Assembly: GCF_030345075.1 (NCBI RefSeq)
Contig: NZ_CP128361.1
Span: forward strand, 1,736,001-1,800,000
Reading direction: 5' to 3'
From: Solwaraspora sp. WMMA2065
GTDB lineage: Bacteria > Actinomycetota > Actinomycetes > Mycobacteriales > Micromonosporaceae
Length of the DNA: 64,000 nt
Part shown: positions 1-64,000 of the stretch, piece by piece
How positions within the stretch are numbered: the first letter of the stretch is position 1
Layout: each line of letters starts with the position of its first letter
Made by a program: the position numbers and the translations under genes
The notes under the pieces: model-generated
What the model was told of the DNA's origin: nothing
The model's input: the letters and a program-made list of their open reading frames with translations, nothing else
Databases searched by the model: none

Positions 1-1167
1 CCCGTCGAGGATCGGGACGAGCATGTCGTGCGGCAGGGCCTGCACCTCGTCGAGGACGATGACCGATCCGGCGAGCCGGTGCACCCGGCGCATCGCGGAC
101 GGCCGGCGGCCGAACAGCGACTCGAAGAGGCGGACGAAGGTGGTCACGACGAACGGTGCGTCCCAGTTCTCGGCGGCGAGTCGGCCCCACCGGCCGGCGG
201 CGGCGTCCTCGAAGTTGACCTGGCTGTGGTGTTCCAGGACGACCGGCTCGGCGCCGGGCTCGTCGAGCATGCCACGGTAGACGGCGGCGTTCTGCCCAGT
301 GATGGTCAGAAACGGAACAGCGACGATGACGCGTCGTTGCTGGTTCTTCTCGGCGTGCCGCAGCGCGAACCCAGCGGCGCAGAGCGTCTTGCCGGCCCCG
401 GTCGGCGCGGGCAGCCGGTAGATCCCCGGCGGCTGGTCGGCGAAGCTGACGCACTGGGCGTAGACCTGCTCGCGCAGGTCGTCCACGGGCGACGGCTTGC
501 CGGCGGCGAGCATGGTGGCTCGACGATGCTCAAGCATGGCGGCGCGGCGCTGCTCGAACAGCTTGTACAGGTGGCCGAAGTCGGCATCGGTGCGGACCCG
601 GGGCGCGGCCAGTCCGTCGAAGTGCGCGCCGGTGTCGAGACCGTCGGCGTCGACCAGGGCGCTGTAGCACAGCCGCAGCGCCATCTCCCCCACAAGATGG
701 TCCTGCAGCCACGCGTCGGGGATGGTCTGCCGCAGGTCGGGTGGCAGGTCGGGCAGCAGCCGGGGCAGCTCGGCCTCGGCAGAGGTGACGTCCTGCGCCC
801 GGCTGAATCCCTGCTTGAGGGCCTTCCCCAACGAGTTGGTGTCGATCAACCCGCCGTGGTGGCCGAAGATCGCCCCTGAATAGCCGCCGAGCCCGCGCTC
901 ATACGCGATCCGGGTCCCCAACGACTTGTGATCGATGCCGACCCGCTGACCGGAGTTGGCGACATTCTTCAATTTATCCTGCCAGGCGCAGGACGCTTTC
1001 CCGACATCATGGAGCGCACCCAGCCAGTACGCCAACTCGCCACCACCGAACGGCGACGCGAAACGCCTGGCCAGCTCGGCGGTCCCCCGCAAATGATCTT
1101 CAAGTCGATGCCAGCGACCGCTGTTCCTACCCGGACTGTGCGCCCACAGCGACCGCTCCCCAGACAT
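1..1167 (-). CDS. cas3: CRISPR-associated helicase/nuclease Cas3, N-terminal part (runs off left edge)
   Basis: Cas3 is the ATP-dependent helicase-nuclease recruited by a type I Cascade to degrade target DNA. Reading leftward from the ATG at 1167, an HD nuclease domain comes first, with LHDVGK near residue 51 and HHGG near residue 101. A helicase domain follows, with Walker A PTGAGKT near residue 254 and a DEVQ box near residue 372 just before the edge. HD-first order is the usual one in most type I systems. The C-terminal half of the helicase and any other cas genes lie to the left of the window. The CRISPR array is about 6.4 kb away on the right, so unrelated genes now separate array and cas operon. 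Subtype cannot be set from this part alone. Confidence 0.9.
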   Translation of the reverse strand, partial: MSGERSLWAHSPGRNSGRWHRLEDHLRGTAELARRFASPFGGGELAYWLGALHDVGKASCAWQDKLKNVANSGQRVGIDHKSLGTRIAYERGLGGYSGAIFGHHGGLIDTNSLGKALKQGFSRAQDVTSAEAELPRLLPDLPPDLRQTIPDAWLQDHLVGEMALRLCYSALVDADGLDTGAHFDGLAAPRVRTDADFGHLYKLFEQRRAAMLEHRRATMLAAGKPSPVDDLREQVYAQCVSFADQPPGIYRLPAPTGAGKTLCAAGFALRHAEKNQQRRVIVAVPFLTITGQNAAVYRGMLDEPGAEPVVLEHHSQVNFEDAAAGRWGRLAAENWDAPFVVTTFVRLFESLFGRRPSAMRRVHRLAGSVIVLDEVQALPHDMLVPILDG

Positions 1168-1276
1168 GAACAGATCTCTCACATTCCGCCCGAACAAAAA
1201 GGACCGGTCTATGAAGCCACCGCAGCAATCCACTGTCAAGACCCGGTTTCCGGTTTCAGCGAACAACTGCCGGGGT

Positions 1277-1305
1277 GGTGGGTGAGTGTCAGCCACTCAC
1301 CCACC
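1277..1305. other. Perfect 12-bp inverted repeat upstream of cas3
   Basis: GGTGGGTGAGTG and its exact reverse complement are separated by TCAGC. The site lies in the 386-bp gap between cas3 (leftward) and the DUF2520 gene (rightward), so it is not a terminator for either. It could be an operator, a terminator left from a lost gene, or part of an RNA. No T-run follows on either strand. Confidence 0.6.
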
Positions 1306-1393
1306 ATGCCCGGCCGTTCAGTGGACTCGCTGCAGCCCATCGCGCTGTTCCAGTCTGACGCCACAAGTAGGCCGCGCTCACGAGTCGAGGTTT

Positions 1394-1432
1394 CGGCGGT
1401 GCGGGATGGATCTTCAGCATCCCGCACCGCCG
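1394..1432. other. Perfect 14-bp inverted repeat, second hairpin of the cas3 upstream gap
   Basis: CGGCGGTGCGGGAT pairs exactly with ATCCCGCACCGCCG across an 11-nt loop. It sits about 90 bp from the hairpin at 1277-1305. No open frame of convincing composition crosses the 1168-1553 gap, so this pair of hairpins is the main visible structure there. Confidence 0.6.
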
Positions 1433-1553
1433 GCGCCTGATCCGAGCGCCCCACCTGCGGTCGCTGACGCACCCTACCGACGTCCGGTACGGTGTTGCCG
1501 AATGTAACTCGGGGGCTACTCGCCGCCGATCATGAACTCGGTCGAAGCGAGGG

Positions 1554-2465
1554 ATGCAAGTGCCGACGATGATGGACCGGCCGGTCGGTGTCATCGGTGC
1601 CGGTCGGGTCGGCACCGCTCTCGGACTGGCGCTGGTCCGCGCCGGATACGAGCTCGTCGGGGTCAACGCGAGGTCCGAGGCGTCCCGCCAGCGGGCAGCC
1701 GACGTCCTTCCTGGCACCCCGCTGCGGGACGTGCCCACGCTTGCCAAGAGCGCCGGCATACTCCTGCTCTCCGTCACCGACGACGCTATCGGATCGGTCG
1801 CCGCCGAATTGGCGGATGGCGGCCTGCTCCAACCGGGGCAGATCGTGCTGCATGTCAGCGGTGCGTGCGGTTTGGCGGTTCTCGCACCGGCGACCGAGGC
1901 CGGTGCCGTGCCGCTCGCCGTCCACCCGGCGATGACCTTTCCTGGCCTCCCGACCGATGCCGACAATCTGGCCGGTCTGGCGTACGCGGTCACCACCCGA
2001 CCGCATGACCGGCCGCTCGCCGAGGAACTGGTGCGCGATGTGGGGGGCGTTCCGGTGTGGATCGCCGACGAGGACCGTACCCTCTACCACGCCGCGCTGG
2101 TCCTCGGTGCGAACAACCTCATCACCCTGCTGGCCGCGGCGATGGAGGCACTGATGGCAGCCGGCGTGCCGGACCCCGGGTTTGTGCTGGCCCCGCTGGT
2201 GCGTGCCTCGATGGAAAACGCCCTGCGGCACGGCGACCAGGCGTTGACCGGGCCGGTACGCCGTGCGGACGTCGGAACGATCGAGGCTCACCTGCGGGCG
2301 CTGCGCGATCGTGCGCCCCACCTACTGCCGGCGTACCTCGATTTCGGACTCAACACCGCGCGTCGATCCCGGCGGGCCGCGCTGAACGAGGCGGGCCGGC
2401 TCGACGAGGTTATCGCGTTACTGGAAGCAAGATCGGCCGAGGCCCGCGACGATATCGACCGGTGA
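1554..2465 (+). CDS. Rossmann-like / DUF2520 domain protein
   Basis: A 303-residue protein with an N-terminal dinucleotide-binding fold (GVIGAGRVGTALGLALVRAG, residues about 11-30) and a C-terminal DUF2520-type helical domain. The family resembles 6-phosphogluconate and ketopantoate dehydrogenases and in actinobacteria is often found next to panC; no substrate is established. The ATG at 1554 is preceded by GAAGCGAGGG, a reasonable ribosome binding site; a second ATG at 1569 would also leave the fold complete. The neighbouring genes here are not pantothenate genes, so context adds nothing to the function. The next gene begins 13-25 bp downstream and may be co-transcribed. Confidence 0.8.
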   Translation: MQVPTMMDRPVGVIGAGRVGTALGLALVRAGYELVGVNARSEASRQRAADVLPGTPLRDVPTLAKSAGILLLSVTDDAIGSVAAELADGGLLQPGQIVLHVSGACGLAVLAPATEAGAVPLAVHPAMTFPGLPTDADNLAGLAYAVTTRPHDRPLAEELVRDVGGVPVWIADEDRTLYHAALVLGANNLITLLAAAMEALMAAGVPDPGFVLAPLVRASMENALRHGDQALTGPVRRADVGTIEAHLRALRDRAPHLLPAYLDFGLNTARRSRRAALNEAGRLDEVIALLEARSAEARDDIDR

Positions 2466-4180
2466 ACGGCCCGCTGCGGTGGGCGGCACGATGAGACGCC
2501 GTCGTTGGAGCGTCCGCCCGGGGCGGCGGCTCGACCCGCAGCTGTCGGCATCCGGGATCGTCTGCGTCGTAGCGGCGATCGCAGCCGGCGGGGTGGAGAT
2601 GCTCGGCGTCCGCATCCCGGTTGTCGACTCGCCGGTACGCCAGTTGCTGCTCGCGGGGTTGGGGCTCGCGCTCGTGGTGGCGTCGGCGTTCGTGACGACA
2701 CGCGACATTGCAGCGGAGGAGATGACGATGGCGACCGACCGGGTACCGCTTCCGCCCAGCACGCCACGACCGAAGCTCACCCCTCGGTTCACCGGCCGGG
2801 CCGGGCTTCTCACTGAGATGCACGAGTCGCTGACCGAGCAGCGACGGTTGGCCCTAGCCGGGCTCGGCGGAGTCGGCAAGACCCAACTCGCCCTCGCGTA
2901 CGTGGAGAACTACCGGTCCGAGTACCCGGTCGTCTGGTGGCTACGGGCGGAGAACCGTGTCACGCTCGACGACGACTTTCTCGGGCTGGCCGGCGCGCAC
3001 GGATTGCCGGTCGATCCGGCGAGTCCGCAGCCCCAGCAGGTCGACGTCATCCGGCACTGGTTGGAGGAGCGCGACAGCTGGCTGCTGGTCTTCGACAACG
3101 CCGAAGCAGAGGAACTGGTCGACGACTACCTGCCACAGCGGCGGTCCGGGCACGTCCTCGTGACCACGAGGAACCAGCACTGGCGCAACGCCGCCGTCAT
3201 CATCGTGCCGCCGTGGAAGCGGTCGGAATCCGTCGCGTTTCTGGCGCCGCCGGCCGGCCAGCGCAACGACGCCGACGCGCTCGCCGCCTTCCTCGGCGAT
3301 CTGCCGCTGGCCCTCGACCAGGCATCGTCTTACATGCAGGAGACCTCGACGTCGATCCGTGACTACCTGGATCTGCTGCGTTCACGCACCGCCGACGTAC
3401 TGGCTCTCGGCTCGCTGTCCAACTATCCGCGCACGGTGGCGTCCACTTGGCTGACGGCAGTGGCGACGATCCGCAAGGAGTTGCCGATCGCGCAGGAGTT
3501 GCTGAACCTCTGCGCTTTCCTGAGCCCGGAGGGTATCCCGCACACCATGCTGCGGTGGTCGCCGGACCATCCACGCCGGCTGCGTCCCCTGCATGACGAC
3601 CGGATCGTCTACAACCAGGCGGTCAGCATCCTCAGCCGGTACTCGCTGCTACAGGCGAGCCCGGACGGCCTGACCGTACACCGGCTGGTGCAGACGTTGG
3701 CCCGGCAGTCGCTGACTGCCGCTGACCGTCGGCGCTGCGCGGGCATCGCAGCGATCTATGCCGAACACGCGCTGCCACTCGATGTCACGGCAGCTGATAA
3801 CTGGCCGGTCTGTGACACTGTCGTCCCGCACGCGCTCGCCGCCGCCAGACACGCCGCCGAGCACAATGTCGCGCTCCGCCAGGTGGTCTCGCTGTACGCC
3901 CGGGTCGGCGAGTATCTCCGAATCCAGGGGCAGTACGCGCAGGCCCTCGGCGTCCTGGGCGCGGCCACGGACATTCTGCGCCGGCCGCACGACTTCGCCG
4001 CTCCCGACCTGCCGGAGATCCTGACCCGCACCGGAATGGCGCTACGGGCGAGCGGACGACTTCCGGAAGCGCTCGCCGCGCTCGATGAAGCCATCCAGTT
4101 GGGGGAAGCCAACCGCGGCCAGGATCATCCCCGGTTGGCGGTCACCCTCAACGCCGCCGGTACGGTCCTGCGGGGCCTAG

Positions 4181-5159
4181 ACGAGTTGTTCCGAAGTCCC
4201 GTCAGTGGTCGTAGGCGATCAGGGACCGGGTGACGGGTGCGCCGGTCTTGTTGTTGTGCCAGATCGCGGCGGCCATCGCGAGGAGTCGCTGGGCCACCCG
4301 TACGGCGACGCCGACGAAGGTCCGCCCACCGTGTTCCTCAAGATCAAGCTGGCCCTTGAGGGTGTCGTTGACCGACTCGATCAGCTGCCGGACCTTCTTG
4401 AGCATCGGTTCGCCGTAGCGGGCCTTCTCCCGCTTGCGTGACGGGCGTAGCAGGGTGATGCCCTGGTCGGCGAGTTCCCGCTCGAGTGGTCCGGACGCGA
4501 AGCCCTTGTCGCTGATCAACAGGATGCCGTCGTGTTCGGCGACGACACCGGCCTCGACCTCCAGCATCGCGGCGAGGACCTCCCGCTCGCCGATCTTCGG
4601 GTTCGCCAGGGCCCACAGGATCGGCATCCCGGTCGGGGTGCAGACCAGGTACAGGCGCAGTCCCCAGAAGAACCGGGAGTGGGAGGCGCAGTAGCCGTAT
4701 CCGGCCCAGCCGGCCAGGTCCGAACGTTGCACGGTGGGGCGGGACATGCCGCACGGCACCGGGGTGGAGTCGACGATCCAGTGGTTGTCGAACCAGAAGT
4801 CGCTGTCGCGGGCCAGGTTCCGGATCGTCTTCTTGATCAGCGGGAGGGCGGCGCGGAGCCGTTTGTTGTAGCCGGGCCGCTGCGGTAGGTAGGGGAACAT
4901 GCCGGCCAGGTGGACCCGGGCGTAGCGGATCCAGTGGGCTTCGGAACGGGCGCCGAGCAGGACCTGCGCCACGGCCAGGCAGACCAGTTCGGAGTCGGTC
5001 AGCAGTGGTGGTCTGCCGCGCCACCGGGGCGTGCGGATGCTGTCGTCGATCTTCACGTACAGTGCGGTCAAGAGGGTGTCCAGGTCTTGCGTCACAACAT
5101 GATCTTGGATGCCCTCTCCTCATGCCCGGACATCGACCCCTGACTTCGGAACTACTCGT
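4181..5159 (-). mobile_element. IS982-family insertion sequence, complete, 979 bp
   Basis: The 18-bp terminal inverted repeats start ACGAGTTGTTCCGAAGTC at 4181 and, on the other strand from 5159, ACGAGTAGTTCCGAAGTC: 17 of 18 match, and they begin with AC as in the IS982 family. The element is flanked by a CTAG direct repeat (4177-4180 and 5160-5163), read as the target duplication. It carries one transposase gene on the minus strand. Intact ends, intact transposase and a restorable host frame suggest a recent insertion. Confidence 0.92.
4202..5095 (-). CDS. IS982-family transposase
   Basis: A 297-residue DDE transposase of normal family length. Visible landmarks include the N-terminal LLTALYVKIDD, the central IVDSTPVPC with the first catalytic Asp, LLISDKGF with the second, and C-terminal VNDTLKGQLDLEEHGG, whose Glu residues are candidates for the third acid. 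The final RVAQRLLAMAAAIWHN is typical of the family. It starts at the ATG at 5095, 64 bp inside the right end of the element, and stops 21 bp from the left end. No frameshift or internal stop is seen, so it should be active. Confidence 0.93.
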   Translation of the reverse strand: MTQDLDTLLTALYVKIDDSIRTPRWRGRPPLLTDSELVCLAVAQVLLGARSEAHWIRYARVHLAGMFPYLPQRPGYNKRLRAALPLIKKTIRNLARDSDFWFDNHWIVDSTPVPCGMSRPTVQRSDLAGWAGYGYCASHSRFFWGLRLYLVCTPTGMPILWALANPKIGEREVLAAMLEVEAGVVAEHDGILLISDKGFASGPLERELADQGITLLRPSRKREKARYGEPMLKKVRQLIESVNDTLKGQLDLEEHGGRTFVGVAVRVAQRLLAMAAAIWHNNKTGAPVTRSLIAYDH

Positions 5160-5995
5160 CTAGGTTCGCTCAGCAAGGCGCGGGACTACCACCTCCGGGC
5201 GCTGACGATCCTGGAGCGCGCGCTCGGCGGGGATCACCCCGCCTGCGCGACGACGCTGAACAACCTCGGCAACGTGGAACGGCAGGCCGGCGACGCTGAC
5301 GGCGCAGTTCACGCGCACGAACGCGCTGTCGACATCCGGCGGGCCCATTTCGGGGTCAGCCACCCCGACGTCGCCACCTCGCTGAACAACCTGTCGAACG
5401 CGTACGCCGACGCGGGGAACTTCGCTGCTGCCCGCCGCTGCGCCGAACAGGCAGTCGAGATCGACACCGAGACTCTGGGCACCCGGCATCCTGCCCTGGC
5501 CGCCGACCTGATCAACCACGGTGTGATCCTGCACGAACTGGGCAGGTCAGAGGAGGCAAGCCAGGTGCTGGAGCAGTCACTTGGCATCTACGAAAAGGCG
5601 TTCGGTGCCGCCCACCCGGACGTTGCCGTGATCCTCAACGACCTCGCCGCCGTCCGCCAAGCGTTGGGCGAGCCGGAACAGGCAAAGGACCTACTCGCTC
5701 GCGCGGCTTCCATCCTGGACACGGCAGCCGTCGCCGACCCCAGCCTCGCAGCAGTGCTACACAACCTGAGCAGAGCGTGCGCAGCGGTCGGCGACAGCGC
5801 CGGCGCTGCGGACGCCCTCCGACGCAGCCAGATCATCCGAGCCAAGCCAGCGGTCGCCGACCCACCTGCCGGTGCCGGGGTGATCGGCGCGTCCTGGCTG
5901 CTGCGGCTCGACAAGGATGTCGCCACCGTCGAGTTCGACTTCGACCTGCAGTAGACCCGCCGAACGCCACGCGCTCGCCGGAACCAGCCGGCAGA

Positions 5996-6283
5996 GTGAG
6001 CCCCACGAGCTATGAGGAACTGCGTCGGCGGGTGGCTGATGAGGGCGGGGTCATCGGTACGACTGCACAGGTGCTGCGGGACATCGAGGGCGCTGGGCGA
6101 CTCGGCTCGACTGTACGTGCCGAGATCAGTCAGAAGCTTGAAGCGTACGGACTGCGGTTGACGGGCTCACGTCCGGCGTTGCGATCCTCGCCGGACCCGG
6201 AGGCCCAGCGCAGTGTCCACACTAATCAACGCATTCGACGAGCACTTGCGCGGGTCACCGGCGCTGGTCCGGGTGTCAGGTGA
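5996..6283 (+). pseudogene. Truncated gene of unknown family, its 3' part made of an orphan CRISPR repeat
   Basis: From the GTG at 5996 the first 55 residues (SYEELRRRVADEGG, then GAGRLGSTVRAEISQKLEAYG) look like a conserved, folded N-terminus of a longer protein that I cannot name. The frame then runs directly into a degenerate CRISPR repeat at 6178 and ends 70 bp later at 6281-6283 without family-like sequence. It is best read as the 5' stub of a gene whose remainder was lost in a rearrangement at the repeat. It overlaps the SDR gene end by 8 bp tail to tail. Confidence 0.5.
6178..6214 (-). repeat. Orphan degenerate CRISPR repeat
   Basis: This 37-nt segment matches the array repeat at 34 positions and in the same orientation. 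The three differences (T to C at 27, G to A at 30, C to T at 37, plus-strand numbering) break the stem-loop. It lies 1.35 kb from the array on the side predicted to be the trailer. No second repeat copy lies beside it. Confidence 0.9.
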
Positions 6284-7040
6284 GTTCGAGGCCACCGTCG
6301 ATGGTGAGGATCTGTCCGGTCAGCCAGGTGGCGACGGGGTCAGCCAGGCGGAGGACCCATGTGGCGACCTCGTCGGGCTCTCCCCGACGGCCGAGCGGGA
6401 TCCGTCCGGCCTCGTCTTGCTTGATCTGGTTGAGCACCGGTTCGGGGAGGCCGGCGGCGGTCAGGGCCTCGCTCTCGGTGGGGCCGGGGGCCAGGGCGTT
6501 GACTCGGATTCCTGTGGCTGCTAGTTCCAGTGCCCAGCATCGGGTGAGCTGTTCCAGGGCGGCCTTGGAGGCGGCGTAGTGGGCGATGCCGGGTGCCGGG
6601 CGGTGCCCGTACGTGCTGGAAAGGTTGATGATCGACCCCTGGGTCTGCTGCAGGTAGGGCAGGGCCGCGCGAGCGAGCAGGCTGGGCGCGGTGACGTGAA
6701 GATCAAATAGGTTGGCGATGCCGTGCGTAGTTGCGTCGGCCAGCGGCATGATCGTCGTGGCACCGGCGTTGTTGACCAGTACGTCGACCCGATCCCATCG
6801 GTCAACGGCGGCGTCGATGACTGCCTGGGGTGCGTGTGCGGCGCGGATATCGGCGGGGAGCACGGCGATGCGTGGGTGCTGCTGCGCGGTGGTGTTCAGC
6901 GCGTCTTGACGGCGCCCGACGCCGAGGACGTGCGCGCCGGCCTCGGCGAATGCGATCGCGGTCGCGCGACCGATTCCTGATCCCGCTCCGGTAACGATGG
7001 CAACACGGTCCGCAAACTTTCCGCTGACATTGGATTCCAT
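6276..7040 (-). CDS. Short-chain dehydrogenase/reductase
   Basis: A classical SDR of 254 residues, probably an NAD(P)-dependent alcohol/ketone oxidoreductase. It shows the cofactor motif TGAGSGIG near the N-terminus, NNAGA after the fourth strand, the catalytic Ser region NLSSTYG, and the catalytic pair in YAASK. The C-terminus GQILTIDGGLELT is typical of the FabG-like subgroup. I chose the ATG at 7040 (MESNVSGKF) rather than the upstream one at 7082, which would lie beyond the operator-like palindrome. The gene is divergent from an ArsR-type regulator, which probably controls it. Substrate unknown. Confidence 0.88.
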   Translation of the reverse strand: MESNVSGKFADRVAIVTGAGSGIGRATAIAFAEAGAHVLGVGRRQDALNTTAQQHPRIAVLPADIRAAHAPQAVIDAAVDRWDRVDVLVNNAGATTIMPLADATTHGIANLFDLHVTAPSLLARAALPYLQQTQGSIINLSSTYGHRPAPGIAHYAASKAALEQLTRCWALELAATGIRVNALAPGPTESEALTAAGLPEPVLNQIKQDEAGRIPLGRRGEPDEVATWVLRLADPVATWLTGQILTIDGGLELT

Positions 7041-7061
7041 CAGCACACACCCTTCATTCGA

Positions 7062-7081
7062 TGTTCGTAGAACGTCGAACA
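7062..7081. promoter_or_regulatory. Operator-like inverted repeat between SDR and ArsR genes
   Basis: TGTTCG and CGAACA flank an 8-nt centre in the short divergent promoter region. The size and position fit an ArsR-family dimer site controlling both genes. This is inference from symmetry and location. Confidence 0.45.
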
Positions 7082-7096
7082 AGCTACCATGTCGTG

Positions 7097-7465
7097 GTGA
7101 AGGAAGCGCGGCACCCGGATCCCGGGGAGATGGTTCTCACTGAGGTGATGGCGGCACTGAGTGACCCGATCCGGGTTGGGCTGGTCCGGTTGCTATCCGA
7201 CGGCCAGGAACGCGGCTGGGGAGCGCTGCGAGTCCCGGTCTCCAAGTCGACGTTGAGCCACCACCTACGGGTGCTGCGGGACGCAGGGCTTACCCGTACC
7301 CGGCAGGAAGGCACTCGGTGTTACGTCGTCCTGCGCAGCGAGGACCTGCACACCCGCTTCCCCGGCCTCCTGGACGCCGTACTAGCCGCTGCGGACAGTG
7401 AGGACGTAGGCAGCCAGGTAGGTCTAGCGACCGACGGCAGCCGAGTAAGGCAACCGCGCAGGTAG
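7097..7465 (+). CDS. ArsR-family transcriptional regulator
   Basis: A small winged-helix repressor of about 122 residues. Conserved features are LSDPIRVGLVRLLSDG (helices 1-2), the recognition region SKSTLSHHLRVLRDAGL, and the wing TRTRQEGTRCYVVLR. No CxC or other metal-binding cluster is visible, so it is not an obvious metal sensor. Starts at 7094 and 7097 (GTG) are both possible; the ATG at 7061 would place the start inside the palindrome and is disfavoured. It is divergently transcribed from the SDR gene and presumably regulates it and itself. Confidence 0.85.
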   Translation: MKEARHPDPGEMVLTEVMAALSDPIRVGLVRLLSDGQERGWGALRVPVSKSTLSHHLRVLRDAGLTRTRQEGTRCYVVLRSEDLHTRFPGLLDAVLAAADSEDVGSQVGLATDGSRVRQPRR

Positions 7466-7568
7466 ACCCTGACCAGGGCTCGGCGCGAAGCGCAGGCCAC
7501 GTCGATGAGTGTCGCGTTGGACACGCTACGCAGCCTCCGCGCAGGATGATTCAGCGCTAATGCGCGTA

Positions 7569-9598
7569 GTTGCGATCCCCGCCGGACCCGGAGGTCCGGC
7601 GCAGCGGGTGGCGTACCGCTGCTGTTCGGCCGCGACGCGGGGTTGCGATCCTCGCCGGACCCGGAGGTCCGGCGCAGCGACATCCGTGCTCGACGGGATT
7701 CAGGCGATCGCGCCCGTTGCGATCCTCGCCGGACCCGGAGGTCCGGCGCAGCTTGGAGTAGTGCACCGATCCGCCGCCCGGAGCGGTGTTGCGATCCTCG
7801 CCGGACCCGGAGGTCCGGCGCAGCCCGCCCGCGTCCAGCTGGCGGAGGCGTATGCCGGCGTTGCGATCCTCGCCGGACCCGGAGGTCCGGCGCAGCACCC
7901 ACTGACTGGATCATGCTAGGTGCTGGTTGCATGTGTTGCGATCCCCGCCGGACCCGGAGGTCCGGCGCAGCTCATCGGACCGGAGACATGGACGCATCTG
8001 ATTACCCGGTTGCGATCCTCGCCGGACCCGGAGGTCCGGCGCAGCGCCGGCCACCCCGTACGGGGAGTCGCGCCGGCTGGCGTTGCGATCCTCGCCGGAC
8101 CCGGAGGTCCGGCGCAGCGACCACGGTCGCGGCGACGCACCCCCACCGAGGGCCGGTTGCGATCCTCGCCGGACCCGGAGGTCCGGCGCAGCATCCAAAT
8201 CGTCCGATCCATTCTGTGCGACTTGGAGACGGTTGCGATCCTCGCCGGACCCGGAGGTCCGGCGCAGCCAGGGAGGAGGGCATGTCCGGCGGCGATGACT
8301 GCCCCGTTGCGATCCTCGCCGGACCCGGAGGTCCGGCGCAGCTCGCTCGATCCCGACTCGGATGGCGTGCTCTCGATCGTCGTTGCGATCCTCGCCGGAC
8401 CCGGAGGTCCGGCGCAGCGGTCTCTGAAGCCCTAAAGGCCCCCCATCGCACCATGGTTGCGATCCTCGCCGGACCCGGAGGTCCGGCGCAGCACGCCGCT
8501 GGCCTTCATCGCCTGCTGGGCGGCGCCGACGTTGCGATCCTCGCCGGACCCGGAGGTCCGGCGCAGCCGGGATGGGCTCTCGCCCTCGTGCCACAGCCGC
8601 AGGTTGCGATCCTCGCCGGACCCGGAGGTCCGGCGCAGCGCTGAGCCGGCCGGCCTCCGTGTCGGTGGCGGTGGTGTTGCGATCCTCGCCGGACCCGGAG
8701 GTCCGGCGCAGCTCAGGTGGTTCTCTAGCTTCGGCCACGCCTTGGCTAGGTTGCGATCCTCGCCGGACCCGGAGGTCCGGCGCAGCAACCACACCCGCCA
8801 ACATGAGCTCCGCCGCCTGACGGTTGCGATCCTCGCCGGACCCGGAGGTCCGGCGCAGCGATGGCGAGCACGTTGACCTTCGCGCTTCGGCCCATGTTGC
8901 GATCCTCGCCGGACCCGGAGGTCCGGCGCAGCAGGCGGTGACCACGTCGTCCAGGTCGTACGTGGAGATGTTGCGATCCTCGCCGGACCCGGAGGTCCGG
9001 CGCAGCCAGGATCAGCACCACGGCCAGCAGCACCAGCACGATGTTGCGATCCTCGCCGGACCCGGAGGTCCGGCGCAGCCTGGTGTTCGAGGTCGACGCC
9101 GGCCATGGGCTGACGTCGTTGCGATCCTCGCCGGACCCGGAGGTCCGGCGCAGCGGCCTCGGCAACGGCGGCAAGTCGTACGACTACGCGGTTGCGATCC
9201 TCGCCGGACCCGGAGGTCCGGCGCAGCAGCCACGTCGGCCCGTTCGTGGTGTGCGACCCGGACCGGTTGCGATCCTCGCCGGACCCGGAGGTCCGGCGCA
9301 GCAGCAGCCGGACCTGGCTGCCCTTGACGGCGTTCGCGCCGTTGCGATCCTCGCCGGACCCGGAGGTCCGGCGCAGCGCTACGCTGTGCCGTAGCACCCG
9401 GGGCCCCTTGGGTGGTTGCGATCCTCGCCGGACCCGGAGGTCCGGCGCAGCACCAACGCGATCGGCAGTCCTACGACCAGCAGCAACACGTTGCGATCCT
9501 CGCCGGACCCGGAGGTCCGGCGCAGCAGTTGCCGGTGGAAGACCGGGCCGCCGACGTGTGGGTTGCGATCCTCGCCGGACCCGGAGGTCCGGCGCAGC
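7569..9598 (-). CRISPR. CRISPR array, 28 repeats and 27 spacers
   Basis: The 37-nt repeat on the plus strand starts GTTGCGATCCT and ends CAGC. Between them CGCCGGACC and GGTCCGGCG form a 9-bp stem around CGGA. Repeat starts run 7569, 7642, 7716, 7788, 7860, 7935, and so on to 9415, 9490, 9562; spacers are 35-39 nt and all look different. Repeats 1 and 6 carry one T to C change; the others look identical. On the minus strand the repeat ends GGATCGCAAC, close to the ATTGAAAC/ATTGCAAC-type crRNA 5' handle of type I systems. Variant copies lie at the left and the less GC-rich flank at the right, so transcription is probably leftward, the same as cas3. Confidence 0.97.
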
Positions 9599-9798
9599 GG
9601 CTCGCGAGCTGCAAGTATTCACCAATCACGATTGGCTTCGCGGTGCTCACGAGCAGTTTATGTCCCAATCGTAGAGGTTTGGCGGTTCGGAACCCCCCGC
9701 TTGGAGCGTGGTCACCGGAGGTTCCTAGATCAACTTCAGACGCCAGACTGCACGTTTGGTGACGGCTGGCCGGGTACAGCCAGCCGCCCCCAACAGTC
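9599..9798 (-). promoter_or_regulatory. Candidate CRISPR leader
   Basis: The 200 bp right of the last repeat contain the least GC-rich stretch of the locus, around GCAAGTATTCACCAATCACG and CAGTTTATGTCCCAATCG. No gene of good composition covers it. Leader identity is inferred from the repeat polarity and from the variant repeats at the opposite end. Confidence 0.45.
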
Positions 9799-9996
9799 TC
9801 AGCGGGCGTCAGGCGTGGGCAGGTGGGTGGTGAAGGTGGCCCACTGGGCGGGGGCGAAGGTCAGGACCGGGCCGGTCGTGTCCTTGCTGTCCCGTACGGC
9901 GATGACGTCGGGCAGGTTCGTCGCTACTTCGACACAGTTGCCCACGTTGCCGCTACGACTACTCTTGCGCCACGTGGCGCTGGCCAGGTCGACCAC
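9799..9996 (-). CDS. DUF397 domain protein
   Basis: A 65-residue protein with the DUF397 signature: WRKSSRSGNVGNCVEVA near the N-terminus, VIAVRDSKDTTGPVLTF in the middle, and a final WATF. These proteins are encoded in pairs with DUF5753 regulators in actinomycetes and behave like partner or toxin-like components (the Scr1/Scr2 type). It overlaps the end of the upstream regulator gene by 38 bp, so the two are translationally coupled. It is the last gene before the CRISPR leader and reads toward the array. Confidence 0.92.
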   Translation of the reverse strand: MVDLASATWRKSSRSGNVGNCVEVATNLPDVIAVRDSKDTTGPVLTFAPAQWATFTTHLPTPDAR

Positions 9997-10906
9997 TGGA
10001 AAATGCCTCCAATGCTTCCTTGATCATCTCCCTCGACGAGGCTTCGTCAAGGGCTCGCCGGTCGAGATCCGCCCAGACCGTCTCGTAGGCGTGAATCTCG
10101 TCGGGCTTGTTCAGATAGAGCGCGCCGGTCAGGGTGTCGACGTACGCGATGGGCGGCTCGACAGGATCTCGGCTCAGTGGTGCGTTGGGAAAGGTCAGGA
10201 TGCTGAAGGCGGAGTTCATCCCGCTGTGCGCACCGGTCGAGTAGGGCAGAACACGCACCGATACCGAGAAGCGCGCCGTGACGTCGAGCATGTGCTGCAA
10301 CTGCTCGACCATCACGTCAACACCACCGACTGGCCGGCGCAGGACCGCCTCGTTGAGGATCACACGGAGATGCGGTGGACGTGGTGCTGATAGGAGTGCC
10401 TGCCGTTCGAGTCGGACGCTCACTCGACGCTCGATTTCCTCGTCACTGATAACGCCCTCCGGCATGCGCGTGATCGCCTCCGCGTAGGCACGCGTTTGCA
10501 GAAGCCCGGGAACGGCTTCCTGCTCGTACTGCCGGATCATGGCGGCGCTGTCTTCGAGGGAGACGTAGAGGCCGAACCAGGCGGGTAGGGCCGATTCGGT
10601 GTAGTCGTGCCACCAGGCACGCCTCGGGGCGTCGCGGGTCTCCCTGGTCATGGTGAGCAGGCGGTGGCGGGTCTCCGGGGAGACCCGGTAGAGGGTGCAC
10701 ATGGCGTCGACGTCGACGTCGCGGAAGCGGATCCGCGAGTCGCCGGCCTCGATGCGCCAGATGGTGGAGGAGCCGCGTTGCAGTGCTTGAGCTGCGGCGT
10801 CCTGGCTGATGCCGGCAGCCTCCCGCAACACGGTGAGCCAGCGGCCGATGTGTCGGCGGAGCAGGGTTGTGCCGATGGAGCCGGACAAATCGCTCGCCCC
10901 CTTCAT
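9959..10906 (-). CDS. Helix-turn-helix regulator with DUF5753 domain
   Basis: A 315-residue protein with an N-terminal XRE-like helix-turn-helix (LTVLREAAGISQDAAAQALQRGSSTIWRIEAG, residues about 23-54). A DUF5753 domain follows (YEQEAVPGLLQTRAYAEA, VSVRLERQALL, VILNEAVLRRPVGG, VRVLPYSTGAHSGMN, and a C-terminal AYVDTLTGALYL). It is the standard partner of the DUF397 gene that it overlaps; in characterised cases the pair controls development or antibiotic production. The start at 10906 has AGAGG upstream. Confidence 0.92.
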   Translation of the reverse strand: MKGASDLSGSIGTTLLRRHIGRWLTVLREAAGISQDAAAQALQRGSSTIWRIEAGDSRIRFRDVDVDAMCTLYRVSPETRHRLLTMTRETRDAPRRAWWHDYTESALPAWFGLYVSLEDSAAMIRQYEQEAVPGLLQTRAYAEAITRMPEGVISDEEIERRVSVRLERQALLSAPRPPHLRVILNEAVLRRPVGGVDVMVEQLQHMLDVTARFSVSVRVLPYSTGAHSGMNSAFSILTFPNAPLSRDPVEPPIAYVDTLTGALYLNKPDEIHAYETVWADLDRRALDEASSREMIKEALEAFSSGRPGQRHVAQE

Positions 10907-11195
10907 CCTCTGTGGTGAGTGTAGTCACCAACGTGGCGGACAATCAACTGACGAGCGCCTTCATAATCGTGAAGGCGCTCGGCACTGAAATGATTGACCT
11001 CGACAAGGGGTTGCCCACGACGATAAGGGCGCATCGCGCCTTGTCTTATGCATGCGGTCCAACTTAGATAACTGATGCCGGTGCTGTCCATAGTCACCCG
11101 CCGCAGTCGGGAAACCCCCGTGACCGGCTGCGGCGGGCCTGGCGCATGCACTCCTGCCCGCACGATTAATTGATCTTCGCCCGGGAGGAAATGGA
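10907..11195. other. Intergenic region between divergent genes
   Basis: This 289-bp stretch separates the DUF5753 regulator from the 11196 gene and is visibly less GC-rich than its surroundings around 10920-11080. It should hold both promoters. I see no convincing gene; the one open frame on the minus strand has atypical composition. Confidence 0.4.
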
Positions 11196-11417
11196 ATGTC
11201 CACCGCCCTCGCGTTCATTGCCGCCGGCTTTGTGCTCGGCATTCCGCCGGGTCTGCTGCTGTGCCGGCTGCGGCGGCGCTGGTGCCCGGCCTGCGGGCAG
11301 ACACTGCGCTGCCCCGACTGCGGCTCCCGGCAGTTCGTCACCTTCGACATCCGGCCGACGACCGGGCGGCGCTGGTCGCCCCGGGCGCGGTCGGCGACCC
11401 GGGCCGCCGGCCGGTGA
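11196..11417 (+). CDS. Small membrane-anchored zinc-ribbon protein
   Basis: A 73-residue protein with one N-terminal membrane segment (ALAFIAAGFVLGIPPGLLL). A four-cysteine zinc-ribbon follows, CPACGQTLRCPDCG, around residues 30-43, and the tail is basic. The start has a good GGGAGGAAA ribosome binding site. Its stop overlaps the GTG of the next gene (GTGA), so the two are translationally coupled. No known function. Confidence 0.7.
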   Translation: MSTALAFIAAGFVLGIPPGLLLCRLRRRWCPACGQTLRCPDCGSRQFVTFDIRPTTGRRWSPRARSATRAAGR

Positions 11418-12394
11418 CCGTCGAGCACGTGGCGGCACGGCCGTCGTGGCGCTGCCGGGTGTGCCGGGCACCGTGGCCGTGTCAGCCGGCGAAGGCGCAA
11501 CTCGTCGCCGCGTACGACCGGATCGGTCTGTGTATGTACGTGGCCGAGCGGTCCGCGGAGGCCGCCCTCGACCTGCCGGGGCTGACCCCGGCGGCGGCGT
11601 ACGCCCGGTTCCTCGGCTGGGCGCGGGCCGCCACCCGTTCCGAACCTACTGGAGAGACCACGATGGAATCCGAGATGACCGTCCGGGACGCCGACGTCAC
11701 CGACATCGCCGAGCTGTCGGCGCTGCTCGCCGAGGCGTTCGTGACCAACCCGGTGGCCGGCTGGCTGATCGCCGACGTGTCCAACCGGTACACCACGTTC
11801 CTGCGGCTGTTCGACGTCGAGTTGACACACGGGCTGACCCACGGCGTCGTGCACGTCGCCGGCAACCGGGAAGGGGTGGCCATTTGGCAGCCGTACCCGA
11901 TGCGGTTGACGACGGTGACCGACCACGAGCGGGAGGTGCTCGGCGCGGCCGGCATCTACCGGCGGCGGGTCGCGCACCTGCGGGCGGTGCGTGACGAGCA
12001 CCGGGCGGCGGCGTTGCGGCTGCCGGTCGGCCCGTCGGCCGGGCTGTCGGCGCGGTCGCCGGTGCGGTCGGCCGGGCCGACTGTCGGGCCGGCCGACGGG
12101 TCCGCGCCGGAGCCGGTGGTCGGCCACGAGCTGGTGTACCTGGCGGCGGCGCCGTGGCTGCGCCGCCGCCGCATCGGCGCGGCGCTGCTCGACCACCATC
12201 AGCGCACGTTGGACGCCGCCGGGTTGGTCGGGCACACCGTCACCGACGAGGAGTACGCCCGTGACCTGCTGGCGGTGCGCGGTTGGCGTACGCCCGGCCC
12301 TCGGCACCTCTCCCCCGGCGGGCCGCCGCTGTGGTCGATGCGCCGCGACCCCGGCACCCGGCCGATTCCGCCTACAACGGGGTACGGACGATGA
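11414..12394 (+). CDS. Cysteine-rich N-terminal region joined to a GNAT N-acetyltransferase
   Basis: One uninterrupted frame of 326 residues. Residues 1-80 contain WRCRVCRAPWPC and end YARFLGWAR, resembling small actinobacterial proteins often mislabelled flavin reductases. From the in-frame ATG at 11663, which has its own GGAGAG ribosome binding site, the protein looks like a GNAT acetyltransferase: TVRDADVTDIAELSALL, GREGVAIW-like core, and LVYLAAAPWLRRRRIGAALL as the acetyl-CoA-binding motif. A low-complexity Pro/Ser/Gly insert lies between the two halves of the GNAT fold. Either the two genes are fused or the acetyltransferase is also made from its own start. The 3' end overlaps the AbfB gene by 23 bp tail to tail. 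Confidence 0.65.
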   Translation: MTVEHVAARPSWRCRVCRAPWPCQPAKAQLVAAYDRIGLCMYVAERSAEAALDLPGLTPAAAYARFLGWARAATRSEPTGETTMESEMTVRDADVTDIAELSALLAEAFVTNPVAGWLIADVSNRYTTFLRLFDVELTHGLTHGVVHVAGNREGVAIWQPYPMRLTTVTDHEREVLGAAGIYRRRVAHLRAVRDEHRAAALRLPVGPSAGLSARSPVRSAGPTVGPADGSAPEPVVGHELVYLAAAPWLRRRRIGAALLDHHQRTLDAAGLVGHTVTDEEYARDLLAVRGWRTPGPRHLSPGGPPLWSMRRDPGTRPIPPTTGYGR

Positions 12395-13511
12395 AGGTGG
12401 CGTAGGACGCGTTGGCGCCTCTGCCGATCTCGGAGAGTTTCAGGTATCTGCCGTCGTGGTGCAGGTAGCGGTCCGGGTAGTTGTAGGAGCGCAGTGAGGT
12501 GTGCTGTCCGGTCAGTCCGGCGACCGGGCAGAAGGTGGCGTCGGCCCGGAACAGGGCGCTGCCGTCGATCCGGTGCAGGTAGAAGCGGAAGTTCTGGTGG
12601 CGCAGGTAGTAGCCGGGAAAGTTGACCGACTCCAGGGAGATGCAGCTCGACTTGGCCAGGCCGCGACGGACCACGAACGCGGCGTCGGCCTTGCCGCGCT
12701 GGTCGACGACGTCGACGCGGCCTTCGAACTCGAAGTGCCGCACCCGGCGGCCGGGCAGGTTGACCGGCTCCAGCCCGTACGTCCCGCCGACGGTCAGGGT
12801 GAGGTGCGCGGGGGCGGTCGGTTTCGGGTCCGGCTGGGGGTTGGTGGCCGGTGCGGCCGGGGTCGGCCCGCCGCCGGGTGCGTCGGTGTCGGGCGTGGCC
12901 GTGTGTACGCCGTCGCCGACCGGGCGAACCTGCTCAGCCCGGTCGGTCGGCTCTTCGCTCGGCTCACTGATCGGCTCGCCGCTCGGCTCTTCGGCCGGCG
13001 GTGCGGCGGATGTGCTGGCGCTCGGGGCTCCGGCGACGAACTCGCCCCGGATCGGCTCCTGCTGGGCACCCCGGTTGGTGGCCACGGTCGCGGCGATGAC
13101 AGCGGCGGTGAGGACCGCGACGGCGCCGATGGCGGTACGCCGCGGCGGTCCCGTCGAGCGGTCGGCGTGGCTGACCGGCGCGGCGGGTAGGGCGTGGGTG
13201 CCGGGCGCCCTGCCGCCCGATGCCCTGCCGCCCGGGGCAGGGCGGTCGGCGGCAGGGCGGTCGGCGGCAGGGCGGTCGGCGGCCGATGTGCCGTCGGTGA
13301 CTTCGCCGTCGATCGTCGAGGACGCCGACCAGCTGACCTGGCCGAGCCGGGCGGTGGCCAGAGTGAGTGGACTGTCCGCCGGTGGCCGTGGCCAACGCGG
13401 GGCGGAGCCGGCCCGGCGGGGCAGCTCGCCGCCGGACGTCGGCTGGCCCTCGGGCGACGCGAGCCAGCGCCCGACGCGCGGCGGATCCTGCTGGGTGTCC
13501 TCGTCGGACAT
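12372..13511 (-). CDS. Membrane-anchored protein with arabinose-binding (AbfB) domain
   Basis: A 379-residue protein. The first 130 residues are low complexity, with a DRPAA repeat near residues 80-95. One transmembrane segment follows (AIGAVAVLTAAVIAATVA, near residue 125), then a Pro/Glu/Ser-rich spacer, then a C-terminal AbfB beta-trefoil: SLESVNFPGYYLRHQNF, ADATFCPVAGLTG, SLRSYNYPDRYLHH. AbfB domains bind arabinofuranose side chains and usually sit on arabinofuranosidases; here no catalytic domain is present. The protein would expose the lectin-like domain outside the membrane. Start at the ATG at 13511. Confidence 0.82.
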   Translation of the reverse strand: MSDEDTQQDPPRVGRWLASPEGQPTSGGELPRRAGSAPRWPRPPADSPLTLATARLGQVSWSASSTIDGEVTDGTSAADRPAADRPAADRPAPGGRASGGRAPGTHALPAAPVSHADRSTGPPRRTAIGAVAVLTAAVIAATVATNRGAQQEPIRGEFVAGAPSASTSAAPPAEEPSGEPISEPSEEPTDRAEQVRPVGDGVHTATPDTDAPGGGPTPAAPATNPQPDPKPTAPAHLTLTVGGTYGLEPVNLPGRRVRHFEFEGRVDVVDQRGKADAAFVVRRGLAKSSCISLESVNFPGYYLRHQNFRFYLHRIDGSALFRADATFCPVAGLTGQHTSLRSYNYPDRYLHHDGRYLKLSEIGRGANASYATFIVRTPL

Positions 13512-13938
13512 CGGTCATCCCACCTCCGGCTCACAGCCCGTCCTGGCCCTGTCACTGCGTCGCGGCGCATACATTCTCATTTCGCCCGCATGGTGCGCCA
13601 GTACCCGGAGCCACCGAGTTGTGTCACTTCGACAAGGCACCAGACCCCAACCACCACAGTTGCCACTCTTGGTAGTCGACTTATGACACACGGTCGCGAC
13701 CGGTCGAGCTTCCCGCCGTCGACGGCCGCTCAGACCCTCCCGGAAACCTCACTCGATATGACTGAATGTAGGCATTGACCCCGACGGTGCAGTTCTTCAA
13801 GGAATACGACATCCACACTGTCACGGATCTGCCAGAAAACCATTTCTCACAATTGTTTGCTTGACAGCTTCTCGAGGTGCCTGAACCATCGAGATCTGGT
13901 GAGTCCACTGTCACCAACCCCACAGGGAGAGGAACTCG
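13512..13938. other. Intergenic region, 427 bp
   Basis: The region lies between two divergent genes. A TTGACA at 13861-13866 could be a -35 element for the rightward gene, but I do not see a matching -10. The segment 13800-13870 is relatively AT-rich. Small open frames here have shadow-like composition. Confidence 0.4.
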
Positions 13939-16935
13939 ATGAGTCCCGGCACCAACGGATCGGCGACCCCGACCAGCACCACCTCCACGGTTTCACCGAC
14001 CACACTCGATGGGCCGACCCCGAAGGACCTGTTGCCCGCCAGCGGCGACCATCCGGTGGAGATCGTGCAGTACCAGACCGTCGTACTGACCGACATTCCG
14101 GGCGCGAAACAGTACCCGGAGTTGGCCGGCGCGATCGACCTCGGGGAGGAGAATCTCCCGCTCTACGATCGCCCGGCACAAGGCATGATCGTCACCACCG
14201 AGCAGTCGTGGTCCGTGAAGGGCGTGACACTCGGCCGGCTCCTGCACAGCCTCGCGCTGGCACCCGGCGAGAGCACGAAGGTCGCGGTCATCGACTGGGA
14301 GCGCCGCACAGTCGGGACCGGCGCGGAGAAAACGACCGAAAGCGACGTACTGACCAGCGCGACCGACCAGAACCGGTCGATCAGCGAGCTGGCCAGCAGC
14401 ATCGCCCTGGAGGAACAGCACGGATCGTCCAGCATGTCCCAGTCCAGCTCGTCGACGAGCGCGGGAATCAACGCGGGCATCGCGTTCTTCGGCGCCGGCA
14501 TCGGTGCCTCGCTGAGCCACTCGACGAACAAGGGGGTCGCCACGTCGGTGGCCCGCTCGACCGGGCAGCGGGAGGTCGCCGCCGAGGCCGCCCAGCGGAT
14601 CGACGCGCGGACCCAGCAGCTGGCGACCGCAGCACGCAGCCGGAACATGACCGTGGTACGGGAGACCTCACAGTCGGAGAAGGAGCAGGTCCTCACCCGG
14701 GTGGTCACCAACTACAACCACATGCACGCGATGTCGGTGCAGTACTACGAAGTCGTCCAGATCTACCAGGTGACCACCAAGCCGACCAAGCTGGAACGGT
14801 GTCTGTTCATCCCCCTCAAGGAGCTGCACTTCACGCAGAGCATCCTGAAGCGGTACTCGGACGCGCTGGCCGCAGCGGCACCCGAGGAATGGGCCAAGAA
14901 GATCCGCGGCGCGAACCCGTTCAGCGCCGCGGTCCGCAAACTCGACGGCTGCCCGGCCGCCAAGGCACCGACCACCCCGGCCACCCAGGGCGTGGAGTTG
15001 ATCGACATAGCCGAGTCGAGCATGGGCGTCTACGGCGTACGCAAGTCCGACAGCGCACCGGTCCGGTACAACCCGGGCACCAAGAAGTGGGACGCAATGC
15101 CGACCAACGGGCTGGCCAGTGGCCGGTTGAAGGCAATCGCGCCGGGCAGGAGCGTGGTCTGGGCGATACAGGTGGAGAACGACTACTCCGTGGTGTTCGA
15201 CGGAACGACCTGGAAGGTTCACCAGCCAAATTCCTCCGCGCACCACATCGCCTGCGGGCCGGACGACAGCGCGTACATGCTGGGCACCGACGACACGACC
15301 TACCGCCTTTCCGGGCCTGGCACCCTGACCGACCAGTTCAGGGTCAGTGGGATGAAGGACATCGTGGTGCTCGGCGCAAACAAACTCTGGGGCCGATTTC
15401 CGGACGGCAGGACGGAGGAACTCACCGACGAACCCGGCAGTCAGGGCTGGCAGAAGCGCACGCCCGCCACCAGCAGGTTGGCCCGGATGGTCGCGGCACC
15501 GGACGGTGCTATCTGGGGCGTCACGGAGGACAACACGCTGCTCGTCGTCAAGCCCGGCACGTCGACCTGGACGACGCCGCAGACGGCCAACGGTGCCCCG
15601 GTCGACCGGTTGCCCGCCGGTCTGCTGCACGCCCACCGCGGCATCCGGTACACCGTCGACGACCAGCCCAAAGCCGAGGCGGGCTCGGCCACCAGGATCG
15701 ACGTCTGGTGGGACAGCGCCGGCATTCAGGCCGTCTCACTCAGCACGCCCGGCCAGACCTTCCGCTGCGGCGACACGCGTGGCTCCGGAAGCGCCGACAA
15801 GACCCACACCTTCGCCGCCGGCGACAAGCTGCTGTCGGTGAGCTACTGGACCGACAGCGCGGGCGGCAGCGGCTGCCTCACCGGGATGCGGCTGACCATG
15901 CAGTCCGGCGTGGTCGACTTCGGATCGGCGGTCGGCTCGACCACCCCGGCGGACTACACCGAGGACACCGGCGGTGCCATCCTGTGCGGCCTGCACGGGT
16001 CGACGCTGGTCACCCAGCCGTCGGAGGCGGCCGGCGCCACCCGCACCTACCTCACGGCGCTCGGGTTCCACGTACGCGGCGGAATGGTGTCGCAGGACGT
16101 CCTCGACCACCTCAACGACAACCGCCGGCACTACAGCCAGGCGGTCTGGGCCAACGCCGACGAGTTGACGCTCAGCCGCATCCTGGCCAACTACACGTAC
16201 ACCCCGCCGGGAGGCAAGGCCGACACGGTGCCGCTCGGGGTGCGGCTCGATCCAAAACCGGTCGCGGTGACCGGCAACTACCTCGGTTTCCGGTGGAACT
16301 TCGCCACCGAGGAGGAGCGCCTGGACTGGGTCAGCGCCCGCCGGGCGGCCAACCGGCCACACCCCTGCAGTCTCGGCCCCGAGGTGACGAGTGTCGTCGG
16401 CATCGCCACCAACGGCGTCTTCGCCGAGGCGGTCCTGGGCCGGTCCAACTCCGCCGAGAAGATCGACCTCACCCGGTTCTGGAACTGGAAGGACTCGCCG
16501 ATCCCGATCCTGCCCACCGACATCGCCCCCGTCGCCACCGGCGGTCGGGCGCGGGACGTCGACGTCAAGGTGGCGGCCCTGGCCCCGAGCGAGGCCAAGC
16601 TCCAGGTGGTGCCGGCGTTGCCCGCCCCCACCGGAATGGACGCGACGCTGCGGACCATTTCATCCGCCAACCTGTTCCGCGACATGAGCGGGATGTCCGA
16701 GATCAGCCAACTTCTCAGCAAGGGCCTGGAGTTGGCGGGCGGCAACGACCAGGCCGCCGCCCAACGCGCCAGCGACGCGATGAAGACGGCAACCGAGCAC
16801 ATGCAGAAGATGGCGCAGATCGCCGTCGAAGCCATCTCGAAGGCCGTGCCCGCCGGTCAGGTCGCCGACAGCGTCAGCGCTCTCGGCGGACTGCTGAACC
16901 AGGGTCCGAAGAGCACCAGCGACGCCGACGACTGA
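13939..16935 (+). CDS. Large protein of unknown function (998 residues) with a propeller-like middle
   Basis: I do not recognise a named family. The first 300 residues are rich in Ser/Thr with a helical, coiled-coil-like stretch (QREVAAEAAQRIDARTQQL) and a Gly-rich hydrophobic patch (GINAGIAFFGAGIGASL). Residues about 350-550 hold repeats of the tectonin/propeller kind (SVVWAIQVENDYSVVFDGTTW; GAIWGVTEDNTLLVV). Residues about 580-660 contain a jacalin-like beta segment (IDVWWDSAGIQAVSLS, TFAAGDKLLSVSYWTD). The end is helical. There is no signal peptide. The start has GGGAGAGGAACTCG upstream. A second, Arg-rich open frame overlaps nearly the whole gene in another phase; this frame has the normal amino acid balance. 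A strong hairpin terminates transcription 30 bp downstream. Confidence 0.75.
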   Translation: MSPGTNGSATPTSTTSTVSPTTLDGPTPKDLLPASGDHPVEIVQYQTVVLTDIPGAKQYPELAGAIDLGEENLPLYDRPAQGMIVTTEQSWSVKGVTLGRLLHSLALAPGESTKVAVIDWERRTVGTGAEKTTESDVLTSATDQNRSISELASSIALEEQHGSSSMSQSSSSTSAGINAGIAFFGAGIGASLSHSTNKGVATSVARSTGQREVAAEAAQRIDARTQQLATAARSRNMTVVRETSQSEKEQVLTRVVTNYNHMHAMSVQYYEVVQIYQVTTKPTKLERCLFIPLKELHFTQSILKRYSDALAAAAPEEWAKKIRGANPFSAAVRKLDGCPAAKAPTTPATQGVELIDIAESSMGVYGVRKSDSAPVRYNPGTKKWDAMPTNGLASGRLKAIAPGRSVVWAIQVENDYSVVFDGTTWKVHQPNSSAHHIACGPDDSAYMLGTDDTTYRLSGPGTLTDQFRVSGMKDIVVLGANKLWGRFPDGRTEELTDEPGSQGWQKRTPATSRLARMVAAPDGAIWGVTEDNTLLVVKPGTSTWTTPQTANGAPVDRLPAGLLHAHRGIRYTVDDQPKAEAGSATRIDVWWDSAGIQAVSLSTPGQTFRCGDTRGSGSADKTHTFAAGDKLLSVSYWTDSAGGSGCLTGMRLTMQSGVVDFGSAVGSTTPADYTEDTGGAILCGLHGSTLVTQPSEAAGATRTYLTALGFHVRGGMVSQDVLDHLNDNRRHYSQAVWANADELTLSRILANYTYTPPGGKADTVPLGVRLDPKPVAVTGNYLGFRWNFATEEERLDWVSARRAANRPHPCSLGPEVTSVVGIATNGVFAEAVLGRSNSAEKIDLTRFWNWKDSPIPILPTDIAPVATGGRARDVDVKVAALAPSEAKLQVVPALPAPTGMDATLRTISSANLFRDMSGMSEISQLLSKGLELAGGNDQAAAQRASDAMKTATEHMQKMAQIAVEAISKAVPAGQVADSVSALGGLLNQGPKSTSDADD

Positions 16936-16964
16936 CCGACGCCGTGCACAGACAGCGGTAACGG

Positions 16965-16992
16965 GGCGGCCGGGCCAACTGGCTCGGCCGCC
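16965..16992 (+). terminator. GC-rich hairpin terminator
   Basis: A 12-bp stem (GGCGGCCGGGCC with GGCTCGGCCGCC, one G-U pair) around loop AACT, 30 bp after the stop of the 998-residue gene. No T-run, as is usual in actinomycetes. Confidence 0.6.
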
Positions 16993-17166
16993 GCGGCGTC
17001 CGGTGCCGGCAGCACCGCACGTACATCGGCGGCCGGATCGATGTTCGCCGGGTTCGTTGCCCGGCTCGGTTACCGTTGCGAGAGTGACCGGTCGACTCAC
17101 GGTAGCGAGGTCGATCAGGTCGGTCCCCGCACGTGAACGGGCGACCACGATCAGTAGAGTGGGGAC

Positions 17167-17556
17167 GTGCCTCTGTGGATCGCAGCGACGTGGGGACTGG
17201 TCGGCAGCGTGGTCGCCGAAGCGCTCAATCTCTACGCCATGATGCGCCCGACCACCGAGTCGAAGGGGCGTTGGCAGTGGCCGTGGCGTACCCGGGCGGA
17301 CCAGCCCATCATCATCTTCGCCGTCACGTTGCGGGCCGTCGCGGGCACCGGGCTGGCCGCCGCAGCGGCGGCCGGTGGGGTGGCCACCACCGCGTTCGCG
17401 ACGTTCGTCTTCGGCGTCGCCGCGCCGCTGTTCATCGCGCGGATGTTCGACCAGGTCCGGGTGGTGGACCGGGGCACGCCGCCGCCGTCGATCACGCACC
17501 GCCCCGCCGCCGACCTGGATTCACCTGTACGGGAGCCTGGCGATGAATGCCCGTGA
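17167..17556 (+). CDS. Small integral membrane protein
   Basis: A 129-residue protein starting at a GTG at 17167. At least three hydrophobic segments are visible: LWIAATWGLVGSVVAEALNLYAMM, IIIFAVTLRAVAGTGLAAAAAAGG and TTAFATFVFGVAAPLFIARMF. A short cytoplasmic tail follows. No family is recognised. The 3' end overlaps the next gene by 14 bp, so the two are probably an operon and may work together. The overall look, a membrane protein with a chaperone/TPR partner, gives no firm function. Confidence 0.6.
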   Translation: MPLWIAATWGLVGSVVAEALNLYAMMRPTTESKGRWQWPWRTRADQPIIIFAVTLRAVAGTGLAAAAAAGGVATTAFATFVFGVAAPLFIARMFDQVRVVDRGTPPPSITHRPAADLDSPVREPGDECP

Positions 17557-18583
17557 CGGTTTCCTGTCCCGGCTGGTCGCGGCGCTGGCCGCCCGTCCGG
17601 CCGAGACCACCACGTCGGTGCCGCTGCCGGCGCGGACCCGGCTGGCGGCGGCGCTCGCCGCCCGGCCGGTGGTCGGGCAGCCGGTCGACCCGCCCGCCGA
17701 CGGTGCCGTCACCGGGGCTGCGGCCGGCGCGGTGTCCGCCGGGGACAAGCTGACCGGCCAGGTCAAGCTGGTCGTCGCGGAGCTGCTGAGGACCACCGTG
17801 GACCAGTTGCAGCTGGACTCCGACGGCGACATCGGCATCCGCGCCGGTTCGGCGATGATCCTGGTACGCGCGCAGGAGGACCCACCGCTGGTGGAGGTCT
17901 TCTCGCCGCTGCTGACCGGGGTGCAGCCGTCCGAGGCGCTGCTGCGGCGGTTGACCGAGCTGACCGTGACGATGCCGGTCGGCCGGATCTACTGCACCGG
18001 CGACACGGTGTGGGCGTCGATCCCGGTCTTCGGTGTCGACTTCCAGCCCACCCAGCTGCTGCTGGCGATCCGGGCGATGCTCCGCCTCGCCGACGACCTC
18101 GACGACCAGCTGCAGCGGGAGTTCGGTGGCAGCCGGGCGGCCGGACCGGAGTCACCGGGCATGGAGGCGTTGCCCGACCCGACCGGATACCTGCGGGACC
18201 TGGCGGCGGCCGGTGAGTCGCCGGCCGGGCGCATTCTGGTCGATCTGCTCGCCGACCGGGGGCATTTGGACCAGCTGCGGACCCTGGCGGCCAGCGGCGA
18301 CTGGCATGCGGCGTCGCGGCTGGCGACCCTGCTGTACGCCCAGGGTGAGCAGGCCGAGGCGGAGCACTTCTGGCGGCTGGCGGCGGACAAGGGCGAGCCG
18401 TCGGCTCGGACCGAGCTGGCGACGGTGCTTGCCGGGCGGGGCGACGTCAACGAGGCGATCGCGTTGCTGCAGGCCGGGGTGGGCGCCGACGACTGGCACG
18501 GGGTGGGTCTGTTGGTGACCCTGCTGGCTCGGCAGGGTCGCGCCGACGAGGCGGTGGCGCTGCTGCGCGACCGCACGGGCTGA
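17543..18583 (+). CDS. YbjN-type (type III chaperone-like) domain and TPR/Sel1-repeat protein
   Basis: A 346-residue protein starting at the ATG at 17543, inside the end of the preceding gene. Residues about 60-190 resemble the YbjN/CesT-like fold (DLDSDGDIGIRAGSAMILVRAQEDPPLVEVFSPLLTGV, RIYCTGDTVWASIPVFGVDF). The C-terminal 120 residues form short helical repeats (ASRLATLLYAQGEQAEAEHFWRLAADKGEPSARTELATVL). Such proteins act as small-protein binding partners. The start region is poorly defined, with a low-complexity N-terminus. A long hairpin follows the stop. Confidence 0.65.
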   Translation: MNARDGFLSRLVAALAARPAETTTSVPLPARTRLAAALAARPVVGQPVDPPADGAVTGAAAGAVSAGDKLTGQVKLVVAELLRTTVDQLQLDSDGDIGIRAGSAMILVRAQEDPPLVEVFSPLLTGVQPSEALLRRLTELTVTMPVGRIYCTGDTVWASIPVFGVDFQPTQLLLAIRAMLRLADDLDDQLQREFGGSRAAGPESPGMEALPDPTGYLRDLAAAGESPAGRILVDLLADRGHLDQLRTLAASGDWHAASRLATLLYAQGEQAEAEHFWRLAADKGEPSARTELATVLAGRGDVNEAIALLQAGVGADDWHGVGLLVTLLARQGRADEAVALLRDRTG

Positions 18584-18597
18584 GCCCGGCTGGCAGG

Positions 18598-18649
18598 CGT
18601 CACCCGTAGCCCGGCAGGCCGGGCTGGGGCCGGCCGGCTACGGGTGACG
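18598..18649. terminator. Bidirectional terminator hairpin
   Basis: CGTCACCCGTAGCC and GGCTACGGGTGACG form a perfect 14-bp stem with a GC-rich 24-nt interior that can itself pair. It lies between two convergent genes, 14 bp and 7 bp from their stops. Confidence 0.8.
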
Positions 18650-18656
18650 TCGTCGG

Positions 18657-19247
18657 TCAGCCTGCCGGGCGTCGCTCGGCCCGGCGGCGGAGCAGCCAGC
18701 CGGCGAGCAGCATGACGAGCAGTCCGCTGCCGCCTGCCGCGACCCCGATCAGCACGGCCTGCAGCTGCCCGACGCCTCGGTCAGCCTGCCCGGAGCCGGC
18801 CGGCTCGGCCGCCGCAGCACCCGGTGCGGGCAGCACCGCTCGGGCACACTCGGCCGGGTCGGCGCTGTCGGTGCCGCCGGCGACGACCTCGAAGTAGAAC
18901 TTGCCGCTGATCGCGTGCCCGTCGGCCGACGTCGCCTGGTAGTCGAGCGCGTGTACGCCGGTGGTCAGCGGGTCGACGGCGGCGCACAGGGTCTTCGCGT
19001 TGACCACGACCGCCTCCCCCACCGCGACAGCGGTGTCGTCGGGGCCGGTGACGGTGATCCGCCGTTCGCCGGTGCCGGACAGCGGGCCGAACGTCAACGC
19101 GATGGTCGCCACACCGGGGGCGACCTCGTCGCCCGGCCCGGGGGCGGCGGAGACCAGCTCGGTGTGCGCCCACGCGGGAGCGGCGAACGTGACCGCCGCC
19201 ACCCCCGCGCAGGCCAGGGCCGTGGCGTGGCTCAGAAGTCGGCGCAT
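18657..19247 (-). CDS. CopC-domain copper-binding protein with C-terminal membrane anchor
   Basis: A 196-residue secreted protein. It has a signal peptide (residues 1-29, ending AAPAWA) and then a mature N-terminus beginning HTELVSAAPGPGDEV; the first His after cleavage is the usual CopC copper ligand. The CopC fold follows (ITVTGPDDTAVAVGEA, GVHALDYQATSADGHAISGKFYFEV, with another candidate His ligand in DGHAISG). A C-terminal transmembrane segment ends in RRRAERR. It carries copper outside the membrane, probably for delivery to or from CopD/Cu enzymes. It overlaps the upstream SOD-like gene by 16 bp, so copper handling is probably the shared task. Confidence 0.88.
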   Translation of the reverse strand: MRRLLSHATALACAGVAAVTFAAPAWAHTELVSAAPGPGDEVAPGVATIALTFGPLSGTGERRITVTGPDDTAVAVGEAVVVNAKTLCAAVDPLTTGVHALDYQATSADGHAISGKFYFEVVAGGTDSADPAECARAVLPAPGAAAAEPAGSGQADRGVGQLQAVLIGVAAGGSGLLVMLLAGWLLRRRAERRPAG

Positions 19248-19846
19248 GCCAGGCGGTTGTCCATGGTCTCCATCGGGTGGATGACCACCGACTTGGCGGC
19301 GTCGCCGACCTGCTGCTCGTTGGTGACGGTCGCGGTGCCGGTGCCGTCGGCGGCGGCGGTGAAGCCGAGGTGGACCTCGTTGGGCGGGGTCTCCGGGCCG
19401 CTCTCGTCGAACTTGAAGTGCGGTCCGCCGTTGTCGGCGGCGCACTCCTGGGCGTGCAGGTGGCCCATGTACTGTGCGCCGGGTTCCAGCCCGGTCATGG
19501 TGACGGTGACTGTCGTACCGTCGTCGGTCTGCGCCAGCCAGGCGGTCCCGGCAGCGTCGTCGGTGCCCGGTGGCCGGGTGTCGAGTAGGGCGAATGGGGC
19601 CTCCACGGCACCGTCGATCTGATCGGCCGGCGTGGCGGACGGGTCGTTCATCATCATCCCGTCCATCCCGTCCATCCCGTCCATCCCGTCGGACATCGCG
19701 GAGGCAGACGCCGACGGCTCCGTGGACGTGTCGGCGGCGTCGGTGGAGCTGGACGAGTCGTCGCCGCAGCCGGCGAGGACGCCGACCGCCGCGAAGCCGA
19801 CCACCGCGAAAGCGGTACGCCAGCGGTCCGATCCGTTGATGTTCAC
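19232..19846 (-). CDS. Cu/Zn superoxide dismutase-like lipoprotein with Met-rich segment
   Basis: About 204 residues from the GTG at 19846, which has GGGAGA nine bases upstream. The signal peptide ends in a lipobox (VLAGC), so the protein is a membrane-anchored lipoprotein. A Ser/Asp linker and an unusual MDGMDGMDGMMM segment follow; Met-rich stretches of this kind bind Cu(I). The SOD-like domain shows GLEPGAQYMGHLHAQECAAD and HFKFD, and ends in VVIHPMETMDNRLACADF with cysteines placed for a disulfide. The number of conserved His residues is lower than in active Cu/Zn SOD, so it may bind copper without being a full dismutase. It forms an operon with copC. Confidence 0.82.
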   Translation of the reverse strand: MNINGSDRWRTAFAVVGFAAVGVLAGCGDDSSSSTDAADTSTEPSASASAMSDGMDGMDGMDGMMMNDPSATPADQIDGAVEAPFALLDTRPPGTDDAAGTAWLAQTDDGTTVTVTMTGLEPGAQYMGHLHAQECAADNGGPHFKFDESGPETPPNEVHLGFTAAADGTGTATVTNEQQVGDAAKSVVIHPMETMDNRLACADF

Positions 19847-19885
19847 GTGTCGTGTTCTCCCTGTTCGGATACGAAGGGTGGGCCG

Positions 19886-19907
19886 GCTACCGGGGCCACC
19901 CGGTAGC
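19886..19907 (-). terminator. Hairpin downstream of the MscS gene
   Basis: GCTACCGGG and CCCGGTAGC form a 9-bp stem around GCCA, between the mscS stop (20002) and the start of the SOD-like gene (19846). Probably an mscS terminator. Confidence 0.5.
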
Positions 19908-20001
19908 GGCGCTTGTCTCCCCGTTCGGGGTCTTCCGATAGTTGAGTCGGACATGGCGGCGCGGAAGTTCCCACCGGTTCGACCCCGTGGCGTAGGTGCT
20001 G

Positions 20002-21156
20002 CTAACGGTGGTCGGCGGACGAGTTCTGGTCACCGACGCCGGGGGTGGTCTCGACCGCAGCGGGGTCGGACAGGTTGACCCGCTGCAGCGGGGCCGCCGG
20101 GTGCGACGTACCACCGTCGTGGCCGCCGACCTCGGCGCGGACTCGGGGCCGCGACTGCGGATGCTGTTCCTGCACCCAGGCCACCAGTTGCTCTCTGACC
20201 AGGCACCGCAGGTCCCACAAGGCGGACGAGTTCGCCGCCGACACGAGCGCGCGGGTCCGGATGTTGCCGTCGGTGGCCCCGGTCACCTGCAGCCCGCAGA
20301 CCCGGCCGTCCCACAGCGGCGCGGCTGCCTCCGACTCGACGATGCGGCGCAGTTCCTGACGCATCGACTCGACCGGCAGGCTCCAGTCGACGTCGATCTC
20401 GGCGGTGCCGAGCACCGACGACGCGGTCCGGGTCCAGTTCTGGAACGGCGTGGTGGTGAAGTAGTTCGACGGCAGGATCAGCCGGCGCTCGTCCCAGATC
20501 TTCACCACCACGTAGCCGAGAGTCATCTCCTCGATGCGGCCCCACTCGCCCTCGACGACGACCACGTCGTCGAGGCGCAGCGCGTCGCCGAAGGCGAGCT
20601 GCAGACCGGCGAAGATGTTGCCGAGGGTGCTCTGCGCGGCGAGCGCGGCAACCACACCGACCAGACCGGCGGAGGCCAGCACGCTGGCGCCGGCGGCTCG
20701 GGCCCCGGGGAAGGTGATCAGCATCGCGCCGACGGTGAGCACGCCGACGACGGCGAAGGCGACCCGGCGGATCACGGTGATCTGGGTGTGCGCGCGGCGG
20801 GCGGCGAGGTTGTCGTTGACGTCGATCGGGAATCGGCGCAGCGCGGTGTCGGCGGCCAGGCCGAGCAGGGTGGCAACCAGCCAGCCGCCGGTGGCGATGG
20901 TCGCCAGCAGGATCGCGTGCTGCACCGGCTCGTGCCAGCCGTTGGTGGTGGCGATCGGGATGGTGAAGCGGGCGGCGAGCAGCGCGGCGATGATCGCCGT
21001 CGGCCAGAAGGCGCGCCGGGAGATGTCGGTGAGCAGCGTGGAGCGGCGGCCCGCGAAGCGGAGGATGCGGTAGACGACGGTGACGGCGAGGGCCGCCGCA
21101 GCCGCCGATCCGATCACGATCGCGGCGCTGACCAGGGCGTCGGACACGTCCGACAT
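20002..21156 (-). CDS. MscS-family mechanosensitive ion channel
   Basis: A 384-residue small-conductance mechanosensitive channel that relieves turgor on osmotic downshock. Hydrophobic segments occupy residues about 8-30, 50-70 and 83-100. A pore-lining helix follows (GASVLASAGLVGVVAALAAQSTLGNIFAGLQLAF, about residues 160-193) with the Ala/Gly packing typical of TM3. Then comes the cytoplasmic beta domain (LDDVVVVEGEWGRIEEMTLGYVVVKIWDERRLILPSNYF), characteristic of the family. A polar C-terminal tail of about 60 residues has no homology I recognise. The gene stands alone; upstream of it is the ion-channel gene in the same direction. Confidence 0.93.
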   Translation of the reverse strand: MSDVSDALVSAAIVIGSAAAAALAVTVVYRILRFAGRRSTLLTDISRRAFWPTAIIAALLAARFTIPIATTNGWHEPVQHAILLATIATGGWLVATLLGLAADTALRRFPIDVNDNLAARRAHTQITVIRRVAFAVVGVLTVGAMLITFPGARAAGASVLASAGLVGVVAALAAQSTLGNIFAGLQLAFGDALRLDDVVVVEGEWGRIEEMTLGYVVVKIWDERRLILPSNYFTTTPFQNWTRTASSVLGTAEIDVDWSLPVESMRQELRRIVESEAAAPLWDGRVCGLQVTGATDGNIRTRALVSAANSSALWDLRCLVREQLVAWVQEQHPQSRPRVRAEVGGHDGGTSHPAAPLQRVNLSDPAAVETTPGVGDQNSSADHR

Positions 21157-21188
21157 CTCCTTCCCATCGGTTTGTCGGCAGCGGCCAG

Positions 21189-22268
21189 CTAATCACATTG
21201 ACCGGTGCCGGCCGAGGACCGGTCGACGTCGCGCAGCGTCACCAACGGGGCGGACCAGCCCCGCAGACCGGCCAGGAACGGTACGGACCGGGCCAACACC
21301 ACCCCGACCAGCCCGTCCCGGCTCGTCTTCTGGTCGTACCGGTCACCCAGCTCGGCGGCGAGCCGCGACTGCAGGCGCCGCAGCATCTGGTCGGCGTCGT
21401 CGTCGACGTCCAGGACCGTGTCGTTCAGGTAGCGGCGGGCAATTGTGTCCTGGGCGCGCAGCAACGCGTACGCCAGCTCTTCGGCCCGTGGTCCGAGACC
21501 ACGCCAGGTGGCGCAGCGGGCGGTGAGCAGCGCGGCGACGGTCGCCTCGACGACATGTTCCAGAGCCGGTTCGAGGTCGTAGTCCGGCCGCCGCGGCCGG
21601 TAGGTGAGCGCCACCAACGGGTACCGCCGGACGGTGTCGTCGATCGCGCGCAGGTCGGCCGCCCAGTCCGCGCAGCGCTGCCGGGCGGCGTCGACCCCTT
21701 CGGCGGTCAGGCTGCGCACGATCAGCCCGACGCCGTCGCTGCCGCGGACCTGGTCGTGCACGGCGAGCGCGAACCGGTTCCGCACCGTCAACCCGGTGAT
21801 CAGTTCGATCAGGTACGTCGCCAGCGCGGCGAACAACGCGAAGCCGAGCGCCGCGACGCACACCGCGAGCAGCTTCTGCGCCGAGGTGTCCGGGGTGAGG
21901 TCGCCGTAGCCGAGCACCGTGAGGGTGCCGGCGGAAAAGTACAGAGCGTCGTCGAAACCGGCCGGGCCGTAACCGGCGACCCGGTGGTAGCCGTCCAGGT
22001 GCGGCCACACCACCAACGCGACCCCGAACACCAGCGGCACGATCCAGGCCAGGAAGGTGCCGGTCACCAGCACCGGCCCGGCCCAGACCAGCAACGTACG
22101 CTCGGGTCGGCGACGCCGGTTCGCGGCGAACGACGACAGCCGCCACACCGACCGCCGGACCGCGCCGGCGAGCGGGCCCTCCGCGTCCGGGTGCAGGATC
22201 GTCAACCAGACGTCGACCACCACCACGGCGATCAACGCGCCACCCGGTACCGCCCACAGCCACATCAT
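21189..22268 (-). CDS. Potassium channel-like membrane protein
   Basis: A 359-residue protein starting at ATG 22268 (MMWLW), with an alternative at the next codon. Several hydrophobic segments are visible. Near residue 120 is a pore-loop signature, TLTVLGYGDLTPD, which matches the K+ selectivity filter GYGD of two-TM channels. The following segment (LLAVCVAALGFALFAALATYLIELITGL) is the inner helix. The C-terminal 200 residues are helical and charged with no TrkA (RCK) Rossmann motif, so gating is unclear. It ends 33 bp before mscS and may be co-transcribed with it; both would serve ion or turgor control. Confidence 0.85.
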   Translation of the reverse strand: MMWLWAVPGGALIAVVVVDVWLTILHPDAEGPLAGAVRRSVWRLSSFAANRRRRPERTLLVWAGPVLVTGTFLAWIVPLVFGVALVVWPHLDGYHRVAGYGPAGFDDALYFSAGTLTVLGYGDLTPDTSAQKLLAVCVAALGFALFAALATYLIELITGLTVRNRFALAVHDQVRGSDGVGLIVRSLTAEGVDAARQRCADWAADLRAIDDTVRRYPLVALTYRPRRPDYDLEPALEHVVEATVAALLTARCATWRGLGPRAEELAYALLRAQDTIARRYLNDTVLDVDDDADQMLRRLQSRLAAELGDRYDQKTSRDGLVGVVLARSVPFLAGLRGWSAPLVTLRDVDRSSAGTGQCD

Positions 22269-22287
22269 GTGGGCAGCTATACCCCGT

Positions 22288-22602
22288 TTACCGGGTTGTC
22301 GACTGCACGACCTCGAACTCGAGCAGGCTGGCGCCGGTCGCCACCGGCGGGCGGGGCCGTTCGCCGTCCCCGGCGGCGTGGGCCTGCCGGGCCGGGCCGG
22401 CCGCCCACGCCTGGTAGGCCTCCTCACTCTCCCAGCGGGTGTAGACGAAGTAGCGGCCCTCCCCCGCGACCGGGCGCAGCAGCTCGAACGCCAGGAACCC
22501 GGGCGCGTTCTCCACCGCCCCCTGGCGAGCGGCGAACCGCCGCTCCAGCTCGTCGCCGGCGCCGTCGGGGACCTCGATCGCGTTGATCTTCACCACTGCC
22601 AT
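22288..22602 (-). CDS. Antibiotic biosynthesis monooxygenase (ABM) domain protein
   Basis: A 104-residue ferredoxin-like ABM-fold protein. KINAIEVPDGAGDELERRFAAR starts the first strand and helix; the core APGFLAFELLRPVAGEGRYFVYTRWESEEAYQAWA is typical of the IsdG/HmoB-like subgroup of heme-degrading monooxygenases. The Trp in TRWESEEAYQAW is conserved in this subgroup. It could degrade heme or oxidise a small aromatic; nothing in the neighbourhood decides. Start at ATG 22602. It lies 28 bp after the phosphoketolase. Confidence 0.85.
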   Translation of the reverse strand: MAVVKINAIEVPDGAGDELERRFAARQGAVENAPGFLAFELLRPVAGEGRYFVYTRWESEEAYQAWAAGPARQAHAAGDGERPRPPVATGASLLEFEVVQSTTR

Positions 22603-22630
22603 GTGGACAGCCTAGTCGGGGTACCCGCGC

Positions 22631-25078
22631 TCAGCCCTGGTTGGCCCAGTCACCGAGCGACCAGTCCCGCACCTCGGGCATGTCCTCCAGGTGCTCCACC
22701 ACGTACGCCTCGTGCCGGGCCAGTTGCTGCTCGCACCAGACTTTCAGGTCGGCGGCACCGCGTGGCAGCCGCCGGGCGTTGTTGATCGCGTCCATCACCA
22801 GGTGGTAGCGCGACGCCCGGTTGCGGACCGTCATGTCGAACGGCGTGGTGGTGGTGCCCTCCTCGATGAAGCCCCGCACCCGGAACCGGTCGGCGTCCGG
22901 CCGGCCGTGCACCAGCTGGTGGATGGCCCCCGGGTAGCCGTGGAAGGCGAACACCACGTCGACCGAGTCGGTGAACAGCTCGGTGAACATCGTCTCGCTC
23001 ATGCCGTGCGGGTGGTCCTTGGGCCGGGGCAGCCGCATCAGGTTGACCACGTTGACCACCCGGACCTTCATGCCGGGCAGCCGCTCCCGCAGGATCTGCG
23101 CGGCGGCGACCGTCTCCATGGTGACCACGTCACCGGCGCAGGCCAGCACGATGTCCGGCTCCGAGCTGCCGTCGTCGGTGCCGGCCCACTCCCAGATGTC
23201 CGCACCCTTGGCGCAGTGCTCGACCGCCTCGTCAATGGTCAGCCACTGCAGCTGCGGCTGCTTGTCGATGACGATCAGGTTCACGTACGACCTGGACCGC
23301 AGGCAGTGGTCGGCGACCGACAGCAGGCAGTTGGCGTCCGGCGGCAGGTAGACCCGCGACACGGTGCCCCGCTGGTTGAGCACCACCTGAATCAGCCCGG
23401 GCCCCTGGTGGGAGAAGCCGTTGTGGTCGTTACGCCAGGCCGTCGAGGTCAGCAGGATGTTCAGGCTCGGCACCTTGGCCCGCCACGGCAGGTGCGCCGC
23501 CTCCTGCAACCACTTGCCGTGCTGCACCGTCTGCGACGCGCTGACCATGGCGAACGCCTCGTAGGTGGCGAACATGCCGTGGCGGCCGGTCAGGTTGTAG
23601 CCCTCCAGCCAGCCGTGGCAGTTGTGCTCGGACAGCACCTCCATCACCCGGCCGTCACGGCTGATCGCCGTGTCTGTCGGATACACCTCCTCCATGAAGC
23701 CGCGGTCGGAGACCTCGAAGACGGCACCGAGCCGGTTGCTGTTCGTCTCGTCCGGGCAGAACAGCCGGAACCGGTCCGGGTTGCGGGTGTAGATGTCACG
23801 CATCAGCTCGCCGAGCTTGCGGGTCGACTCGGCGCGCAGCCGCGCCGGCTGCGGCACGTCGACCGCGTACTCGCGGAAGTCGGGCATGTCCAGGTCGCGG
23901 GTCAGCAGGCCGCCGTTGGCGTGCGGGCTGGCGCTCATCCGCAGGTCGCCGTCGGGGTTGACGCCGGTCACCGTCGCGGTCGGCGCGCCGTCGGCGCCGA
24001 ACAGTTCCTCCGGGCGGTACGAGCGCAGCCAGGTTTCCAGGATCGCCAGGTGGTCGGCGTTGTCCCGGACGCCGGACAGCGGCACCTGGTGCGACCGCCA
24101 GGTGCCGGTGACGGTGACGCCGTCAACCTGCTCCGGGCCGGTCCAGCCCTTCGGCGACCGCAGGATGATCATCGGCCAGCGGGGGCGGGAGCCGTCCCAG
24201 TCGCCGCAGCGCGCGGCCTCCTGAATCCGGCGGATCCTGCCCCAGGCGTCGGCGAGGGCGGCGGCGAACCGCACGTGCATGCCGGGCAGGTCGTCGCCCT
24301 CGACCTCGATGACCTCGTACCCGTGGCCTTCCAGCAGCGAACGGACCTCGCCGCGGTCCTTGCGCCCCAGCACCGTCGGCCCGGCGATTTTAGCGCCGTT
24401 GAGATGCAGGATCGGCAATACGGCGCCATCGTGGGCCGGGTTGATGAACGAGACACCCTTCCAGGAGCCCTCCAGCGGACCGGTCTCCGCCTCGCCGTCA
24501 CCGACCACGGCGATGGCCAGCAGGTCCGGGTTGTCCATCACCGCGCCGAAGGCGTGCACCAGGACATAGCCCAGCTCGCCGCCCTCATGGATGGAGCCGG
24601 GGGTGGTGACCGAGACGTGGCTGGGGATGCCGCCGGGGCTGGAAAACTGCCGGAACAGCCGCAGCATGCCGGCCTCGTCGCGGGTGACGTCCGGGTAGAT
24701 CTCGGTGTATGTGCCCTCCAGGTAGCCGGCGGCCACCAGCGCCGGGCCGCCGTGGCCGGGGCCGGTGAGGTAGATCGCCTGCTGGCCGGTGTGCCGGATC
24801 AACCGGGACACGTGGGCGTAGATCAACGAAAGGCCGGGGCTGGTCCCCCAGTGGCCGAGCAGCCGCGGCTTGATGTGCTCCGGGGCGAGTGGCTCGCGCA
24901 GCAGCGGGTTGCCCCGCAGGTAGATCTGCCCGACGGTCAGGTAGTTGGCGGCCCGCCACCAGGCGTCCAACTGCGCCAGCTCGGCGTCGTCGGGCGCGGC
25001 GAGCACCCGCAGCAGCCCGTCGTCCGCGCCGGCGCGGCCGGCCCAGGTCGGGGTGCGCTGATCGGTCACGGCAGTCAC
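22631..25078 (-). CDS. xfp: Phosphoketolase (xylulose-5-phosphate/fructose-6-phosphate)
   Basis: A thiamine diphosphate enzyme that splits xylulose-5-phosphate or fructose-6-phosphate with phosphate to give acetyl phosphate and a shorter sugar phosphate. The GTG at 25078 is chosen because AGGAGG lies nine bases upstream (25088-25093), giving 815 residues, normal for the family. Visible signatures include YLTVGQIYLRGNPLL near the N-terminus, HWGTSPGLSLIYAHVSRLI, GPGHGGPALVAAGYLEG, VVGDGEAETGPLEGSW (ThDP-binding GDG), and FCPDETNSNRLGAVFEV and GFSHQGPGLIQVVLNQ in the C-terminal part. The open frame continues upstream to 25807 but without family-like sequence. Confidence 0.96.
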   Translation of the reverse strand: MTAVTDQRTPTWAGRAGADDGLLRVLAAPDDAELAQLDAWWRAANYLTVGQIYLRGNPLLREPLAPEHIKPRLLGHWGTSPGLSLIYAHVSRLIRHTGQQAIYLTGPGHGGPALVAAGYLEGTYTEIYPDVTRDEAGMLRLFRQFSSPGGIPSHVSVTTPGSIHEGGELGYVLVHAFGAVMDNPDLLAIAVVGDGEAETGPLEGSWKGVSFINPAHDGAVLPILHLNGAKIAGPTVLGRKDRGEVRSLLEGHGYEVIEVEGDDLPGMHVRFAAALADAWGRIRRIQEAARCGDWDGSRPRWPMIILRSPKGWTGPEQVDGVTVTGTWRSHQVPLSGVRDNADHLAILETWLRSYRPEELFGADGAPTATVTGVNPDGDLRMSASPHANGGLLTRDLDMPDFREYAVDVPQPARLRAESTRKLGELMRDIYTRNPDRFRLFCPDETNSNRLGAVFEVSDRGFMEEVYPTDTAISRDGRVMEVLSEHNCHGWLEGYNLTGRHGMFATYEAFAMVSASQTVQHGKWLQEAAHLPWRAKVPSLNILLTSTAWRNDHNGFSHQGPGLIQVVLNQRGTVSRVYLPPDANCLLSVADHCLRSRSYVNLIVIDKQPQLQWLTIDEAVEHCAKGADIWEWAGTDDGSSEPDIVLACAGDVVTMETVAAAQILRERLPGMKVRVVNVVNLMRLPRPKDHPHGMSETMFTELFTDSVDVVFAFHGYPGAIHQLVHGRPDADRFRVRGFIEEGTTTTPFDMTVRNRASRYHLVMDAINNARRLPRGAADLKVWCEQQLARHEAYVVEHLEDMPEVRDWSLGDWANQG

Positions 25079-25359
25079 GAGCGGATTCCTCCTCATCAGG
25101 GGGTACGTCCACGACCGATCGTAGGGGGGCCGCTGCGGTTTTTCCCGGGCTCCAGTGCCTGTCAGGCAGGGGCACAACGACCCTTGACATGCTCTGACCT
25201 GCCCCTGGCCGGCCGTTGACGCCGACACGGTGGACCGGCAAGGCGGCCGGCATATCGACGTACGACAGTGTGATTTGTGCATCCACAGCCAACTCCACCC
25301 GGTCCACGGTGCCGACACTTCTCTTGTCAGCAGAGTTTTCGAGCAGGAAGTGATCTGCA

Positions 25360-26156
25360 GTGCGTACCCTCTACGACACCGGTTCGGTCCACCCCCCTGG
25401 ACCGCTACGAGTACTACCGAACCGAAGCGACGGCCGAGGTCGCGCCGGTGGAGATCCGTGGCCGTTCGTCGCTGTCCCTGACCGCCGCGATTCGGATCGC
25501 CCAGGTCGGCCAATATGAGGTCGAGGCGACGAGCTGGCTGTCCGACACCGAAGGCGTGGCCCTCCGGACGCAACGGCTGATCCGGGCCAGTGATCCGGAG
25601 TCCTACCGGGTCTGCGTCCTCGTCAGCGGCGAGCTCCGGGTCGAGCAGAACGGCAACCAGGGACGCTACGCCCACGGGACATCGCGCTCTATGACACGTC
25701 ACGCCCCTGGGATGCCCGGCACGTGCCCGGGCGTACCCCCATGAGGCTGGCAATGGTGACCTTCCCCCGGGCTCTCGTGCCAGCGCCCGAGGCGGCGGTA
25801 CGCCCACTCGTCGGCTCGATCCTACCGAGACGGATGCCGGGACGCGGGCTCGTCGCGGCGTTCCTGGTCGGAATCGCCGGAGCCGCCAGCATCTCGCCCG
25901 CTACCTGTACAGGATTCTCGAAGACACCGGGACGACACCGATGCAACTCGTCAAGAAACTGCGGCTGACGGAATGCCGCCGCAGCCTGCGCGACCCGGAA
26001 CTGTCGTCGACCGCCATCAACGAGATCGTTTCCGCGCACGGCTACTCCCGTCCGGACCAGTTCGCCCGAGACTTCAGGCACCTGTTCGGCATGTCGGCTA
26101 CCGAGGCACGTCAGTCGATCCGGGACCGGTCGGCCGGACATCGGAATCGGTCATGA
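25360..26156 (+). pseudogene. Decayed AraC-family regulator
   Basis: Pieces of one regulator lie in three frames. From the GTG at 25360 the frame breaks in a C-run at 25388-25394; removing one C gives VHPLDRYEYYRTEATAEVAPVEIRG. A second break near 25675 (a missing G) separates this AraC-binding-like domain from ALYDTSRPWDARHVPGRTPMR. A third break near 25880, probably with an internal deletion in the linker, precedes the DNA-binding part (RQHLARYLYRILEDTG, LRLTECRRSLRDPELS, INEIVSAHGYSRPDQFARDFRHLFGM). The gap 25079-25359 upstream should hold the phosphoketolase promoter and shows no other gene. Confidence 0.85.
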
Positions 26157-26416
26157 CGACCGGACGACGGTCGGTCGGAGGCCAAGGCCGACGCGGACCA
26201 GGTCACCGCGCGGACGCCGGCGGCGATGGCAGCGTCGGAGCAAGCCAGGCGGCCCGGCCCCTGCCGCCGGTCGAGTTCCATGTCACCGTCCGGGTCGTGT
26301 TGCGCCGCCGAGGAGCCTGGCTACTGCTCGGTGTGGCGATCTGCCGGCTCGCGGACGCCCCGCTCGACGCGGTGACCGCAGTGGCCGGCACCATCCAGAT
26401 GCTCCTGTCCGGTTAG
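26153..26416 (+). CDS. Possible small hypothetical protein
   Basis: An 87-residue frame starting at ATG 26153, overlapping the end of the decayed AraC gene. The N-terminal half is basic and low complexity; the C-terminal half (VVLRRRGAWLLLGVAICRLADAPLDAVTAVAGTIQMLLSG) is hydrophobic and more protein-like. No recognised family, and it may not be expressed. Confidence 0.3.
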   Translation: MTTGRRSVGGQGRRGPGHRADAGGDGSVGASQAARPLPPVEFHVTVRVVLRRRGAWLLLGVAICRLADAPLDAVTAVAGTIQMLLSG

Positions 26417-26572
26417 CTGCCGTGCCTGCCGGCAACGCCCGTCGGCACGGTTGTGCATGATCCACTCCGTTCGTGTACAGTCTTGCCCCGTGCGGCCCTC
26501 AGCCGCCGACCCCACGGTGTCGACGTCCGGCTGTCGGCCTACCGAATGGGGGCGGTAGAGTGGTCCGGGTAG

Positions 26573-26656
26573 GTCCGGGTGGCGGAATGGCAGACGCGCT
26601 AGCTTGAGGTGCTAGTGCCCGTATAGGGCGTGGGGGTTCAAGTCCCCCCTCGGACA
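26573..26656 (+). tRNA. tRNA-Leu (GAG anticodon)
   Basis: An 84-nt class II tRNA. The acceptor stem GTCCGGG pairs with CTCGGAC (one G-U), and the anticodon arm is GCTAGC TTGAGGT GCTAGT with anticodon GAG. A long variable arm (GCCCGTATAGGGCGT) and T arm GGGGGTTCAAGTCCCCC follow. No CCA is encoded. The 3' end is overlapped by the tail of a recombinase gene on the other strand. Confidence 0.95.
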
Positions 26657-26839
26657 CAAACTGGTACCTGATCCATCAGGGTTGGCCTCCGCTTCGATGA
26701 TGCGGGGGCCTGGTTTGTACGTGAGCTTGAGTCCGAGCTGCTGGTAGACCTGGGCCTTGTCGACGGGGTCGGCGGTGCGTAGGACGTCAGCGATGCCGGA
26801 GAGCGCCTCGACCGCGGTGTTGATCTCGGCGAGGGTCAT
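26612..26839 (-). pseudogene. C-terminal remnant of a serine site-specific recombinase
   Basis: Residues 1-55 of this fragment (LAEINTAVEALSGIADVLR, ADPVDKAQVYQQLGLKLTY) match the C-terminal coiled-coil region common to large serine recombinases of actinomycete integrative elements. An in-frame stop lies just upstream of the ATG at 26839, so the catalytic part is gone. The last residues (CPRGDLNPHALYGH) are simply the reverse strand of the tRNA-Leu, meaning the gene end abuts or overlaps the attachment site. It marks an old integration at this tRNA. Confidence 0.8.
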
Positions 26840-26983
26840 GGCCGGCGAGCTGGCGTAGCTCAGCCTTTATGGTGACTTCTACGCTTGAACCTCAGGTGGT
26901 CCGTGGCGGGCCAGGGGCGCAACCTGTGCACGTCGTACTCGGCCGATAATCCGGCGTTCAGCTACGCCGCCGGGGACTGGCGA

Positions 26984-27511
26984 TCAGCCGGACCGTACCT
27001 GTCGGTCGCCGCTGCGGGCATCGGTGACGGTGCCGAAGGTGCGATGGAAGAAGATCAGCGGTTGGTGGTCGCGAAGGCTCTCAGCGGAGCGGATTTCCGC
27101 GACAACGAGCGTGTGGTCGCCGGCCGGGTGCTCGACGACCGGTACACATTCCAGATGTGCGAGCACGCCTGGGAGGACCGGGACACCGGCACTGGACGGC
27201 CGCCACGGCACTCCGGCCAGGCGTTGCGGGCCGGGTGCGGCGAGCGTTCTGCCGAGGTCCTGCTGGTCGGCCGCGAGAATGCCGATCCCGAACCGGGCCG
27301 CCTGTCGGATGTCCGGCCAGGTCGTGGACTGCTCCCCCACGCAGAACCCGACCAGCGCCGGCCGCAGCGAAATGGAGAGGAAGGAGCCGACCAGCAGGGC
27401 GCGGGGGCCTCGGTCGGTGGCGGCGGTCACCCCGACGACGCCGGTCGGATAGGCGCGCATCACCTCGCGGAACCGGCCCGCCGTCACCGTCGGGCCCGAT
27501 CGTTCAGTCAT
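26984..27511 (-). CDS. Flavin reductase family protein
   Basis: A 175-residue FMN-binding protein of the split-barrel flavin:NAD(P)H reductase family. It shows REVMRAYPTGVVGVTA at the N-terminus, GSFLSISLRPALVGFCV (flavin-contacting region), FGIGILAADQQDL, and AHLECVPVVEHPAGDHTLVVAEI. These enzymes supply reduced flavin to two-component monooxygenases. The start overlaps the end of zur by 8 bp, so both are one transcript. It could feed the luciferase-like monooxygenase at 43.8-45.0 kb, an inference from context only. Confidence 0.88.
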   Translation of the reverse strand: MTERSGPTVTAGRFREVMRAYPTGVVGVTAATDRGPRALLVGSFLSISLRPALVGFCVGEQSTTWPDIRQAARFGIGILAADQQDLGRTLAAPGPQRLAGVPWRPSSAGVPVLPGVLAHLECVPVVEHPAGDHTLVVAEIRSAESLRDHQPLIFFHRTFGTVTDARSGDRQVRSG

Positions 27512-27917
27512 CGCCGCGCCGGGCGCAGTTGATGCAGACCCCGAAGAGCTCGAGCATGTAGTTCACGTCGGTGAAGCCGTGTTCATCGGCGACCTGACCG
27601 ATCCACTCCTGGGTGGGTGGCCCGGCCACCTCGACGGTACGGGCGCAGAGCCGGCACACCAGGTGATGATGCTCGGTCTGGCTGCACCGGCGGTACAGCT
27701 GCTCGCCACCCGCGCCGTGCATCACGTCGACCTGACCGGCATTCGCGAACACCTGCAGGGTCCGGTAGACGGTGGTCAGGCCAACGGTCGAGCCCTGGGC
27801 ACGTAGCTCTGCGTACAGCTGTTGAGCACTGCGGAACTCGGCGGTCGCGTCCAGCAGGGTGAGGATCTCGTTGCGCTGCCGGGTGGATCGGCCGGGCTCC
27901 GCAGGCGACTGCTTCAC
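27504..27917 (-). CDS. zur: Zinc-responsive repressor Zur (Fur family)
   Basis: A 137-residue Fur-family repressor that binds DNA when loaded with zinc. The winged-helix region carries RSTRQRNEILTLLDATAEFRSAQQLYAEL and GLTTVYRTLQVFANAGQVD. The metal region carries EHHHLVCRLCARTVEV, ELFGVCINCARRGDD: two CxxC pairs that hold the structural zinc, as in mycobacterial and streptomycete Zur. I chose the GTG at 27917 with AAGGGGG upstream; the earlier in-frame ATGs overlap the palindrome. The perfect palindrome at 27947-27961 suggests autoregulation. Presence of Zur-box-like sites in the metallophore and ribosomal promoters makes it the likely controller of the right half of the window. Confidence 0.93.
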   Translation of the reverse strand: MKQSPAEPGRSTRQRNEILTLLDATAEFRSAQQLYAELRAQGSTVGLTTVYRTLQVFANAGQVDVMHGAGGEQLYRRCSQTEHHHLVCRLCARTVEVAGPPTQEWIGQVADEHGFTDVNYMLELFGVCINCARRGDD

Positions 27918-27946
27918 GACACCAACCCCCTTGTACATAACGATTC

Positions 27947-27961
27947 CCATTATCATAATGG
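27947..27961. promoter_or_regulatory. Fur/Zur-type operator upstream of zur
   Basis: CCATTATCATAATGG is a perfect 7-1-7 palindrome, 30 bp upstream of the zur GTG. It is followed leftward by a further AT-rich half-site-like ATAACGATT. It differs in sequence from the two other Zur-like sites here but has the same geometry. Confidence 0.75.
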
Positions 27962-28042
27962 TGGCGAGGAGGATCGGTGGTGATGTGGGTGCCGGGCACC
28001 GGTGGCACGATGACCGGTACCCACATCGCCCGACTTCCGTGA

Positions 28043-29602
28043 TCAGTCGCCGCCGTCCGGTCGCCGTACGTCGGCCCTCGCCGGTGTCCGCGCGACGGCG
28101 ACGTCCGGCTTGTCACGTCGGGACGGAACCGTCGCCAGCGCGACCGCCACTCCGACGGCCGCCGCCCCGGCCGCCACCCAGGAGACCGTGGCCAGGCCCT
28201 CGGCGAACGCGACTCGGGCCAGCACCTCCACCTCAGGCGGCAGGTCGGTGAACCGCCCGGCCGACGTCAGATCCCGCAGCCGCTGGGCCGTCGGCCCGGC
28301 CGCCCCGGCAGTCCGTATCGCGTCGTCAGACAACCCCGAGCCGACCCGGCCGGCGAGCACCGCGCCGAAGACGGCGGCACCGACCGCCGTGCCGAGTGGG
28401 AAGAACGCGTTCGCCGTACCGCTGGCCATCCCCGCCCGCTGCGGCGGTACCACCGACACCGAGATGCCCATCAGCGGCGCGAACAGCAGTCCCATGCCGG
28501 CGCCGATCAGTACCAGGCCCGGCAATGCGACCAGCCATGTCGAGTCGGCGCCGACCCGGGCGACGAGCAGGTAGCCCACACAGATGACGACGAAACCGGT
28601 GACCACGACCGTACGGTTGCCGTACCGGTGCTGCAGCCGCGCCACCACGAGGCTGCCGGCCACGATCGCCGCCGACAACGCGGACAGTTGCAGCCCGGCC
28701 TGCAGCGGCGAGTAACCGAGCATGCCCTGCAGCCACAGCACCAGGTACGGCATCGTGCCGAACCCGACCGCCCGGGTCAGGAAGCTCAGCACGCTCACCC
28801 CGGTGAAGGCCCTGATCCGAAACAACGCCAGTTGCAGCATCGGATCAGCGACCCGCCGCTCGGTGGCGACGAACAGCACGAGGGTGACCAGCGCGACGCC
28901 GGCGGCGACCAGCGTGACCGGACGCGTCCATCCGTCGTCGGCGCCGGAGATGACCGCCAGGTTGACCGCCCCGAGCAGCAGCACCCCGAGGACCGCCCCA
29001 GCGAGGTCGGGCCGACGGCCCCGCTGCCGACCGGCGGCCGGCAGCCAGCGCAGCGCGCCGAACAGCACGAACGCGCCGGGCAGCAGGTTCACCAGGAAGA
29101 TGGCCCGCCAACCGAGACTCGACACCAGCGCACCGCCGACCAGCGGCGCGATGGCCGCGGAGACGGCGGCGGTCGCGCTGAACACTCCCATCGCGGCGTT
29201 GCGCCGCTCCCCCGGGTAGGCCGCCGCCAGCAACGGCAACGCGGGCGCGAAGATCAGCGCGCCACCGATGCCCTGCACCGCCCGGCCGGCGATCAACACC
29301 CCCGGGTCAGGCGCAACGCCGCACAGCAGCGAACCGACGGTGAACAGCATCACGCCGGCGACGAAGATCCGCCGCCGACCGAGCCGGTCCGACACCGATC
29401 CGCCGACGAGCAGCAAGGCCGCGAACAGCAGCGGGTACGCGTTGACCGTCCACTGCAGCTGCGGGAGAGTAGCCGACAGATCAGCGGCGACCGCCGCCAA
29501 CGCGACGTTGACGATGGTGATGTCCATCGTGGTGATGGCGGCGGCGACGCTGACCGTGACCAGGGTGCGGCGGGCGGCCGTAGTCGAATCATGCGGTGGC
29601 AA
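28043..29602 (-). CDS. MFS transporter (DHA2-type drug/siderophore exporter)
   Basis: A 519-residue major facilitator, probably 14 transmembrane segments. Family signatures are TTMDITIVNVAL in TM1, LQWTVNAYPLLFAALLLVGGSVSDRLGRRRIF (motif A, between TM2 and TM3), and GRAVQGIGGALIFAP. The frame opens at a TTG at 29602 that overlaps the end of the methyltransferase gene by 14 bp; no better start is visible. It is the last gene of the leftward metallophore operon, so export of the product is the most likely job, alongside the two ABC transporters at 53.6-57.1 kb. Confidence 0.88.
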   Translation of the reverse strand: MPPHDSTTAARRTLVTVSVAAAITTMDITIVNVALAAVAADLSATLPQLQWTVNAYPLLFAALLLVGGSVSDRLGRRRIFVAGVMLFTVGSLLCGVAPDPGVLIAGRAVQGIGGALIFAPALPLLAAAYPGERRNAAMGVFSATAAVSAAIAPLVGGALVSSLGWRAIFLVNLLPGAFVLFGALRWLPAAGRQRGRRPDLAGAVLGVLLLGAVNLAVISGADDGWTRPVTLVAAGVALVTLVLFVATERRVADPMLQLALFRIRAFTGVSVLSFLTRAVGFGTMPYLVLWLQGMLGYSPLQAGLQLSALSAAIVAGSLVVARLQHRYGNRTVVVTGFVVICVGYLLVARVGADSTWLVALPGLVLIGAGMGLLFAPLMGISVSVVPPQRAGMASGTANAFFPLGTAVGAAVFGAVLAGRVGSGLSDDAIRTAGAAGPTAQRLRDLTSAGRFTDLPPEVEVLARVAFAEGLATVSWVAAGAAAVGVAVALATVPSRRDKPDVAVARTPARADVRRPDGGD

Positions 29603-30320
29603 GGACGACCACCTCTGGGGCTCCGGCGCCGGTGACGGCGGCGGCGGGCCGGCTGACCATGCCGGACTCGCGGGCGAGCTGGTCGCCGTCGATGGTGTGC
29701 CAGTCGTAGCTGTCGGTCACCTCACGCACCAACCGACCGGAGCGGTACACCCGCCAGGTGGTGGTGAACCGCATCAGGTCACCGCCGGCCGGGCTACCGG
29801 CGACCCACCACTCGTAGTCGTGCCGGCCGATCGAATCGCGGATCGACAGCGCCGACGGGATCTCCCGCGGCTGCCGTACGCCCATCAGCTCGACCACCAC
29901 CACACCGCCGGGCGCGAGCCGGCTCCGTAGCAGCCGCCACAGTCGGATCCGCGCTGCTTCGTCGAGGTGACCGGCGACGCCGAACACCACGGCGGCGCAG
30001 ATGGTGGCGGGCAGCGGCAGGTCCGGTGCGGCGGCGTCGACCACGGTGACCCGTTGCCGCAGCCCGTCGTCGGCCGCGACCCGGCTGGTCAGCACCGCCC
30101 GCATCGCGGTGGACGGCTCGACCGCCACGATCCGCGCGCTCGGCAGCGCCGCGGCGATGATCTCGGTGACCCGACCGGTACCGGCACCGATCTCGACGAC
30201 CGGCCCGGCTGACGGGTCGACACCGGTGAGCGCGGCGGCCAGGGCCGGTCCGCTGCTGGTCGCCTGTCGGGCGGCGACCATCTCGTAGAACTCGGCCACC
30301 GGCGAGTAGTAGTCACGCAC
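29589..30320 (-). CDS. SAM-dependent methyltransferase
   Basis: A 243-residue class I methyltransferase from the GTG at 30320, chosen because GGAGG lies seven bases upstream. The SAM-binding motif is VVEIGAGTGRVTE; ARIVAVEPS follows as the acidic post-II region. The sequence is clearly homologous to the C-terminal domain of the reductase fusion at 32371-34233: both share PVVEIGAGTG, AMRAVLTSR, GVAGHLD, YEWW and a similar end. One likely derives from the other by duplication. Target unknown; N- or O-methylation of the metallophore is plausible. It is followed without gap by the MFS gene. Confidence 0.9.
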   Translation of the reverse strand: MRDYYSPVAEFYEMVAARQATSSGPALAAALTGVDPSAGPVVEIGAGTGRVTEIIAAALPSARIVAVEPSTAMRAVLTSRVAADDGLRQRVTVVDAAAPDLPLPATICAAVVFGVAGHLDEAARIRLWRLLRSRLAPGGVVVVELMGVRQPREIPSALSIRDSIGRHDYEWWVAGSPAGGDLMRFTTTWRVYRSGRLVREVTDSYDWHTIDGDQLARESGMVSRPAAAVTGAGAPEVVVLATA

Positions 30321-30374
30321 CGGCTCTCCTCCGATCGGACGGGTTGGCATTGACGGTCGAAACGCGGGTAGCGG

Positions 30375-31160
30375 TCACGGCATGCTGGGCCAGGCCACCG
30401 GGGTGCGGGTCAGCACCGGATCGATTTTGCTCAGGATGGCGGAGATGACGGCGCGCCGCTGCGGCACCAGGTAGAAGTGGTCGCCGGGGAACGTCCGCAC
30501 GTCGAACCGGCCACTGGTCAGCTGGCCCCAGCTGTACGCCTGCCCGTCGTCGAGCTCCGGATCGGCATCGCCCCGCAGCACCATGACCGGGCAGTCCAGC
30601 GGCGCCGCCGGCGCCGGCAGGTACGTCTCGATGAGACGGTAGTCGTTGCGGACGTAGCCCAGCACCGCCCGGCGCAGCTCCGGATCGGCCAGCACCTCGT
30701 CGTGGGTGCCGCCGAGCCGGTTCAGCTCGGCGCAGAGTCCGTCGTCGTCACGCCGGTGCACCTCGCCGCCGACCACCTCGCCCGGAGCGGGGCGGCCGGA
30801 GACGAACAGCCACTGTGGCTGCCGGGCGCCGAGGCGGCGCAGCCGCTGAACCGTCTCGTACGCCACCGCCGTACCCATGCTGTGACCGAAGACCAGGTAG
30901 GGCCGGTCGGCGAGGCGCGCCACGGCGTCGGCGACCGGCGCCGTCAGCGCGTCCATGTCGTCGACAAGCGGATCGGCGAACCGGTCCTCCCGTCCCGGAT
31001 ACTGCACGCAGACCAGCTCGACCGAGGGAGGCAGCAGCGCGTCCCATGCGCGGAAGCTGCCGGCACCGCCGCCAGCGTGCGGGAAGCAGATCAGCCGTAC
31101 GGCGGCCGCCGGACGCCGCTGGTAGCAGCGCAGCCACGGGCCGTGGATCGCGGTGTTCAC
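30375..31160 (-). CDS. Type II thioesterase
   Basis: A 261-residue alpha/beta hydrolase that clears misloaded acyl groups from NRPS carrier proteins, as YbtT and PchC do. It has LICFPHAGGGAGSFRAW (oxyanion region), the nucleophile in GHSMGTAVAYE with Ser94, the loop CPVMVLRGDADPELDDGQAYSWG with a candidate Asp, and the catalytic His in FPGDHFYLV. The GTG start at 31160 overlaps the P450 stop (GTGA), so translation is coupled. Confidence 0.94.
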   Translation of the reverse strand: MNTAIHGPWLRCYQRRPAAAVRLICFPHAGGGAGSFRAWDALLPPSVELVCVQYPGREDRFADPLVDDMDALTAPVADAVARLADRPYLVFGHSMGTAVAYETVQRLRRLGARQPQWLFVSGRPAPGEVVGGEVHRRDDDGLCAELNRLGGTHDEVLADPELRRAVLGYVRNDYRLIETYLPAPAAPLDCPVMVLRGDADPELDDGQAYSWGQLTSGRFDVRTFPGDHFYLVPQRRAVISAILSKIDPVLTRTPVAWPSMP

Positions 31161-32374
31161 CAGGTCACCTGCATCGCCTGGATGCCGAACGTCGCCGCGT
31201 CGTTGTTGAACTCGAGATCGTCGAACTCGCCGGCCAGCCGTAGATTCGGGATGCGCCGGATCAGGGTGCCGATGGCGATCTCCAGCTCCAGCCGGGCCAG
31301 ATTCTGACCGATGCACTGGTGCACCCCGTAGCCGAAGGCGACGTGGTGCCGGTTGGTCCGGTCGAAATCCAGCCGCTGCGGGTCCGGGAACACCTCCGGG
31401 TCGTGGTCGGCGGCGGCGAGCAGGGCGATGATGCCGTCGCCCGCCTGGATGTGCGTCCCGTCGAGGTTGATGTCGGCGGCGGCGACGCGCAGCGGGATCG
31501 AGTCGGCGACGGACAGGAGACGCAGCAGCTCCTCGACGGCCGCCGGCATCAGCTCGGGCTCGGCGCGCAGCCGGGCCAGCTGCTCGGGGTGGCGCAGCAG
31601 CAGCAGAGTGCCGAGCGCGATCATGCTGGTGGTGGTCTCCCTTCCGGCGACGATGGTGATCCCGATCGCGGAGAGCAGCTCGTGCCGGGTCACCACACCG
31701 GCCCGCAGGTGGTCGACGACCAGCTTGGACAACAGGTCGTCGCCGGGTGCCTGCTCCCGGGCGGTGATCAGCCCGTCCAGCATCCGGAACATGCTGGCGA
31801 GGGCGGCGCTGACTTCCTCGGCGCTGCTGGTGCGTCCACCGGAGATGCGGGTCACGTCGCGGAAGAACTCGATGTCGTCGGTGGGCGCGCCGAACAGGCC
31901 CAGTACGGTCGTCGTGGAGACCGCGTTGGCAAACGCGGTGACCAGATCCACCGGCGAACCGCTGTCCAGCATGTCGTCGATGAGCCCGTCGACGGTGTGC
32001 TGGATCGTCGGACGCATGTCCCGGATCCGTTTGACGGTGAACTCGGCCTGGAGCATCCGGCGGAAGCGGGTGTGCTCCGGCGGGTCGGTGCGGATGAACG
32101 GCCGCGATTTCGCACCGGCCTCCTGCTCACCGATGCCCATCGCCGGAAAGTTCGGATGCCGGATGTCGGCGCTGACCCGGGGGTCGGCCAGCAACGCCCG
32201 CACGTCGGCGTAACGAGTGACGATCCACGGCTGTTTGCCGGTGGGCAGGGTCACCCGGGACACCGGTTCGGCGGCGCGTAGTGCGGCGTAGCGCTCCGGC
32301 GGAGCGAAGGGGCACTCCCTCGGTACCGGAAACGCCGGCGGTGTCTGGGTCTCGGCGGGAAGAGCCTTGGTCAT
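31157..32374 (-). CDS. Cytochrome P450
   Basis: A 405-residue soluble bacterial P450. Landmarks are the I-helix oxygen-binding segment AGRETTTSM, the K-helix EELLR, and the heme loop FGYGVHQCIGQNLAR, with Cys near residue 353 as the iron ligand. N-terminal WIVTRYADVRALLADPRVSAD and HTRFRRMLQAEFTVKRI are typical of the CYP107/105-like group. It sits between the reductase fusion and the thioesterase, overlapping both by 4 bp. A tailoring hydroxylation or oxidation of an azoline ring or aryl group is likely; coelibactin-type clusters also carry a P450. Confidence 0.94.
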   Translation of the reverse strand: MTKALPAETQTPPAFPVPRECPFAPPERYAALRAAEPVSRVTLPTGKQPWIVTRYADVRALLADPRVSADIRHPNFPAMGIGEQEAGAKSRPFIRTDPPEHTRFRRMLQAEFTVKRIRDMRPTIQHTVDGLIDDMLDSGSPVDLVTAFANAVSTTTVLGLFGAPTDDIEFFRDVTRISGGRTSSAEEVSAALASMFRMLDGLITAREQAPGDDLLSKLVVDHLRAGVVTRHELLSAIGITIVAGRETTTSMIALGTLLLLRHPEQLARLRAEPELMPAAVEELLRLLSVADSIPLRVAAADINLDGTHIQAGDGIIALLAAADHDPEVFPDPQRLDFDRTNRHHVAFGYGVHQCIGQNLARLELEIAIGTLIRRIPNLRLAGEFDDLEFNNDAATFGIQAMQVTW

Positions 32375-34233
32375 CGGGACGTTCCTTCCTGGTCGGTAGA
32401 GGTCCGGGGTGCCGGCACGAGCACGCCGATCGGCGGTCCGCCGGTGCCGGCCTGTGGAATGTCGTGCAGCGGCATATCGGACTCGGCGGCGATGTCAGCG
32501 AGGGTGAGGGTGTACCAGTGGTAGTGGTCGGCGACCTCGCGCACGGCCGTACCGTCCTCGGTCGACACCCGCCATGTCGTGCGCAGGCGCATCCGGTCCG
32601 GGCCGTCGGGTTCACCGGAGAACCACCACTCGTAGCGCTGAGCGCCGACCTCGACGCGGGACAGCCGGGTGGGGTCGAGCACGAGCGGCCGGTCGATGGC
32701 CATCAGTTCGACGACGATCCGTCCGCCGGGGGCCAACCGTTCGGCGAGCCGCCGCCACAGGCGTACCCGGTCGGGCTGGTCGAGGTGGCCGGCGACTCCG
32801 CAGACGACGGCACCGCTGATGGTGTCCGGCAGATCAAGGTCCGGGGCGGGTTCGGCGCAGACGGTGATCCGGCGGCGCAGGTCGGGATCCCGGTAGATCC
32901 GGCTGGTCAGCACGGCGCGCATGCCGGTGGCCGGTTCGTGGGCGAGGATCTCCAGGTCCGGGAAGGCCCGGGCGAGGGCGACGGTGACCAGGCCGGTCCC
33001 GGCACCGATCTCGACCACCGGGCCGGCGGCGGTGTCGGTCCCGGCCAGTGCCGCGACGACCGCGGGAGCGCTGCCGGTCGCGACGTGCGCGGCAGCGGCG
33101 AGGTCGAAGAACTCGGCGGTCGGCGAGTACGGCTCCGCCGCGTCGCTGCCGTCGGTCGGCTCAGCGGCTCCCTCGGTGGGCTCGGTGAGATCGGCGATGG
33201 TGATCCGCGACGGGGTCGCCGGTCGCACCACGTCCGGTGGGCCGAGCCGGGCCGCCAGCTCCGACCAGATCCGGCAGGCGGTGATGTCGTACTGGGCGGA
33301 CCGCAGCGGATCGCCACTACGACGCACGGCGTCCGCGAACCCCCGTAGCGCGCGCCGCACCGCCTCCGGCCAGAGCCGGTCGAAGACGTCGCGCTGGCTG
33401 CCGGCGGCGGTGCCCGGCAGCGGCGCGCTGCCCAGCTGGTCGAGCTGCCCGCCGGTGAAGACCAGCCGACCGTCGGTGTCCCGGTCGGCGTGCAGCGTCG
33501 GTGTCCACAGCACCGGTCCATGGGTGTCGGCCAGGGTCAGCACCCCGGCCCGGGTGCCGAGACTGATCCGGTGCCAGAACAGGGCATGGTTGTCGCGGTC
33601 GGCCGGGTCGAGCTCGTGGTGCACCCGCAAGGTCAGCGGCACACCGCCGACCTGGCCGGTGACCGACCGCAGCGGACCGCCGGCGACCGCCTCGTCGACG
33701 CGCCACGGACGCAGACCGCCGAGCGCGGCACCCAGCACGTCCACGAACGGATGCAGCACGTGCACCGGGCTCGCGGCGTCGACGAACACCAGCTTCTCGC
33801 GGGAGCGGAGCCGGGCCGCTGCGGCGAGGAACCGACGGACCGGTTCGACGTGCCGGTAGTGGGCGTTGACCCGGTACTGCACGCCGTGGCGGCGCGCGGC
33901 CCGCAGGCAGTCGACAAGTTCGTCGTGGTGCACCGGGTGCTCCTGCAGCACGTGCACGCCCCGGGCCAGTAACGCCCGGGCGAGGTCGGTGCCCGCTCCG
34001 CCGGAGATGGTGGAGCCGACGACGACGCAGGCGATGTCGATCTCGTCGGCGTCGACCGTGTCCAGGTTGTCGTGGTGGGGCACCCCGTACTCGTCGGCCA
34101 GTGCCCGGGAGGCGGTCCCGCCCCGGCTGAGCACGCCGGCGAGGACCAGGTCGGGTGCGAGGTCGGCGACCGCGCGCAGGTAGAACCGGCCGAAGTTGGT
34201 GCCGCAGACCAGCACCCGCAGCGGTGTACTCAC
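32371..34233 (-). CDS. Thiazolinyl imide reductase fused to a SAM methyltransferase
   Basis: A 620-residue two-domain protein. Residues 1-345 are the Gfo/Idh/MocA-like reductase of the PchG/Irp3/YbtU family, which reduces a carrier-bound thiazoline to thiazolidine with NADPH. Signs are RVLVCGTNFGRFYL at the Rossmann start, GGTASRALADEYGVPHHDN, VVGSTISGGAGTDLARALLARGVHVLQEHPVH and VNAHYRHVEPVRRF. After a linker rich in Thr, Glu and Pro (residues about 350-366), residues 368-620 are a class I methyltransferase (VVEIGAGTGLVTVAL, ILAHEPATGMRAVLTSR, YEWWFSGEPDGPDRMR). The reductase alone is about 350-370 residues in other clusters, so the second domain is an addition. A thiazolidine NH made by the first domain would be an obvious methylation site for the second. 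Confidence 0.92.
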   Translation of the reverse strand: MSTPLRVLVCGTNFGRFYLRAVADLAPDLVLAGVLSRGGTASRALADEYGVPHHDNLDTVDADEIDIACVVVGSTISGGAGTDLARALLARGVHVLQEHPVHHDELVDCLRAARRHGVQYRVNAHYRHVEPVRRFLAAAARLRSREKLVFVDAASPVHVLHPFVDVLGAALGGLRPWRVDEAVAGGPLRSVTGQVGGVPLTLRVHHELDPADRDNHALFWHRISLGTRAGVLTLADTHGPVLWTPTLHADRDTDGRLVFTGGQLDQLGSAPLPGTAAGSQRDVFDRLWPEAVRRALRGFADAVRRSGDPLRSAQYDITACRIWSELAARLGPPDVVRPATPSRITIADLTEPTEGAAEPTDGSDAAEPYSPTAEFFDLAAAAHVATGSAPAVVAALAGTDTAAGPVVEIGAGTGLVTVALARAFPDLEILAHEPATGMRAVLTSRIYRDPDLRRRITVCAEPAPDLDLPDTISGAVVCGVAGHLDQPDRVRLWRRLAERLAPGGRIVVELMAIDRPLVLDPTRLSRVEVGAQRYEWWFSGEPDGPDRMRLRTTWRVSTEDGTAVREVADHYHWYTLTLADIAAESDMPLHDIPQAGTGGPPIGVLVPAPRTSTDQEGTSR

Positions 34234-35366
34234 AGCGTGCCCTCCTCGGTGTCGTCGGCGGTGTCGCCGTCGACCAGCCGCACGGTGAGCGGCTCCCCCG
34301 ACCCGCGCAGCGCGGCGACCGCGGCCGCCGGGTCCAGCACGTCGGCGGCGAAGTGCACTCCGGGTGGTACGTCGCCGTCGAGTACCGCCACGGCGGCCAG
34401 CGCACCGACCAGCCCGGTGAGGCGGTAGCTGCTGGTGGCCCGCAGCACGGCGGTCCGCTCGACGGGGACGCCGCCGCGCGTACCGCCCATCGTGAAGACC
34501 ATCTGGTAGTAGGGGCAGCGGCCGGCGAGGTCCAGCTCAGCGGCGCGGATCATCCGCCGGGCGAGGTCCGCCTCGTCGGCCCCGACGCTGGCGGCGGCCG
34601 GCAGCGCGGCCAGCAGCGTCCGCACCTGGGGCCCCGGGTAGACGTTGAGCCAGTCGACGTCGCGCAGCCGCAGCGCACGGGCCAGTCGGCGGGTCTCGGC
34701 GCTGAGGAACGGTTGCACCGCGACGGATCCGGTGAACTGCGGCACGGTCGCTTCCTCGGCCGGACGCAGCGCCCGGGACCGTACCGCCCCGCCCCGCCAG
34801 GCGGCGTTGGCCTCGCCGTACGCCGCACCGGCGGCACCACCGGAGCGCAGCGACAGCATCATGTCGATGGCGACCACCGGGGAACAGTGTTCGACACCAC
34901 CGACCCAGGCGGTCAGCGTGCCGACGTCGTCGAACTCGGTGCTGGCGAGCCAGCGCGGCAGCAGGCTGGACAGGCCGGGCAGGGTGCCGGCGGACAGCAC
35001 CACCGTACGGCCGCTGTCGGGGACACCGCCGCCGGTCAGGGCCTCGTGGACCGGGTCGTCACCGGCCACGTCGACACAGTGCGCGTCGGCCGCCAGCGCC
35101 GCCGCCGCGACCGCCTCCTTCAGCTCGTACGTCGGCCCGGCACAGTTGACCACCAGGGAGGTGCCGGTGCAGAAGTCCGCCAGAGCGGCCGGATCCCGTA
35201 CGTCGACCTGGACCGTTTCGATCTTGGCACCGGGTAGATCGGCGGCGACGCGCCGCAGTGGATCGCCGCTGCGGGCGCCGAGGCGCAGCGGCCCGACGCC
35301 GAGGCGGTGCAGGTGCGCAACGGCGCCCTGACCGACCGATCCGGAGGCCCCCAGTACACCGATCAT
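34230..35366 (-). CDS. Saccharopine dehydrogenase-like NAD(P) protein
   Basis: A 378-residue protein with an N-terminal Rossmann fold, IGVLGASGSVGQGAVAHLHRLG (residues 2-23), and LVVNCAGPTYELKEAVAAAAL, as in the saccharopine dehydrogenase NADP-binding family. The C-terminal half (SAGTLPGLSSLLPRWLAS, AWVGGVEHCSPVVAIDMM) follows related trans-acting enoyl-reductase-like proteins. The ATG at 35366 overlaps the NRPS stop (ATGA), and its own stop overlaps the reductase start. Its role is unknown; a second redox step on the azoline scaffold or on the aryl group is the best guess. Confidence 0.82.
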   Translation of the reverse strand: MIGVLGASGSVGQGAVAHLHRLGVGPLRLGARSGDPLRRVAADLPGAKIETVQVDVRDPAALADFCTGTSLVVNCAGPTYELKEAVAAAALAADAHCVDVAGDDPVHEALTGGGVPDSGRTVVLSAGTLPGLSSLLPRWLASTEFDDVGTLTAWVGGVEHCSPVVAIDMMLSLRSGGAAGAAYGEANAAWRGGAVRSRALRPAEEATVPQFTGSVAVQPFLSAETRRLARALRLRDVDWLNVYPGPQVRTLLAALPAAASVGADEADLARRMIRAAELDLAGRCPYYQMVFTMGGTRGGVPVERTAVLRATSSYRLTGLVGALAAVAVLDGDVPPGVHFAADVLDPAAAVAALRGSGEPLTVRLVDGDTADDTEEGTL

Positions 35367-38300
35367 CGGGTCACCGCCCCGTCGGTGATCTCGCTGAGCA
35401 GTTTGACGACGCCCGGGGCGTGCGCCACGTCGATGCAGCTGAAATGGTCGCCGGGGACGTCGACGATGCGCAGGTCGCCCAGGCACAGCTCGGCCCAGTG
35501 CTGGGTGACCGCGTCCCGGCTGCCCGGGAACGGGTAGGCACCGCTGTGGCGCAGGAAGGTGATGTCGCCGGCGTACGGCTCCGGTTCGTAGCGGGTGATG
35601 GCGAACACGCTCTGCCGGAAGGTGCGGAACAGCCGCATCATGTGGTCCGGCTCGTACATCCCGGCCGAGGCGGGAACCGCCTCGCACATCCGGGCGACCC
35701 GCTGCTCGCGGGGCAGTGCGGCGAGCGCCCGGAAGGCGGCGGCGACGTCGGCGTGCTCGCCGGTCAGTTCGACGAAGCCGCCGTCACGCAGCACACCGGG
35801 GCTACCGGCCAGGACCGCGTCGGCTGCACGGGCCACCGCGAGTTCGTCGGCGGGGAACCCGATATCGGCGGGCGCGATGCCCATCATCACGGCGAACGAG
35901 TACTCCGACAACAGTTCGTCGTCGAGCCGGAACCGGGGGCTGTGGCTGCTGATCGCGGTCAGGGTCGCGACGTTGGCGCCGCGCTCGCTGAGGCCACGGG
36001 CGATCTCGGTGGCGATCAGACCGCCGAGGCAGTAGCCGACGACGTGCAGTTCACGGGCACCGAGCTCACCGATCTCGGTCGCGTAGTCGGCCGCGATCCG
36101 GTCGATCAGGCCGGCCGGGTCGGCCTCCAGGAAGGTCGGCAGATGCGGTACCTCGACACCGATGACCGAGCTGGTGCCGGCGGAGCGGCGGCGGATCTCG
36201 GTGATGATCGCCCGGTACGGCATGATCGTGCCGGTGCCGGCGTGCACGAGTACGGTGAGCGGATCGGTGCCGGCGCCGTGCAGTCGGACCACCGGTGAGG
36301 TGCGGACGGCACCGTCGCCTGGTGCCGACGTCTGCGGTGTGGTGACCGTACGCAGGTAGGCGGCGAGTGCGGCGACGGTCGGTTGGCGCAGCATGTGTCG
36401 CAGCACCACCTCCCACTCGAGGGCTACCACGTCGGGGACGCGTTCCCGCAGCAGGCCGACGAGGCGGGCGACGAGCAGCGAGTCGCCGCCGAGGGCGAAG
36501 AAGTCGTCGTGGCGGCCGACGTACTCGCGGTCGAGCAGTTCCGCCCAGATGCCGGCGAGGTGGCGTTCCAGCGCGTCCACCGGATCGGCGGCCACCGCCG
36601 CGGTCTGCTGGCCCTGGTCGGTGCCGGGCAGCCAGGTCCGCAGCCGGTTGCGGTCGACCTTTCCGTTGCTGGTACGAGGCAACCCGTCGACCAGCTGCCA
36701 CACCGTCGGCACCATGTAGTCGGGCAGTCGGGCGGTGGTGTGCCGGACAAGGTCGGCGGTGGTCACCGGCGTCCGGTCGGTCTTGACCCGGGCGAGGAAC
36801 AGCTGCTGACCGGTGGGGTGCAGCGGCTCGCCGGCCGCCGGCAGATGGGTGACCAGCTCGGCTCCGGCCGCGCCGAGCAGCTCACGCCACTGTGGCCCGG
36901 TGAGGAACGACTGGCCGGCGGCAGCGCGCACGTCGGTGAACGGGCCCGCGGCGGCCTCCAGGAACTCCATGGACACCAGCAGCGCCGGGTCGTCGTCGCG
37001 GGTCTGTTCCATGATCACGAGCCAGCCGCCGGGGGCGAGCAGGCCGGTGAGCCGCTCGATCGCGGCGGCGGCGTCCGGTGCGGTGTGCAGATGGTTCGCG
37101 GCGATGACCACGTCGACGCTGTTCGGGGTCAGCCCTTGGGCGCGAGGGTCGTCGCGCAGGTCGAAGCGGGCGTAGCGGATCCACGGGTGGTGGGCGAACT
37201 GGTCCCGGGCTTCGTTGAGGAAGAACGTCGACGGGTCGGTGAACAGGTAGTCGGGGCGGTACTCGGCCAGGGCGGGGGCGAGCAGACTGGTGGTGCCGGC
37301 GACGCCACCGCCGACCTCCAGCACCCGCAGCGCTCCGTCGCCGTCGTGCCGCTCGGCGATGTGCCGCAGCGCCGCGACGATCGCCTGGTGCAGGTGGGCG
37401 ACGGCGAGGTTGTCGCGGTAGGCAGCGGCCATCGCGTCGGCGCGGGCACCGGGGAACAGCAACGCGCGGATGTCGGTGCTGCCGGCGATCAGCGCTGGCA
37501 GGTGGTCGGTGCAGGTGCGGACCGCGTCGATCAGGTCGGTGCTGTAGTCGAGCCGACGATCGGCTTCGGTGAGTCGCAGCCAAGCGCCGTCGAGTTCGTC
37601 GGGCGCCGGTACGGCGAGATCGCCGTAGCGGGCGGCGTCGGTGACGCGGAGCCGCCCTGCGCGGGTCAACGCGGCGAGCCACCGGCGTACGATCGGCGCG
37701 GTCACCGCGGTGGCGTCCAACGCCTGGCAGACCTCGTCGGCGCTGTGCCAGGTGTCACCGGTGGCGACGTCGGCGTCGGCGAGGGTGGCGGCCATCGCGG
37801 TCAGTGCGACCTCGGCCAGCGCGGCCTGGAAGTCGGCGAGGGCCTGCGGGTCGACCCCGGTCTGCGCGGCCCGCGACGCCGCCGCCGCGACGGCACCGGT
37901 CCCGGCGGCGGCGGCCCCGGCGGCAGAGTCGGGCGTGGTGACGGCGGGTTCGACGAACGCGGCGAGCCGCTTGCCGCCGGGGTGGGCGGCGTCGACCAGC
38001 ACGGCAGCGCCGGCGACACCGGGGTGGGCCTGCACGGCGGTCTCGACCTCGGCCAGTTCGATCCGGTAGCCCCGGATCTTGACCTGGTCGTCCTGGCGAC
38101 CGAGGAACTCGATGGTCCCGTCGGGCCAGTAGCGGCCCAGGTCACCGGTGCGGTAGAGCCGTTCGCCGGTGCTCGGATGCCGCAGGAACCGGTCGGTGGT
38201 GCGCTGCGGGTCGTGGTAGTAGCCCAGGGCCACGCCGGCACCACCGATGTAGAGCTCGCCAGCGATCCAGTCGGGACGGTCCCGCAGCTGGGCGTCGAGC

Positions 38301-40894
38301 ACGTGGAACGTCTGATTGGTCAGCGGCACCCCGTACGGGATGCTGGGCCGGTTGTGGTCGACGACGTCGATGGGATGCCAGATCGACCAGATCGATCCCT
38401 CGGTGGCGCCACCGAGGCTGACCACCCGCAGTCGCGGCAGCAGCTCGCGGACCGCGTCCGGCAGGGCGACCGGAATCCAGTCGCCGGAGAGCATGGCCAG
38501 CCGTAGCCCCGCTGGACGCAGATCCGGCACCGCCCGCAGGTAGTCGTGCAGCATCTGCAACTGGCCGGGCACCGAGTTCCAGATCGTGACGGCGTGGCGG
38601 TCGGCGAGGTCGGCCCAGTGCGACGGGTCACCCCGGCGGTCCGCGTCGGGCAGCACCAGCCGGCCGCCGACGGCGAGCGGGCCGAACACGTCGTAGACCG
38701 ACAGGTCGAAACCGAGGCTGGCCAGGCCGAGCACGGAGTCGTCCGCGCCGACGGCGAACCGGCGGTTGATGTCGTCGATGGTGTTGCGCGCCGCCCGGTG
38801 GCTGATCATGACGCCCTTGGGTGTTCCGGTGGACCCGGAGGTGTAGATGACATACGCCAGGTCGTCGGGGCCAGGACGGGCGACGGCCGGGGGCCGGTTC
38901 CCGGATGCCGGTCCGGTCCGCGCCGACGGCCCGCCAGCGGCCACCGTGTCGGCAGCCACGATGTCGACCGCGACGGCGGTGACCGAGTCGGGCAGGGCCG
39001 CGGCGTCGAGCAGCCAGGACTGGGTCAGTACGGTACGCACCTGCGCGTCGGTGAGGATGGCGTTGCGCCGGGCGGCCGGTTGCGTGACGTCGACCGGCAG
39101 GTACGCCCCACCGGCGAGCAGGGCGCCGAGGACCGCGACGATCTGCTCCCAGCCCTTGTCCATCAGCACCGCGACCGGTTCGGCGGGACGTAGCCCGGCG
39201 CCGGCGAGCAGGTCGGCGACGGCGGTGGCGCGGTCGAGCAGGTCGCGGTAGGTCAGCTCGTGTCCGTCAGCGACGACCGCCACCCGTTCGGGGGTGCGGC
39301 GCGCCTGGGCGACGACGTCGTCGTGCAGCAGCCCGTCGGGGAGCGGACCGTCGGTGGCGTTGACCTGCCGGCGGCGCTCGCGCTGCGCGGCGGGCAACGC
39401 GACCGGGGACGGATCCCGCCACGGGCCGTCGTCGTCGGCCAGACGCTCGACGGCATCGACCCACGCGCCGAAGGCGTCGTCGGCCAGGTCGGCCGGCAGT
39501 ACGTTGTCGCGCACATCCCAGGACAGGGCCAGTCCGTCACCGCGCGGCATGACCTGGCAGTCGATCCAGACCTGCGGTGTCTGGCTGATCGCGTACCCGA
39601 CCTGGCCCCGGGCCGGCGACGGTGCGGGCGTGTCGAGGGTGCTGGTGAACACGACCGGGAGCAGCTGCCGGGTGCCGGTGCGTCGGCTCAGCTCGGCGAG
39701 GACCTCGCTGCCGGTGAACAGGCCGTGCGACAGGTCCTCCAGGAGTTGGCCGGCGACCGCCGTGGCGCGCTCGGCGAAAGGAAGTGGCGTGGTGAGGTCC
39801 ACGGCGAGTGGCTCGACCACGGTGAAGTCGCCGACCAGCGACTCAACGGCGGGGTGCAGCGGCAGCCGCTGGAAGGTCGGGATGTTGAGCGTGAATCTCG
39901 GATTGCGACTCCACCTGCCGATGACCTCGGCGTAGGCGGTGAGCAGCACGGTCGAGACGCTCACCTGGTGGCGGGCCGCGCGCTCGCGCAGTGCGGTCCA
40001 CAGCGGGCCGGGCAGCTGGCGTTCCCGCCGACGGAACCGGACGGGCCCGTCGGCACCGGCGTCGCCAGCGTCTGCGGCGGGTAGTTCGGGGGCGCCGGGC
40101 AGGTCGTCGAGGCGGCGCAGCCAGTACTCGCGGTCGCGGCGGTACGCCGGAGTGTCGGTGATCCTACGGCGGCTGATCAGGTAGTCACGGTAGGTGACGT
40201 CGATGGGATCGAGAGTGGCGTGCGGGTCGGTGTAGAGCTGGTCGAACTCGGTGACGAGTCGCTGCACGCTGGCGTAGTCCACGATGAGCAGGTCGAGGGA
40301 CAGGTGCAGGACCGCCCGGTCGTCGGTACGGGTCACGTGCAGGGCGAACAGCGGCCAGCGGTCGGTCGGGGCGACCCGGTGCGACAGCCTGTCGCGCAGC
40401 TGGCGCAGGTGGTCGTCAATCTCGGTCGCCGCACGTCCACGTAGGTCGGTGACGCTGATCGGACAGGCCGGTGGCTGGGCGAGGACGACCTGGTAGCCGT
40501 CGCTGTGCACCACGGCGCGCAACATGTCGTGCCGGGCGACGAGCCGGTCCCAGGTGCGCTGCACCCGGGCCGGGTCCAGGTCGGGGTAGTCGTACTCGAC
40601 GTAGGCATGGCAGGCGACGCCGCCGTACTCGTAGTGGGTGCCCCGGCCGACCAGGTAGGCGGCCTGCAGGTCGGACAGCGGGAAGGGTTCGTGCCGGCCG
40701 GCCGGGTCGGCGGTGAACTGCGCGGGTGCGGCCTGCCGCAGGTGTGCGCGGATGGCCTCGCGGTGCCGGCGGACGGCGGCCCGCCGCTCGTCGGTGAAGG
40801 CGCCCTTGCGGGCGCGGAACCGCAGCTCGTCGCCTTCGAGCCACAGGGTCACGCCGTCGGCGTCCAGCTCGGTGATCAGTTCGTCGACATCCAT
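35363..40894 (-). CDS. NRPS terminal module: TubC-Cy-A(MT-like insert)-PCP-TE
   Basis: A PchF-like terminal protein of 1843 residues. Start ATG 40894 (MDVDELITEL) has GGCGGAG upstream and begins a TubC-type docking domain (residues 1-50). Then come a heterocyclisation domain with DLLIVDYAS (D-x4-D-x2-S, near residue 200), an A domain with YTSGSTGTPKGV near 680, and specificity residues that I read as DLYNMSLIW, the cysteine pattern. Inserted in the A domain is a methyltransferase- or epimerase-like segment (about 1050-1360) with motif I LEVGGGVAGTT, altered from the usual GAGTGG. Next are a PCP with Ser1472 (FFALGGDSL) and a TE with GYCLGG (Cys1622 in place of Ser). It condenses and cyclises the last residue and releases the product. 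It heads the leftward operon, starting at the Zur-type site. Confidence 0.93.
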   Translation of the reverse strand: MDVDELITELDADGVTLWLEGDELRFRARKGAFTDERRAAVRRHREAIRAHLRQAAPAQFTADPAGRHEPFPLSDLQAAYLVGRGTHYEYGGVACHAYVEYDYPDLDPARVQRTWDRLVARHDMLRAVVHSDGYQVVLAQPPACPISVTDLRGRAATEIDDHLRQLRDRLSHRVAPTDRWPLFALHVTRTDDRAVLHLSLDLLIVDYASVQRLVTEFDQLYTDPHATLDPIDVTYRDYLISRRRITDTPAYRRDREYWLRRLDDLPGAPELPAADAGDAGADGPVRFRRRERQLPGPLWTALRERAARHQVSVSTVLLTAYAEVIGRWSRNPRFTLNIPTFQRLPLHPAVESLVGDFTVVEPLAVDLTTPLPFAERATAVAGQLLEDLSHGLFTGSEVLAELSRRTGTRQLLPVVFTSTLDTPAPSPARGQVGYAISQTPQVWIDCQVMPRGDGLALSWDVRDNVLPADLADDAFGAWVDAVERLADDDGPWRDPSPVALPAAQRERRRQVNATDGPLPDGLLHDDVVAQARRTPERVAVVADGHELTYRDLLDRATAVADLLAGAGLRPAEPVAVLMDKGWEQIVAVLGALLAGGAYLPVDVTQPAARRNAILTDAQVRTVLTQSWLLDAAALPDSVTAVAVDIVAADTVAAGGPSARTGPASGNRPPAVARPGPDDLAYVIYTSGSTGTPKGVMISHRAARNTIDDINRRFAVGADDSVLGLASLGFDLSVYDVFGPLAVGGRLVLPDADRRGDPSHWADLADRHAVTIWNSVPGQLQMLHDYLRAVPDLRPAGLRLAMLSGDWIPVALPDAVRELLPRLRVVSLGGATEGSIWSIWHPIDVVDHNRPSIPYGVPLTNQTFHVLDAQLRDRPDWIAGELYIGGAGVALGYYHDPQRTTDRFLRHPSTGERLYRTGDLGRYWPDGTIEFLGRQDDQVKIRGYRIELAEVETAVQAHPGVAGAAVLVDAAHPGGKRLAAFVEPAVTTPDSAAGAAAAGTGAVAAAASRAAQTGVDPQALADFQAALAEVALTAMAATLADADVATGDTWHSADEVCQALDATAVTAPIVRRWLAALTRAGRLRVTDAARYGDLAVPAPDELDGAWLRLTEADRRLDYSTDLIDAVRTCTDHLPALIAGSTDIRALLFPGARADAMAAAYRDNLAVAHLHQAIVAALRHIAERHDGDGALRVLEVGGGVAGTTSLLAPALAEYRPDYLFTDPSTFFLNEARDQFAHHPWIRYARFDLRDDPRAQGLTPNSVDVVIAANHLHTAPDAAAAIERLTGLLAPGGWLVIMEQTRDDDPALLVSMEFLEAAAGPFTDVRAAAGQSFLTGPQWRELLGAAGAELVTHLPAAGEPLHPTGQQLFLARVKTDRTPVTTADLVRHTTARLPDYMVPTVWQLVDGLPRTSNGKVDRNRLRTWLPGTDQGQQTAAVAADPVDALERHLAGIWAELLDREYVGRHDDFFALGGDSLLVARLVGLLRERVPDVVALEWEVVLRHMLRQPTVAALAAYLRTVTTPQTSAPGDGAVRTSPVVRLHGAGTDPLTVLVHAGTGTIMPYRAIITEIRRRSAGTSSVIGVEVPHLPTFLEADPAGLIDRIAADYATEIGELGARELHVVGYCLGGLIATEIARGLSERGANVATLTAISSHSPRFRLDDELLSEYSFAVMMGIAPADIGFPADELAVARAADAVLAGSPGVLRDGGFVELTGEHADVAAAFRALAALPREQRVARMCEAVPASAGMYEPDHMMRLFRTFRQSVFAITRYEPEPYAGDITFLRHSGAYPFPGSRDAVTQHWAELCLGDLRIVDVPGDHFSCIDVAHAPGVVKLLSEITDGAVTR

Positions 40895-40948
40895 CGGGCT
40901 CCGCCTCGTAGTCACGGTCTGTTCGGGTCACTCCACCCAACGACTTGT

Positions 40949-40963
40949 TGAAAATGACATTCA
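40949..40963. promoter_or_regulatory. Zur box in the divergent NRPS / aryl-AMP ligase promoter
   Basis: TGAAAATGACATTCA is an imperfect 7-1-7 palindrome that follows the streptomycete Zur consensus TGAAAATGATTTTCA at 12 of 15 positions. It sits 54 bp from one start and 56 bp from the other, so it can control both the leftward operon and the ligase. Confidence 0.75.
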
Positions 40964-41019
40964 ACTGCGATAGACGTATCTAAGCACAGTCCTGATCAGC
41001 GGACCAGAAGGGACCCGGC

Positions 41020-42726
41020 ATGAACCCCGACCACGAGGACCGGCCCGGTCCCGGTACGATCGTCGACCCGGGCTGGGTAGCCTGGCCGGAGTCCGACGCA
41101 CGGCGCTACCGCGCCGCCGGCTTCTGGGCCGGTGAAACCTTCGACCACCTGCTCCGACGCTGGGCGCAGCAGCACGATGGACGGACCGCCCTGGTCGACG
41201 GAGCTCGACGGTGGACCTACCGGCAGCTGGACGACGCGGCGGACCGGATCAGCGCCGGTCTGCGCCGGCTCGGGCTGCGTCGCGGCGACCGGGTCATCCT
41301 GCAACTGCCCAACCGGGCCGAGTTCGTCGAGATCTGGTTCGGTCTGCAACGGCTCGGTGCGGTCCCCGTACACGCCATGCCCGGACACCGCCGCGCGGAG
41401 ATCGCCCACCTGGCGGCGCTGTCAGGCGCGGCCGGCTACGTCGTCGCCGACCGGCACGCCCGGTTCGACTACCGCACCCTGGCCACCCAGGTGCACGCCG
41501 AACGCCGCACCGCCGACGAACCGTTGCGCCACGTCGTGGTGCTCGGCGACCCGGCGGACTCCGGCTTCACCAGCTACGCCGACCTGCACGACGGCCCGCC
41601 CGAACAGCCCGCGACCGCCGACGACGGCCCTCGGCCGACCGCCGCCGACCTGGCGCTGCTGCTGCTCTCCGGCGGCACCACCGGGCTGCCCAAGCTCATC
41701 CCCCGCAGCCACGACGACTACGCCTACAACGCCCGCAGCGGCGCCGGGATCTGCCGGCTCGGACCGGACGACGTCTACCTGGCCGTGCTGCCGATCGGCT
41801 TCAACTTCACCTTCGCCTGCCCCGGCGTGCTCGGCACCCTGATGGCCGGCGGCACCGTCGTCATCGCCCCCAACCCGAGCCCGGCCACCGCCTTCCGGCT
41901 GATCGAACAGGAGCGGGTCACCTGCACCGCGCTCAACCCACCGCTGGTGCCATACTGGTTCGCCGAGTACGCCGACAGCCGGCCCGACCTGTCCAGCCTG
42001 CGGTTCGTGCAGGTCGGCAGCGCCCGACTGGCCGACGAGCTGGCACGGCGGTTCACCCCCACCCTCGGGGTGCCGCTGCAGCAGGTGTACGGCATGGCCG
42101 AAGGCCTGATCAACTACACCCGACTCGACGACCCCGACGAGCTGGTCTGCACCACGCAGGGCCGCCCCGGCTCCCCCGCCGACGAGATCCGCGTGGTCGA
42201 TCCCGTCAACGGGCGGCCGGTACCGGCCGGCGAGCCCGGCGAGCTGCACACCCGTGGGCCGTACACGCTGCGCGGCTACTACCGGGCCGACGCCCCGGCG
42301 GCCGCCTCCTTCACACCCGACGGCTTCTACCGCACCGGTGACCTGGTCCGGGAACTGCCCACCGGGCACCTCACCGTGGTCGGCCGGGTCAAGGACCAAA
42401 TCAACCGGGGCGGCGAGAAGATCGCCGCGACGGAGGTGGAGGGTCACCTGCTCGCCCACCCGGCCGTCCGGCAGGCCGCGCTCGTCGGCGTACCGGACGA
42501 GCAGTGGGGTGAGGCGCCGGCGGCCGTCCTGGTCTGCGCCGGACCGCCGCCGACGGCCGCCGAGGTGGTGGCGTTCCTGCGCGGACGCGGGCTGGCCGCG
42601 TACAAGCTGCCGGACCGCGTCGAGTATGTCGACGCGATGCCGCTGACCGCCGTCGGCAAGATCGACAAGAAGGTGCTCGCACAACGTCTGGCGACGGCCA
42701 CGGTCACCACCGGTCCGGATGCATGA
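41020..42726 (+). CDS. Aryl-AMP ligase (2-hydroxybenzoate-activating type)
   Basis: A 568-residue stand-alone adenylation enzyme of the EntE/DhbE/YbtE family, which loads an aryl acid onto the ArCP of the first NRPS. Seen are LSGGTTGLPKLIPRSHDDY (P-loop), YGMAEGLINYTRLDDP, GFYRTGDLVRELPTGHLTVVGRVKDQINRGGEKIAATEVE and the catalytic Lys in TAVGKIDKKVL. The pocket segment reads GFNFTFACPG: Asn262 matches DhbE Asn235, which contacts the 2-OH, and Cys267 matches the position that is Ser in DHB enzymes and Cys in salicylate enzymes. The neighbouring Phe and Thr are unusual. A 2-hydroxyaryl acid such as salicylate is predicted, possibly a modified one. AAGGGA precedes the ATG. Confidence 0.93.
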   Translation: MNPDHEDRPGPGTIVDPGWVAWPESDARRYRAAGFWAGETFDHLLRRWAQQHDGRTALVDGARRWTYRQLDDAADRISAGLRRLGLRRGDRVILQLPNRAEFVEIWFGLQRLGAVPVHAMPGHRRAEIAHLAALSGAAGYVVADRHARFDYRTLATQVHAERRTADEPLRHVVVLGDPADSGFTSYADLHDGPPEQPATADDGPRPTAADLALLLLSGGTTGLPKLIPRSHDDYAYNARSGAGICRLGPDDVYLAVLPIGFNFTFACPGVLGTLMAGGTVVIAPNPSPATAFRLIEQERVTCTALNPPLVPYWFAEYADSRPDLSSLRFVQVGSARLADELARRFTPTLGVPLQQVYGMAEGLINYTRLDDPDELVCTTQGRPGSPADEIRVVDPVNGRPVPAGEPGELHTRGPYTLRGYYRADAPAAASFTPDGFYRTGDLVRELPTGHLTVVGRVKDQINRGGEKIAATEVEGHLLAHPAVRQAALVGVPDEQWGEAPAAVLVCAGPPPTAAEVVAFLRGRGLAAYKLPDRVEYVDAMPLTAVGKIDKKVLAQRLATATVTTGPDA

Positions 42727-43852
42727 ACGCCACCGGCACCGGCGGCGTCGTGCCGCGGACCAGGTCGGCCACCACCTCACCGACACCGGTGGCGTGTTTG
42801 AACCCGTGCCCGCTGTCGCCCCCGGCGACGATCAGCCGAGTGTCATCGCCCGGGCTGCCGAGCACGAACTGCCGGTCCGGGGTCATCGGGTACATGCAGA
42901 CCGCGGCCCGCGACGGCACCGGTTGCAGACCGGGCAGTGCGACGTCGAGGCGGCGCACCAGCGGCTCCCAGTCGGCGGCGGCGACCTGGCGGTCGTCGCT
43001 GTCGGGATGCATCTCGCGCAGCAGACCGCCGTGGTCCTCCAGGCCGAGCTTCAGCTCGCCGCCGGAGTGCACCCCGTGCCCCCACACGCAGGTGCCGTCG
43101 TCCAGTTGCCGAATGAACACCGGCACGTCGGCCAGCCCGTACCGGTCGGCATCGGCTGGGTCGCCCGGCCGGAACCAGGTGATCGGCACCCGCAGCACCC
43201 GCAGCGGGACCCCGGGCAGCAGGGCCGGCAGCCACGCCCCGGCGGCGACCACGACCCGCCTGGCCCGCAACGCACCGCCGTCGGCGGTGTGCACCAGCGC
43301 ACCGCCGGCGACCAGCTCGATCCGGGTCACCCGGGTGCCGGTCAGCGCCCGCGCGCCAAGCCCGACCGCGACGCGCACCGCTGCCCGGACCGCCGCCTCC
43401 GCGGCGATCAGGCCGGCGGCCGGCTCCCACACCGCGGCGTGGTGGTCGCCGATCCCGGCGTGCCGGGGCAGCCGGTCGCGCACCTCGGCGGCGTTCCAGA
43501 CCTCGACGTCGAGCCCGTGGCGACGGGCGGCGGCGACGGTGCCGGCGATCACGTGCCCGGCTCGGGGCCCGATGAGCACCCCGCCGGTCGGCTCGAACAG
43601 GTTCTCGCCAGCGGCCAGCGCCAGTCCCTGCCAGAGCTGGCCGGACCGGCGGGCCAGTGGCACCAGGTCCGGGTGTTCCAGGCAGGCGGTACGGAACATC
43701 CTGGTCCCGCCGTGCGACGAGCCGAAGCCGTGGCCCGGGGTGAACTGGTCGACGCCGATCGCTTCGACGCCGGCCGCCGCCAGTCGCCACAACGCGGCGG
43801 CACCGAACACCCCGAGACCGACGACGACGACCTCAGCGTCCGGCGAGCGCAC
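42704..43852 (-). CDS. FAD-dependent oxidase of the sarcosine oxidase / NikD family
   Basis: A 382-residue flavoprotein from the GTG at 43852 (GAGG six bases upstream); an ATG at 43891 is possible. The FAD-binding fold starts EVVVVGLGVFGAAALWRLAAAGVEAIGVDQ, and SSHGGTRMFRTACLEHPDLVPLA matches the monomeric sarcosine oxidase / N-methyltryptophan oxidase family. The Cys in AVCMYPMTPDRQFVLG (about residue 319) corresponds to the residue that binds FAD covalently. The family oxidises secondary amines or cyclic imines; NikD makes picolinate this way. It converges on the ligase gene with a 23-bp overlap and follows the LLM gene with a 20-bp overlap. Substrate unknown, but a role in the starter unit or a ring oxidation is plausible. 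Confidence 0.87.
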   Translation of the reverse strand: MRSPDAEVVVVGLGVFGAAALWRLAAAGVEAIGVDQFTPGHGFGSSHGGTRMFRTACLEHPDLVPLARRSGQLWQGLALAAGENLFEPTGGVLIGPRAGHVIAGTVAAARRHGLDVEVWNAAEVRDRLPRHAGIGDHHAAVWEPAAGLIAAEAAVRAAVRVAVGLGARALTGTRVTRIELVAGGALVHTADGGALRARRVVVAAGAWLPALLPGVPLRVLRVPITWFRPGDPADADRYGLADVPVFIRQLDDGTCVWGHGVHSGGELKLGLEDHGGLLREMHPDSDDRQVAAADWEPLVRRLDVALPGLQPVPSRAAVCMYPMTPDRQFVLGSPGDDTRLIVAGGDSGHGFKHATGVGEVVADLVRGTTPPVPVAFMHPDRW

Positions 43853-44975
43853 GGCTGGCCTCGACGGAACCGTCCGATGCCTGTTCGGCACCGGGATCGT
43901 CCGGTGCCACCGGGTCGGCGTCGGCGAAGTGTGGCGCCACCTGTTCGGCGAACAGCCGCAGCGTCCGCTGCGCGTCCGCCGCAGCGGTCGCTCCCGGGTT
44001 CACCTGCAGGCACACGGTCACATCAGGGCCGAACCATTCGGCGATCGTGGCCAGCTGGTCGCGTACCTGGCCGGGGGTGCCGGCGAGGACCTTGTTGTCG
44101 GCGTGCGACCGGTCGAAGTCGTACTGCCGGACCTTGTCGATGAGCTGCTCGTACCCGGGATAGTCGGCGCTGCGCACCGTCGACCAGGCGGCGATCGCGG
44201 TGGTCATCCTGTCGATGTAGTTGAGCTCCCACCGGCGGGCGGCGGCCAGCGCGGCGGCACCGTCCTGTGCGAGATAGCAGGTGTACTTGATCTGCACCCG
44301 CCCCGGGCCGGGGTGGCCGGCGGCGGCCCGGGCCTGGCGGTAGGCAGCGAGCATCTCTTGCAGCCCGTCGCGGCTGGTCACCGTCGGCACGACCTGCAGG
44401 TGGTATCCGGCCCGGCCGGCCTCGGCGCAGGACGCGGGACTGGTGGTGGAGGCCACGAAGATCGGCGGGTGCGGCCGCTGGTACGGCCGGGGCAGCATCG
44501 TCACCGGGCCGAAGGTGACCCAGTCACCGGACCAGGAAACGTCAGTCTCCGTCCACAGTCGGCGGCAGATCTCGATCCCTTCGGCGAACCGGGCGCGGCT
44601 TGCGCTCATCGGCACCTCGAAGGCGGCGAACTCCTCCGGCAGGAACGCCCGGCCGAAGCCGACGTCGAGCCGCCCGTGGGACAGGTTGTCCAACATGGCC
44701 AGTTTGCCGGCGAGCTTGATCGGATGGGTGAAGGCTGGCACCACGGCGCCGGTCGTCACCCGGATCCGACGGGTCCGGGCGGCGACCGCCGCCAGGAACG
44801 TCACCGGGTCCGGGCTGTACCCGCCGTAGGCGGAGAAGTAGTGCTCCACCACCTGGACGTGCTCGTAGCCGAGTTCGTCGGCGAGTTCCGCCAGCGCCAG
44901 GCTCTCGTCGTACCAGTCGACCGCGCTCTTCTCGTCCGGCGACAGGACCGGGAAAAAACCCACACCGAATTGCAT
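43833..44975 (-). CDS. LLM-class flavin-dependent monooxygenase
   Basis: A 380-residue luciferase-like protein, using FMNH2 from a partner reductase. The ATG at 44975 has GGAGGG nearby. It shows QFGVGFFPVLSPDEKSAVDWYDESLALAELADELGYEHVQVVEHYF at the N-terminus, TRRIRVTTGAVVPAFTHPIKLAGKLAMLDNLSHGRLDVGFGRAFLPEEF in the core, and RPHPPIFVASTTSPASCAEAGRAGYHLQVVPTV. The gene overlaps the FAD oxidase gene, forming a two-gene unit between the ligase and the DegT gene. It probably hydroxylates or cleaves a cluster intermediate; target unknown. Confidence 0.9.
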   Translation of the reverse strand: MQFGVGFFPVLSPDEKSAVDWYDESLALAELADELGYEHVQVVEHYFSAYGGYSPDPVTFLAAVAARTRRIRVTTGAVVPAFTHPIKLAGKLAMLDNLSHGRLDVGFGRAFLPEEFAAFEVPMSASRARFAEGIEICRRLWTETDVSWSGDWVTFGPVTMLPRPYQRPHPPIFVASTTSPASCAEAGRAGYHLQVVPTVTSRDGLQEMLAAYRQARAAAGHPGPGRVQIKYTCYLAQDGAAALAAARRWELNYIDRMTTAIAAWSTVRSADYPGYEQLIDKVRQYDFDRSHADNKVLAGTPGQVRDQLATIAEWFGPDVTVCLQVNPGATAAADAQRTLRLFAEQVAPHFADADPVAPDDPGAEQASDGSVEASRALAGR

Positions 44976-45221
44976 AAGTGCCCTCCGTGGCGAATAGCCG
45001 GTAGCGCGTACCAGTGAAGTCGACCAGCACATCGGATGTCAACAAGGAGGAGTTGGAAGAGTCTTTCTGATCACACTCGGGAGCATTTTTCGGCGCGTCC
45101 GTCAATGCTCATTCCAGCCTGCCCATAAACAAATCAGATCAAGCTATCAACACTTTTGCACAGCCGACTCGGCATGCTAGTTTCCCGTCCACCCATCGCC
45201 ATCGCAGGAGCTGCGGAACCA

Positions 45222-46508
45222 ATGGACGATCAGGACTACCAGGTTTCCTTTCCGACGCGCGGCAGCGTGCTCGACGCCGCAGAACTCGCCGCGATCACCA
45301 AGCTGGTCGACTCCGGACAGACCCTGTCGGCCGGCGCATGTCGGACGGCCTTCGAACGACGGTTCGCCGCCCACGTAGGCACTCGACACGCGCTGTCGGT
45401 GACCAGCGGGACCGTGGCGCTCGAACTGGCGATCCACCTCGCCGACCTCCGCCCGGGAGACGAGGTGCTCACCACGCCGCAGACCTTCTCCGCGACGATC
45501 CACCCGCTGCTGGCGCACGACGTGCGGGTGCGTTTCTGCGACGTCGACCCGGTGTCACTCAACATCGACCCGGCTGCGGTGGAGGCGGCGGTGAACGACC
45601 GCACCGCGGCAGTGATCCTGGTCCACTACGGCGGGTATCCGGCCGACATGGGCCGCATCGTCGCAGCCGCCCACCGGTACGGTGCCGTGGTCATCGAAGA
45701 CTGCGCCCACGCGATCGGTGCGACCTGGCACGGACGCCGCCCCGGGGCACTAGGTGACATCGGATGCTTCAGCTTCCACAACTCGAAGAACATCACCACC
45801 CTGGGCGAGGGCGGAATGCTCACTTTCGACCGCGACGAATGGGTCGAGCGAATCGACCGCATCCGGTCGAACCAGCCCGATGTCGAACTTGGTCCGGCCC
45901 GCTTCCCGGAACCGCCGCCCACTCCCCTGCTGCCCTGGATGCGATTCTCCGAGGAGGTCTACGGACGCGACTATGCACGCGTCAGAAGACCCGGTACGAA
46001 CGCCACCATGTCCGAGGCCGCCGCTGCGGTGGGAATCGTGCAGCTCGACCGCATGGCGCGACTCGCCGCCCGCCGCCGCTACATCGCCGAACGACTCGAC
46101 GAGTGCATCGGCCGCTACCCGCAGGTCCGGCTGCACCGACCGCCGCCGGGGATCGGTCACGCCTACCACCTGTACACCTTCTTCGTCGAGGCCGGCCGGG
46201 CGACGCGTGAGTACCTGGTCCGGGAACTGGACCGCCGCGGGGTGGAGGTCCAACTGCGCTACTTCCCACTGCATCTGACCCCCGAGTGGCGGGCCCGCGG
46301 CCACCGTCGAGGTGAGTCCCCGGTCGCCGAGCGGCTCTGGTTCGACGAGCAGATCAACCTGCCGTGCCATCCGGGAATCACCGATGCCCAGCTCGACTAC
46401 CTGATCGAGGCGGTCACCGCAGCTCTCGACACGACGCCGTCGCCGGCCGGACCGCCACCCGCGGACATCGCCGTCCCGCTGCCCGACCACACCGTGACGT
46501 CGGCCTGA
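45222..46508 (+). CDS. DegT/DnrJ/EryC1-family PLP-dependent enzyme
   Basis: A 428-residue PLP enzyme of the sugar-aminotransferase / AHBA-synthase fold. The ATG at 45222 follows AGGAG by 11 bases. Motifs seen are HALSVTSGTVALELAIHLADLRPGDEVLTTPQTFSATIHPLLAHDVRVRFCDVD, VIEDCAHAIGATW, and FSFHNSKNITTLGEGGML, with Lys189 as the expected PLP Schiff-base residue. Sugar-nucleotide genes are absent here, so an aminotransferase or dehydratase acting on a small carbocyclic or keto acid is more likely than amino-sugar synthesis. It is followed by the tautomerase and first NRPS genes, with a 32-bp gap to the tautomerase. Confidence 0.88.
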   Translation: MDDQDYQVSFPTRGSVLDAAELAAITKLVDSGQTLSAGACRTAFERRFAAHVGTRHALSVTSGTVALELAIHLADLRPGDEVLTTPQTFSATIHPLLAHDVRVRFCDVDPVSLNIDPAAVEAAVNDRTAAVILVHYGGYPADMGRIVAAAHRYGAVVIEDCAHAIGATWHGRRPGALGDIGCFSFHNSKNITTLGEGGMLTFDRDEWVERIDRIRSNQPDVELGPARFPEPPPTPLLPWMRFSEEVYGRDYARVRRPGTNATMSEAAAAVGIVQLDRMARLAARRRYIAERLDECIGRYPQVRLHRPPPGIGHAYHLYTFFVEAGRATREYLVRELDRRGVEVQLRYFPLHLTPEWRARGHRRGESPVAERLWFDEQINLPCHPGITDAQLDYLIEAVTAALDTTPSPAGPPPADIAVPLPDHTVTSA

Positions 46509-46540
46509 GTCCGGTAACCCGACACCGAAACGGAGATCTC

Positions 46541-46792
46541 ATGCCCTTCATCGACGTCCGCATCTTCGAGGAACGGCTCACCCCGGCCGTGCAGGAAGCG
46601 CTCGTCACCCGGCTGTCCGACGCCGTCGGCGAGGTACTCGGCGAGGACGCGCGGGCGCAGACCTGGGTGGTACTGACGGCCGCACCCGCCGACCGCTGGG
46701 GCATCGGCGGCGTACCGGCACAGCCGCCGGCACCAGTGACCGACCAGGACAACGGCCGTCGGCCGACGGACAGCGAAGGCCAGGCGCGATGA
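46541..46792 (+). CDS. 4-oxalocrotonate tautomerase-like protein
   Basis: An 83-residue protein beginning MPFIDVRIFEERLTPAVQEALVTRLSDAVGEVLGE. The Pro after the initiator Met is the catalytic base of the tautomerase superfamily. It continues TWVVLTAAPADRWGIGG and a disordered tail, so it is slightly longer than the usual 62-residue enzyme. GGAG lies 6 bases before the ATG. Its stop overlaps the ATG of the NRPS (ATGA), so it is translated with it. Enol-keto tautomerisation of a starter-unit intermediate is a reasonable guess. Confidence 0.8.
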   Translation: MPFIDVRIFEERLTPAVQEALVTRLSDAVGEVLGEDARAQTWVVLTAAPADRWGIGGVPAQPPAPVTDQDNGRRPTDSEGQAR

Positions 46793-49700
46793 CCATCTCG
46801 TCCCCGCACACCGCCGACCAGGCAGCCGCCGACGGGAGCACCACTTCAGCGGGTGTGCCGCCGTCGGACGTCGACCCGGTGCGGGCGGCGGTCGCCGCGG
46901 CCCTCAACGTCGAGTACGCCGAGCTGACCGCCGACGCGGACCTGTTCACGCTCGGACTGGACTCGCTCACCCTGATCCGGCTGGTCTCCGGGTGGCGCCG
47001 GGCCGGACACCCGGTCACCTTCGAGCAGCTGGCCGAGGCACCGACGCTGGCCGACTGGGCAGCCGCGCTCGCCGCCGCCCCGGCCGGGGACCGTACCGAC
47101 ACCCCGACCGGCAGCCCCGGTGGGGGCACCGACGACGCCGATGGCGGGCCGGGCACGACACCGACCGACGACGTCACCGGACCGGTCGACCCAACGGCAC
47201 CCCTCGAACTGGCGACCATGCAGTACGCGTACTGGATCGGCCGGCAGGACAACCAGCCGTACGGCGGGGTCGCCGCCCACTTCTACGTCGAGTTCGACGG
47301 CCACGGCGTCGACCCGCAGGCCCTGAACCGTGCGCTGGCCGCGCTGTCGGCCCGCCACGGGATGCTGCGCGCCCGCTTCGACGACACCGGGCGGCAACGG
47401 ATCGTCGCCGAGGGTGGACCGGCGTTGACCGTGCACGACCTGCGGACGCAGGCACCGCAGGAGGTGGAGCGGCGGTTGGCCGAGCTGCGGCAGCGGTACA
47501 CCCACCAGCGGATGGACGTCGAACACGGCGAGGTCCTCGCCGTCGCGGTGAGTCTGCTGCCCGACGGTGCCACCCGGCTGCACGTCGACCTCGACATGCT
47601 GGTCGCGGACGCGCTGAGCATGCGGATCCTGCTGAACGACCTGCGCCGGCTGTACCAGCAGCCGGCGGAACCGCTGCCGGCGGTCACCTCGAGCTTCCCC
47701 GACTACCTGGCCGCGCACCGGCGGGCGGCGGCGACCGATCGGGACCGGGCCTGCGACTGGTGGCGGGACCGCCTCAACGACCTGCCCGGCGGCCCGCAGC
47801 TACCACTGCGTCCGGACGCCGGCCGGCCGGGTGCCGCCGTGCGCAGCGAACGGCTGCACCACTGGCTCGACCCGCAACGCAAACAGACGCTGCTGGAGCG
47901 GGCGGCCCGACACCAGGTGACGCCGGCGGCCGCGCTGGCGACCGCCTTCGCCGAGGTGCTCGGAGCGTTCAGCAACGACCGCCGGTTCCTGCTCAACCTT
48001 CCACTGTTCGCCCGGGAGCCATTGGTGTCCGGGGTGGACCTACTGGTCGGTGACTTCTCCAGCTCGGTGCTGCTCGGCGTCGACACCGGCGGGGTGCTGC
48101 CGTTCACGGACCGGGCCCGCCGGGTGCAGTCGGATCTGCACGCCGCCGTCGACCACGGCGCGTACGCCGGGGTGGAGGTACTGCGTGACCTGTCCCGCCA
48201 GACGGGGCAGCCGGTGCTCGCCCCGGTCGTCTACACCAGCGCGTTGGGCCTCGGTGAGATCTACGACACGGCATTGCAGGACACCTTCGGTGCGCCGTCG
48301 TGGATCATCTCGCAGGGCCCGCAGGTGTGGCTCGACGCCCAGGTCACCGAGCTCGACGGCGGACTGCTGCTGAACTGGGACGTGCGGCTCGACGTCCTGG
48401 CCGACGGGGTGGCGACGGCGGCCTTCGCCGCGTACCGGGAGCTGGTGGAGTCGCTGGTCGGCACCGACGATGCCTGGCTGCGCCCGGTGGGGTCGATGCT
48501 GCCGGCCGGGCAGGCGGCGGTCCGTGAGACGGTCAACGCGACAGTGGTCGACCGGCCGGCGCGCTGTCTGCACGACGGCTTCCTGCGGCAGGCCGCCGAA
48601 CAGCCACTTCAGCCCGCCATCATCGACGACGCACGCACGGTCAGCTACGCCGAGCTGGCCGACGCCGCCGCGCGCGTCCACACGCTCCTCGCCGGGCACG
48701 GGGTGCGCCCCGGTGACCCGGTCGGCGTCACCCTGCCCAAGGGGACCGATCAGATCGTGGCGGTGCTCGGTGTGCTCGCCGCCGGGGCCTGCTACGTGCC
48801 GGTCGGCATCGACCAGCCGGCACACCGTCGGGCCCGGGTGCACACCCTCGGCGGGGTGCGGGTGGTGCTCACCGACCGGGACCACCGCGAGCGGGTGTCG
48901 GCCGCCGGGGCCCGACCGGTGCTGGTCGGCGACGCGGCGACGCGGGCACCGTCGCCGCCCACGCCGGTCGATCCGCAGTCACTCGGGTACGTGCTGTTCA
49001 CCTCCGGATCCACAGGGGATCCGAAGGGGGTGGAGGTGACCCACGCGGCGGCGATGAACACCGTCGACGCGCTGAACGCCCGGCTCGACCTCGGCCCCGA
49101 CGACCGGGTGCTGACCCTGTCGGGGCTGGAGTTCGACCTGTCGGTGTACGACGTCTTCGGCCTGCTCACCGTCGGCGGCGCCCTGGTGGTCGTCGGTGAG
49201 GACCAGCGGCGCGACGCTGCCAGCTGGTGGCGGCTGGTGACCCGGCACCGGGTCAGCGTGTGGAACACCGTACCGGCGCTGCTCGACATGCTGCTGGTCG
49301 CCGCCACGGACCGGCCAGCGGCCGACTCGGCGGACCCCCAGCCGGCGACGGCGCTGCGGGCCGTCCTGCTCGGCGGCGACGTGATCGGGCCTGACCTGCC
49401 GGGCCGGCTGCGGACCGTCGCCCCGGCCTGCCGGTTCCTCGCCCTCGGCGGCATGACGGAGGCGGCGATCCACTCCACCGTCTTCGAGGTGCCGCCCACC
49501 AGCCCGCAGGAGATGTCGATGCCCTGGGGGGTGCCGCTGGACAACGTGGTCTGCCGGGTGGCCGACGCCGACGACCGGGACCGGCCCGACTGGGTGCCCG
49601 GTGAGCTGTGGGTCGGCGGCGCCAGCCTCGCCCGTGGCTACCGGGGCGACCCGCAGCGCACCGCCGACAGGTTCGTCACGTACGCCGGACGGCGCTGGTA

Positions 49701-52700
49701 CCGCAGCGGTGACCTGGCCCGCTACCGGCCGGACGGCACCCTGGAATTCCTCGGCCGGGCCGACCACCAGGTCAAGATCCGGGGGCACCGAATCGAGCTC
49801 GGCGAGGTCGAGGCGGCGCTCGTCGCCCATCCGGCGATCGATCTGGCGGTCGCCGTGGTGACCGGCGAGGGTCCGGCCCGCCGGCTGGCCGCAGCCGTCA
49901 CGATGTCGTCCGCCGGAACGGACGCCGGCCCGCCGGACGATCTGGACGGTTGGCTCGCCGACCGGCTGCCGGAGCACATGCGGTGTGACAGCGTCACGGT
50001 GTGGCCGCGACTGCCGTTGACCGGCAACGGCAAGGTGGACCGGTCCGCCGTACGGTCGGCGTTGACCGCCGACGCCGAGCTGCGGCGCGGCGGTGAGCGG
50101 CCGGCGCAGCCACCGCAGGGCGCGCTGGAGACGCTGGTCGCCGAGGTCTGGTCCGAACTGCTCGGCGTGGCCCGGGTGAGCCGGGACGATTCGTTCTTCG
50201 CCCTCGGTGGTGACTCGCTGCTCGCCACCGGCCTGCTGGTCCGGCTGCGCGGCAGCGGCGTGCGGGGGGCCCGGCTGGCCGCCCTGTTCGCCAACCCCCG
50301 GCTGGCGGACTTCGCCGCCGGTCTGACACTGGACGACGCCGCGTCCCGGCCCGGTACGCCGGCCGCCGACCCGAGCCAGATCGCCGAACCGGTGGTGGTC
50401 GCCGACCTGGCGCACCGGCACGAACCATTCCCGCCGACGGACGTGCAGCGCGCCTACTTCGTGGGCCGCGACCCCCGACTGCCGCTCGGCGGGGTCGGCA
50501 CCTGGCAGTACATCGAGTTCGACGGGCTCGACGTCGACCTCGATCGGCTGCGACACGCCTGGCAACGGCTGGTCGACCGGCACGAGATGCTGCGGGCCGT
50601 GTTCGACGGCGACGGCAACCAGCGGATCCTGCCCGAGGTGCCGCCGGTCCGGATCGACCTGGTCGACCTGATCGACGCGGGCGACGCGGGCGACGCCGAT
50701 CCGGCCACCGCGCTGGAGCAGCTCCGGACGATCCGGTCGCACCTGCTGACCGACCTGGCCCGCTGGCCGCTGTTCGACGTGGCGGCGGTGCGCTACCGCG
50801 AGGCCGGACAGGTCCGTACCAGGGTCGCGGTCGGACTCGACTACATCGTCTTCGACGCTCTGTCGATCATGACCCTCTACACCGAGCTCGACCTGCTCTA
50901 TCGGCAGCCGGACGCCGACCTGCCGCCGATCGAGGTGTCGTTCCGCGACTACCTGCTGCAGGTCCGCCCGGATCCCGAGGTCGTCGAGCAGGACCAGCGG
51001 TACTGGACGCGACGCCTCGCCGGCCTTCCGCCCGCGCCGCAGTTGCCGACCACCCGCCACCCGGCCGAGGTGACCCGACCTCGGTTCACCCGCCGGCAGC
51101 ACCACCTGGCACCGCAGGCGTGGGCGGCGGTCCGGGACCGGGCCCGCCGGCACGGGCTCACCCCGTCGACGGTGCTGCTCGCCGCGTACGCCGAGGTGCT
51201 CGGTGCCTGGAGCGGCCGGCGTGACCTGACCGTCACCCTGACGTTGTTCAACCGGCGCGACGCGCATCCGCACATCTACCGGGTACTCGGCGACTTCACC
51301 ACCTTGTCGCTGGCCGACTACCGGCCGACCGTCGGCGGCACCTTCCTGGCCGACGCCACCGCGCTGCACCGGCGGATGGGTGAAGACCTGGACCACCGCG
51401 AGGTCAGCCCGTCCTGGCTGCTGCGGGAACTGGCCCGGGTCACCGGCAGCATGGAGGCGATGCCGGTCGTGTTCACCAGCGCGATCGGCGTCGGCGACGG
51501 GGTGTCCATGGACCGCTCGGAGCCGTTCCCGCAACCGGTCTGGGGCATCTCCCAGTCACCCCAGGTGTGTCTGGACAACCAGGTGCTGGAGTCGCACGAC
51601 GGGTTGCTGGTGACCTGGGACAGCGTCGACGAGCTGTTCCTGCCCGGTGTACTGGACGCGATGTTCGAGGCCTACCTGGGCCTGCTCGACCATCTCGCTG
51701 GTGCCGACTGGGACACGCCGGTACCAGCGCTGCTGCCGACCGGGCAGCGGACGGTCCGGGAGCGGATCAACGCCACCGACGCGCCGATCCCCCGGCAGTC
51801 GCTGCACGGCCGCGCCTTCGCCGCCGCCCACTGCGCGCCGGAGCACCCGGCGCTCATCTGGCACGACAGCGGCGGCGGTCCGGCCACGATGACCTACACC
51901 GAGCTGGCCGAGCGGGCGCTGCGGATCGCCGGCGCGCTGGTCACCGCCGGGGTACGCCGTGGCGATCCGGTGGCGATCACTCTGCCGAAGGGCCCGGACC
52001 AGGTGGTGGCGGCCCTCGGCGTCCTCGCCGCCGGCGCGGTGTACGTACCGGTCGGGGTGGAGCAGCCCGCGCTGCGTCGCGAGCGGATCTACCGGGCCGC
52101 GGGCGTCACGGCGGTGATCACCGCCGACGACGCGGACACCGGCCCGGCTCCGGCGCTGTCGGTGGCGGTGGCGGCGGCGCTCGCGGCGACGCCGCTGGCC
52201 GCGCCGGTGCCGGTCGACCCGGACGATCCGGCGTACGTCATCTTCACCTCCGGGTCCACCGGCACCCCGAAGGGCGTCGAGGTCAGCCACGACGCGGCGG
52301 CGAACACCTGCACCGACATCAGCACCAGGTTCGGCGTCGGGCCGGACGACCGGGTACTCGCCCTGTCCGCGCTCGACTTCGATCTGTCGGTGTACGACAT
52401 CTTCGGTGTCCTCGGTGCCGGTGGCACGCTGGTGCTGCCGGCCGAGGACGAGCGACGCGACGCCCGCCGCTGGCTCGCGCTGGTCGCCACGCACGGCGTG
52501 ACACTGTGGAACACAGTACCGACGTTGTTGGAGATGCTGCTGGTGGCGGCCGAACCCGACGGGCTTCCGGCGAGCCTGCGGCTGGCGCTGGTGTCCGGCG
52601 ACTGGGTCGGCCTGGACCTGCCCGGCCGGCTGACCGCCGCGACCGCCGGACGCGCCGGTGGGGCGTGCCGGCTGATCGCGCTCGGCGGTGCCACGGAGGC

Positions 52701-53595
52701 GTCGATCTGGTCAAACGCGTTCGAGGTGGCCGAGGTGCCCGACCACTGGCGGTCGGTGCCGTACGGGTTCCCGCTGGCCAACCAGGCGTACCGGGTGGTC
52801 GACGACGCGGGACGGGACCGGCCGGACTGGGTGTCCGGCGAATTGTGGATCGGCGGCCGTGGGGTGGCCCGTGGCTACCGGGGTGATCCCGCACGGACCA
52901 CGGAGAAGTTCGTCACCGACCGGTCGGGCCGCTGGTACCGCACCGGCGACCTGGGTCGCTACTGGCCGGACGGCACCCTGGAGTTCCTGGGTCGCGTCGA
53001 CCACCAGGTCAAGGTGGGCGGTCACCGGCTGGAGCTCGGCGAGATCGAGGCCGCCATGGAGGCACACCCGGACACCGGCCGGGCCGTCGTGGTGGTCACC
53101 GGCGGGCGTGCCGCCCGTCGGCTGCACGGGTTCGTCGAGGCCGGCGACGGATCGTCGGACATGACGGCCGCGCTGCGCCGCTTCCTCGGCGAACGGCTAC
53201 CCCGGTACGCGATCCCGGCCCGGATCACCGTCGTCGACGCGCTGCCGCTGACCGGCAACGGCAAGGTGGACCGGTCCGCCCTCAGCGAGCTGGCGGCGGC
53301 GACCGAGGACGATCCGCAGGCACGGCCACCGTCCGGCGACACCGAGACGGCGGTCGCGCAGCTCTGGCAGGAGCTGCTGGGTGTGCCGGTGGCCGACCGG
53401 GAGGCGAACTTCTTCACGCTGGGTGGGGACAGTGTCAGCGCGCTGCGGATGCTCACCTCGATACGGCAGCGGTACGGCGTCGAGGTGCCGGTCCGACGGT
53501 TCCTGGCGGCGGCGACGGTGGCCGAGGTGGCAGCGGCCGTCGCGGCGGAGACCCACGACGCTAATGAAAACGAGTACGATTTCGGACTACTATGA
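46789..53595 (+). CDS. NRPS: ArCP-Cy-A-PCP-Cy-A-PCP
   Basis: A 2268-residue HMWP2/PchE-like protein that carries the aryl starter and adds two cyclised residues. Order: aryl carrier protein with Ser59 (LFTLGLDSL); Cy1 with DMLVADALS near residue 268; A1 (TSGSTGDPKGVEV); PCP1 Ser1143 (FFALGGDSL); Cy2 with DYIVFDALS near 1350; A2 (TSGSTGTPKGVEV); PCP2 Ser2215 (FTLGGDSVSA). I read the A2 code as DLYNLSLIW, a cysteine code. A1 reads DLYNLGLIH and departs from it at two positions. No methyltransferase, epimerase or TE domain is present, so the chain passes to the protein at 35.4-40.9 kb. ABC transporter gene overlaps the stop by 4 bp. Confidence 0.94.
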   Translation: MTISSPHTADQAAADGSTTSAGVPPSDVDPVRAAVAAALNVEYAELTADADLFTLGLDSLTLIRLVSGWRRAGHPVTFEQLAEAPTLADWAAALAAAPAGDRTDTPTGSPGGGTDDADGGPGTTPTDDVTGPVDPTAPLELATMQYAYWIGRQDNQPYGGVAAHFYVEFDGHGVDPQALNRALAALSARHGMLRARFDDTGRQRIVAEGGPALTVHDLRTQAPQEVERRLAELRQRYTHQRMDVEHGEVLAVAVSLLPDGATRLHVDLDMLVADALSMRILLNDLRRLYQQPAEPLPAVTSSFPDYLAAHRRAAATDRDRACDWWRDRLNDLPGGPQLPLRPDAGRPGAAVRSERLHHWLDPQRKQTLLERAARHQVTPAAALATAFAEVLGAFSNDRRFLLNLPLFAREPLVSGVDLLVGDFSSSVLLGVDTGGVLPFTDRARRVQSDLHAAVDHGAYAGVEVLRDLSRQTGQPVLAPVVYTSALGLGEIYDTALQDTFGAPSWIISQGPQVWLDAQVTELDGGLLLNWDVRLDVLADGVATAAFAAYRELVESLVGTDDAWLRPVGSMLPAGQAAVRETVNATVVDRPARCLHDGFLRQAAEQPLQPAIIDDARTVSYAELADAAARVHTLLAGHGVRPGDPVGVTLPKGTDQIVAVLGVLAAGACYVPVGIDQPAHRRARVHTLGGVRVVLTDRDHRERVSAAGARPVLVGDAATRAPSPPTPVDPQSLGYVLFTSGSTGDPKGVEVTHAAAMNTVDALNARLDLGPDDRVLTLSGLEFDLSVYDVFGLLTVGGALVVVGEDQRRDAASWWRLVTRHRVSVWNTVPALLDMLLVAATDRPAADSADPQPATALRAVLLGGDVIGPDLPGRLRTVAPACRFLALGGMTEAAIHSTVFEVPPTSPQEMSMPWGVPLDNVVCRVADADDRDRPDWVPGELWVGGASLARGYRGDPQRTADRFVTYAGRRWYRSGDLARYRPDGTLEFLGRADHQVKIRGHRIELGEVEAALVAHPAIDLAVAVVTGEGPARRLAAAVTMSSAGTDAGPPDDLDGWLADRLPEHMRCDSVTVWPRLPLTGNGKVDRSAVRSALTADAELRRGGERPAQPPQGALETLVAEVWSELLGVARVSRDDSFFALGGDSLLATGLLVRLRGSGVRGARLAALFANPRLADFAAGLTLDDAASRPGTPAADPSQIAEPVVVADLAHRHEPFPPTDVQRAYFVGRDPRLPLGGVGTWQYIEFDGLDVDLDRLRHAWQRLVDRHEMLRAVFDGDGNQRILPEVPPVRIDLVDLIDAGDAGDADPATALEQLRTIRSHLLTDLARWPLFDVAAVRYREAGQVRTRVAVGLDYIVFDALSIMTLYTELDLLYRQPDADLPPIEVSFRDYLLQVRPDPEVVEQDQRYWTRRLAGLPPAPQLPTTRHPAEVTRPRFTRRQHHLAPQAWAAVRDRARRHGLTPSTVLLAAYAEVLGAWSGRRDLTVTLTLFNRRDAHPHIYRVLGDFTTLSLADYRPTVGGTFLADATALHRRMGEDLDHREVSPSWLLRELARVTGSMEAMPVVFTSAIGVGDGVSMDRSEPFPQPVWGISQSPQVCLDNQVLESHDGLLVTWDSVDELFLPGVLDAMFEAYLGLLDHLAGADWDTPVPALLPTGQRTVRERINATDAPIPRQSLHGRAFAAAHCAPEHPALIWHDSGGGPATMTYTELAERALRIAGALVTAGVRRGDPVAITLPKGPDQVVAALGVLAAGAVYVPVGVEQPALRRERIYRAAGVTAVITADDADTGPAPALSVAVAAALAATPLAAPVPVDPDDPAYVIFTSGSTGTPKGVEVSHDAAANTCTDISTRFGVGPDDRVLALSALDFDLSVYDIFGVLGAGGTLVLPAEDERRDARRWLALVATHGVTLWNTVPTLLEMLLVAAEPDGLPASLRLALVSGDWVGLDLPGRLTAATAGRAGGACRLIALGGATEASIWSNAFEVAEVPDHWRSVPYGFPLANQAYRVVDDAGRDRPDWVSGELWIGGRGVARGYRGDPARTTEKFVTDRSGRWYRTGDLGRYWPDGTLEFLGRVDHQVKVGGHRLELGEIEAAMEAHPDTGRAVVVVTGGRAARRLHGFVEAGDGSSDMTAALRRFLGERLPRYAIPARITVVDALPLTGNGKVDRSALSELAAATEDDPQARPPSGDTETAVAQLWQELLGVPVADREANFFTLGGDSVSALRMLTSIRQRYGVEVPVRRFLAAATVAEVAAAVAAETHDANENEYDFGLL

Positions 53596-55352
53596 CCGAC
53601 ACCGACAGACCCCGACCGTTGGCAACGGTTCTCGGCCCGGTCCGCGCCCCCCTGGCCCTCGCGATGGTCCTACAGGCACTGGCCAGCGCCGCCGGCGTCG
53701 GCGTGCTCATCGCGATGGCGCGGGTCGGCGACCGGTTGCTGGGCCCCGCCCCGCCCGACACGGTGTGGCCGGTGGCCCTGGCCGGCGCGGGCGCGGCGGT
53801 GGCCGCCGTCCTGCTCGCCACGGCCGCCACCGTCGTCACCCACCTCGCCGACAGCCGGCTGCAGTTGCGGCTGCGGCGCGCCCTGGCCGACCGGCTCAGC
53901 CGGATGCCACTGACCTGGTTCACCCAGCAGGGCTCCGGCCGGGTGAAGAAGGTCGTGCACGACGACGTACAGACCATGCACTACCTGGTGGCGCACACCG
54001 TGCTCGACGTGACCGCCGTGGTCGTGACACCGCTGGTCGCGGTGGCCTACCTGACCGGCGTCGCCTGGTGGCTCGCCCTGGTCAGCCTGCTGCCGCTGGC
54101 CGCCGGGCTCGGCCTGTTCCGCCGGGCGATGGCCGGAGCGGGACCGAAGATGGCGGCATACGGTCAGGCCGCCCAAGAGATCAACAGCGCGGCGGTGGAG
54201 TTCGTCGACGGCATCGCCGTGCTGAAGACCTTCAGCCAGACCGGCGTCGCGCACCGACGGTTCCGGCAGGCCGCCGAGGCGTTCAGCGACTTCTTCGCCC
54301 GCTGGGCCGCCGGCACCACCGGGATCACCACCGCGTCACAGCTGGTGGTCACCGCACCGGTCGTCCTGCTGATCGTGCTCGGCATCGGCGTACCCGCCGC
54401 AGTCGTCGGGCAGCTCACGCCGTCGGCGCTGGTGGCGTTCGTGCTGCTGGCACCGGCGGTGGCCGCGCCGGCAGCCGGCATCGGCGGCCGAGTGCAGGCG
54501 CTGCGGACCGGCCTCGGTGCGGCGGCCGAGGTCGCCGCCCTCATCCGGCACCCCGACGACCGGGGCGGCGGCGGTACCGGCCGCCCGGACGGCACGTCGG
54601 TCCGGTTGACCGGGGTCAGCTTCTCCTACGACGGCACACGCCCAGTGCTCGACGGCGTCGATCTGGAACTCGCCCCGGGCACCGTCACCGCGCTGGTCGG
54701 GCCCTCCGGGGCCGGCAAGTCGACGGTGGCCCGGCTGATCGCCGGCTTCCACCGGCCGACCGCCGGCCAGGTCAGTGTCGGCGGGGTCGCCATCGAGGAG
54801 CTGGACCCGGCGGCGCTGCACCAGACCATCGGGTTCGTCCTGCAGGACGTGATCCTGCTGCGGGCCAGCGTCGCGGAGAACATCGCCCTGGCCCGCCCGG
54901 ACGCCGGCCCCGACGAGATCGAAGCCGCCGCGCGGGCCGCGCAGATCCACGAACGGATCGTCGCCGAGCCGACCGGCTACGAGGCCGTCGTCGGCGTCGA
55001 CGTCTCCTTCTCCGGCGGTGAGGCGCAACGAATCTCCATCGCCCGGGCGCTGCTCGCCGACCCGCCGGTGCTGGTACTCGACGAGGCGACCGCCTACGCC
55101 GACCCGCACGCCGAGTCCGCGATCCAGCGGGCGTTGTCCGCCCTGGCCGCCGGCCGCACCCTGCTGGTCATCGCGCACCGGCTGGCCAGCGTCCGCGCCG
55201 CCGACCAGATCGTCGTCCTCGACCAGGGACGGGTCGTCGAGCAGGGCACCCATCCCCAACTGCTCGCCCGTGACGGGCGGTACGCCCGGATGTGGCAGGC
55301 CCAGGAACCCCAGCGGCCGGCGACGGCCAGTATCGCCCAGGAGTCGGCATGA
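53592..55352 (+). CDS. ABC transporter, fused membrane and ATPase domains (YbtP/YbtQ-like), first partner
   Basis: A 586-residue half-transporter with six membrane segments in the first 310 residues, then an ATPase domain. Walker A is GPSGAGKST near residue 370, the Q-loop QDVILLRASVAENIALARP, the signature FSGGEAQRISIARALL near 472, and Walker B VLVLDEATAYADPHAE; HRLASVRAADQ follows. Fold and pairing resemble YbtP/YbtQ and Irp6/Irp7, whose members import metal-loaded yersiniabactin despite their exporter-type fold; related IrtAB acts the same way. The ATG overlaps the NRPS stop (ATGA). Confidence 0.92.
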   Translation: MTDTDRPRPLATVLGPVRAPLALAMVLQALASAAGVGVLIAMARVGDRLLGPAPPDTVWPVALAGAGAAVAAVLLATAATVVTHLADSRLQLRLRRALADRLSRMPLTWFTQQGSGRVKKVVHDDVQTMHYLVAHTVLDVTAVVVTPLVAVAYLTGVAWWLALVSLLPLAAGLGLFRRAMAGAGPKMAAYGQAAQEINSAAVEFVDGIAVLKTFSQTGVAHRRFRQAAEAFSDFFARWAAGTTGITTASQLVVTAPVVLLIVLGIGVPAAVVGQLTPSALVAFVLLAPAVAAPAAGIGGRVQALRTGLGAAAEVAALIRHPDDRGGGGTGRPDGTSVRLTGVSFSYDGTRPVLDGVDLELAPGTVTALVGPSGAGKSTVARLIAGFHRPTAGQVSVGGVAIEELDPAALHQTIGFVLQDVILLRASVAENIALARPDAGPDEIEAAARAAQIHERIVAEPTGYEAVVGVDVSFSGGEAQRISIARALLADPPVLVLDEATAYADPHAESAIQRALSALAAGRTLLVIAHRLASVRAADQIVVLDQGRVVEQGTHPQLLARDGRYARMWQAQEPQRPATASIAQESA

Positions 55353-57076
55353 TCCGCGACCTGTCCGCCGCACTCGGCCCTGCCCAGGCCGGACCGCTGC
55401 GGCGCCTGCTCGTCCTGCTGGTCGCGGCGGCCACCGCCCAGGGCGTCGCGTACGCCATGCTGGTGCCGCTGGTCCGAGGGGCGCTCGGCGAGCGGCCAGC
55501 GGCGGCGCTGCCCTGGCTGGCCGCTTTCGGCGTCGCGGTCGTCTGCTACGCGATGCTGACCTGGTCGGGGCAGTACCTCGGCTTCGCCACCGGACAGTCG
55601 GTGGCCCGGGTGCTGCACCAGCGGCTCGGCGAAAAGATCGCCCAACTACCGCTGGGCTGGTTCAGCCCGGCCCGCACCGGCGAGGTCAGTCGGCTGGCGA
55701 GCCAGAGCGTACTGCAGCTGATGAACGTGCCCGCGCACCTGATGCGGCCGATCGTGACCGCTGCGGTGACACCGTTGGTGGTGGTGCTGGCGCTGCTGGT
55801 CGTCGAGCCGCGACTCGGGATCGCCGTGGCCGTGGCCGCCCCGCTGCTGCTGCTCATCCTGCGATGGAGCAACCGGGCGGTGGCCCGTGCCGACGCCGAC
55901 CGGCACCGGGTGATGGACGACGCGGCGGCCCGGATCGTCGAGTTCGCTCAGGCGCAGCCGCTGCTGCGGGCGTACGGGCGGACCGCCCGCGAGCACCGGC
56001 TGCTCGACGACGCCCTGCTGGCGCAGCGCCGCGTGGACCGGGCTCTGCTGGGCCGCGCCGTCGTCGGGCTGGTCTCCTTCGGATTCGCCGTCCGGGTCCT
56101 GCTCGGCACCGTACTGCTGCTCGGGGTGCACCTGGCGATCGGCGGCGCGCTCGACGCCGCGACGCTGACCGCCGTGCTGGTGTTGACGGTCCGCTTCACC
56201 GAGCCGCTGGCCACGGCCGCCGAACTCGGCGCGTCGCTGCGGATGGCGGCGGGGCACCTCGCCGGGGTGAACCGGGTGCTGGAGGCCGCGACGCTGCCCG
56301 AGCCGCGTCAGCCCCGGCGGCCGGACGGTGGCGAGGTCGTCTTCGACGACGTGCGGTTCGGCTACGACGGGCGGCCGGTGCTGCGCGGGGTGAGCTTCAC
56401 GTTGCCGCAGCGGAGCATGACCGCGCTGGTCGGGCCGTCCGGCGCCGGCAAGACGACGGTGGCCCGCCTGCTGGCCCGGTTCTGGGACGTCGACAGCGGG
56501 GCGGTAAGCGTCGGCGGGGTCGACGTACGGGACATCACCCCGGCGGACCTGGCGTCGCGGGTGTCGTTCGTCTTCCAGGACGTGTACCTGTTCGACGGCA
56601 CCCTCGCCGACAACGTCCGGCTCGGCCGACCGGAGGCCGACGACGACGAGGTACGCGAGGCCGTCGACCGGGCCGGTCTCGCCGACGTCGTCGCCGACCT
56701 GCCGGCCGGGCTGGACACCCCGGTCGGTGAGGGAGGTACGGCGTTGTCCGGCGGGCAGCGCCAGCGGGTGTCGATCGCCCGGGCGCTGCTCAAGGACGCG
56801 CCGATCGTCGTGCTCGACGAGGCGACCGCCTCCCTGGACGCCGAGGCCGACGCGGCGGTGCAGACCGCGGTGGCCGCGCTGGCCAGCCGGGCGACTCTGC
56901 TGGTCATCGCCCATCGGCTGCAGACCGTGCAGGCCGCGGACCAGATCCTGGTGCTGTCCGCCGGGCGGATCGTCGACCGGGGCACCCACGACGCACTCGT
57001 CGACCGGGACGGCCTGTACGCCTCGTTCTGGCGTGAGCGGGTCGAGACGCAGGGCTGGCGCCTCGTCGACCGTTAG
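55349..57076 (+). CDS. ABC transporter, fused membrane and ATPase domains, second partner
   Basis: A 575-residue half-transporter beginning at ATG 55349 inside the stop of its partner (ATGA). Six hydrophobic segments occupy the first 310 residues. The ATPase domain shows Walker A GPSGAGKTT, the Q-loop QDVYLFDGTLADNVRLGRP, a canonical LSGGQRQRVSIARALL, and Walker B IVVLDEATASLDAEAD. With the preceding protein it should form a heterodimer. Import of the metal-metallophore complex or export of the free ligand are both possible; the family precedent (YbtPQ, IrtAB) favours import. Confidence 0.92.
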   Translation: MIRDLSAALGPAQAGPLRRLLVLLVAAATAQGVAYAMLVPLVRGALGERPAAALPWLAAFGVAVVCYAMLTWSGQYLGFATGQSVARVLHQRLGEKIAQLPLGWFSPARTGEVSRLASQSVLQLMNVPAHLMRPIVTAAVTPLVVVLALLVVEPRLGIAVAVAAPLLLLILRWSNRAVARADADRHRVMDDAAARIVEFAQAQPLLRAYGRTAREHRLLDDALLAQRRVDRALLGRAVVGLVSFGFAVRVLLGTVLLLGVHLAIGGALDAATLTAVLVLTVRFTEPLATAAELGASLRMAAGHLAGVNRVLEAATLPEPRQPRRPDGGEVVFDDVRFGYDGRPVLRGVSFTLPQRSMTALVGPSGAGKTTVARLLARFWDVDSGAVSVGGVDVRDITPADLASRVSFVFQDVYLFDGTLADNVRLGRPEADDDEVREAVDRAGLADVVADLPAGLDTPVGEGGTALSGGQRQRVSIARALLKDAPIVVLDEATASLDAEADAAVQTAVAALASRATLLVIAHRLQTVQAADQILVLSAGRIVDRGTHDALVDRDGLYASFWRERVETQGWRLVDR

Positions 57077-57130
57077 GTTGACCGGTCCGCCAGGTGCGCC
57101 ACCGGCAGCGCGACAACCAACAGCTCGACA

Positions 57131-57163
57131 AACCGGCGGCCGCCACGGGGGTGGCCGCCGGTT
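57131..57163. terminator. Bidirectional terminator hairpin
   Basis: AACCGGCGGCC and GGCCGCCGGTT form an 11-bp perfect stem around an 11-nt loop, between the convergent ABC transporter and S14 genes. Confidence 0.75.
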
Positions 57164-57225
57164 GTGGTGCCGGGTGTCACTCGTACCGGGCGGGCCGGTA
57201 ACTTGTCCGGACAGTACCGGACGTT

Positions 57226-57531
57226 CTACCAGGACGCTTTGCGGATGCCGGGCAGTTCACCGCGGAGCGCCATCTCACGGAAGCGCACCCGTGACAGGCC
57301 GAACCGGCGCAGTACGCCACGGGGCCGACCGTCGATCGCGTCGCGGGTCCGGCGCCGGACCCTACTGGAGTCGCGGGGCAGTGCGGCGAGGTCGCGGACC
57401 GCATCGGCCCGTTGGTCGGGGTCCGTGCCGGGTGCCGAGATCAGTTTCTTGAGGGCGGCCCGCTGGTCGGCGTGGCGGGCGACCAGGGTCGCCCGCCGGT
57501 TCTCCCGCTCGACCAGGCTGCGGCGGGCCAT
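57226..57531 (-). CDS. rpsN: Ribosomal protein S14, zinc-independent paralogue
   Basis: A 101-residue S14 with the usual end [25 protein letters not shown]. The cysteines that hold zinc in the C+ form of S14 are absent: there is no Cys in the protein. Such C- paralogues replace the zinc-containing version under zinc shortage and free ribosomal zinc. It is the last gene of the L28-L33-S14 operon, with its start codon sharing one base with the L33 stop (TGATG). Confidence 0.95.
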
Positions 57532-57698
57532 CAGCGCTCCTCCCGGAACTCGACGTGTCGCCGGACAATCGGATCGTACTTGCGCAGCACCAGCCGGTCG
57601 GGGTCGTTGCGGCGGTTCTTGCGGGTGACGTAGGTGTACCCGGTGCCGGCGGTGCTGCGCAGCTTGATCACGGGCCGGATCTCGGTGCTACGAGCCAT
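57531..57698 (-). CDS. rpmG: Ribosomal protein L33, zinc-independent paralogue
   Basis: A 55-residue protein, [20 protein letters not shown] followed by [20 protein letters not shown]; it ends VEFREER. No cysteine remains, whereas the C+ form has two CxxC pairs. The ATG at 57698 overlaps the L28 stop and its stop overlaps the S14 start (TGATG on both sides), giving a tightly coupled operon. Confidence 0.95.
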
Positions 57699-57931
57699 CA
57701 GATCTTCACTCCCCGGGCACGCAGGCGGGCGACGACGGCGTCAATGCCGTCGCGGTCGATGATCCGCAGGCCGGTGGTACTCACGTTGAGACGGATGGCT
57801 CGCCCGTCGGCGAGCCGGAACCGGCGGCGCTGAACGTTGGGGTTCCACCGACGACGGGTGCGGCGGTGGGAGTGGGACACCGCGTTGCCGAAGCTCGGCC
57901 TGGCACCGGTGACATCACAGATGTTCGACAT
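57698..57931 (-). CDS. rpmB: Ribosomal protein L28, zinc-independent paralogue
   Basis: A 77-residue L28: [36 protein letters not shown], and [19 protein letters not shown]. Only one Cys is present in the N-terminal site (CDVTG instead of CxxC), so it should not hold zinc. I chose ATG 57931; an upstream frame extension to 58009 covers the operator. First gene of the operon, starting 17 bp from the Zur-like site. Confidence 0.95.
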
Positions 57932-57947
57932 GGCGACCACTTTACAA

Positions 57948-57962
57948 CGACATTCATTTCCA
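57948..57962. promoter_or_regulatory. Zur-box-like site between L28 and the CobW-like gene
   Basis: Minus strand TGGAAATGAATGTCG follows the Zur consensus TGRAAATGA in its left half and is weaker in its right half. It is 17 bp from the L28 start and 14 bp from the CobW-like start, so it can repress both divergent units when zinc is sufficient. Confidence 0.65.
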
Positions 57963-57975
57963 ACAAGATGGCGGG

Positions 57976-59280
57976 GTGAGTACCAACCCCACCGCCACCG
58001 CTTCCGCACCGGACCTCGACCAGCGTCCCGCCGTCACAGTCCTCACCAGTTTCTCCGAGGCGGCCGCCGCCGTCGTCGCGCGGCAGCTGCTGAGCGCCGA
58101 CAAGCGACTGCTCGTGGTCTGCCACGACATCAGCGCGATTCGTTCCGGGCGGGTGCGCCGCACCGTACGCGGCGCCGAGGGGCTGATCGAGGACACCGCC
58201 GTGGAACTCGTACACGGCTGTGTGTCGTGCACGCTGCGCGAGGACATCCTGCCGACCCTGACCCGGCTGGCCGGCCAGCATCCGGCACACGGGATCGTGC
58301 TGGTGCTGCCCACCGTGGTCGAACCTGAGGCGGTCGCGGCCGCGTGCGCGCACTGCCTGGTCGACGGAGCGCCGGTGACCGACGTGGTGCGGTTCGACTC
58401 GTACGTCACGGTAGTCGACGCCGCGTCCCTGCTCGACGATCTGACCAGCACCGATGACCTGCGTGACCGGCAGTTGCACGCCGCTGACGACGACCACCGG
58501 GCCGTCGCCGAGGTGGTGGTCCGCCAAATCGAGTACGCCGACACGGTGGTCTCGTGGGAACGCTCCGGTGACCCCTTCGAGCAGGCGCGGCTGTCCGCTC
58601 TGCTTTACCGGCTCGCGCCCTGGGCCCGGCACCTAGAGATCGGCGCCAAGCACGACACGGGGCCACAAGACACCGGACAGCACGGCGATCTGGCGGCCGC
58701 GTTGCTGCGCACCGGCCGGCACGACCCGGCCGCGCCAGGCCCGCTCGGTCGCGCCCTGGAAGGCTTCCCGATCGCCGTGCACGCTCCCGACAGCGACTGC
58801 GGCGTGGTGTCGCTGCTGTTCGAGACCCGCCGCCCGTTCCACCCCCAGCGGCTGCACGACGCGTTGGAGGACCTCACCGAGGATCTGCTCCGGGGGCGGG
58901 GGCAGTTGTGGATCGCCAGCCAGCCCGACGCCGTGGTGGGCTTCGAGTTCGCCGGTGGCGGCGTCGCGATGGGCAGCCTCGGCTACTGGCTGGCGGCACT
59001 GCCGGCGGACCGGTGGGGCGAGGCCAGCGACTACCGTCGCATCGCCGCCGACCTGAGCTGGGATCCCTACTACGGTGACCGCCGCACGGCGCTGGCGTTC
59101 GTCGGCCTGCGAGTCGACGCGACGGCGCTCACCGACCTGTTGACCGCGTGCCTGCTCACCGACGACGAGATCGCCGACGGGTTCGACCGCTGGCGCGACC
59201 TGCCGGACCCGTTCGCCGGCTGCTTTCCGCTCGACGACGACACCGCACCGGCGCACTCCACGCCGGCCGAACCGTCATGA
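57976..59280 (+). CDS. CobW-like protein with a lost P-loop
   Basis: A 434-residue member of the CobW/YciC/ZagA metallochaperone family by overall layout and by location in a zinc-repressed locus. It retains [21 protein letters not shown] in place of the usual GFLGAGKTT P-loop (residues about 19-40), so GTP binding as in normal members is doubtful. The metal-binding motif is present in reduced form: [11 protein letters not shown] (CxxC, residues about 80-90) instead of CxCC. The C-terminal CobW_C-like domain is visible ([23 protein letters not shown]). It is divergent from the ribosomal operon across the Zur-like site. Function probably zinc handling. Confidence 0.83.
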
Positions 59281-59303
59281 GTTCAGGCCCGGCCGATTCC
59301 TCG

Positions 59304-60815
59304 TCACCGGCCGCCCGCCGCATCGAGCAGGGCCCGGGTGACCTCATGCCGCGGTGAGCTGAGCACCGCCAGGGTCGGGCCGGACTCCACCGCCGTGCCG
59401 GCGTCGAGCACGACGACCGCGTCGGACCACCCGGCCACGGCGGCCAGGTCATGGGTGATCAGCACTACCGCGAGCCCCAGGTCACGACGCAGCTCGGCGA
59501 GCAGCCCCAGCACCGTACCGGCCGTCGCGACGTCGAGCGCGGACGTCACCTCGTCGCAGATCAGCACGCGGGGCCGGCAGGCCAGCGCCCGCGCGAGGTT
59601 GACCCGTTGACGCTCCCCACCGGACAGTGTGCCCGGTCGCCGATCGGCGACGCCGGCCGGCAGATGCACCCGGTTCAGCAACTCGCCCGCCGCCGCAAGG
59701 GCCGCTCGCGGGTCGAGGCCACGCAACTGCCGCAGCGGACGCAGCAGGGCGTGGCCGACGGTCTCCCGGGGGTTCAGCGCGCCCGCGCTGTCCTGGGCCA
59801 CCAGCTGCAGGTCACGTCGCTGGGCGGGACTGCGTCGCCGGGTGGTCTCCGGCAGTGGCGCACCGTCGAGCAGGACGGCTCCGTCATAGGGATGCAGCCC
59901 GACCAGGCATCGCGCGAGCGTCGACTTGCCGGCACCCGAGGGGCCGACGACAGCGAGGCAACCCCCAGCAGCGACGTCGAGATCCACCCGGGCGAGCGCC
60001 GTACGCCGGCCGTGCCGGGTGCCCAACCCCCGGACCGCGAGCACCGGGTCGGCCGACCCGGTGGCGGGGCCGGGCCCGGCCGGTGCCGGCGCGGCCAGGA
60101 CCCGGTCGGGCGGTCCGGTGACCGCCGGGCGACCCCCGTCCAGGACGACCACCTCGTCGCTGACCGCCCGGACCAGGTCCGGGTCATGGCTGATCAGCAA
60201 GGTGGCCCGGTGCCCGGTCAACGATCTGATCAGCTCCTGTACACCACGGGCCAGCACCGGGTCGAGGCCGGCGGTCGGCTCGTCGAGGACAAGCAGGTCC
60301 GGGTCGGCCGCGAGGGCGATGGCGAACGCGACACGCTGCGCCTGACCGCCGGAGATCTGATGCGGGTACCGGCGCAGGAAGTCCCGGTCGGCGGGCAGCC
60401 GTACGGCTTCCAGCAGGTGCGCCACCGTCGCACCACCCTGGGTCTCGCCGCGCCGTGCGGCGTCGGCGACGGCCTCGCCGAGCTGGCTGGCGAGCCGGCG
60501 GGACGGATTCAACGTGGCGGCGGCGTCCTGTGGCAGGTAGGCGACATGTCGATGGCGGACCGCCGCGGCACCGGCCGAGGTGAACGGATCGTATCGGGCG
60601 ACCCGGACGGCGCCGGCCCGCAGCGCCAGTCCGGGCCGGACGTGTCCCAGCAGCGTCAGCGCCGTCGTGCTCTTGCCGGATCCGGAACGTCCCATCATCG
60701 CCACCACCTGGCCGGCCGCTATCCGTAGCCGCACCCCGTCCACGATGGGCGGCCCACCCGCAGCCGGGCCGACGACGAGGCCGTCGATCGTCGCGAGCTG
60801 CCGATCGGCGCTCAC
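59304..60815 (-). CDS. Peptide/nickel-type ABC importer, two ATPase domains fused
   Basis: A 503-residue protein with two complete ABC ATPase domains, corresponding to NikD plus NikE or DppD plus DppF. Domain 1: Walker A GRSGSGKST, signature ISGGQAQRVAFAIAL, Walker B LLVLDEPTAGLDP. Domain 2: GPSGAGKST, LSGGERQRVNLARAL, VLICDEVTSALD. The GTG at 60815 overlaps the permease stop (GTGA). Family members import peptides, nickel or opine metallophores (CntDF). Its place next to a zinc-repressed gene set suggests uptake of a metal complex. Confidence 0.93.
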   Translation of the reverse strand: MSADRQLATIDGLVVGPAAGGPPIVDGVRLRIAAGQVVAMMGRSGSGKSTTALTLLGHVRPGLALRAGAVRVARYDPFTSAGAAAVRHRHVAYLPQDAAATLNPSRRLASQLGEAVADAARRGETQGGATVAHLLEAVRLPADRDFLRRYPHQISGGQAQRVAFAIALAADPDLLVLDEPTAGLDPVLARGVQELIRSLTGHRATLLISHDPDLVRAVSDEVVVLDGGRPAVTGPPDRVLAAPAPAGPGPATGSADPVLAVRGLGTRHGRRTALARVDLDVAAGGCLAVVGPSGAGKSTLARCLVGLHPYDGAVLLDGAPLPETTRRRSPAQRRDLQLVAQDSAGALNPRETVGHALLRPLRQLRGLDPRAALAAAGELLNRVHLPAGVADRRPGTLSGGERQRVNLARALACRPRVLICDEVTSALDVATAGTVLGLLAELRRDLGLAVVLITHDLAAVAGWSDAVVVLDAGTAVESGPTLAVLSSPRHEVTRALLDAAGGR

Positions 60816-61648
60816 CGGTCCGCCCACCGGGCGGCGAGGTCGTCGGCGAGCAGGTTCACCGACACGGTGAAGAGCACCAGCAGCAGCGCCGGAAGCAGCA
60901 CCGGCCAGACCGTCAGGTTGATCCCGGCCGCGTTCTCACTGACCATCCGGCCCCAGTTCGGGGTGGGCGGACCCGCGCCGAGGCCCAGGAAACCGGCGGT
61001 GGCGGTAAGGTGCACGGCGGCAGAGAACCGGATGCCGGCCTCGGCGAGCATGGTGCCGACGATGTTCGGGACGAGGTCGTACCGGATGATCCGCCACCGG
61101 CTGTCCCCCCGCGCCCGCGCGGTGTCGACGAACCCACGCACCGCGACCTGCCAGGTCGCCGCACGCAGGACCCGCACCGAGAACGGCAGGCTGACCAGCG
61201 CCACCCCGACGAGGACCGCGCTGTCGCTGCCCGGAAAGCCGGCCGCCAGCACCAGCAGCACCAGCAGCCCGGGCACGACCGCGACGACGTCCACCACCCG
61301 GACGACCAGTTCGCCGGTCCGTCGGTCGATCAGTCCGGCGAACACGCCGAGCAGCGCCCCGCACAGGCTGGCGAGAGCGGTCGCGCCAATAGCGAGGAGT
61401 ACCACGGCACGACCGCCGTGCAGCAGGCGACTCAGCACGTCGCGACCGACCGCGTCGGTGCCGGCCGGGTACGCCCCGGTAGGGGCCTCGAAGGGCAGTC
61501 CCACCGGTGCTGTCGGTGACCTGCTGCCCAGCAGTGGGCCGGCCAGCGCGACGAGCACGACGCCGACGGCTGCGAAGCCGGCGAGCAGCAGGGTCACCCG
61601 GGAGTGGGCGACCCGCCCGACCGCCATCGCCGGCGCGGTATTGGTCAT
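60812..61648 (-). CDS. ABC importer permease, DppC/NikC type
   Basis: A 278-residue inner-membrane permease. It shows TDAVGRDVLSRLLHGGR near residue 70, which is the DppC/NikC family motif, and the EAA-type loop DTARARGDSRWRIIRYDLVPNIV that contacts the ATPase. The segment GFLGLGAGPPTPNWGRMVSE is also typical of the family. About six membrane segments. Overlaps both neighbours by 4 bp. Confidence 0.94.
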   Translation of the reverse strand: MTNTAPAMAVGRVAHSRVTLLLAGFAAVGVVLVALAGPLLGSRSPTAPVGLPFEAPTGAYPAGTDAVGRDVLSRLLHGGRAVVLLAIGATALASLCGALLGVFAGLIDRRTGELVVRVVDVVAVVPGLLVLLVLAAGFPGSDSAVLVGVALVSLPFSVRVLRAATWQVAVRGFVDTARARGDSRWRIIRYDLVPNIVGTMLAEAGIRFSAAVHLTATAGFLGLGAGPPTPNWGRMVSENAAGINLTVWPVLLPALLLVLFTVSVNLLADDLAARWADR

Positions 61649-62607
61649 GACCGCCCCCGTGACGCGGGATTCAGCGCGAGTTGGGCGAGGTCACCGAGCA
61701 GCAGCAGGACCAGCGCGGTGGCGCAGGTCGCCAGGGCCAGCCCCTGCACCATCGGCACGTCCCGGTTGGCCACCGCCTGCTGAAGCTCGTAGCCGATCCC
61801 TGGGTAGTTGAACAAGGTCTCGACGACCACCGCGCCACCGATCAGACCGGCGAACATGACCGCGGTCACCTGTACGGCGGGTGCCACTGCGTTCGGCAGC
61901 ACGTGTCGCACGGCGAGCCGGAAACCGGTCACCCCCCGCAGCCGGGCCGCTTCGATGTACGGTGCCGAAGCAATCTCCGCGACCGAGGCCCGCAGCAGCC
62001 GTGCGGCGGCGGCGAGCGCCGCGACCGCCAGCGCCGCGACCGGAAGCACCAGGATTCGGGGCTCGTCCCACGGCCGACCGCCGAGCGGCACCAGGGAAAC
62101 CTCGGGTAGCAGACCGAGGCCGGCGGCGAACACCGCCACCAGCAACGCCGCGACGAGGAACTCGGGGACACCGACCGCGACCAGGGTCGCGGTGCTGAGC
62201 AGCCGGTCCGTACGCCGGCCGGCCCGCATACCGGCGACCAGGCCGACCGCGACGGCCAGCGGCACCGCGAGCGCCATCGCCAGGGTGGTCAGCAACAGGC
62301 TGTTCGGCAGCCGGTCAACCAGCACCTCGGTCACCTCGCGGCGGCCGACGTACCCGGTGCCCAGGTCGCCGCGCAGGGCGGCAGTCGCCCAATCGACGTA
62401 CCGCTGCACCGGATCCACGTCGAGGCCGAGCTCCCGGCGGAGCTCTTCCCGATCGGTCGTGGTCGCGTCGGCACCGGCGACGACGCCGACCGCGTCGCCC
62501 GGCAGCACCTCGGTCACGGTGAAGATCAGCACCGACAGTACGGCGAGGACCAGCACCGCGGCGGCGGTACGCCGGGCGACCAGCGCGGCGACCCGGAGCA
62601 GACTCAC
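61645..62607 (-). CDS. ABC importer permease, DppB/NikB type
   Basis: A 320-residue permease with six hydrophobic segments. It has the N-terminal LPGDAVGVVAGADATTTDREELRRELGLD stretch and YVDWATAALRGDLGTGY typical of DppB/NikB, and the EAA loop EAARLRGVTGFRLAVRHVLPNAV. Overlaps the substrate-binding protein stop by 4 bp. It pairs with the DppC-type permease to form the channel. Confidence 0.94.
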   Translation of the reverse strand: MSLLRVAALVARRTAAAVLVLAVLSVLIFTVTEVLPGDAVGVVAGADATTTDREELRRELGLDVDPVQRYVDWATAALRGDLGTGYVGRREVTEVLVDRLPNSLLLTTLAMALAVPLAVAVGLVAGMRAGRRTDRLLSTATLVAVGVPEFLVAALLVAVFAAGLGLLPEVSLVPLGGRPWDEPRILVLPVAALAVAALAAAARLLRASVAEIASAPYIEAARLRGVTGFRLAVRHVLPNAVAPAVQVTAVMFAGLIGGAVVVETLFNYPGIGYELQQAVANRDVPMVQGLALATCATALVLLLLGDLAQLALNPASRGRS

Positions 62608-64000
62608 GCCAGGTATGCCTGCTCGAAGCTGCTGAACGGTTCGTCGCGCACGCCGTACACGGCGGTGGTGTGCCCGTTGATCGACGGCGCGAAGACCGGG
62701 ATCACCTGGTTGCCTTCCTCCCAGATCACCCGCTGCGCCTGTACCGCCGCTTCCCGCCGCTGGTCGGCGTCGACCGCCCCACGGGCCTGCGCGACGAGCT
62801 CGTCGATGTCCGGCCGATTGAAACCGAAAGTGGACGGCGAGCCGGCGGTTCGGGTCGCCGCGTAGCTGGACAGCGGCGGCACCGGCGGGGTGTAGCTGGC
62901 CGCGAACGGCAACTGGGTGTACGCGGCGAAGTCGGAGAACAGTTGTCCCGGCGGGCGCTGGTCGAGGGTGGCGTCGATGCCGACCGCCTTGAGGTTCTCG
63001 ACCACCACCGTCGCGGTCTCGGCCATCCCGGCCACCTCGGGCGCGGTGGTGACGGCGACCTTGACCGTACCGACCCCGGCCTCGGAGAGCAGCGCCTTCG
63101 CCCGGTCGGGGTCGTACGGCCGCTGTTCGATCTCTTCGGCGTAGTCGGTGAAGCCGAGGGAGGGCAGGTCGTTGCCGACGAAAGCACGACCGAAGAAGAC
63201 GTTACGCACGATCGCTTCGCGGTCGATCGCGTACTTGACCGCCTGCCGGACCCGGACGTCGGCGAACGGGGTGAAGGACAGATTGAGCCCGAAGGACAGC
63301 GACGTCGCGTACGGCAGGTCGGAGACGGCCACCGCGAACCGTTCGTCCTCCCCCACCGTCCGGGCGGCAACCGGCCCGATGTCGCTGACGAAGTCGACCT
63401 GTCCGCCGGTCAGCGCGTTGACCCGGGCGGCGGCGTCCGGGATGGTCCGCAGTTCGAGCCCGTCCAGGTACGGCCCGCCGTCGAGGGCGAGGCCGTAGTA
63501 GTCGTCGTGCCGGGCGAAGGCGGCGCCCTGACCAGGCTCGAACTCGACCAGCTTGAACGGCCCGCAGGTCGGCATGTCCGGGGTGAACTCGGTGGTGCCG
63601 TCCTTGAAGACCAGGCTGCTCTGACAGAGCACGAGCCGGCCGTCGGCGATCGGACGCAGCGTCGGCAGCACGAGGGTCAGGTCGTCGTCAACGCTCGCGG
63701 CGGCCAGGTCGAAGTTCTGCGACGGCGGCTTGAGGAACGGCAGCGAACCGAGGGTGACCGGGGCGTTGAGCGAATAGAGCACGTCGCGGGCGGTCAGAGT
63801 GGTTCCGTCGGTGAAGGTGACTCCGGGGCGGACCTTCACGGTGTACGTGCTCAGATCGTCGCTGATGTCGATGCGCTCCAGCACGCCGTAGCGGACGCCG
63901 TGCTCCGCTGTCGGATCGAGCACCCCGAGTGCGCCGTGCATACTGCGGGCCCGGACGTAGTCCAGACCCGTCGGCCCGAAGAGGTAGTTGAGCGTTTCAG
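62604..64000 (-). CDS. ABC importer solute-binding protein (SBP_bac_5), N-terminus beyond right edge
   Basis: The last 465 residues of a family-5 substrate-binding protein (NikA/OppA/CntA fold). Seen are HGALGVLDP, YTVKVRPGVTFTDGTTLTARDVLYSLN, FKLVEFEPGQGAAF, VRQAVKYAIDREAIVRNVFFGRA and QRPPGQLFSDFAAYTQLPF. The signal peptide and the first strands are off the window. No conserved His pair for nickel is apparent by eye. With the permeases and ATPase it forms a full importer. Ligand unknown: a metal-chelate, possibly the metallophore made in this locus. Confidence 0.93.
   Translation of the reverse strand, partial: ETLNYLFGPTGLDYVRARSMHGALGVLDPTAEHGVRYGVLERIDISDDLSTYTVKVRPGVTFTDGTTLTARDVLYSLNAPVTLGSLPFLKPPSQNFDLAAASVDDDLTLVLPTLRPIADGRLVLCQSSLVFKDGTTEFTPDMPTCGPFKLVEFEPGQGAAFARHDDYYGLALDGGPYLDGLELRTIPDAAARVNALTGGQVDFVSDIGPVAARTVGEDERFAVAVSDLPYATSLSFGLNLSFTPFADVRVRQAVKYAIDREAIVRNVFFGRAFVGNDLPSLGFTDYAEEIEQRPYDPDRAKALLSEAGVGTVKVAVTTAPEVAGMAETATVVVENLKAVGIDATLDQRPPGQLFSDFAAYTQLPFAASYTPPVPPLSSYAATRTAGSPSTFGFNRPDIDELVAQARGAVDADQRREAAVQAQRVIWEEGNQVIPVFAPSINGHTTAVYGVRDEPFSSFEQAYLA

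Follow-up and report, generated by a model that had tools for sequence, protein, structure and literature searches.

A probable coelibactin-type zincophore locus of Solwaraspora sp. WMMA2065 with a predicted 3-hydroxypicolinate starter in place of salicylate

Coelibactin has been put forward as the first zincophore of bacterial origin, and passages of reports from 2012 and 2023 describe its structure as unsolved (PMC3430247; PMC10127202). Its cluster in Streptomyces coelicolor comprises SCO7676-7692, where the SCO7681/7682 promoter is bound by Zur (passage of PMC5472717). The sorangibactin cluster srb of Sorangiineae MSr11367 is a described relative; in excerpts of PMC10127202 it carries the salicylate synthase SrbB, a LysR regulator and the glyoxalase-like protein SrbJ. 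Another starter pathway takes the place of salicylate synthase in the karamomycin-like cluster of Sporomusa, a thiazol(id)ine metallophore cluster; according to part of its description, a partial menaquinone pathway (naphthoate) is used there, in contrast to the lysine-derived 3-hydroxypicolinate (3-HPA) proposed here (eLife 2026, PMC12971057). The published route to 3-HPA, as outlined in a section of PMC11481915, requires four enzymes: lysine 2-aminotransferase, FAD dehydrogenase, FMN monooxygenase and FMN reductase.

We analysed a window of 64,000 nt from Solwaraspora sp. WMMA2065 (GTDB: Bacteria; Actinomycetota; Actinomycetes; Mycobacteriales; Micromonosporaceae), positions 1,736,001 to 1,800,000 of the forward strand of contig NZ_CP128361.1 (GCF_030345075.1), in which an initial annotation had flagged the interval 27504-64000. 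We consider it probable (about 0.75) that this locus serves to synthesise, export and take back up a coelibactin-type zincophore capped by 3-HPA, not salicylate.

Gene content and the coelibactin-type core

Gene families were assigned by profile searches, except for L33, which was named by reading. The features are as follows (window coordinates, strand):

26984-27511, -: flavin reductase, proposed FMN reductase partner of the monooxygenase; Pfam Flavin_Reduct 122.8 bits; 8 bp overlap with zur
27504-27956, -: Zur-type regulator, second Zur copy in the genome; FUR 98 bits
28043-29602, -: DHA2-type MFS efflux transporter; TIGR00711 248.5 bits, above cut-off
29589-30350, -: stand-alone methyltransferase MT2; Pfam Methyltransf_25 46.5 bits; G1333 orthologue 61%
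30375-31316, -: type II thioesterase (GHSMG); Pfam Thioesterase 175.9 bits from residue 74; true start probably ~31100
31157-32374, -: P450, CYP105N1 orthologue (66% identity; PDB 3tyw 565 bits), proposed oxazoline dehydrogenase
32371-34233, -: thiazolinyl imide reductase fused to methyltransferase; TIGR01761 308.5 bits, above cut-off
34230-35366, -: saccharopine-dehydrogenase-like (SacDH-like) protein, SrbE type; Pfam Sacchrp_dh_NADP 52.5 bits on the longer ORF; G1333 orthologue 57%; start estimated
35363-40915, -: NRPS-B, with TubC_N docking, Cy, A with methyltransferase (code DLYNMSLIWK, Cys), PCP and TE (nucleophile motif GYCLG)
40949-40963, no strand: predicted Zur box TGAAAATGACATTCA between NRPS-B and AMP ligase; 2 mismatches to TGAAAATGATTTTCA
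41020-42726, +: aryl-AMP ligase, proposed 3-HPA activator; TIGR02275 620.9 bits, under the cut-off of 723.55; pocket FNFTFACPG
42704-43891, -: FAD amine oxidase (cassette), proposed piperideine-2-carboxylate oxidase; Pfam DAO 156 bits; NF008425 312 bits, above cut-off
43833-44975, -: luciferase-like monooxygenase (cassette), proposed picolinate 3-hydroxylase; Pfam 199 bits
45156-46508, +: DegT-family aminotransferase (cassette), proposed L-lysine 2-aminotransferase; Pfam 318 bits
46541-46792, +: 4-OT-type tautomerase with Pro-1 (cassette); Pfam Tautomerase 34.9 bits
46789-53595, +: NRPS-A, with ArCP, Cy-A(DLYNLGLIHK)-PCP and Cy-A(DLYNLSLIWK)-PCP; profile search
53592-55352, +: ABC transporter half 1; profile search
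55349-57076, +: ABC transporter half 2; profile search
57226-57531, -: ribosomal protein S14, 0 cysteine by reading; Pfam 81.9 bits
57531-57698, -: ribosomal protein L33, 0 cysteine; family by reading; G700 copy 98%
57698-57931, -: ribosomal protein L28, one cysteine and no CXXC by reading; Pfam 85.3 bits
57976-59280, +: CobW-family GTPase, MRF/ZigA-like; NF047431 311 bits (cut-off 375), NF038288 213 bits (cut-off 600)
59304-60827, -: NikD-NikE-like fused ATPase; TIGR02769 343 bits, above cut-off
60812-61648, -: NikC-like permease; Pfam BPD_transp_1
61645-62607, -: NikB-like permease; NF045470 225.6 bits, under the cut-off of 350
62604-64000, -: NikA-like solute-binding lipoprotein, running beyond the window end; SBP_bac_5 227.8 bits; complete ORF in L032

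The MFS gene, the type II thioesterase and the continuation of nikA past the window end had been missed earlier, as had the flavin reductase, which lies mostly outside the flagged interval.

The coelibactin cluster was read through G1333, a cluster from Streptomyces with a P450 that matches CYP105N1 at 99.7% identity. The comparison shows a shared core set: AMP ligase, NRPS-A, NRPS-B with cysteine TE, SacDH-like protein, reductase-methyltransferase fusion, P450, type II TE, methyltransferase, two ABC halves and NikABCDE. Both NRPSs, ArCP-(Cy-A-PCP)2 and Cy-A(MT)-PCP-TE, are orthologous to those of G1333, and a CYP105N1-type P450 is present, as expected of a coelibactin-type cluster (next structure match 348 bits). 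The cysteine nucleophile of the TE recurs as GYC[LV]G in 8/8 family clusters and 12/12 further clusters, that is, in all 20 read. Judged by sequence, the cluster is orthologous to the Zur-controlled coelibactin cluster. The Zur-controlled, coelibactin-like character assigned initially is thereby upheld by the P450 orthologue, the matching gene content and predicted Zur boxes recurring at the same promoter in relatives, and the two NRPSs (ArCP, three Cy-A-PCP modules, TE), aryl-AMP ligase, reductase, P450 and methyltransferases listed there were all recovered by profile searches. The reductase-methyltransferase fusion, however, had been counted as an addition; it is not one, because it is common to the window and G1333, and it occurs in coelibactin-type clusters.

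The window alone has the cassette, the DHA2 efflux gene, its own Zur, S14/L33/L28 and the MRF-like protein, whereas a salicylate synthase adjoins the G1333 cluster and the stretch read there holds no 3-HPA cassette. Sorangibactin, compared by the published description rather than by srb sequence, shares the domain order, the Ser/Cys/Cys logic, the SacDH-like SrbE, P450, Irp3-like reductase, methyltransferases and cysteine TE (excerpts of PMC10127202); it differs in having SrbB in place of the cassette, in its regulator and in SrbJ, no counterpart of which was recognised among the window proteins scanned. Pfam scans of both NRPSs show no PKS domain, unlike a yersiniabactin-type system. The yersiniabactin machinery consists of HMWP1/2 with a PKS module.

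Zur, predicted Zur boxes and zinc-related genes

Profile and structure matches place the FUR-family regulator claimed at 27504-27956 nearest to actinobacterial Zur (among PDB structures, 147.8 bits for Mycobacterium tuberculosis FurB and 145 for S. coelicolor Zur, compared with 63 for the best Fur). It matches the genome's other Zur, encoded near znuABC-like genes, at 56%. Zur sites had been proposed in the two key divergent promoters. Of these, only the one at the NRPS-B/AMP-ligase promoter is convincing (40949, 10/11 positions), and a predicted box lies there in 10/10 scanned clusters whose sequence covers that promoter. The DegT/monooxygenase promoter gives at best 7/11, the same as shuffled sequence, and the box scan gave no convincing site in the promoter that serves DegT, tautomerase, NRPS-A and the transporters. 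The L28/MRF promoter reaches 8/11 at best and its equivalent in the relative G700 9/11. A further 10/11 box lies at 64259 (window frame), upstream of nikA and just beyond the window end; relatives likewise carry predicted boxes at their NRPS/AMP-ligase and nikA promoters. As a chance control, sites of at least 10/11 numbered 0 in 10 simulated windows versus 2 in the real window. One of these two sites is located inside a phosphoketolase gene.

The remaining assignments held: S14 and L33 lack cysteine and L28 has one without a CXXC motif, the CobW-like protein is nearest to MRF and ZigA though below both profile cut-offs, the NikA-type importer was matched by profiles as NikA-NikB-NikC-NikDE, and two ABC transporter halves correspond to the YbtPQ-like pair.

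A cassette where salicylate synthase is missing

The main additions to the coelibactin-type set are the DegT aminotransferase, tautomerase, FAD oxidase, luciferase-like monooxygenase and flavin reductase. The first four had been noted as added genes, and each was found by profile search; rather than an unexplained enzyme set, the extra genes together most likely constitute a starter-supply cassette for 3-HPA, present where salicylate synthase is missing. By family and context, the DegT, DAO, LLM and Flavin_Reduct genes match the four published enzyme types, their activities being predicted. The tautomerase has no counterpart in that pathway as outlined in the cited section, and it immediately follows DegT in 27/27 cassettes with Pro-1 kept. 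The flavin reductase is present in the five family clusters with the cassette and missing from the three without; none was found near the Saccharopolyspora spinosa cluster, and Isoptericola shows a weak match.

A salicylate synthase over cut-off adjoins 19/20 fusion-bearing clusters without the cassette, versus 0/8 with it, and none occurs anywhere in the WMMA2065 genome; the locus is therefore a variant of the coelibactin-type cluster. In G698 and SID3343 a salicylate synthase is encoded elsewhere in the genome. On a tree of 20 clusters the exchange takes two switches, too few for significance of the swap. G204, more loosely related and with its reductase unfused, lacks both a near cassette and a salicylate synthase above cut-off, so other starters exist. 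The single exception among the 20 cassette-free clusters is a fragmented draft (G1246; 1040 contigs, 95% complete); it carries the fusion and lacks both a close monooxygenase and a salicylate synthase above cut-off.

Linked cassette genes also turn up in other kinds of cluster, which have no coelibactin-type NRPSs. Streptogramin-like, siderochelin-like and desferrithiocin-like loci share the DegT-tautomerase and monooxygenase-FAD oxidase pairs but have another kind of assembly line; NRPSs with a Thr code are found in some of these contexts, including one in Streptomyces griseoviridis, the viridogrisein species. The monooxygenase is 60-66% identical to copies in the streptogramin- and siderochelin-like loci L156-L158, L164, L177, L182, L198 and L199 (63% in the S. 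griseoviridis locus L198, where DegT reaches 60%), and the FAD oxidase 48-51% to copies adjoining the monooxygenase in L156-L158. Across 47 named loci, monooxygenase identity was at least 55% in 31, below 50% in 15 and between these values in L180. Within the sequence covered, DegT or FAD oxidase lay near the monooxygenase in 30 of the 31 versus 0 of the 15; L180 had neither above threshold. AMP ligases above 400 bits in those 3-HPA loci are 51-66% identical to the window ligase, and the streptogramin-type pocket differs (FNFTWGCPG). The pocket here (FNF..ACPG) is common to cassette and salicylate coelibactin-type clusters and does not separate them, which counts against the 3-HPA reading.

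Proposed product and its alternatives

From these gene families, orthologies and predicted boxes we infer every reaction, the starter, the product, its metal and the transport directions. On the best reading, the product is a Zur-repressed zincophore in which a 3-HPA starter precedes an oxazol(in)e and two thiazol(id)ines. On zinc starvation, the nikA operon and the NRPS-B/AMP-ligase promoter would be freed of Zur. DegT would transaminate L-lysine at C2, the product cyclising to piperideine-2-carboxylate, whose imine and enamine forms the tautomerase may interconvert; the FAD oxidase would aromatise it to picolinate, and monooxygenase plus flavin reductase would add the 3-hydroxyl. The AMP ligase would load 3-HPA onto the NRPS-A carrier domain, and three Cy-A-PCP modules would form azolines from Ser or Thr and two Cys. 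The P450 would oxidise the oxazoline, reductase and methyltransferases would yield N-methyl-thiazolidines, and the TE, with its cysteine nucleophile, would release the chain, perhaps in the form of a homocysteine thiolactone, as in sorangibactin. In support of a 3-HPA starter, salicylate-type machineries, those of pyochelin and bilothiazole, reportedly take fed 3-HPA.

That the product is instead a salicylate-capped coelibactin-like zincophore, with monooxygenase, FAD oxidase, DegT and tautomerase modifying the peptide, as the initial annotation had it, is very unlikely. The AMP ligase does keep the cysteine of a salicylate ligase pocket (HNFALACPG), not the DhbE serine; against this stand a genome without salicylate synthase over cut-off and the same genes linked in clusters that lack coelibactin-type NRPSs. 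It is also quite unlikely that the cassette makes another related heteroaryl acid, such as a variant of 3-HPA or picolinate lacking the hydroxyl: what the enzyme families settle is the type of reaction and not the exact substrate, and the FAD oxidase bears little resemblance to NikD (56 bits, versus 202 for sarcosine oxidase, among solved structures), which counts against 3-HPA, but the monooxygenase identities to streptogramin- and siderochelin-like loci speak for it. An ortho hydroxyl is moreover usual in chelators of this kind.

The iron chelator desferrithiocin lends some weight to a further possibility, that a 3-HPA-capped product serves as an iron or broad-metal siderophore and no zincophore. 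Sorangibactin, from a coelibactin-like cluster, is called siderophore-like in behaviour in excerpts of PMC10127202, and siderochelin a ferrous siderophore in a section of PMC11481915. We regard this as unlikely in view of the predicted Zur boxes at NRPS/AMP-ligase and nikA promoters in relatives, the second Zur and cysteine-poor ribosomal protein genes within the locus, and a scan for the iron-box consensus that tolerated up to 3 mismatches and gave 0 matches.

The proposed 3-HPA-capped zincophore offers a concrete starter prediction, 3-HPA from lysine for salicylate, and the swap is directly testable. If true, nature makes the salicylate-to-3-HPA exchange that chemists obtained by feeding. 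We speculate, at even odds, that such compounds form a class of natural zincophores in which a coelibactin backbone bears a 3-hydroxypyridine (desferrithiocin-like) head, and that this class arose more than once via a five-gene lysine-to-3-HPA cassette replacing salicylate synthase, with the tautomerase as an unrecognised fifth enzyme and the pyridine donor shifting metal choice to zinc. The conserved tautomerase adds a candidate step to a pathway described as four-enzyme. The predicted chelator is absent by name from the main text of the eLife 2026 detection paper, where 'hydroxypicolin' occurs 0 times (PMC12971057). By our own arithmetic its mass would be shifted by +0.9953 Da (CH to N) relative to the phenol analogue, and Saccharopolyspora spinosa and Isoptericola halotolerans are named organisms in which to search.

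Gene content and kinship with coelibactin-type clusters

The window spans positions 1736001-1800000 of one 6.74-Mb contig, and profile searches bear out nearly all of the gene set that the initial annotation had listed for it.

Gene order of the metallophore locus, with further genes noted on either side
Left of NRPS-B (Cy-A(MT)-PCP-TE): SacDH-like protein, reductase-methyltransferase, P450, type II thioesterase, methyltransferase, DHA2 efflux protein, Zur, flavin reductase
Right of the AMP ligase, minus strand: FAD oxidase and luciferase-like monooxygenase
After this pair, plus strand: DegT aminotransferase, tautomerase, NRPS-A (ArCP and two Cy-A-PCP modules), two ABC transporter halves
Beyond the transporter halves: S14, L33, L28, CobW-like GTPase, Nik-type importer, with nikA extending beyond the window end
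2479-5095: STAND/NB-ARC-like gene with TPR repeats, adjoining a DDE transposase
13939-16935: 998-residue ORF with strong GC3 bias and neither a Pfam nor a PADLOC match
~74485-78000 (14485-18000 of L032, the stretch reaching right of the window): second pair of ABC transporter halves, ~51% identical to the cluster's pair

The coelibactin-like gene content proposed in the same annotation holds in a comparison with G1333, the Streptomyces coelibactin-type reference, in which core, transporter and importer genes all have counterparts at 51-66% identity: the NRPSs, AMP ligase, SacDH-like protein, P450, thioesterase, methyltransferase, ABC transporter halves, Nik importer and the thiazolinyl imide reductase-methyltransferase protein, here called the fusion. 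The fusion had been considered an addition specific to the window; as G1333 has a counterpart, it belongs instead to coelibactin-type clusters. The window P450 scores 565 bits against CYP105N1 (348 for the next structure), to which the G1333 P450 is 99.7% identical. The coelibactin-type clusters of G943, G1358 and G1138 are also adjoined by a distant MRF-like GTPase (33%).

The adenylation codes of the window are, in order, DLYNLGLIHK, DLYNLSLIWK and DLYNMSLIWK. We take the latter two to be Cys-like, and the first presumably fits Ser or Thr. The first code of G1333 is DLWQLGLVHK; for sorangibactin, Ser is assigned from feeding and a model (PMC10127202). The thiolactone of sorangibactin is reported to have been hydrolyzed by formic acid (PMC10127202). 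The thioesterase motif GYCLG of the window contains the rare cysteine described for sorangibactin and coelibactin (PMC10127202), and GYC[LV]G is present in all eight fusion-bearing clusters of the bacterial family (family clusters) as well as in 12/12 further clusters.

The proposed 3-hydroxypicolinate cassette and its copies elsewhere

The enzymes required for 3-hydroxypicolinate (3-HPA) biosynthesis are given in the literature as lysine 2-aminotransferase, FAD dehydrogenase, FMN monooxygenase and FMN reductase (mBio 2024, PMC11481915). Our family survey covered 354 genomes, among which eight have co-located matches for the two fusion halves; all eight clusters were read. Five of them carry the complete cassette of DegT aminotransferase, tautomerase, FAD oxidase, monooxygenase and flavin reductase, and three carry none of the five genes.

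Scanning the named genomes with the monooxygenase alignment yielded 47 loci. Among the 31 with at least 55% identity, DegT is found in 22, the FAD oxidase in 22 and at least one of the two in 30; in the remaining locus, L187, the DegT match is only partial. Neither gene occurs at any of the 15 loci below 50%, nor at L180, which lies between 50% and 55%. These loci span at most 10 kb on each side or reach to contig ends, so that a gene missing at a locus edge is no proof of its absence. Eight loci at 48-54% monooxygenase identity (G107, G1018, G992, G1064, G779, G1048, G794 and G821) lack a tautomerase, and DegT matches there do not exceed 32% identity.

In all 27 DegT-bearing cassettes (22 named loci, four family genomes and the window) the tautomerase lies directly 3' of DegT on the same strand, and all 27 proteins keep Pro-1, as Met-Pro in 26 and as GTG-started Val-Pro in L159. 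The enzyme may catalyze the imine-enamine exchange of piperideine-2-carboxylate. Such a conserved tautomerase is a novel detail, the published 3-HPA scheme counting four enzymes (PMC11481915).

The species to which the viridogrisein cluster belongs (PMC11481915), Streptomyces griseoviridis, carries a close monooxygenase locus, where an NRPS module has a Thr code; this code recurs at eight other loci among the 21 examined for codes. By Pfam, L172 of Streptomyces sp. LaPpAH-108 (the same region as L112) encodes a single Cy-A-MT-PCP NRPS, the layout that we would expect for desferrithiocin, and we reason that the locus is desferrithiocin-like. At L168 (S. griseoviridis), L172 and also L175, the cassette adjoins an NRPS related to NRPS-B. 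Other cassette loci contain ketosynthase-like proteins, for example L164 of Amycolatopsis, which reads as siderochelin-like from its sequences. NikD, expected as the closest relative of the FAD oxidase, is outscored by sarcosine oxidases. For the monooxygenase, the best PDB match is the rishirilide protein RslO1 (7BIP, 431 bits), which suggested an epoxidase, a role that was set aside.

Cassette versus salicylate synthase

Salicylate synthase, searched in the genomes as TIGR03494 above cut-off, adjoins 19 of 20 cassette-free fusion-bearing clusters, on the same contig and within ~5 kb of mapped cluster genes, and by position none of the eight cassette clusters (window genome, G698, G700, G670, G671, S. 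spinosa, Isoptericola halotolerans and Streptomyces SID3343). The cassette-free set consists of three family clusters and 17 from the 392 Streptomyces searched; its extension took the count from 12/12 to 19/20. Nine of the 17 were read, and the other eight were judged by search alone, the cassette being scored as absent when the contig carrying the cluster gave no monooxygenase match at E 1e-40 (off-contig matches occur in G1305, 57%, and G908, 40%). In the one exception, the 1040-contig draft G1246, no salicylate synthase exceeds the cut-off. Among cassette genomes, G698 has a salicylate synthase 0.8 Mb from its cassette cluster, and SID3343 has one on a separate contig of a draft assembly, where adjacency to the cluster is possible.

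The count omits family genomes with reductase-only or methyltransferase-only matches, together with two more loosely related genomes, G204 and G050, in which the reductase is unfused. G204 (C1 around 1934263; NRPS-A 52%, NRPS-B 47%) has no salicylate synthase above cut-off in its genome and no near cassette; G050 has two salicylate synthases. In G698, at C1 ~2540680-2554841, 12 kb separate a salicylate synthase from another homologue of the thiazolinyl reductase, the second in this genome, perhaps marking a second thiazoline-type cluster besides the 3-HPA variant.

Six core proteins of 20 clusters (eight with and 12 without the cassette) were used for a quick tree, which, with the salicylate label assigned by hand from genome searches, requires two switches. 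SID3343 nests among Streptomyces clusters, Isoptericola forms a long branch of unsure placement, and the cassette position differs in both. The two independent pairs give a sign-test p of 0.5 and are too few for a test.

Salicylate machinery is known to take up 3-HPA upon feeding, as in pyochelin analogues (PMC10296737), and bilothiazole F provides a further precedent (PMC11934131). Calculated from 507.1189 for sorangibactin A, [M+H]+ of its 3-hydroxypyridyl analogue would be near 508.114, and Thr in place of Ser would raise it by 14.016. The AMP-ligase pocket, tried as a starter discriminator, fails to discriminate, and it neither supports nor excludes a starter change. The open-licence papers searched, largely at listing level, contain no report of a 3-HPA-capped coelibactin-type variant.

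Zur proteins and Zur boxes

Judged by its nearest structures, the FUR protein of the locus is a Zur. It is the second genomic copy; the other, 56% identical, adjoins znuABC-like genes and is probably the housekeeping copy. In that stretch (L034, genome 2838000-2848000) the AztC/ZnuA-like and AztA-like matches fall below cut-offs, and a Zur-type box precedes the binding-protein gene. No match to the iron-box consensus TTAGGTTAGSCTAACCTAA was found with up to three mismatches allowed. At most two mismatches to TGAAAATGATTTTCA occur at four places in the whole genome.

Zur-type boxes with at most two mismatches
40949: between the NRPS-B and AMP-ligase genes
64259, just right of the window: before nikA
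64605, just right of the window: before the choice-of-anchor M protein gene
Genome position 6053692 (L035): before a protein whose start resembles that of the choice-of-anchor M protein

The reversed TGAAAATGATTTTCA pattern, used as a control, gives one match per strand, versus 10 and 11 for the true pattern.

Cluster promoters were further scored against the published S. coelicolor Zur motif (PMC5472717), out of 11 positions. A predicted site of 9 to 11 lies between the NRPS and AMP-ligase genes in all ten scanned clusters that cover this promoter, and one precedes nikA in seven of the eight family clusters, the eighth (G491) having one 515 bp upstream. Since 9/11 sites also turn up inside genes, the weight rests on the repeated promoter position. 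Zur-type sites had initially been placed in two key divergent promoters. The site between NRPS-B and the AMP ligase (40949) stands. The DegT/monooxygenase promoter of the window reaches 7/11 at best, not beyond chance (shuffles mostly 7-8). A second box there was therefore dropped, leaving NRPS-A and the transporters with no Zur box to account for their control; this promoter scores 9/11 in Isoptericola only. The large choice-of-anchor M surface protein (L032:4804-8064, ~64804-68064 in the window frame, plus strand) adjoins the nik operon.
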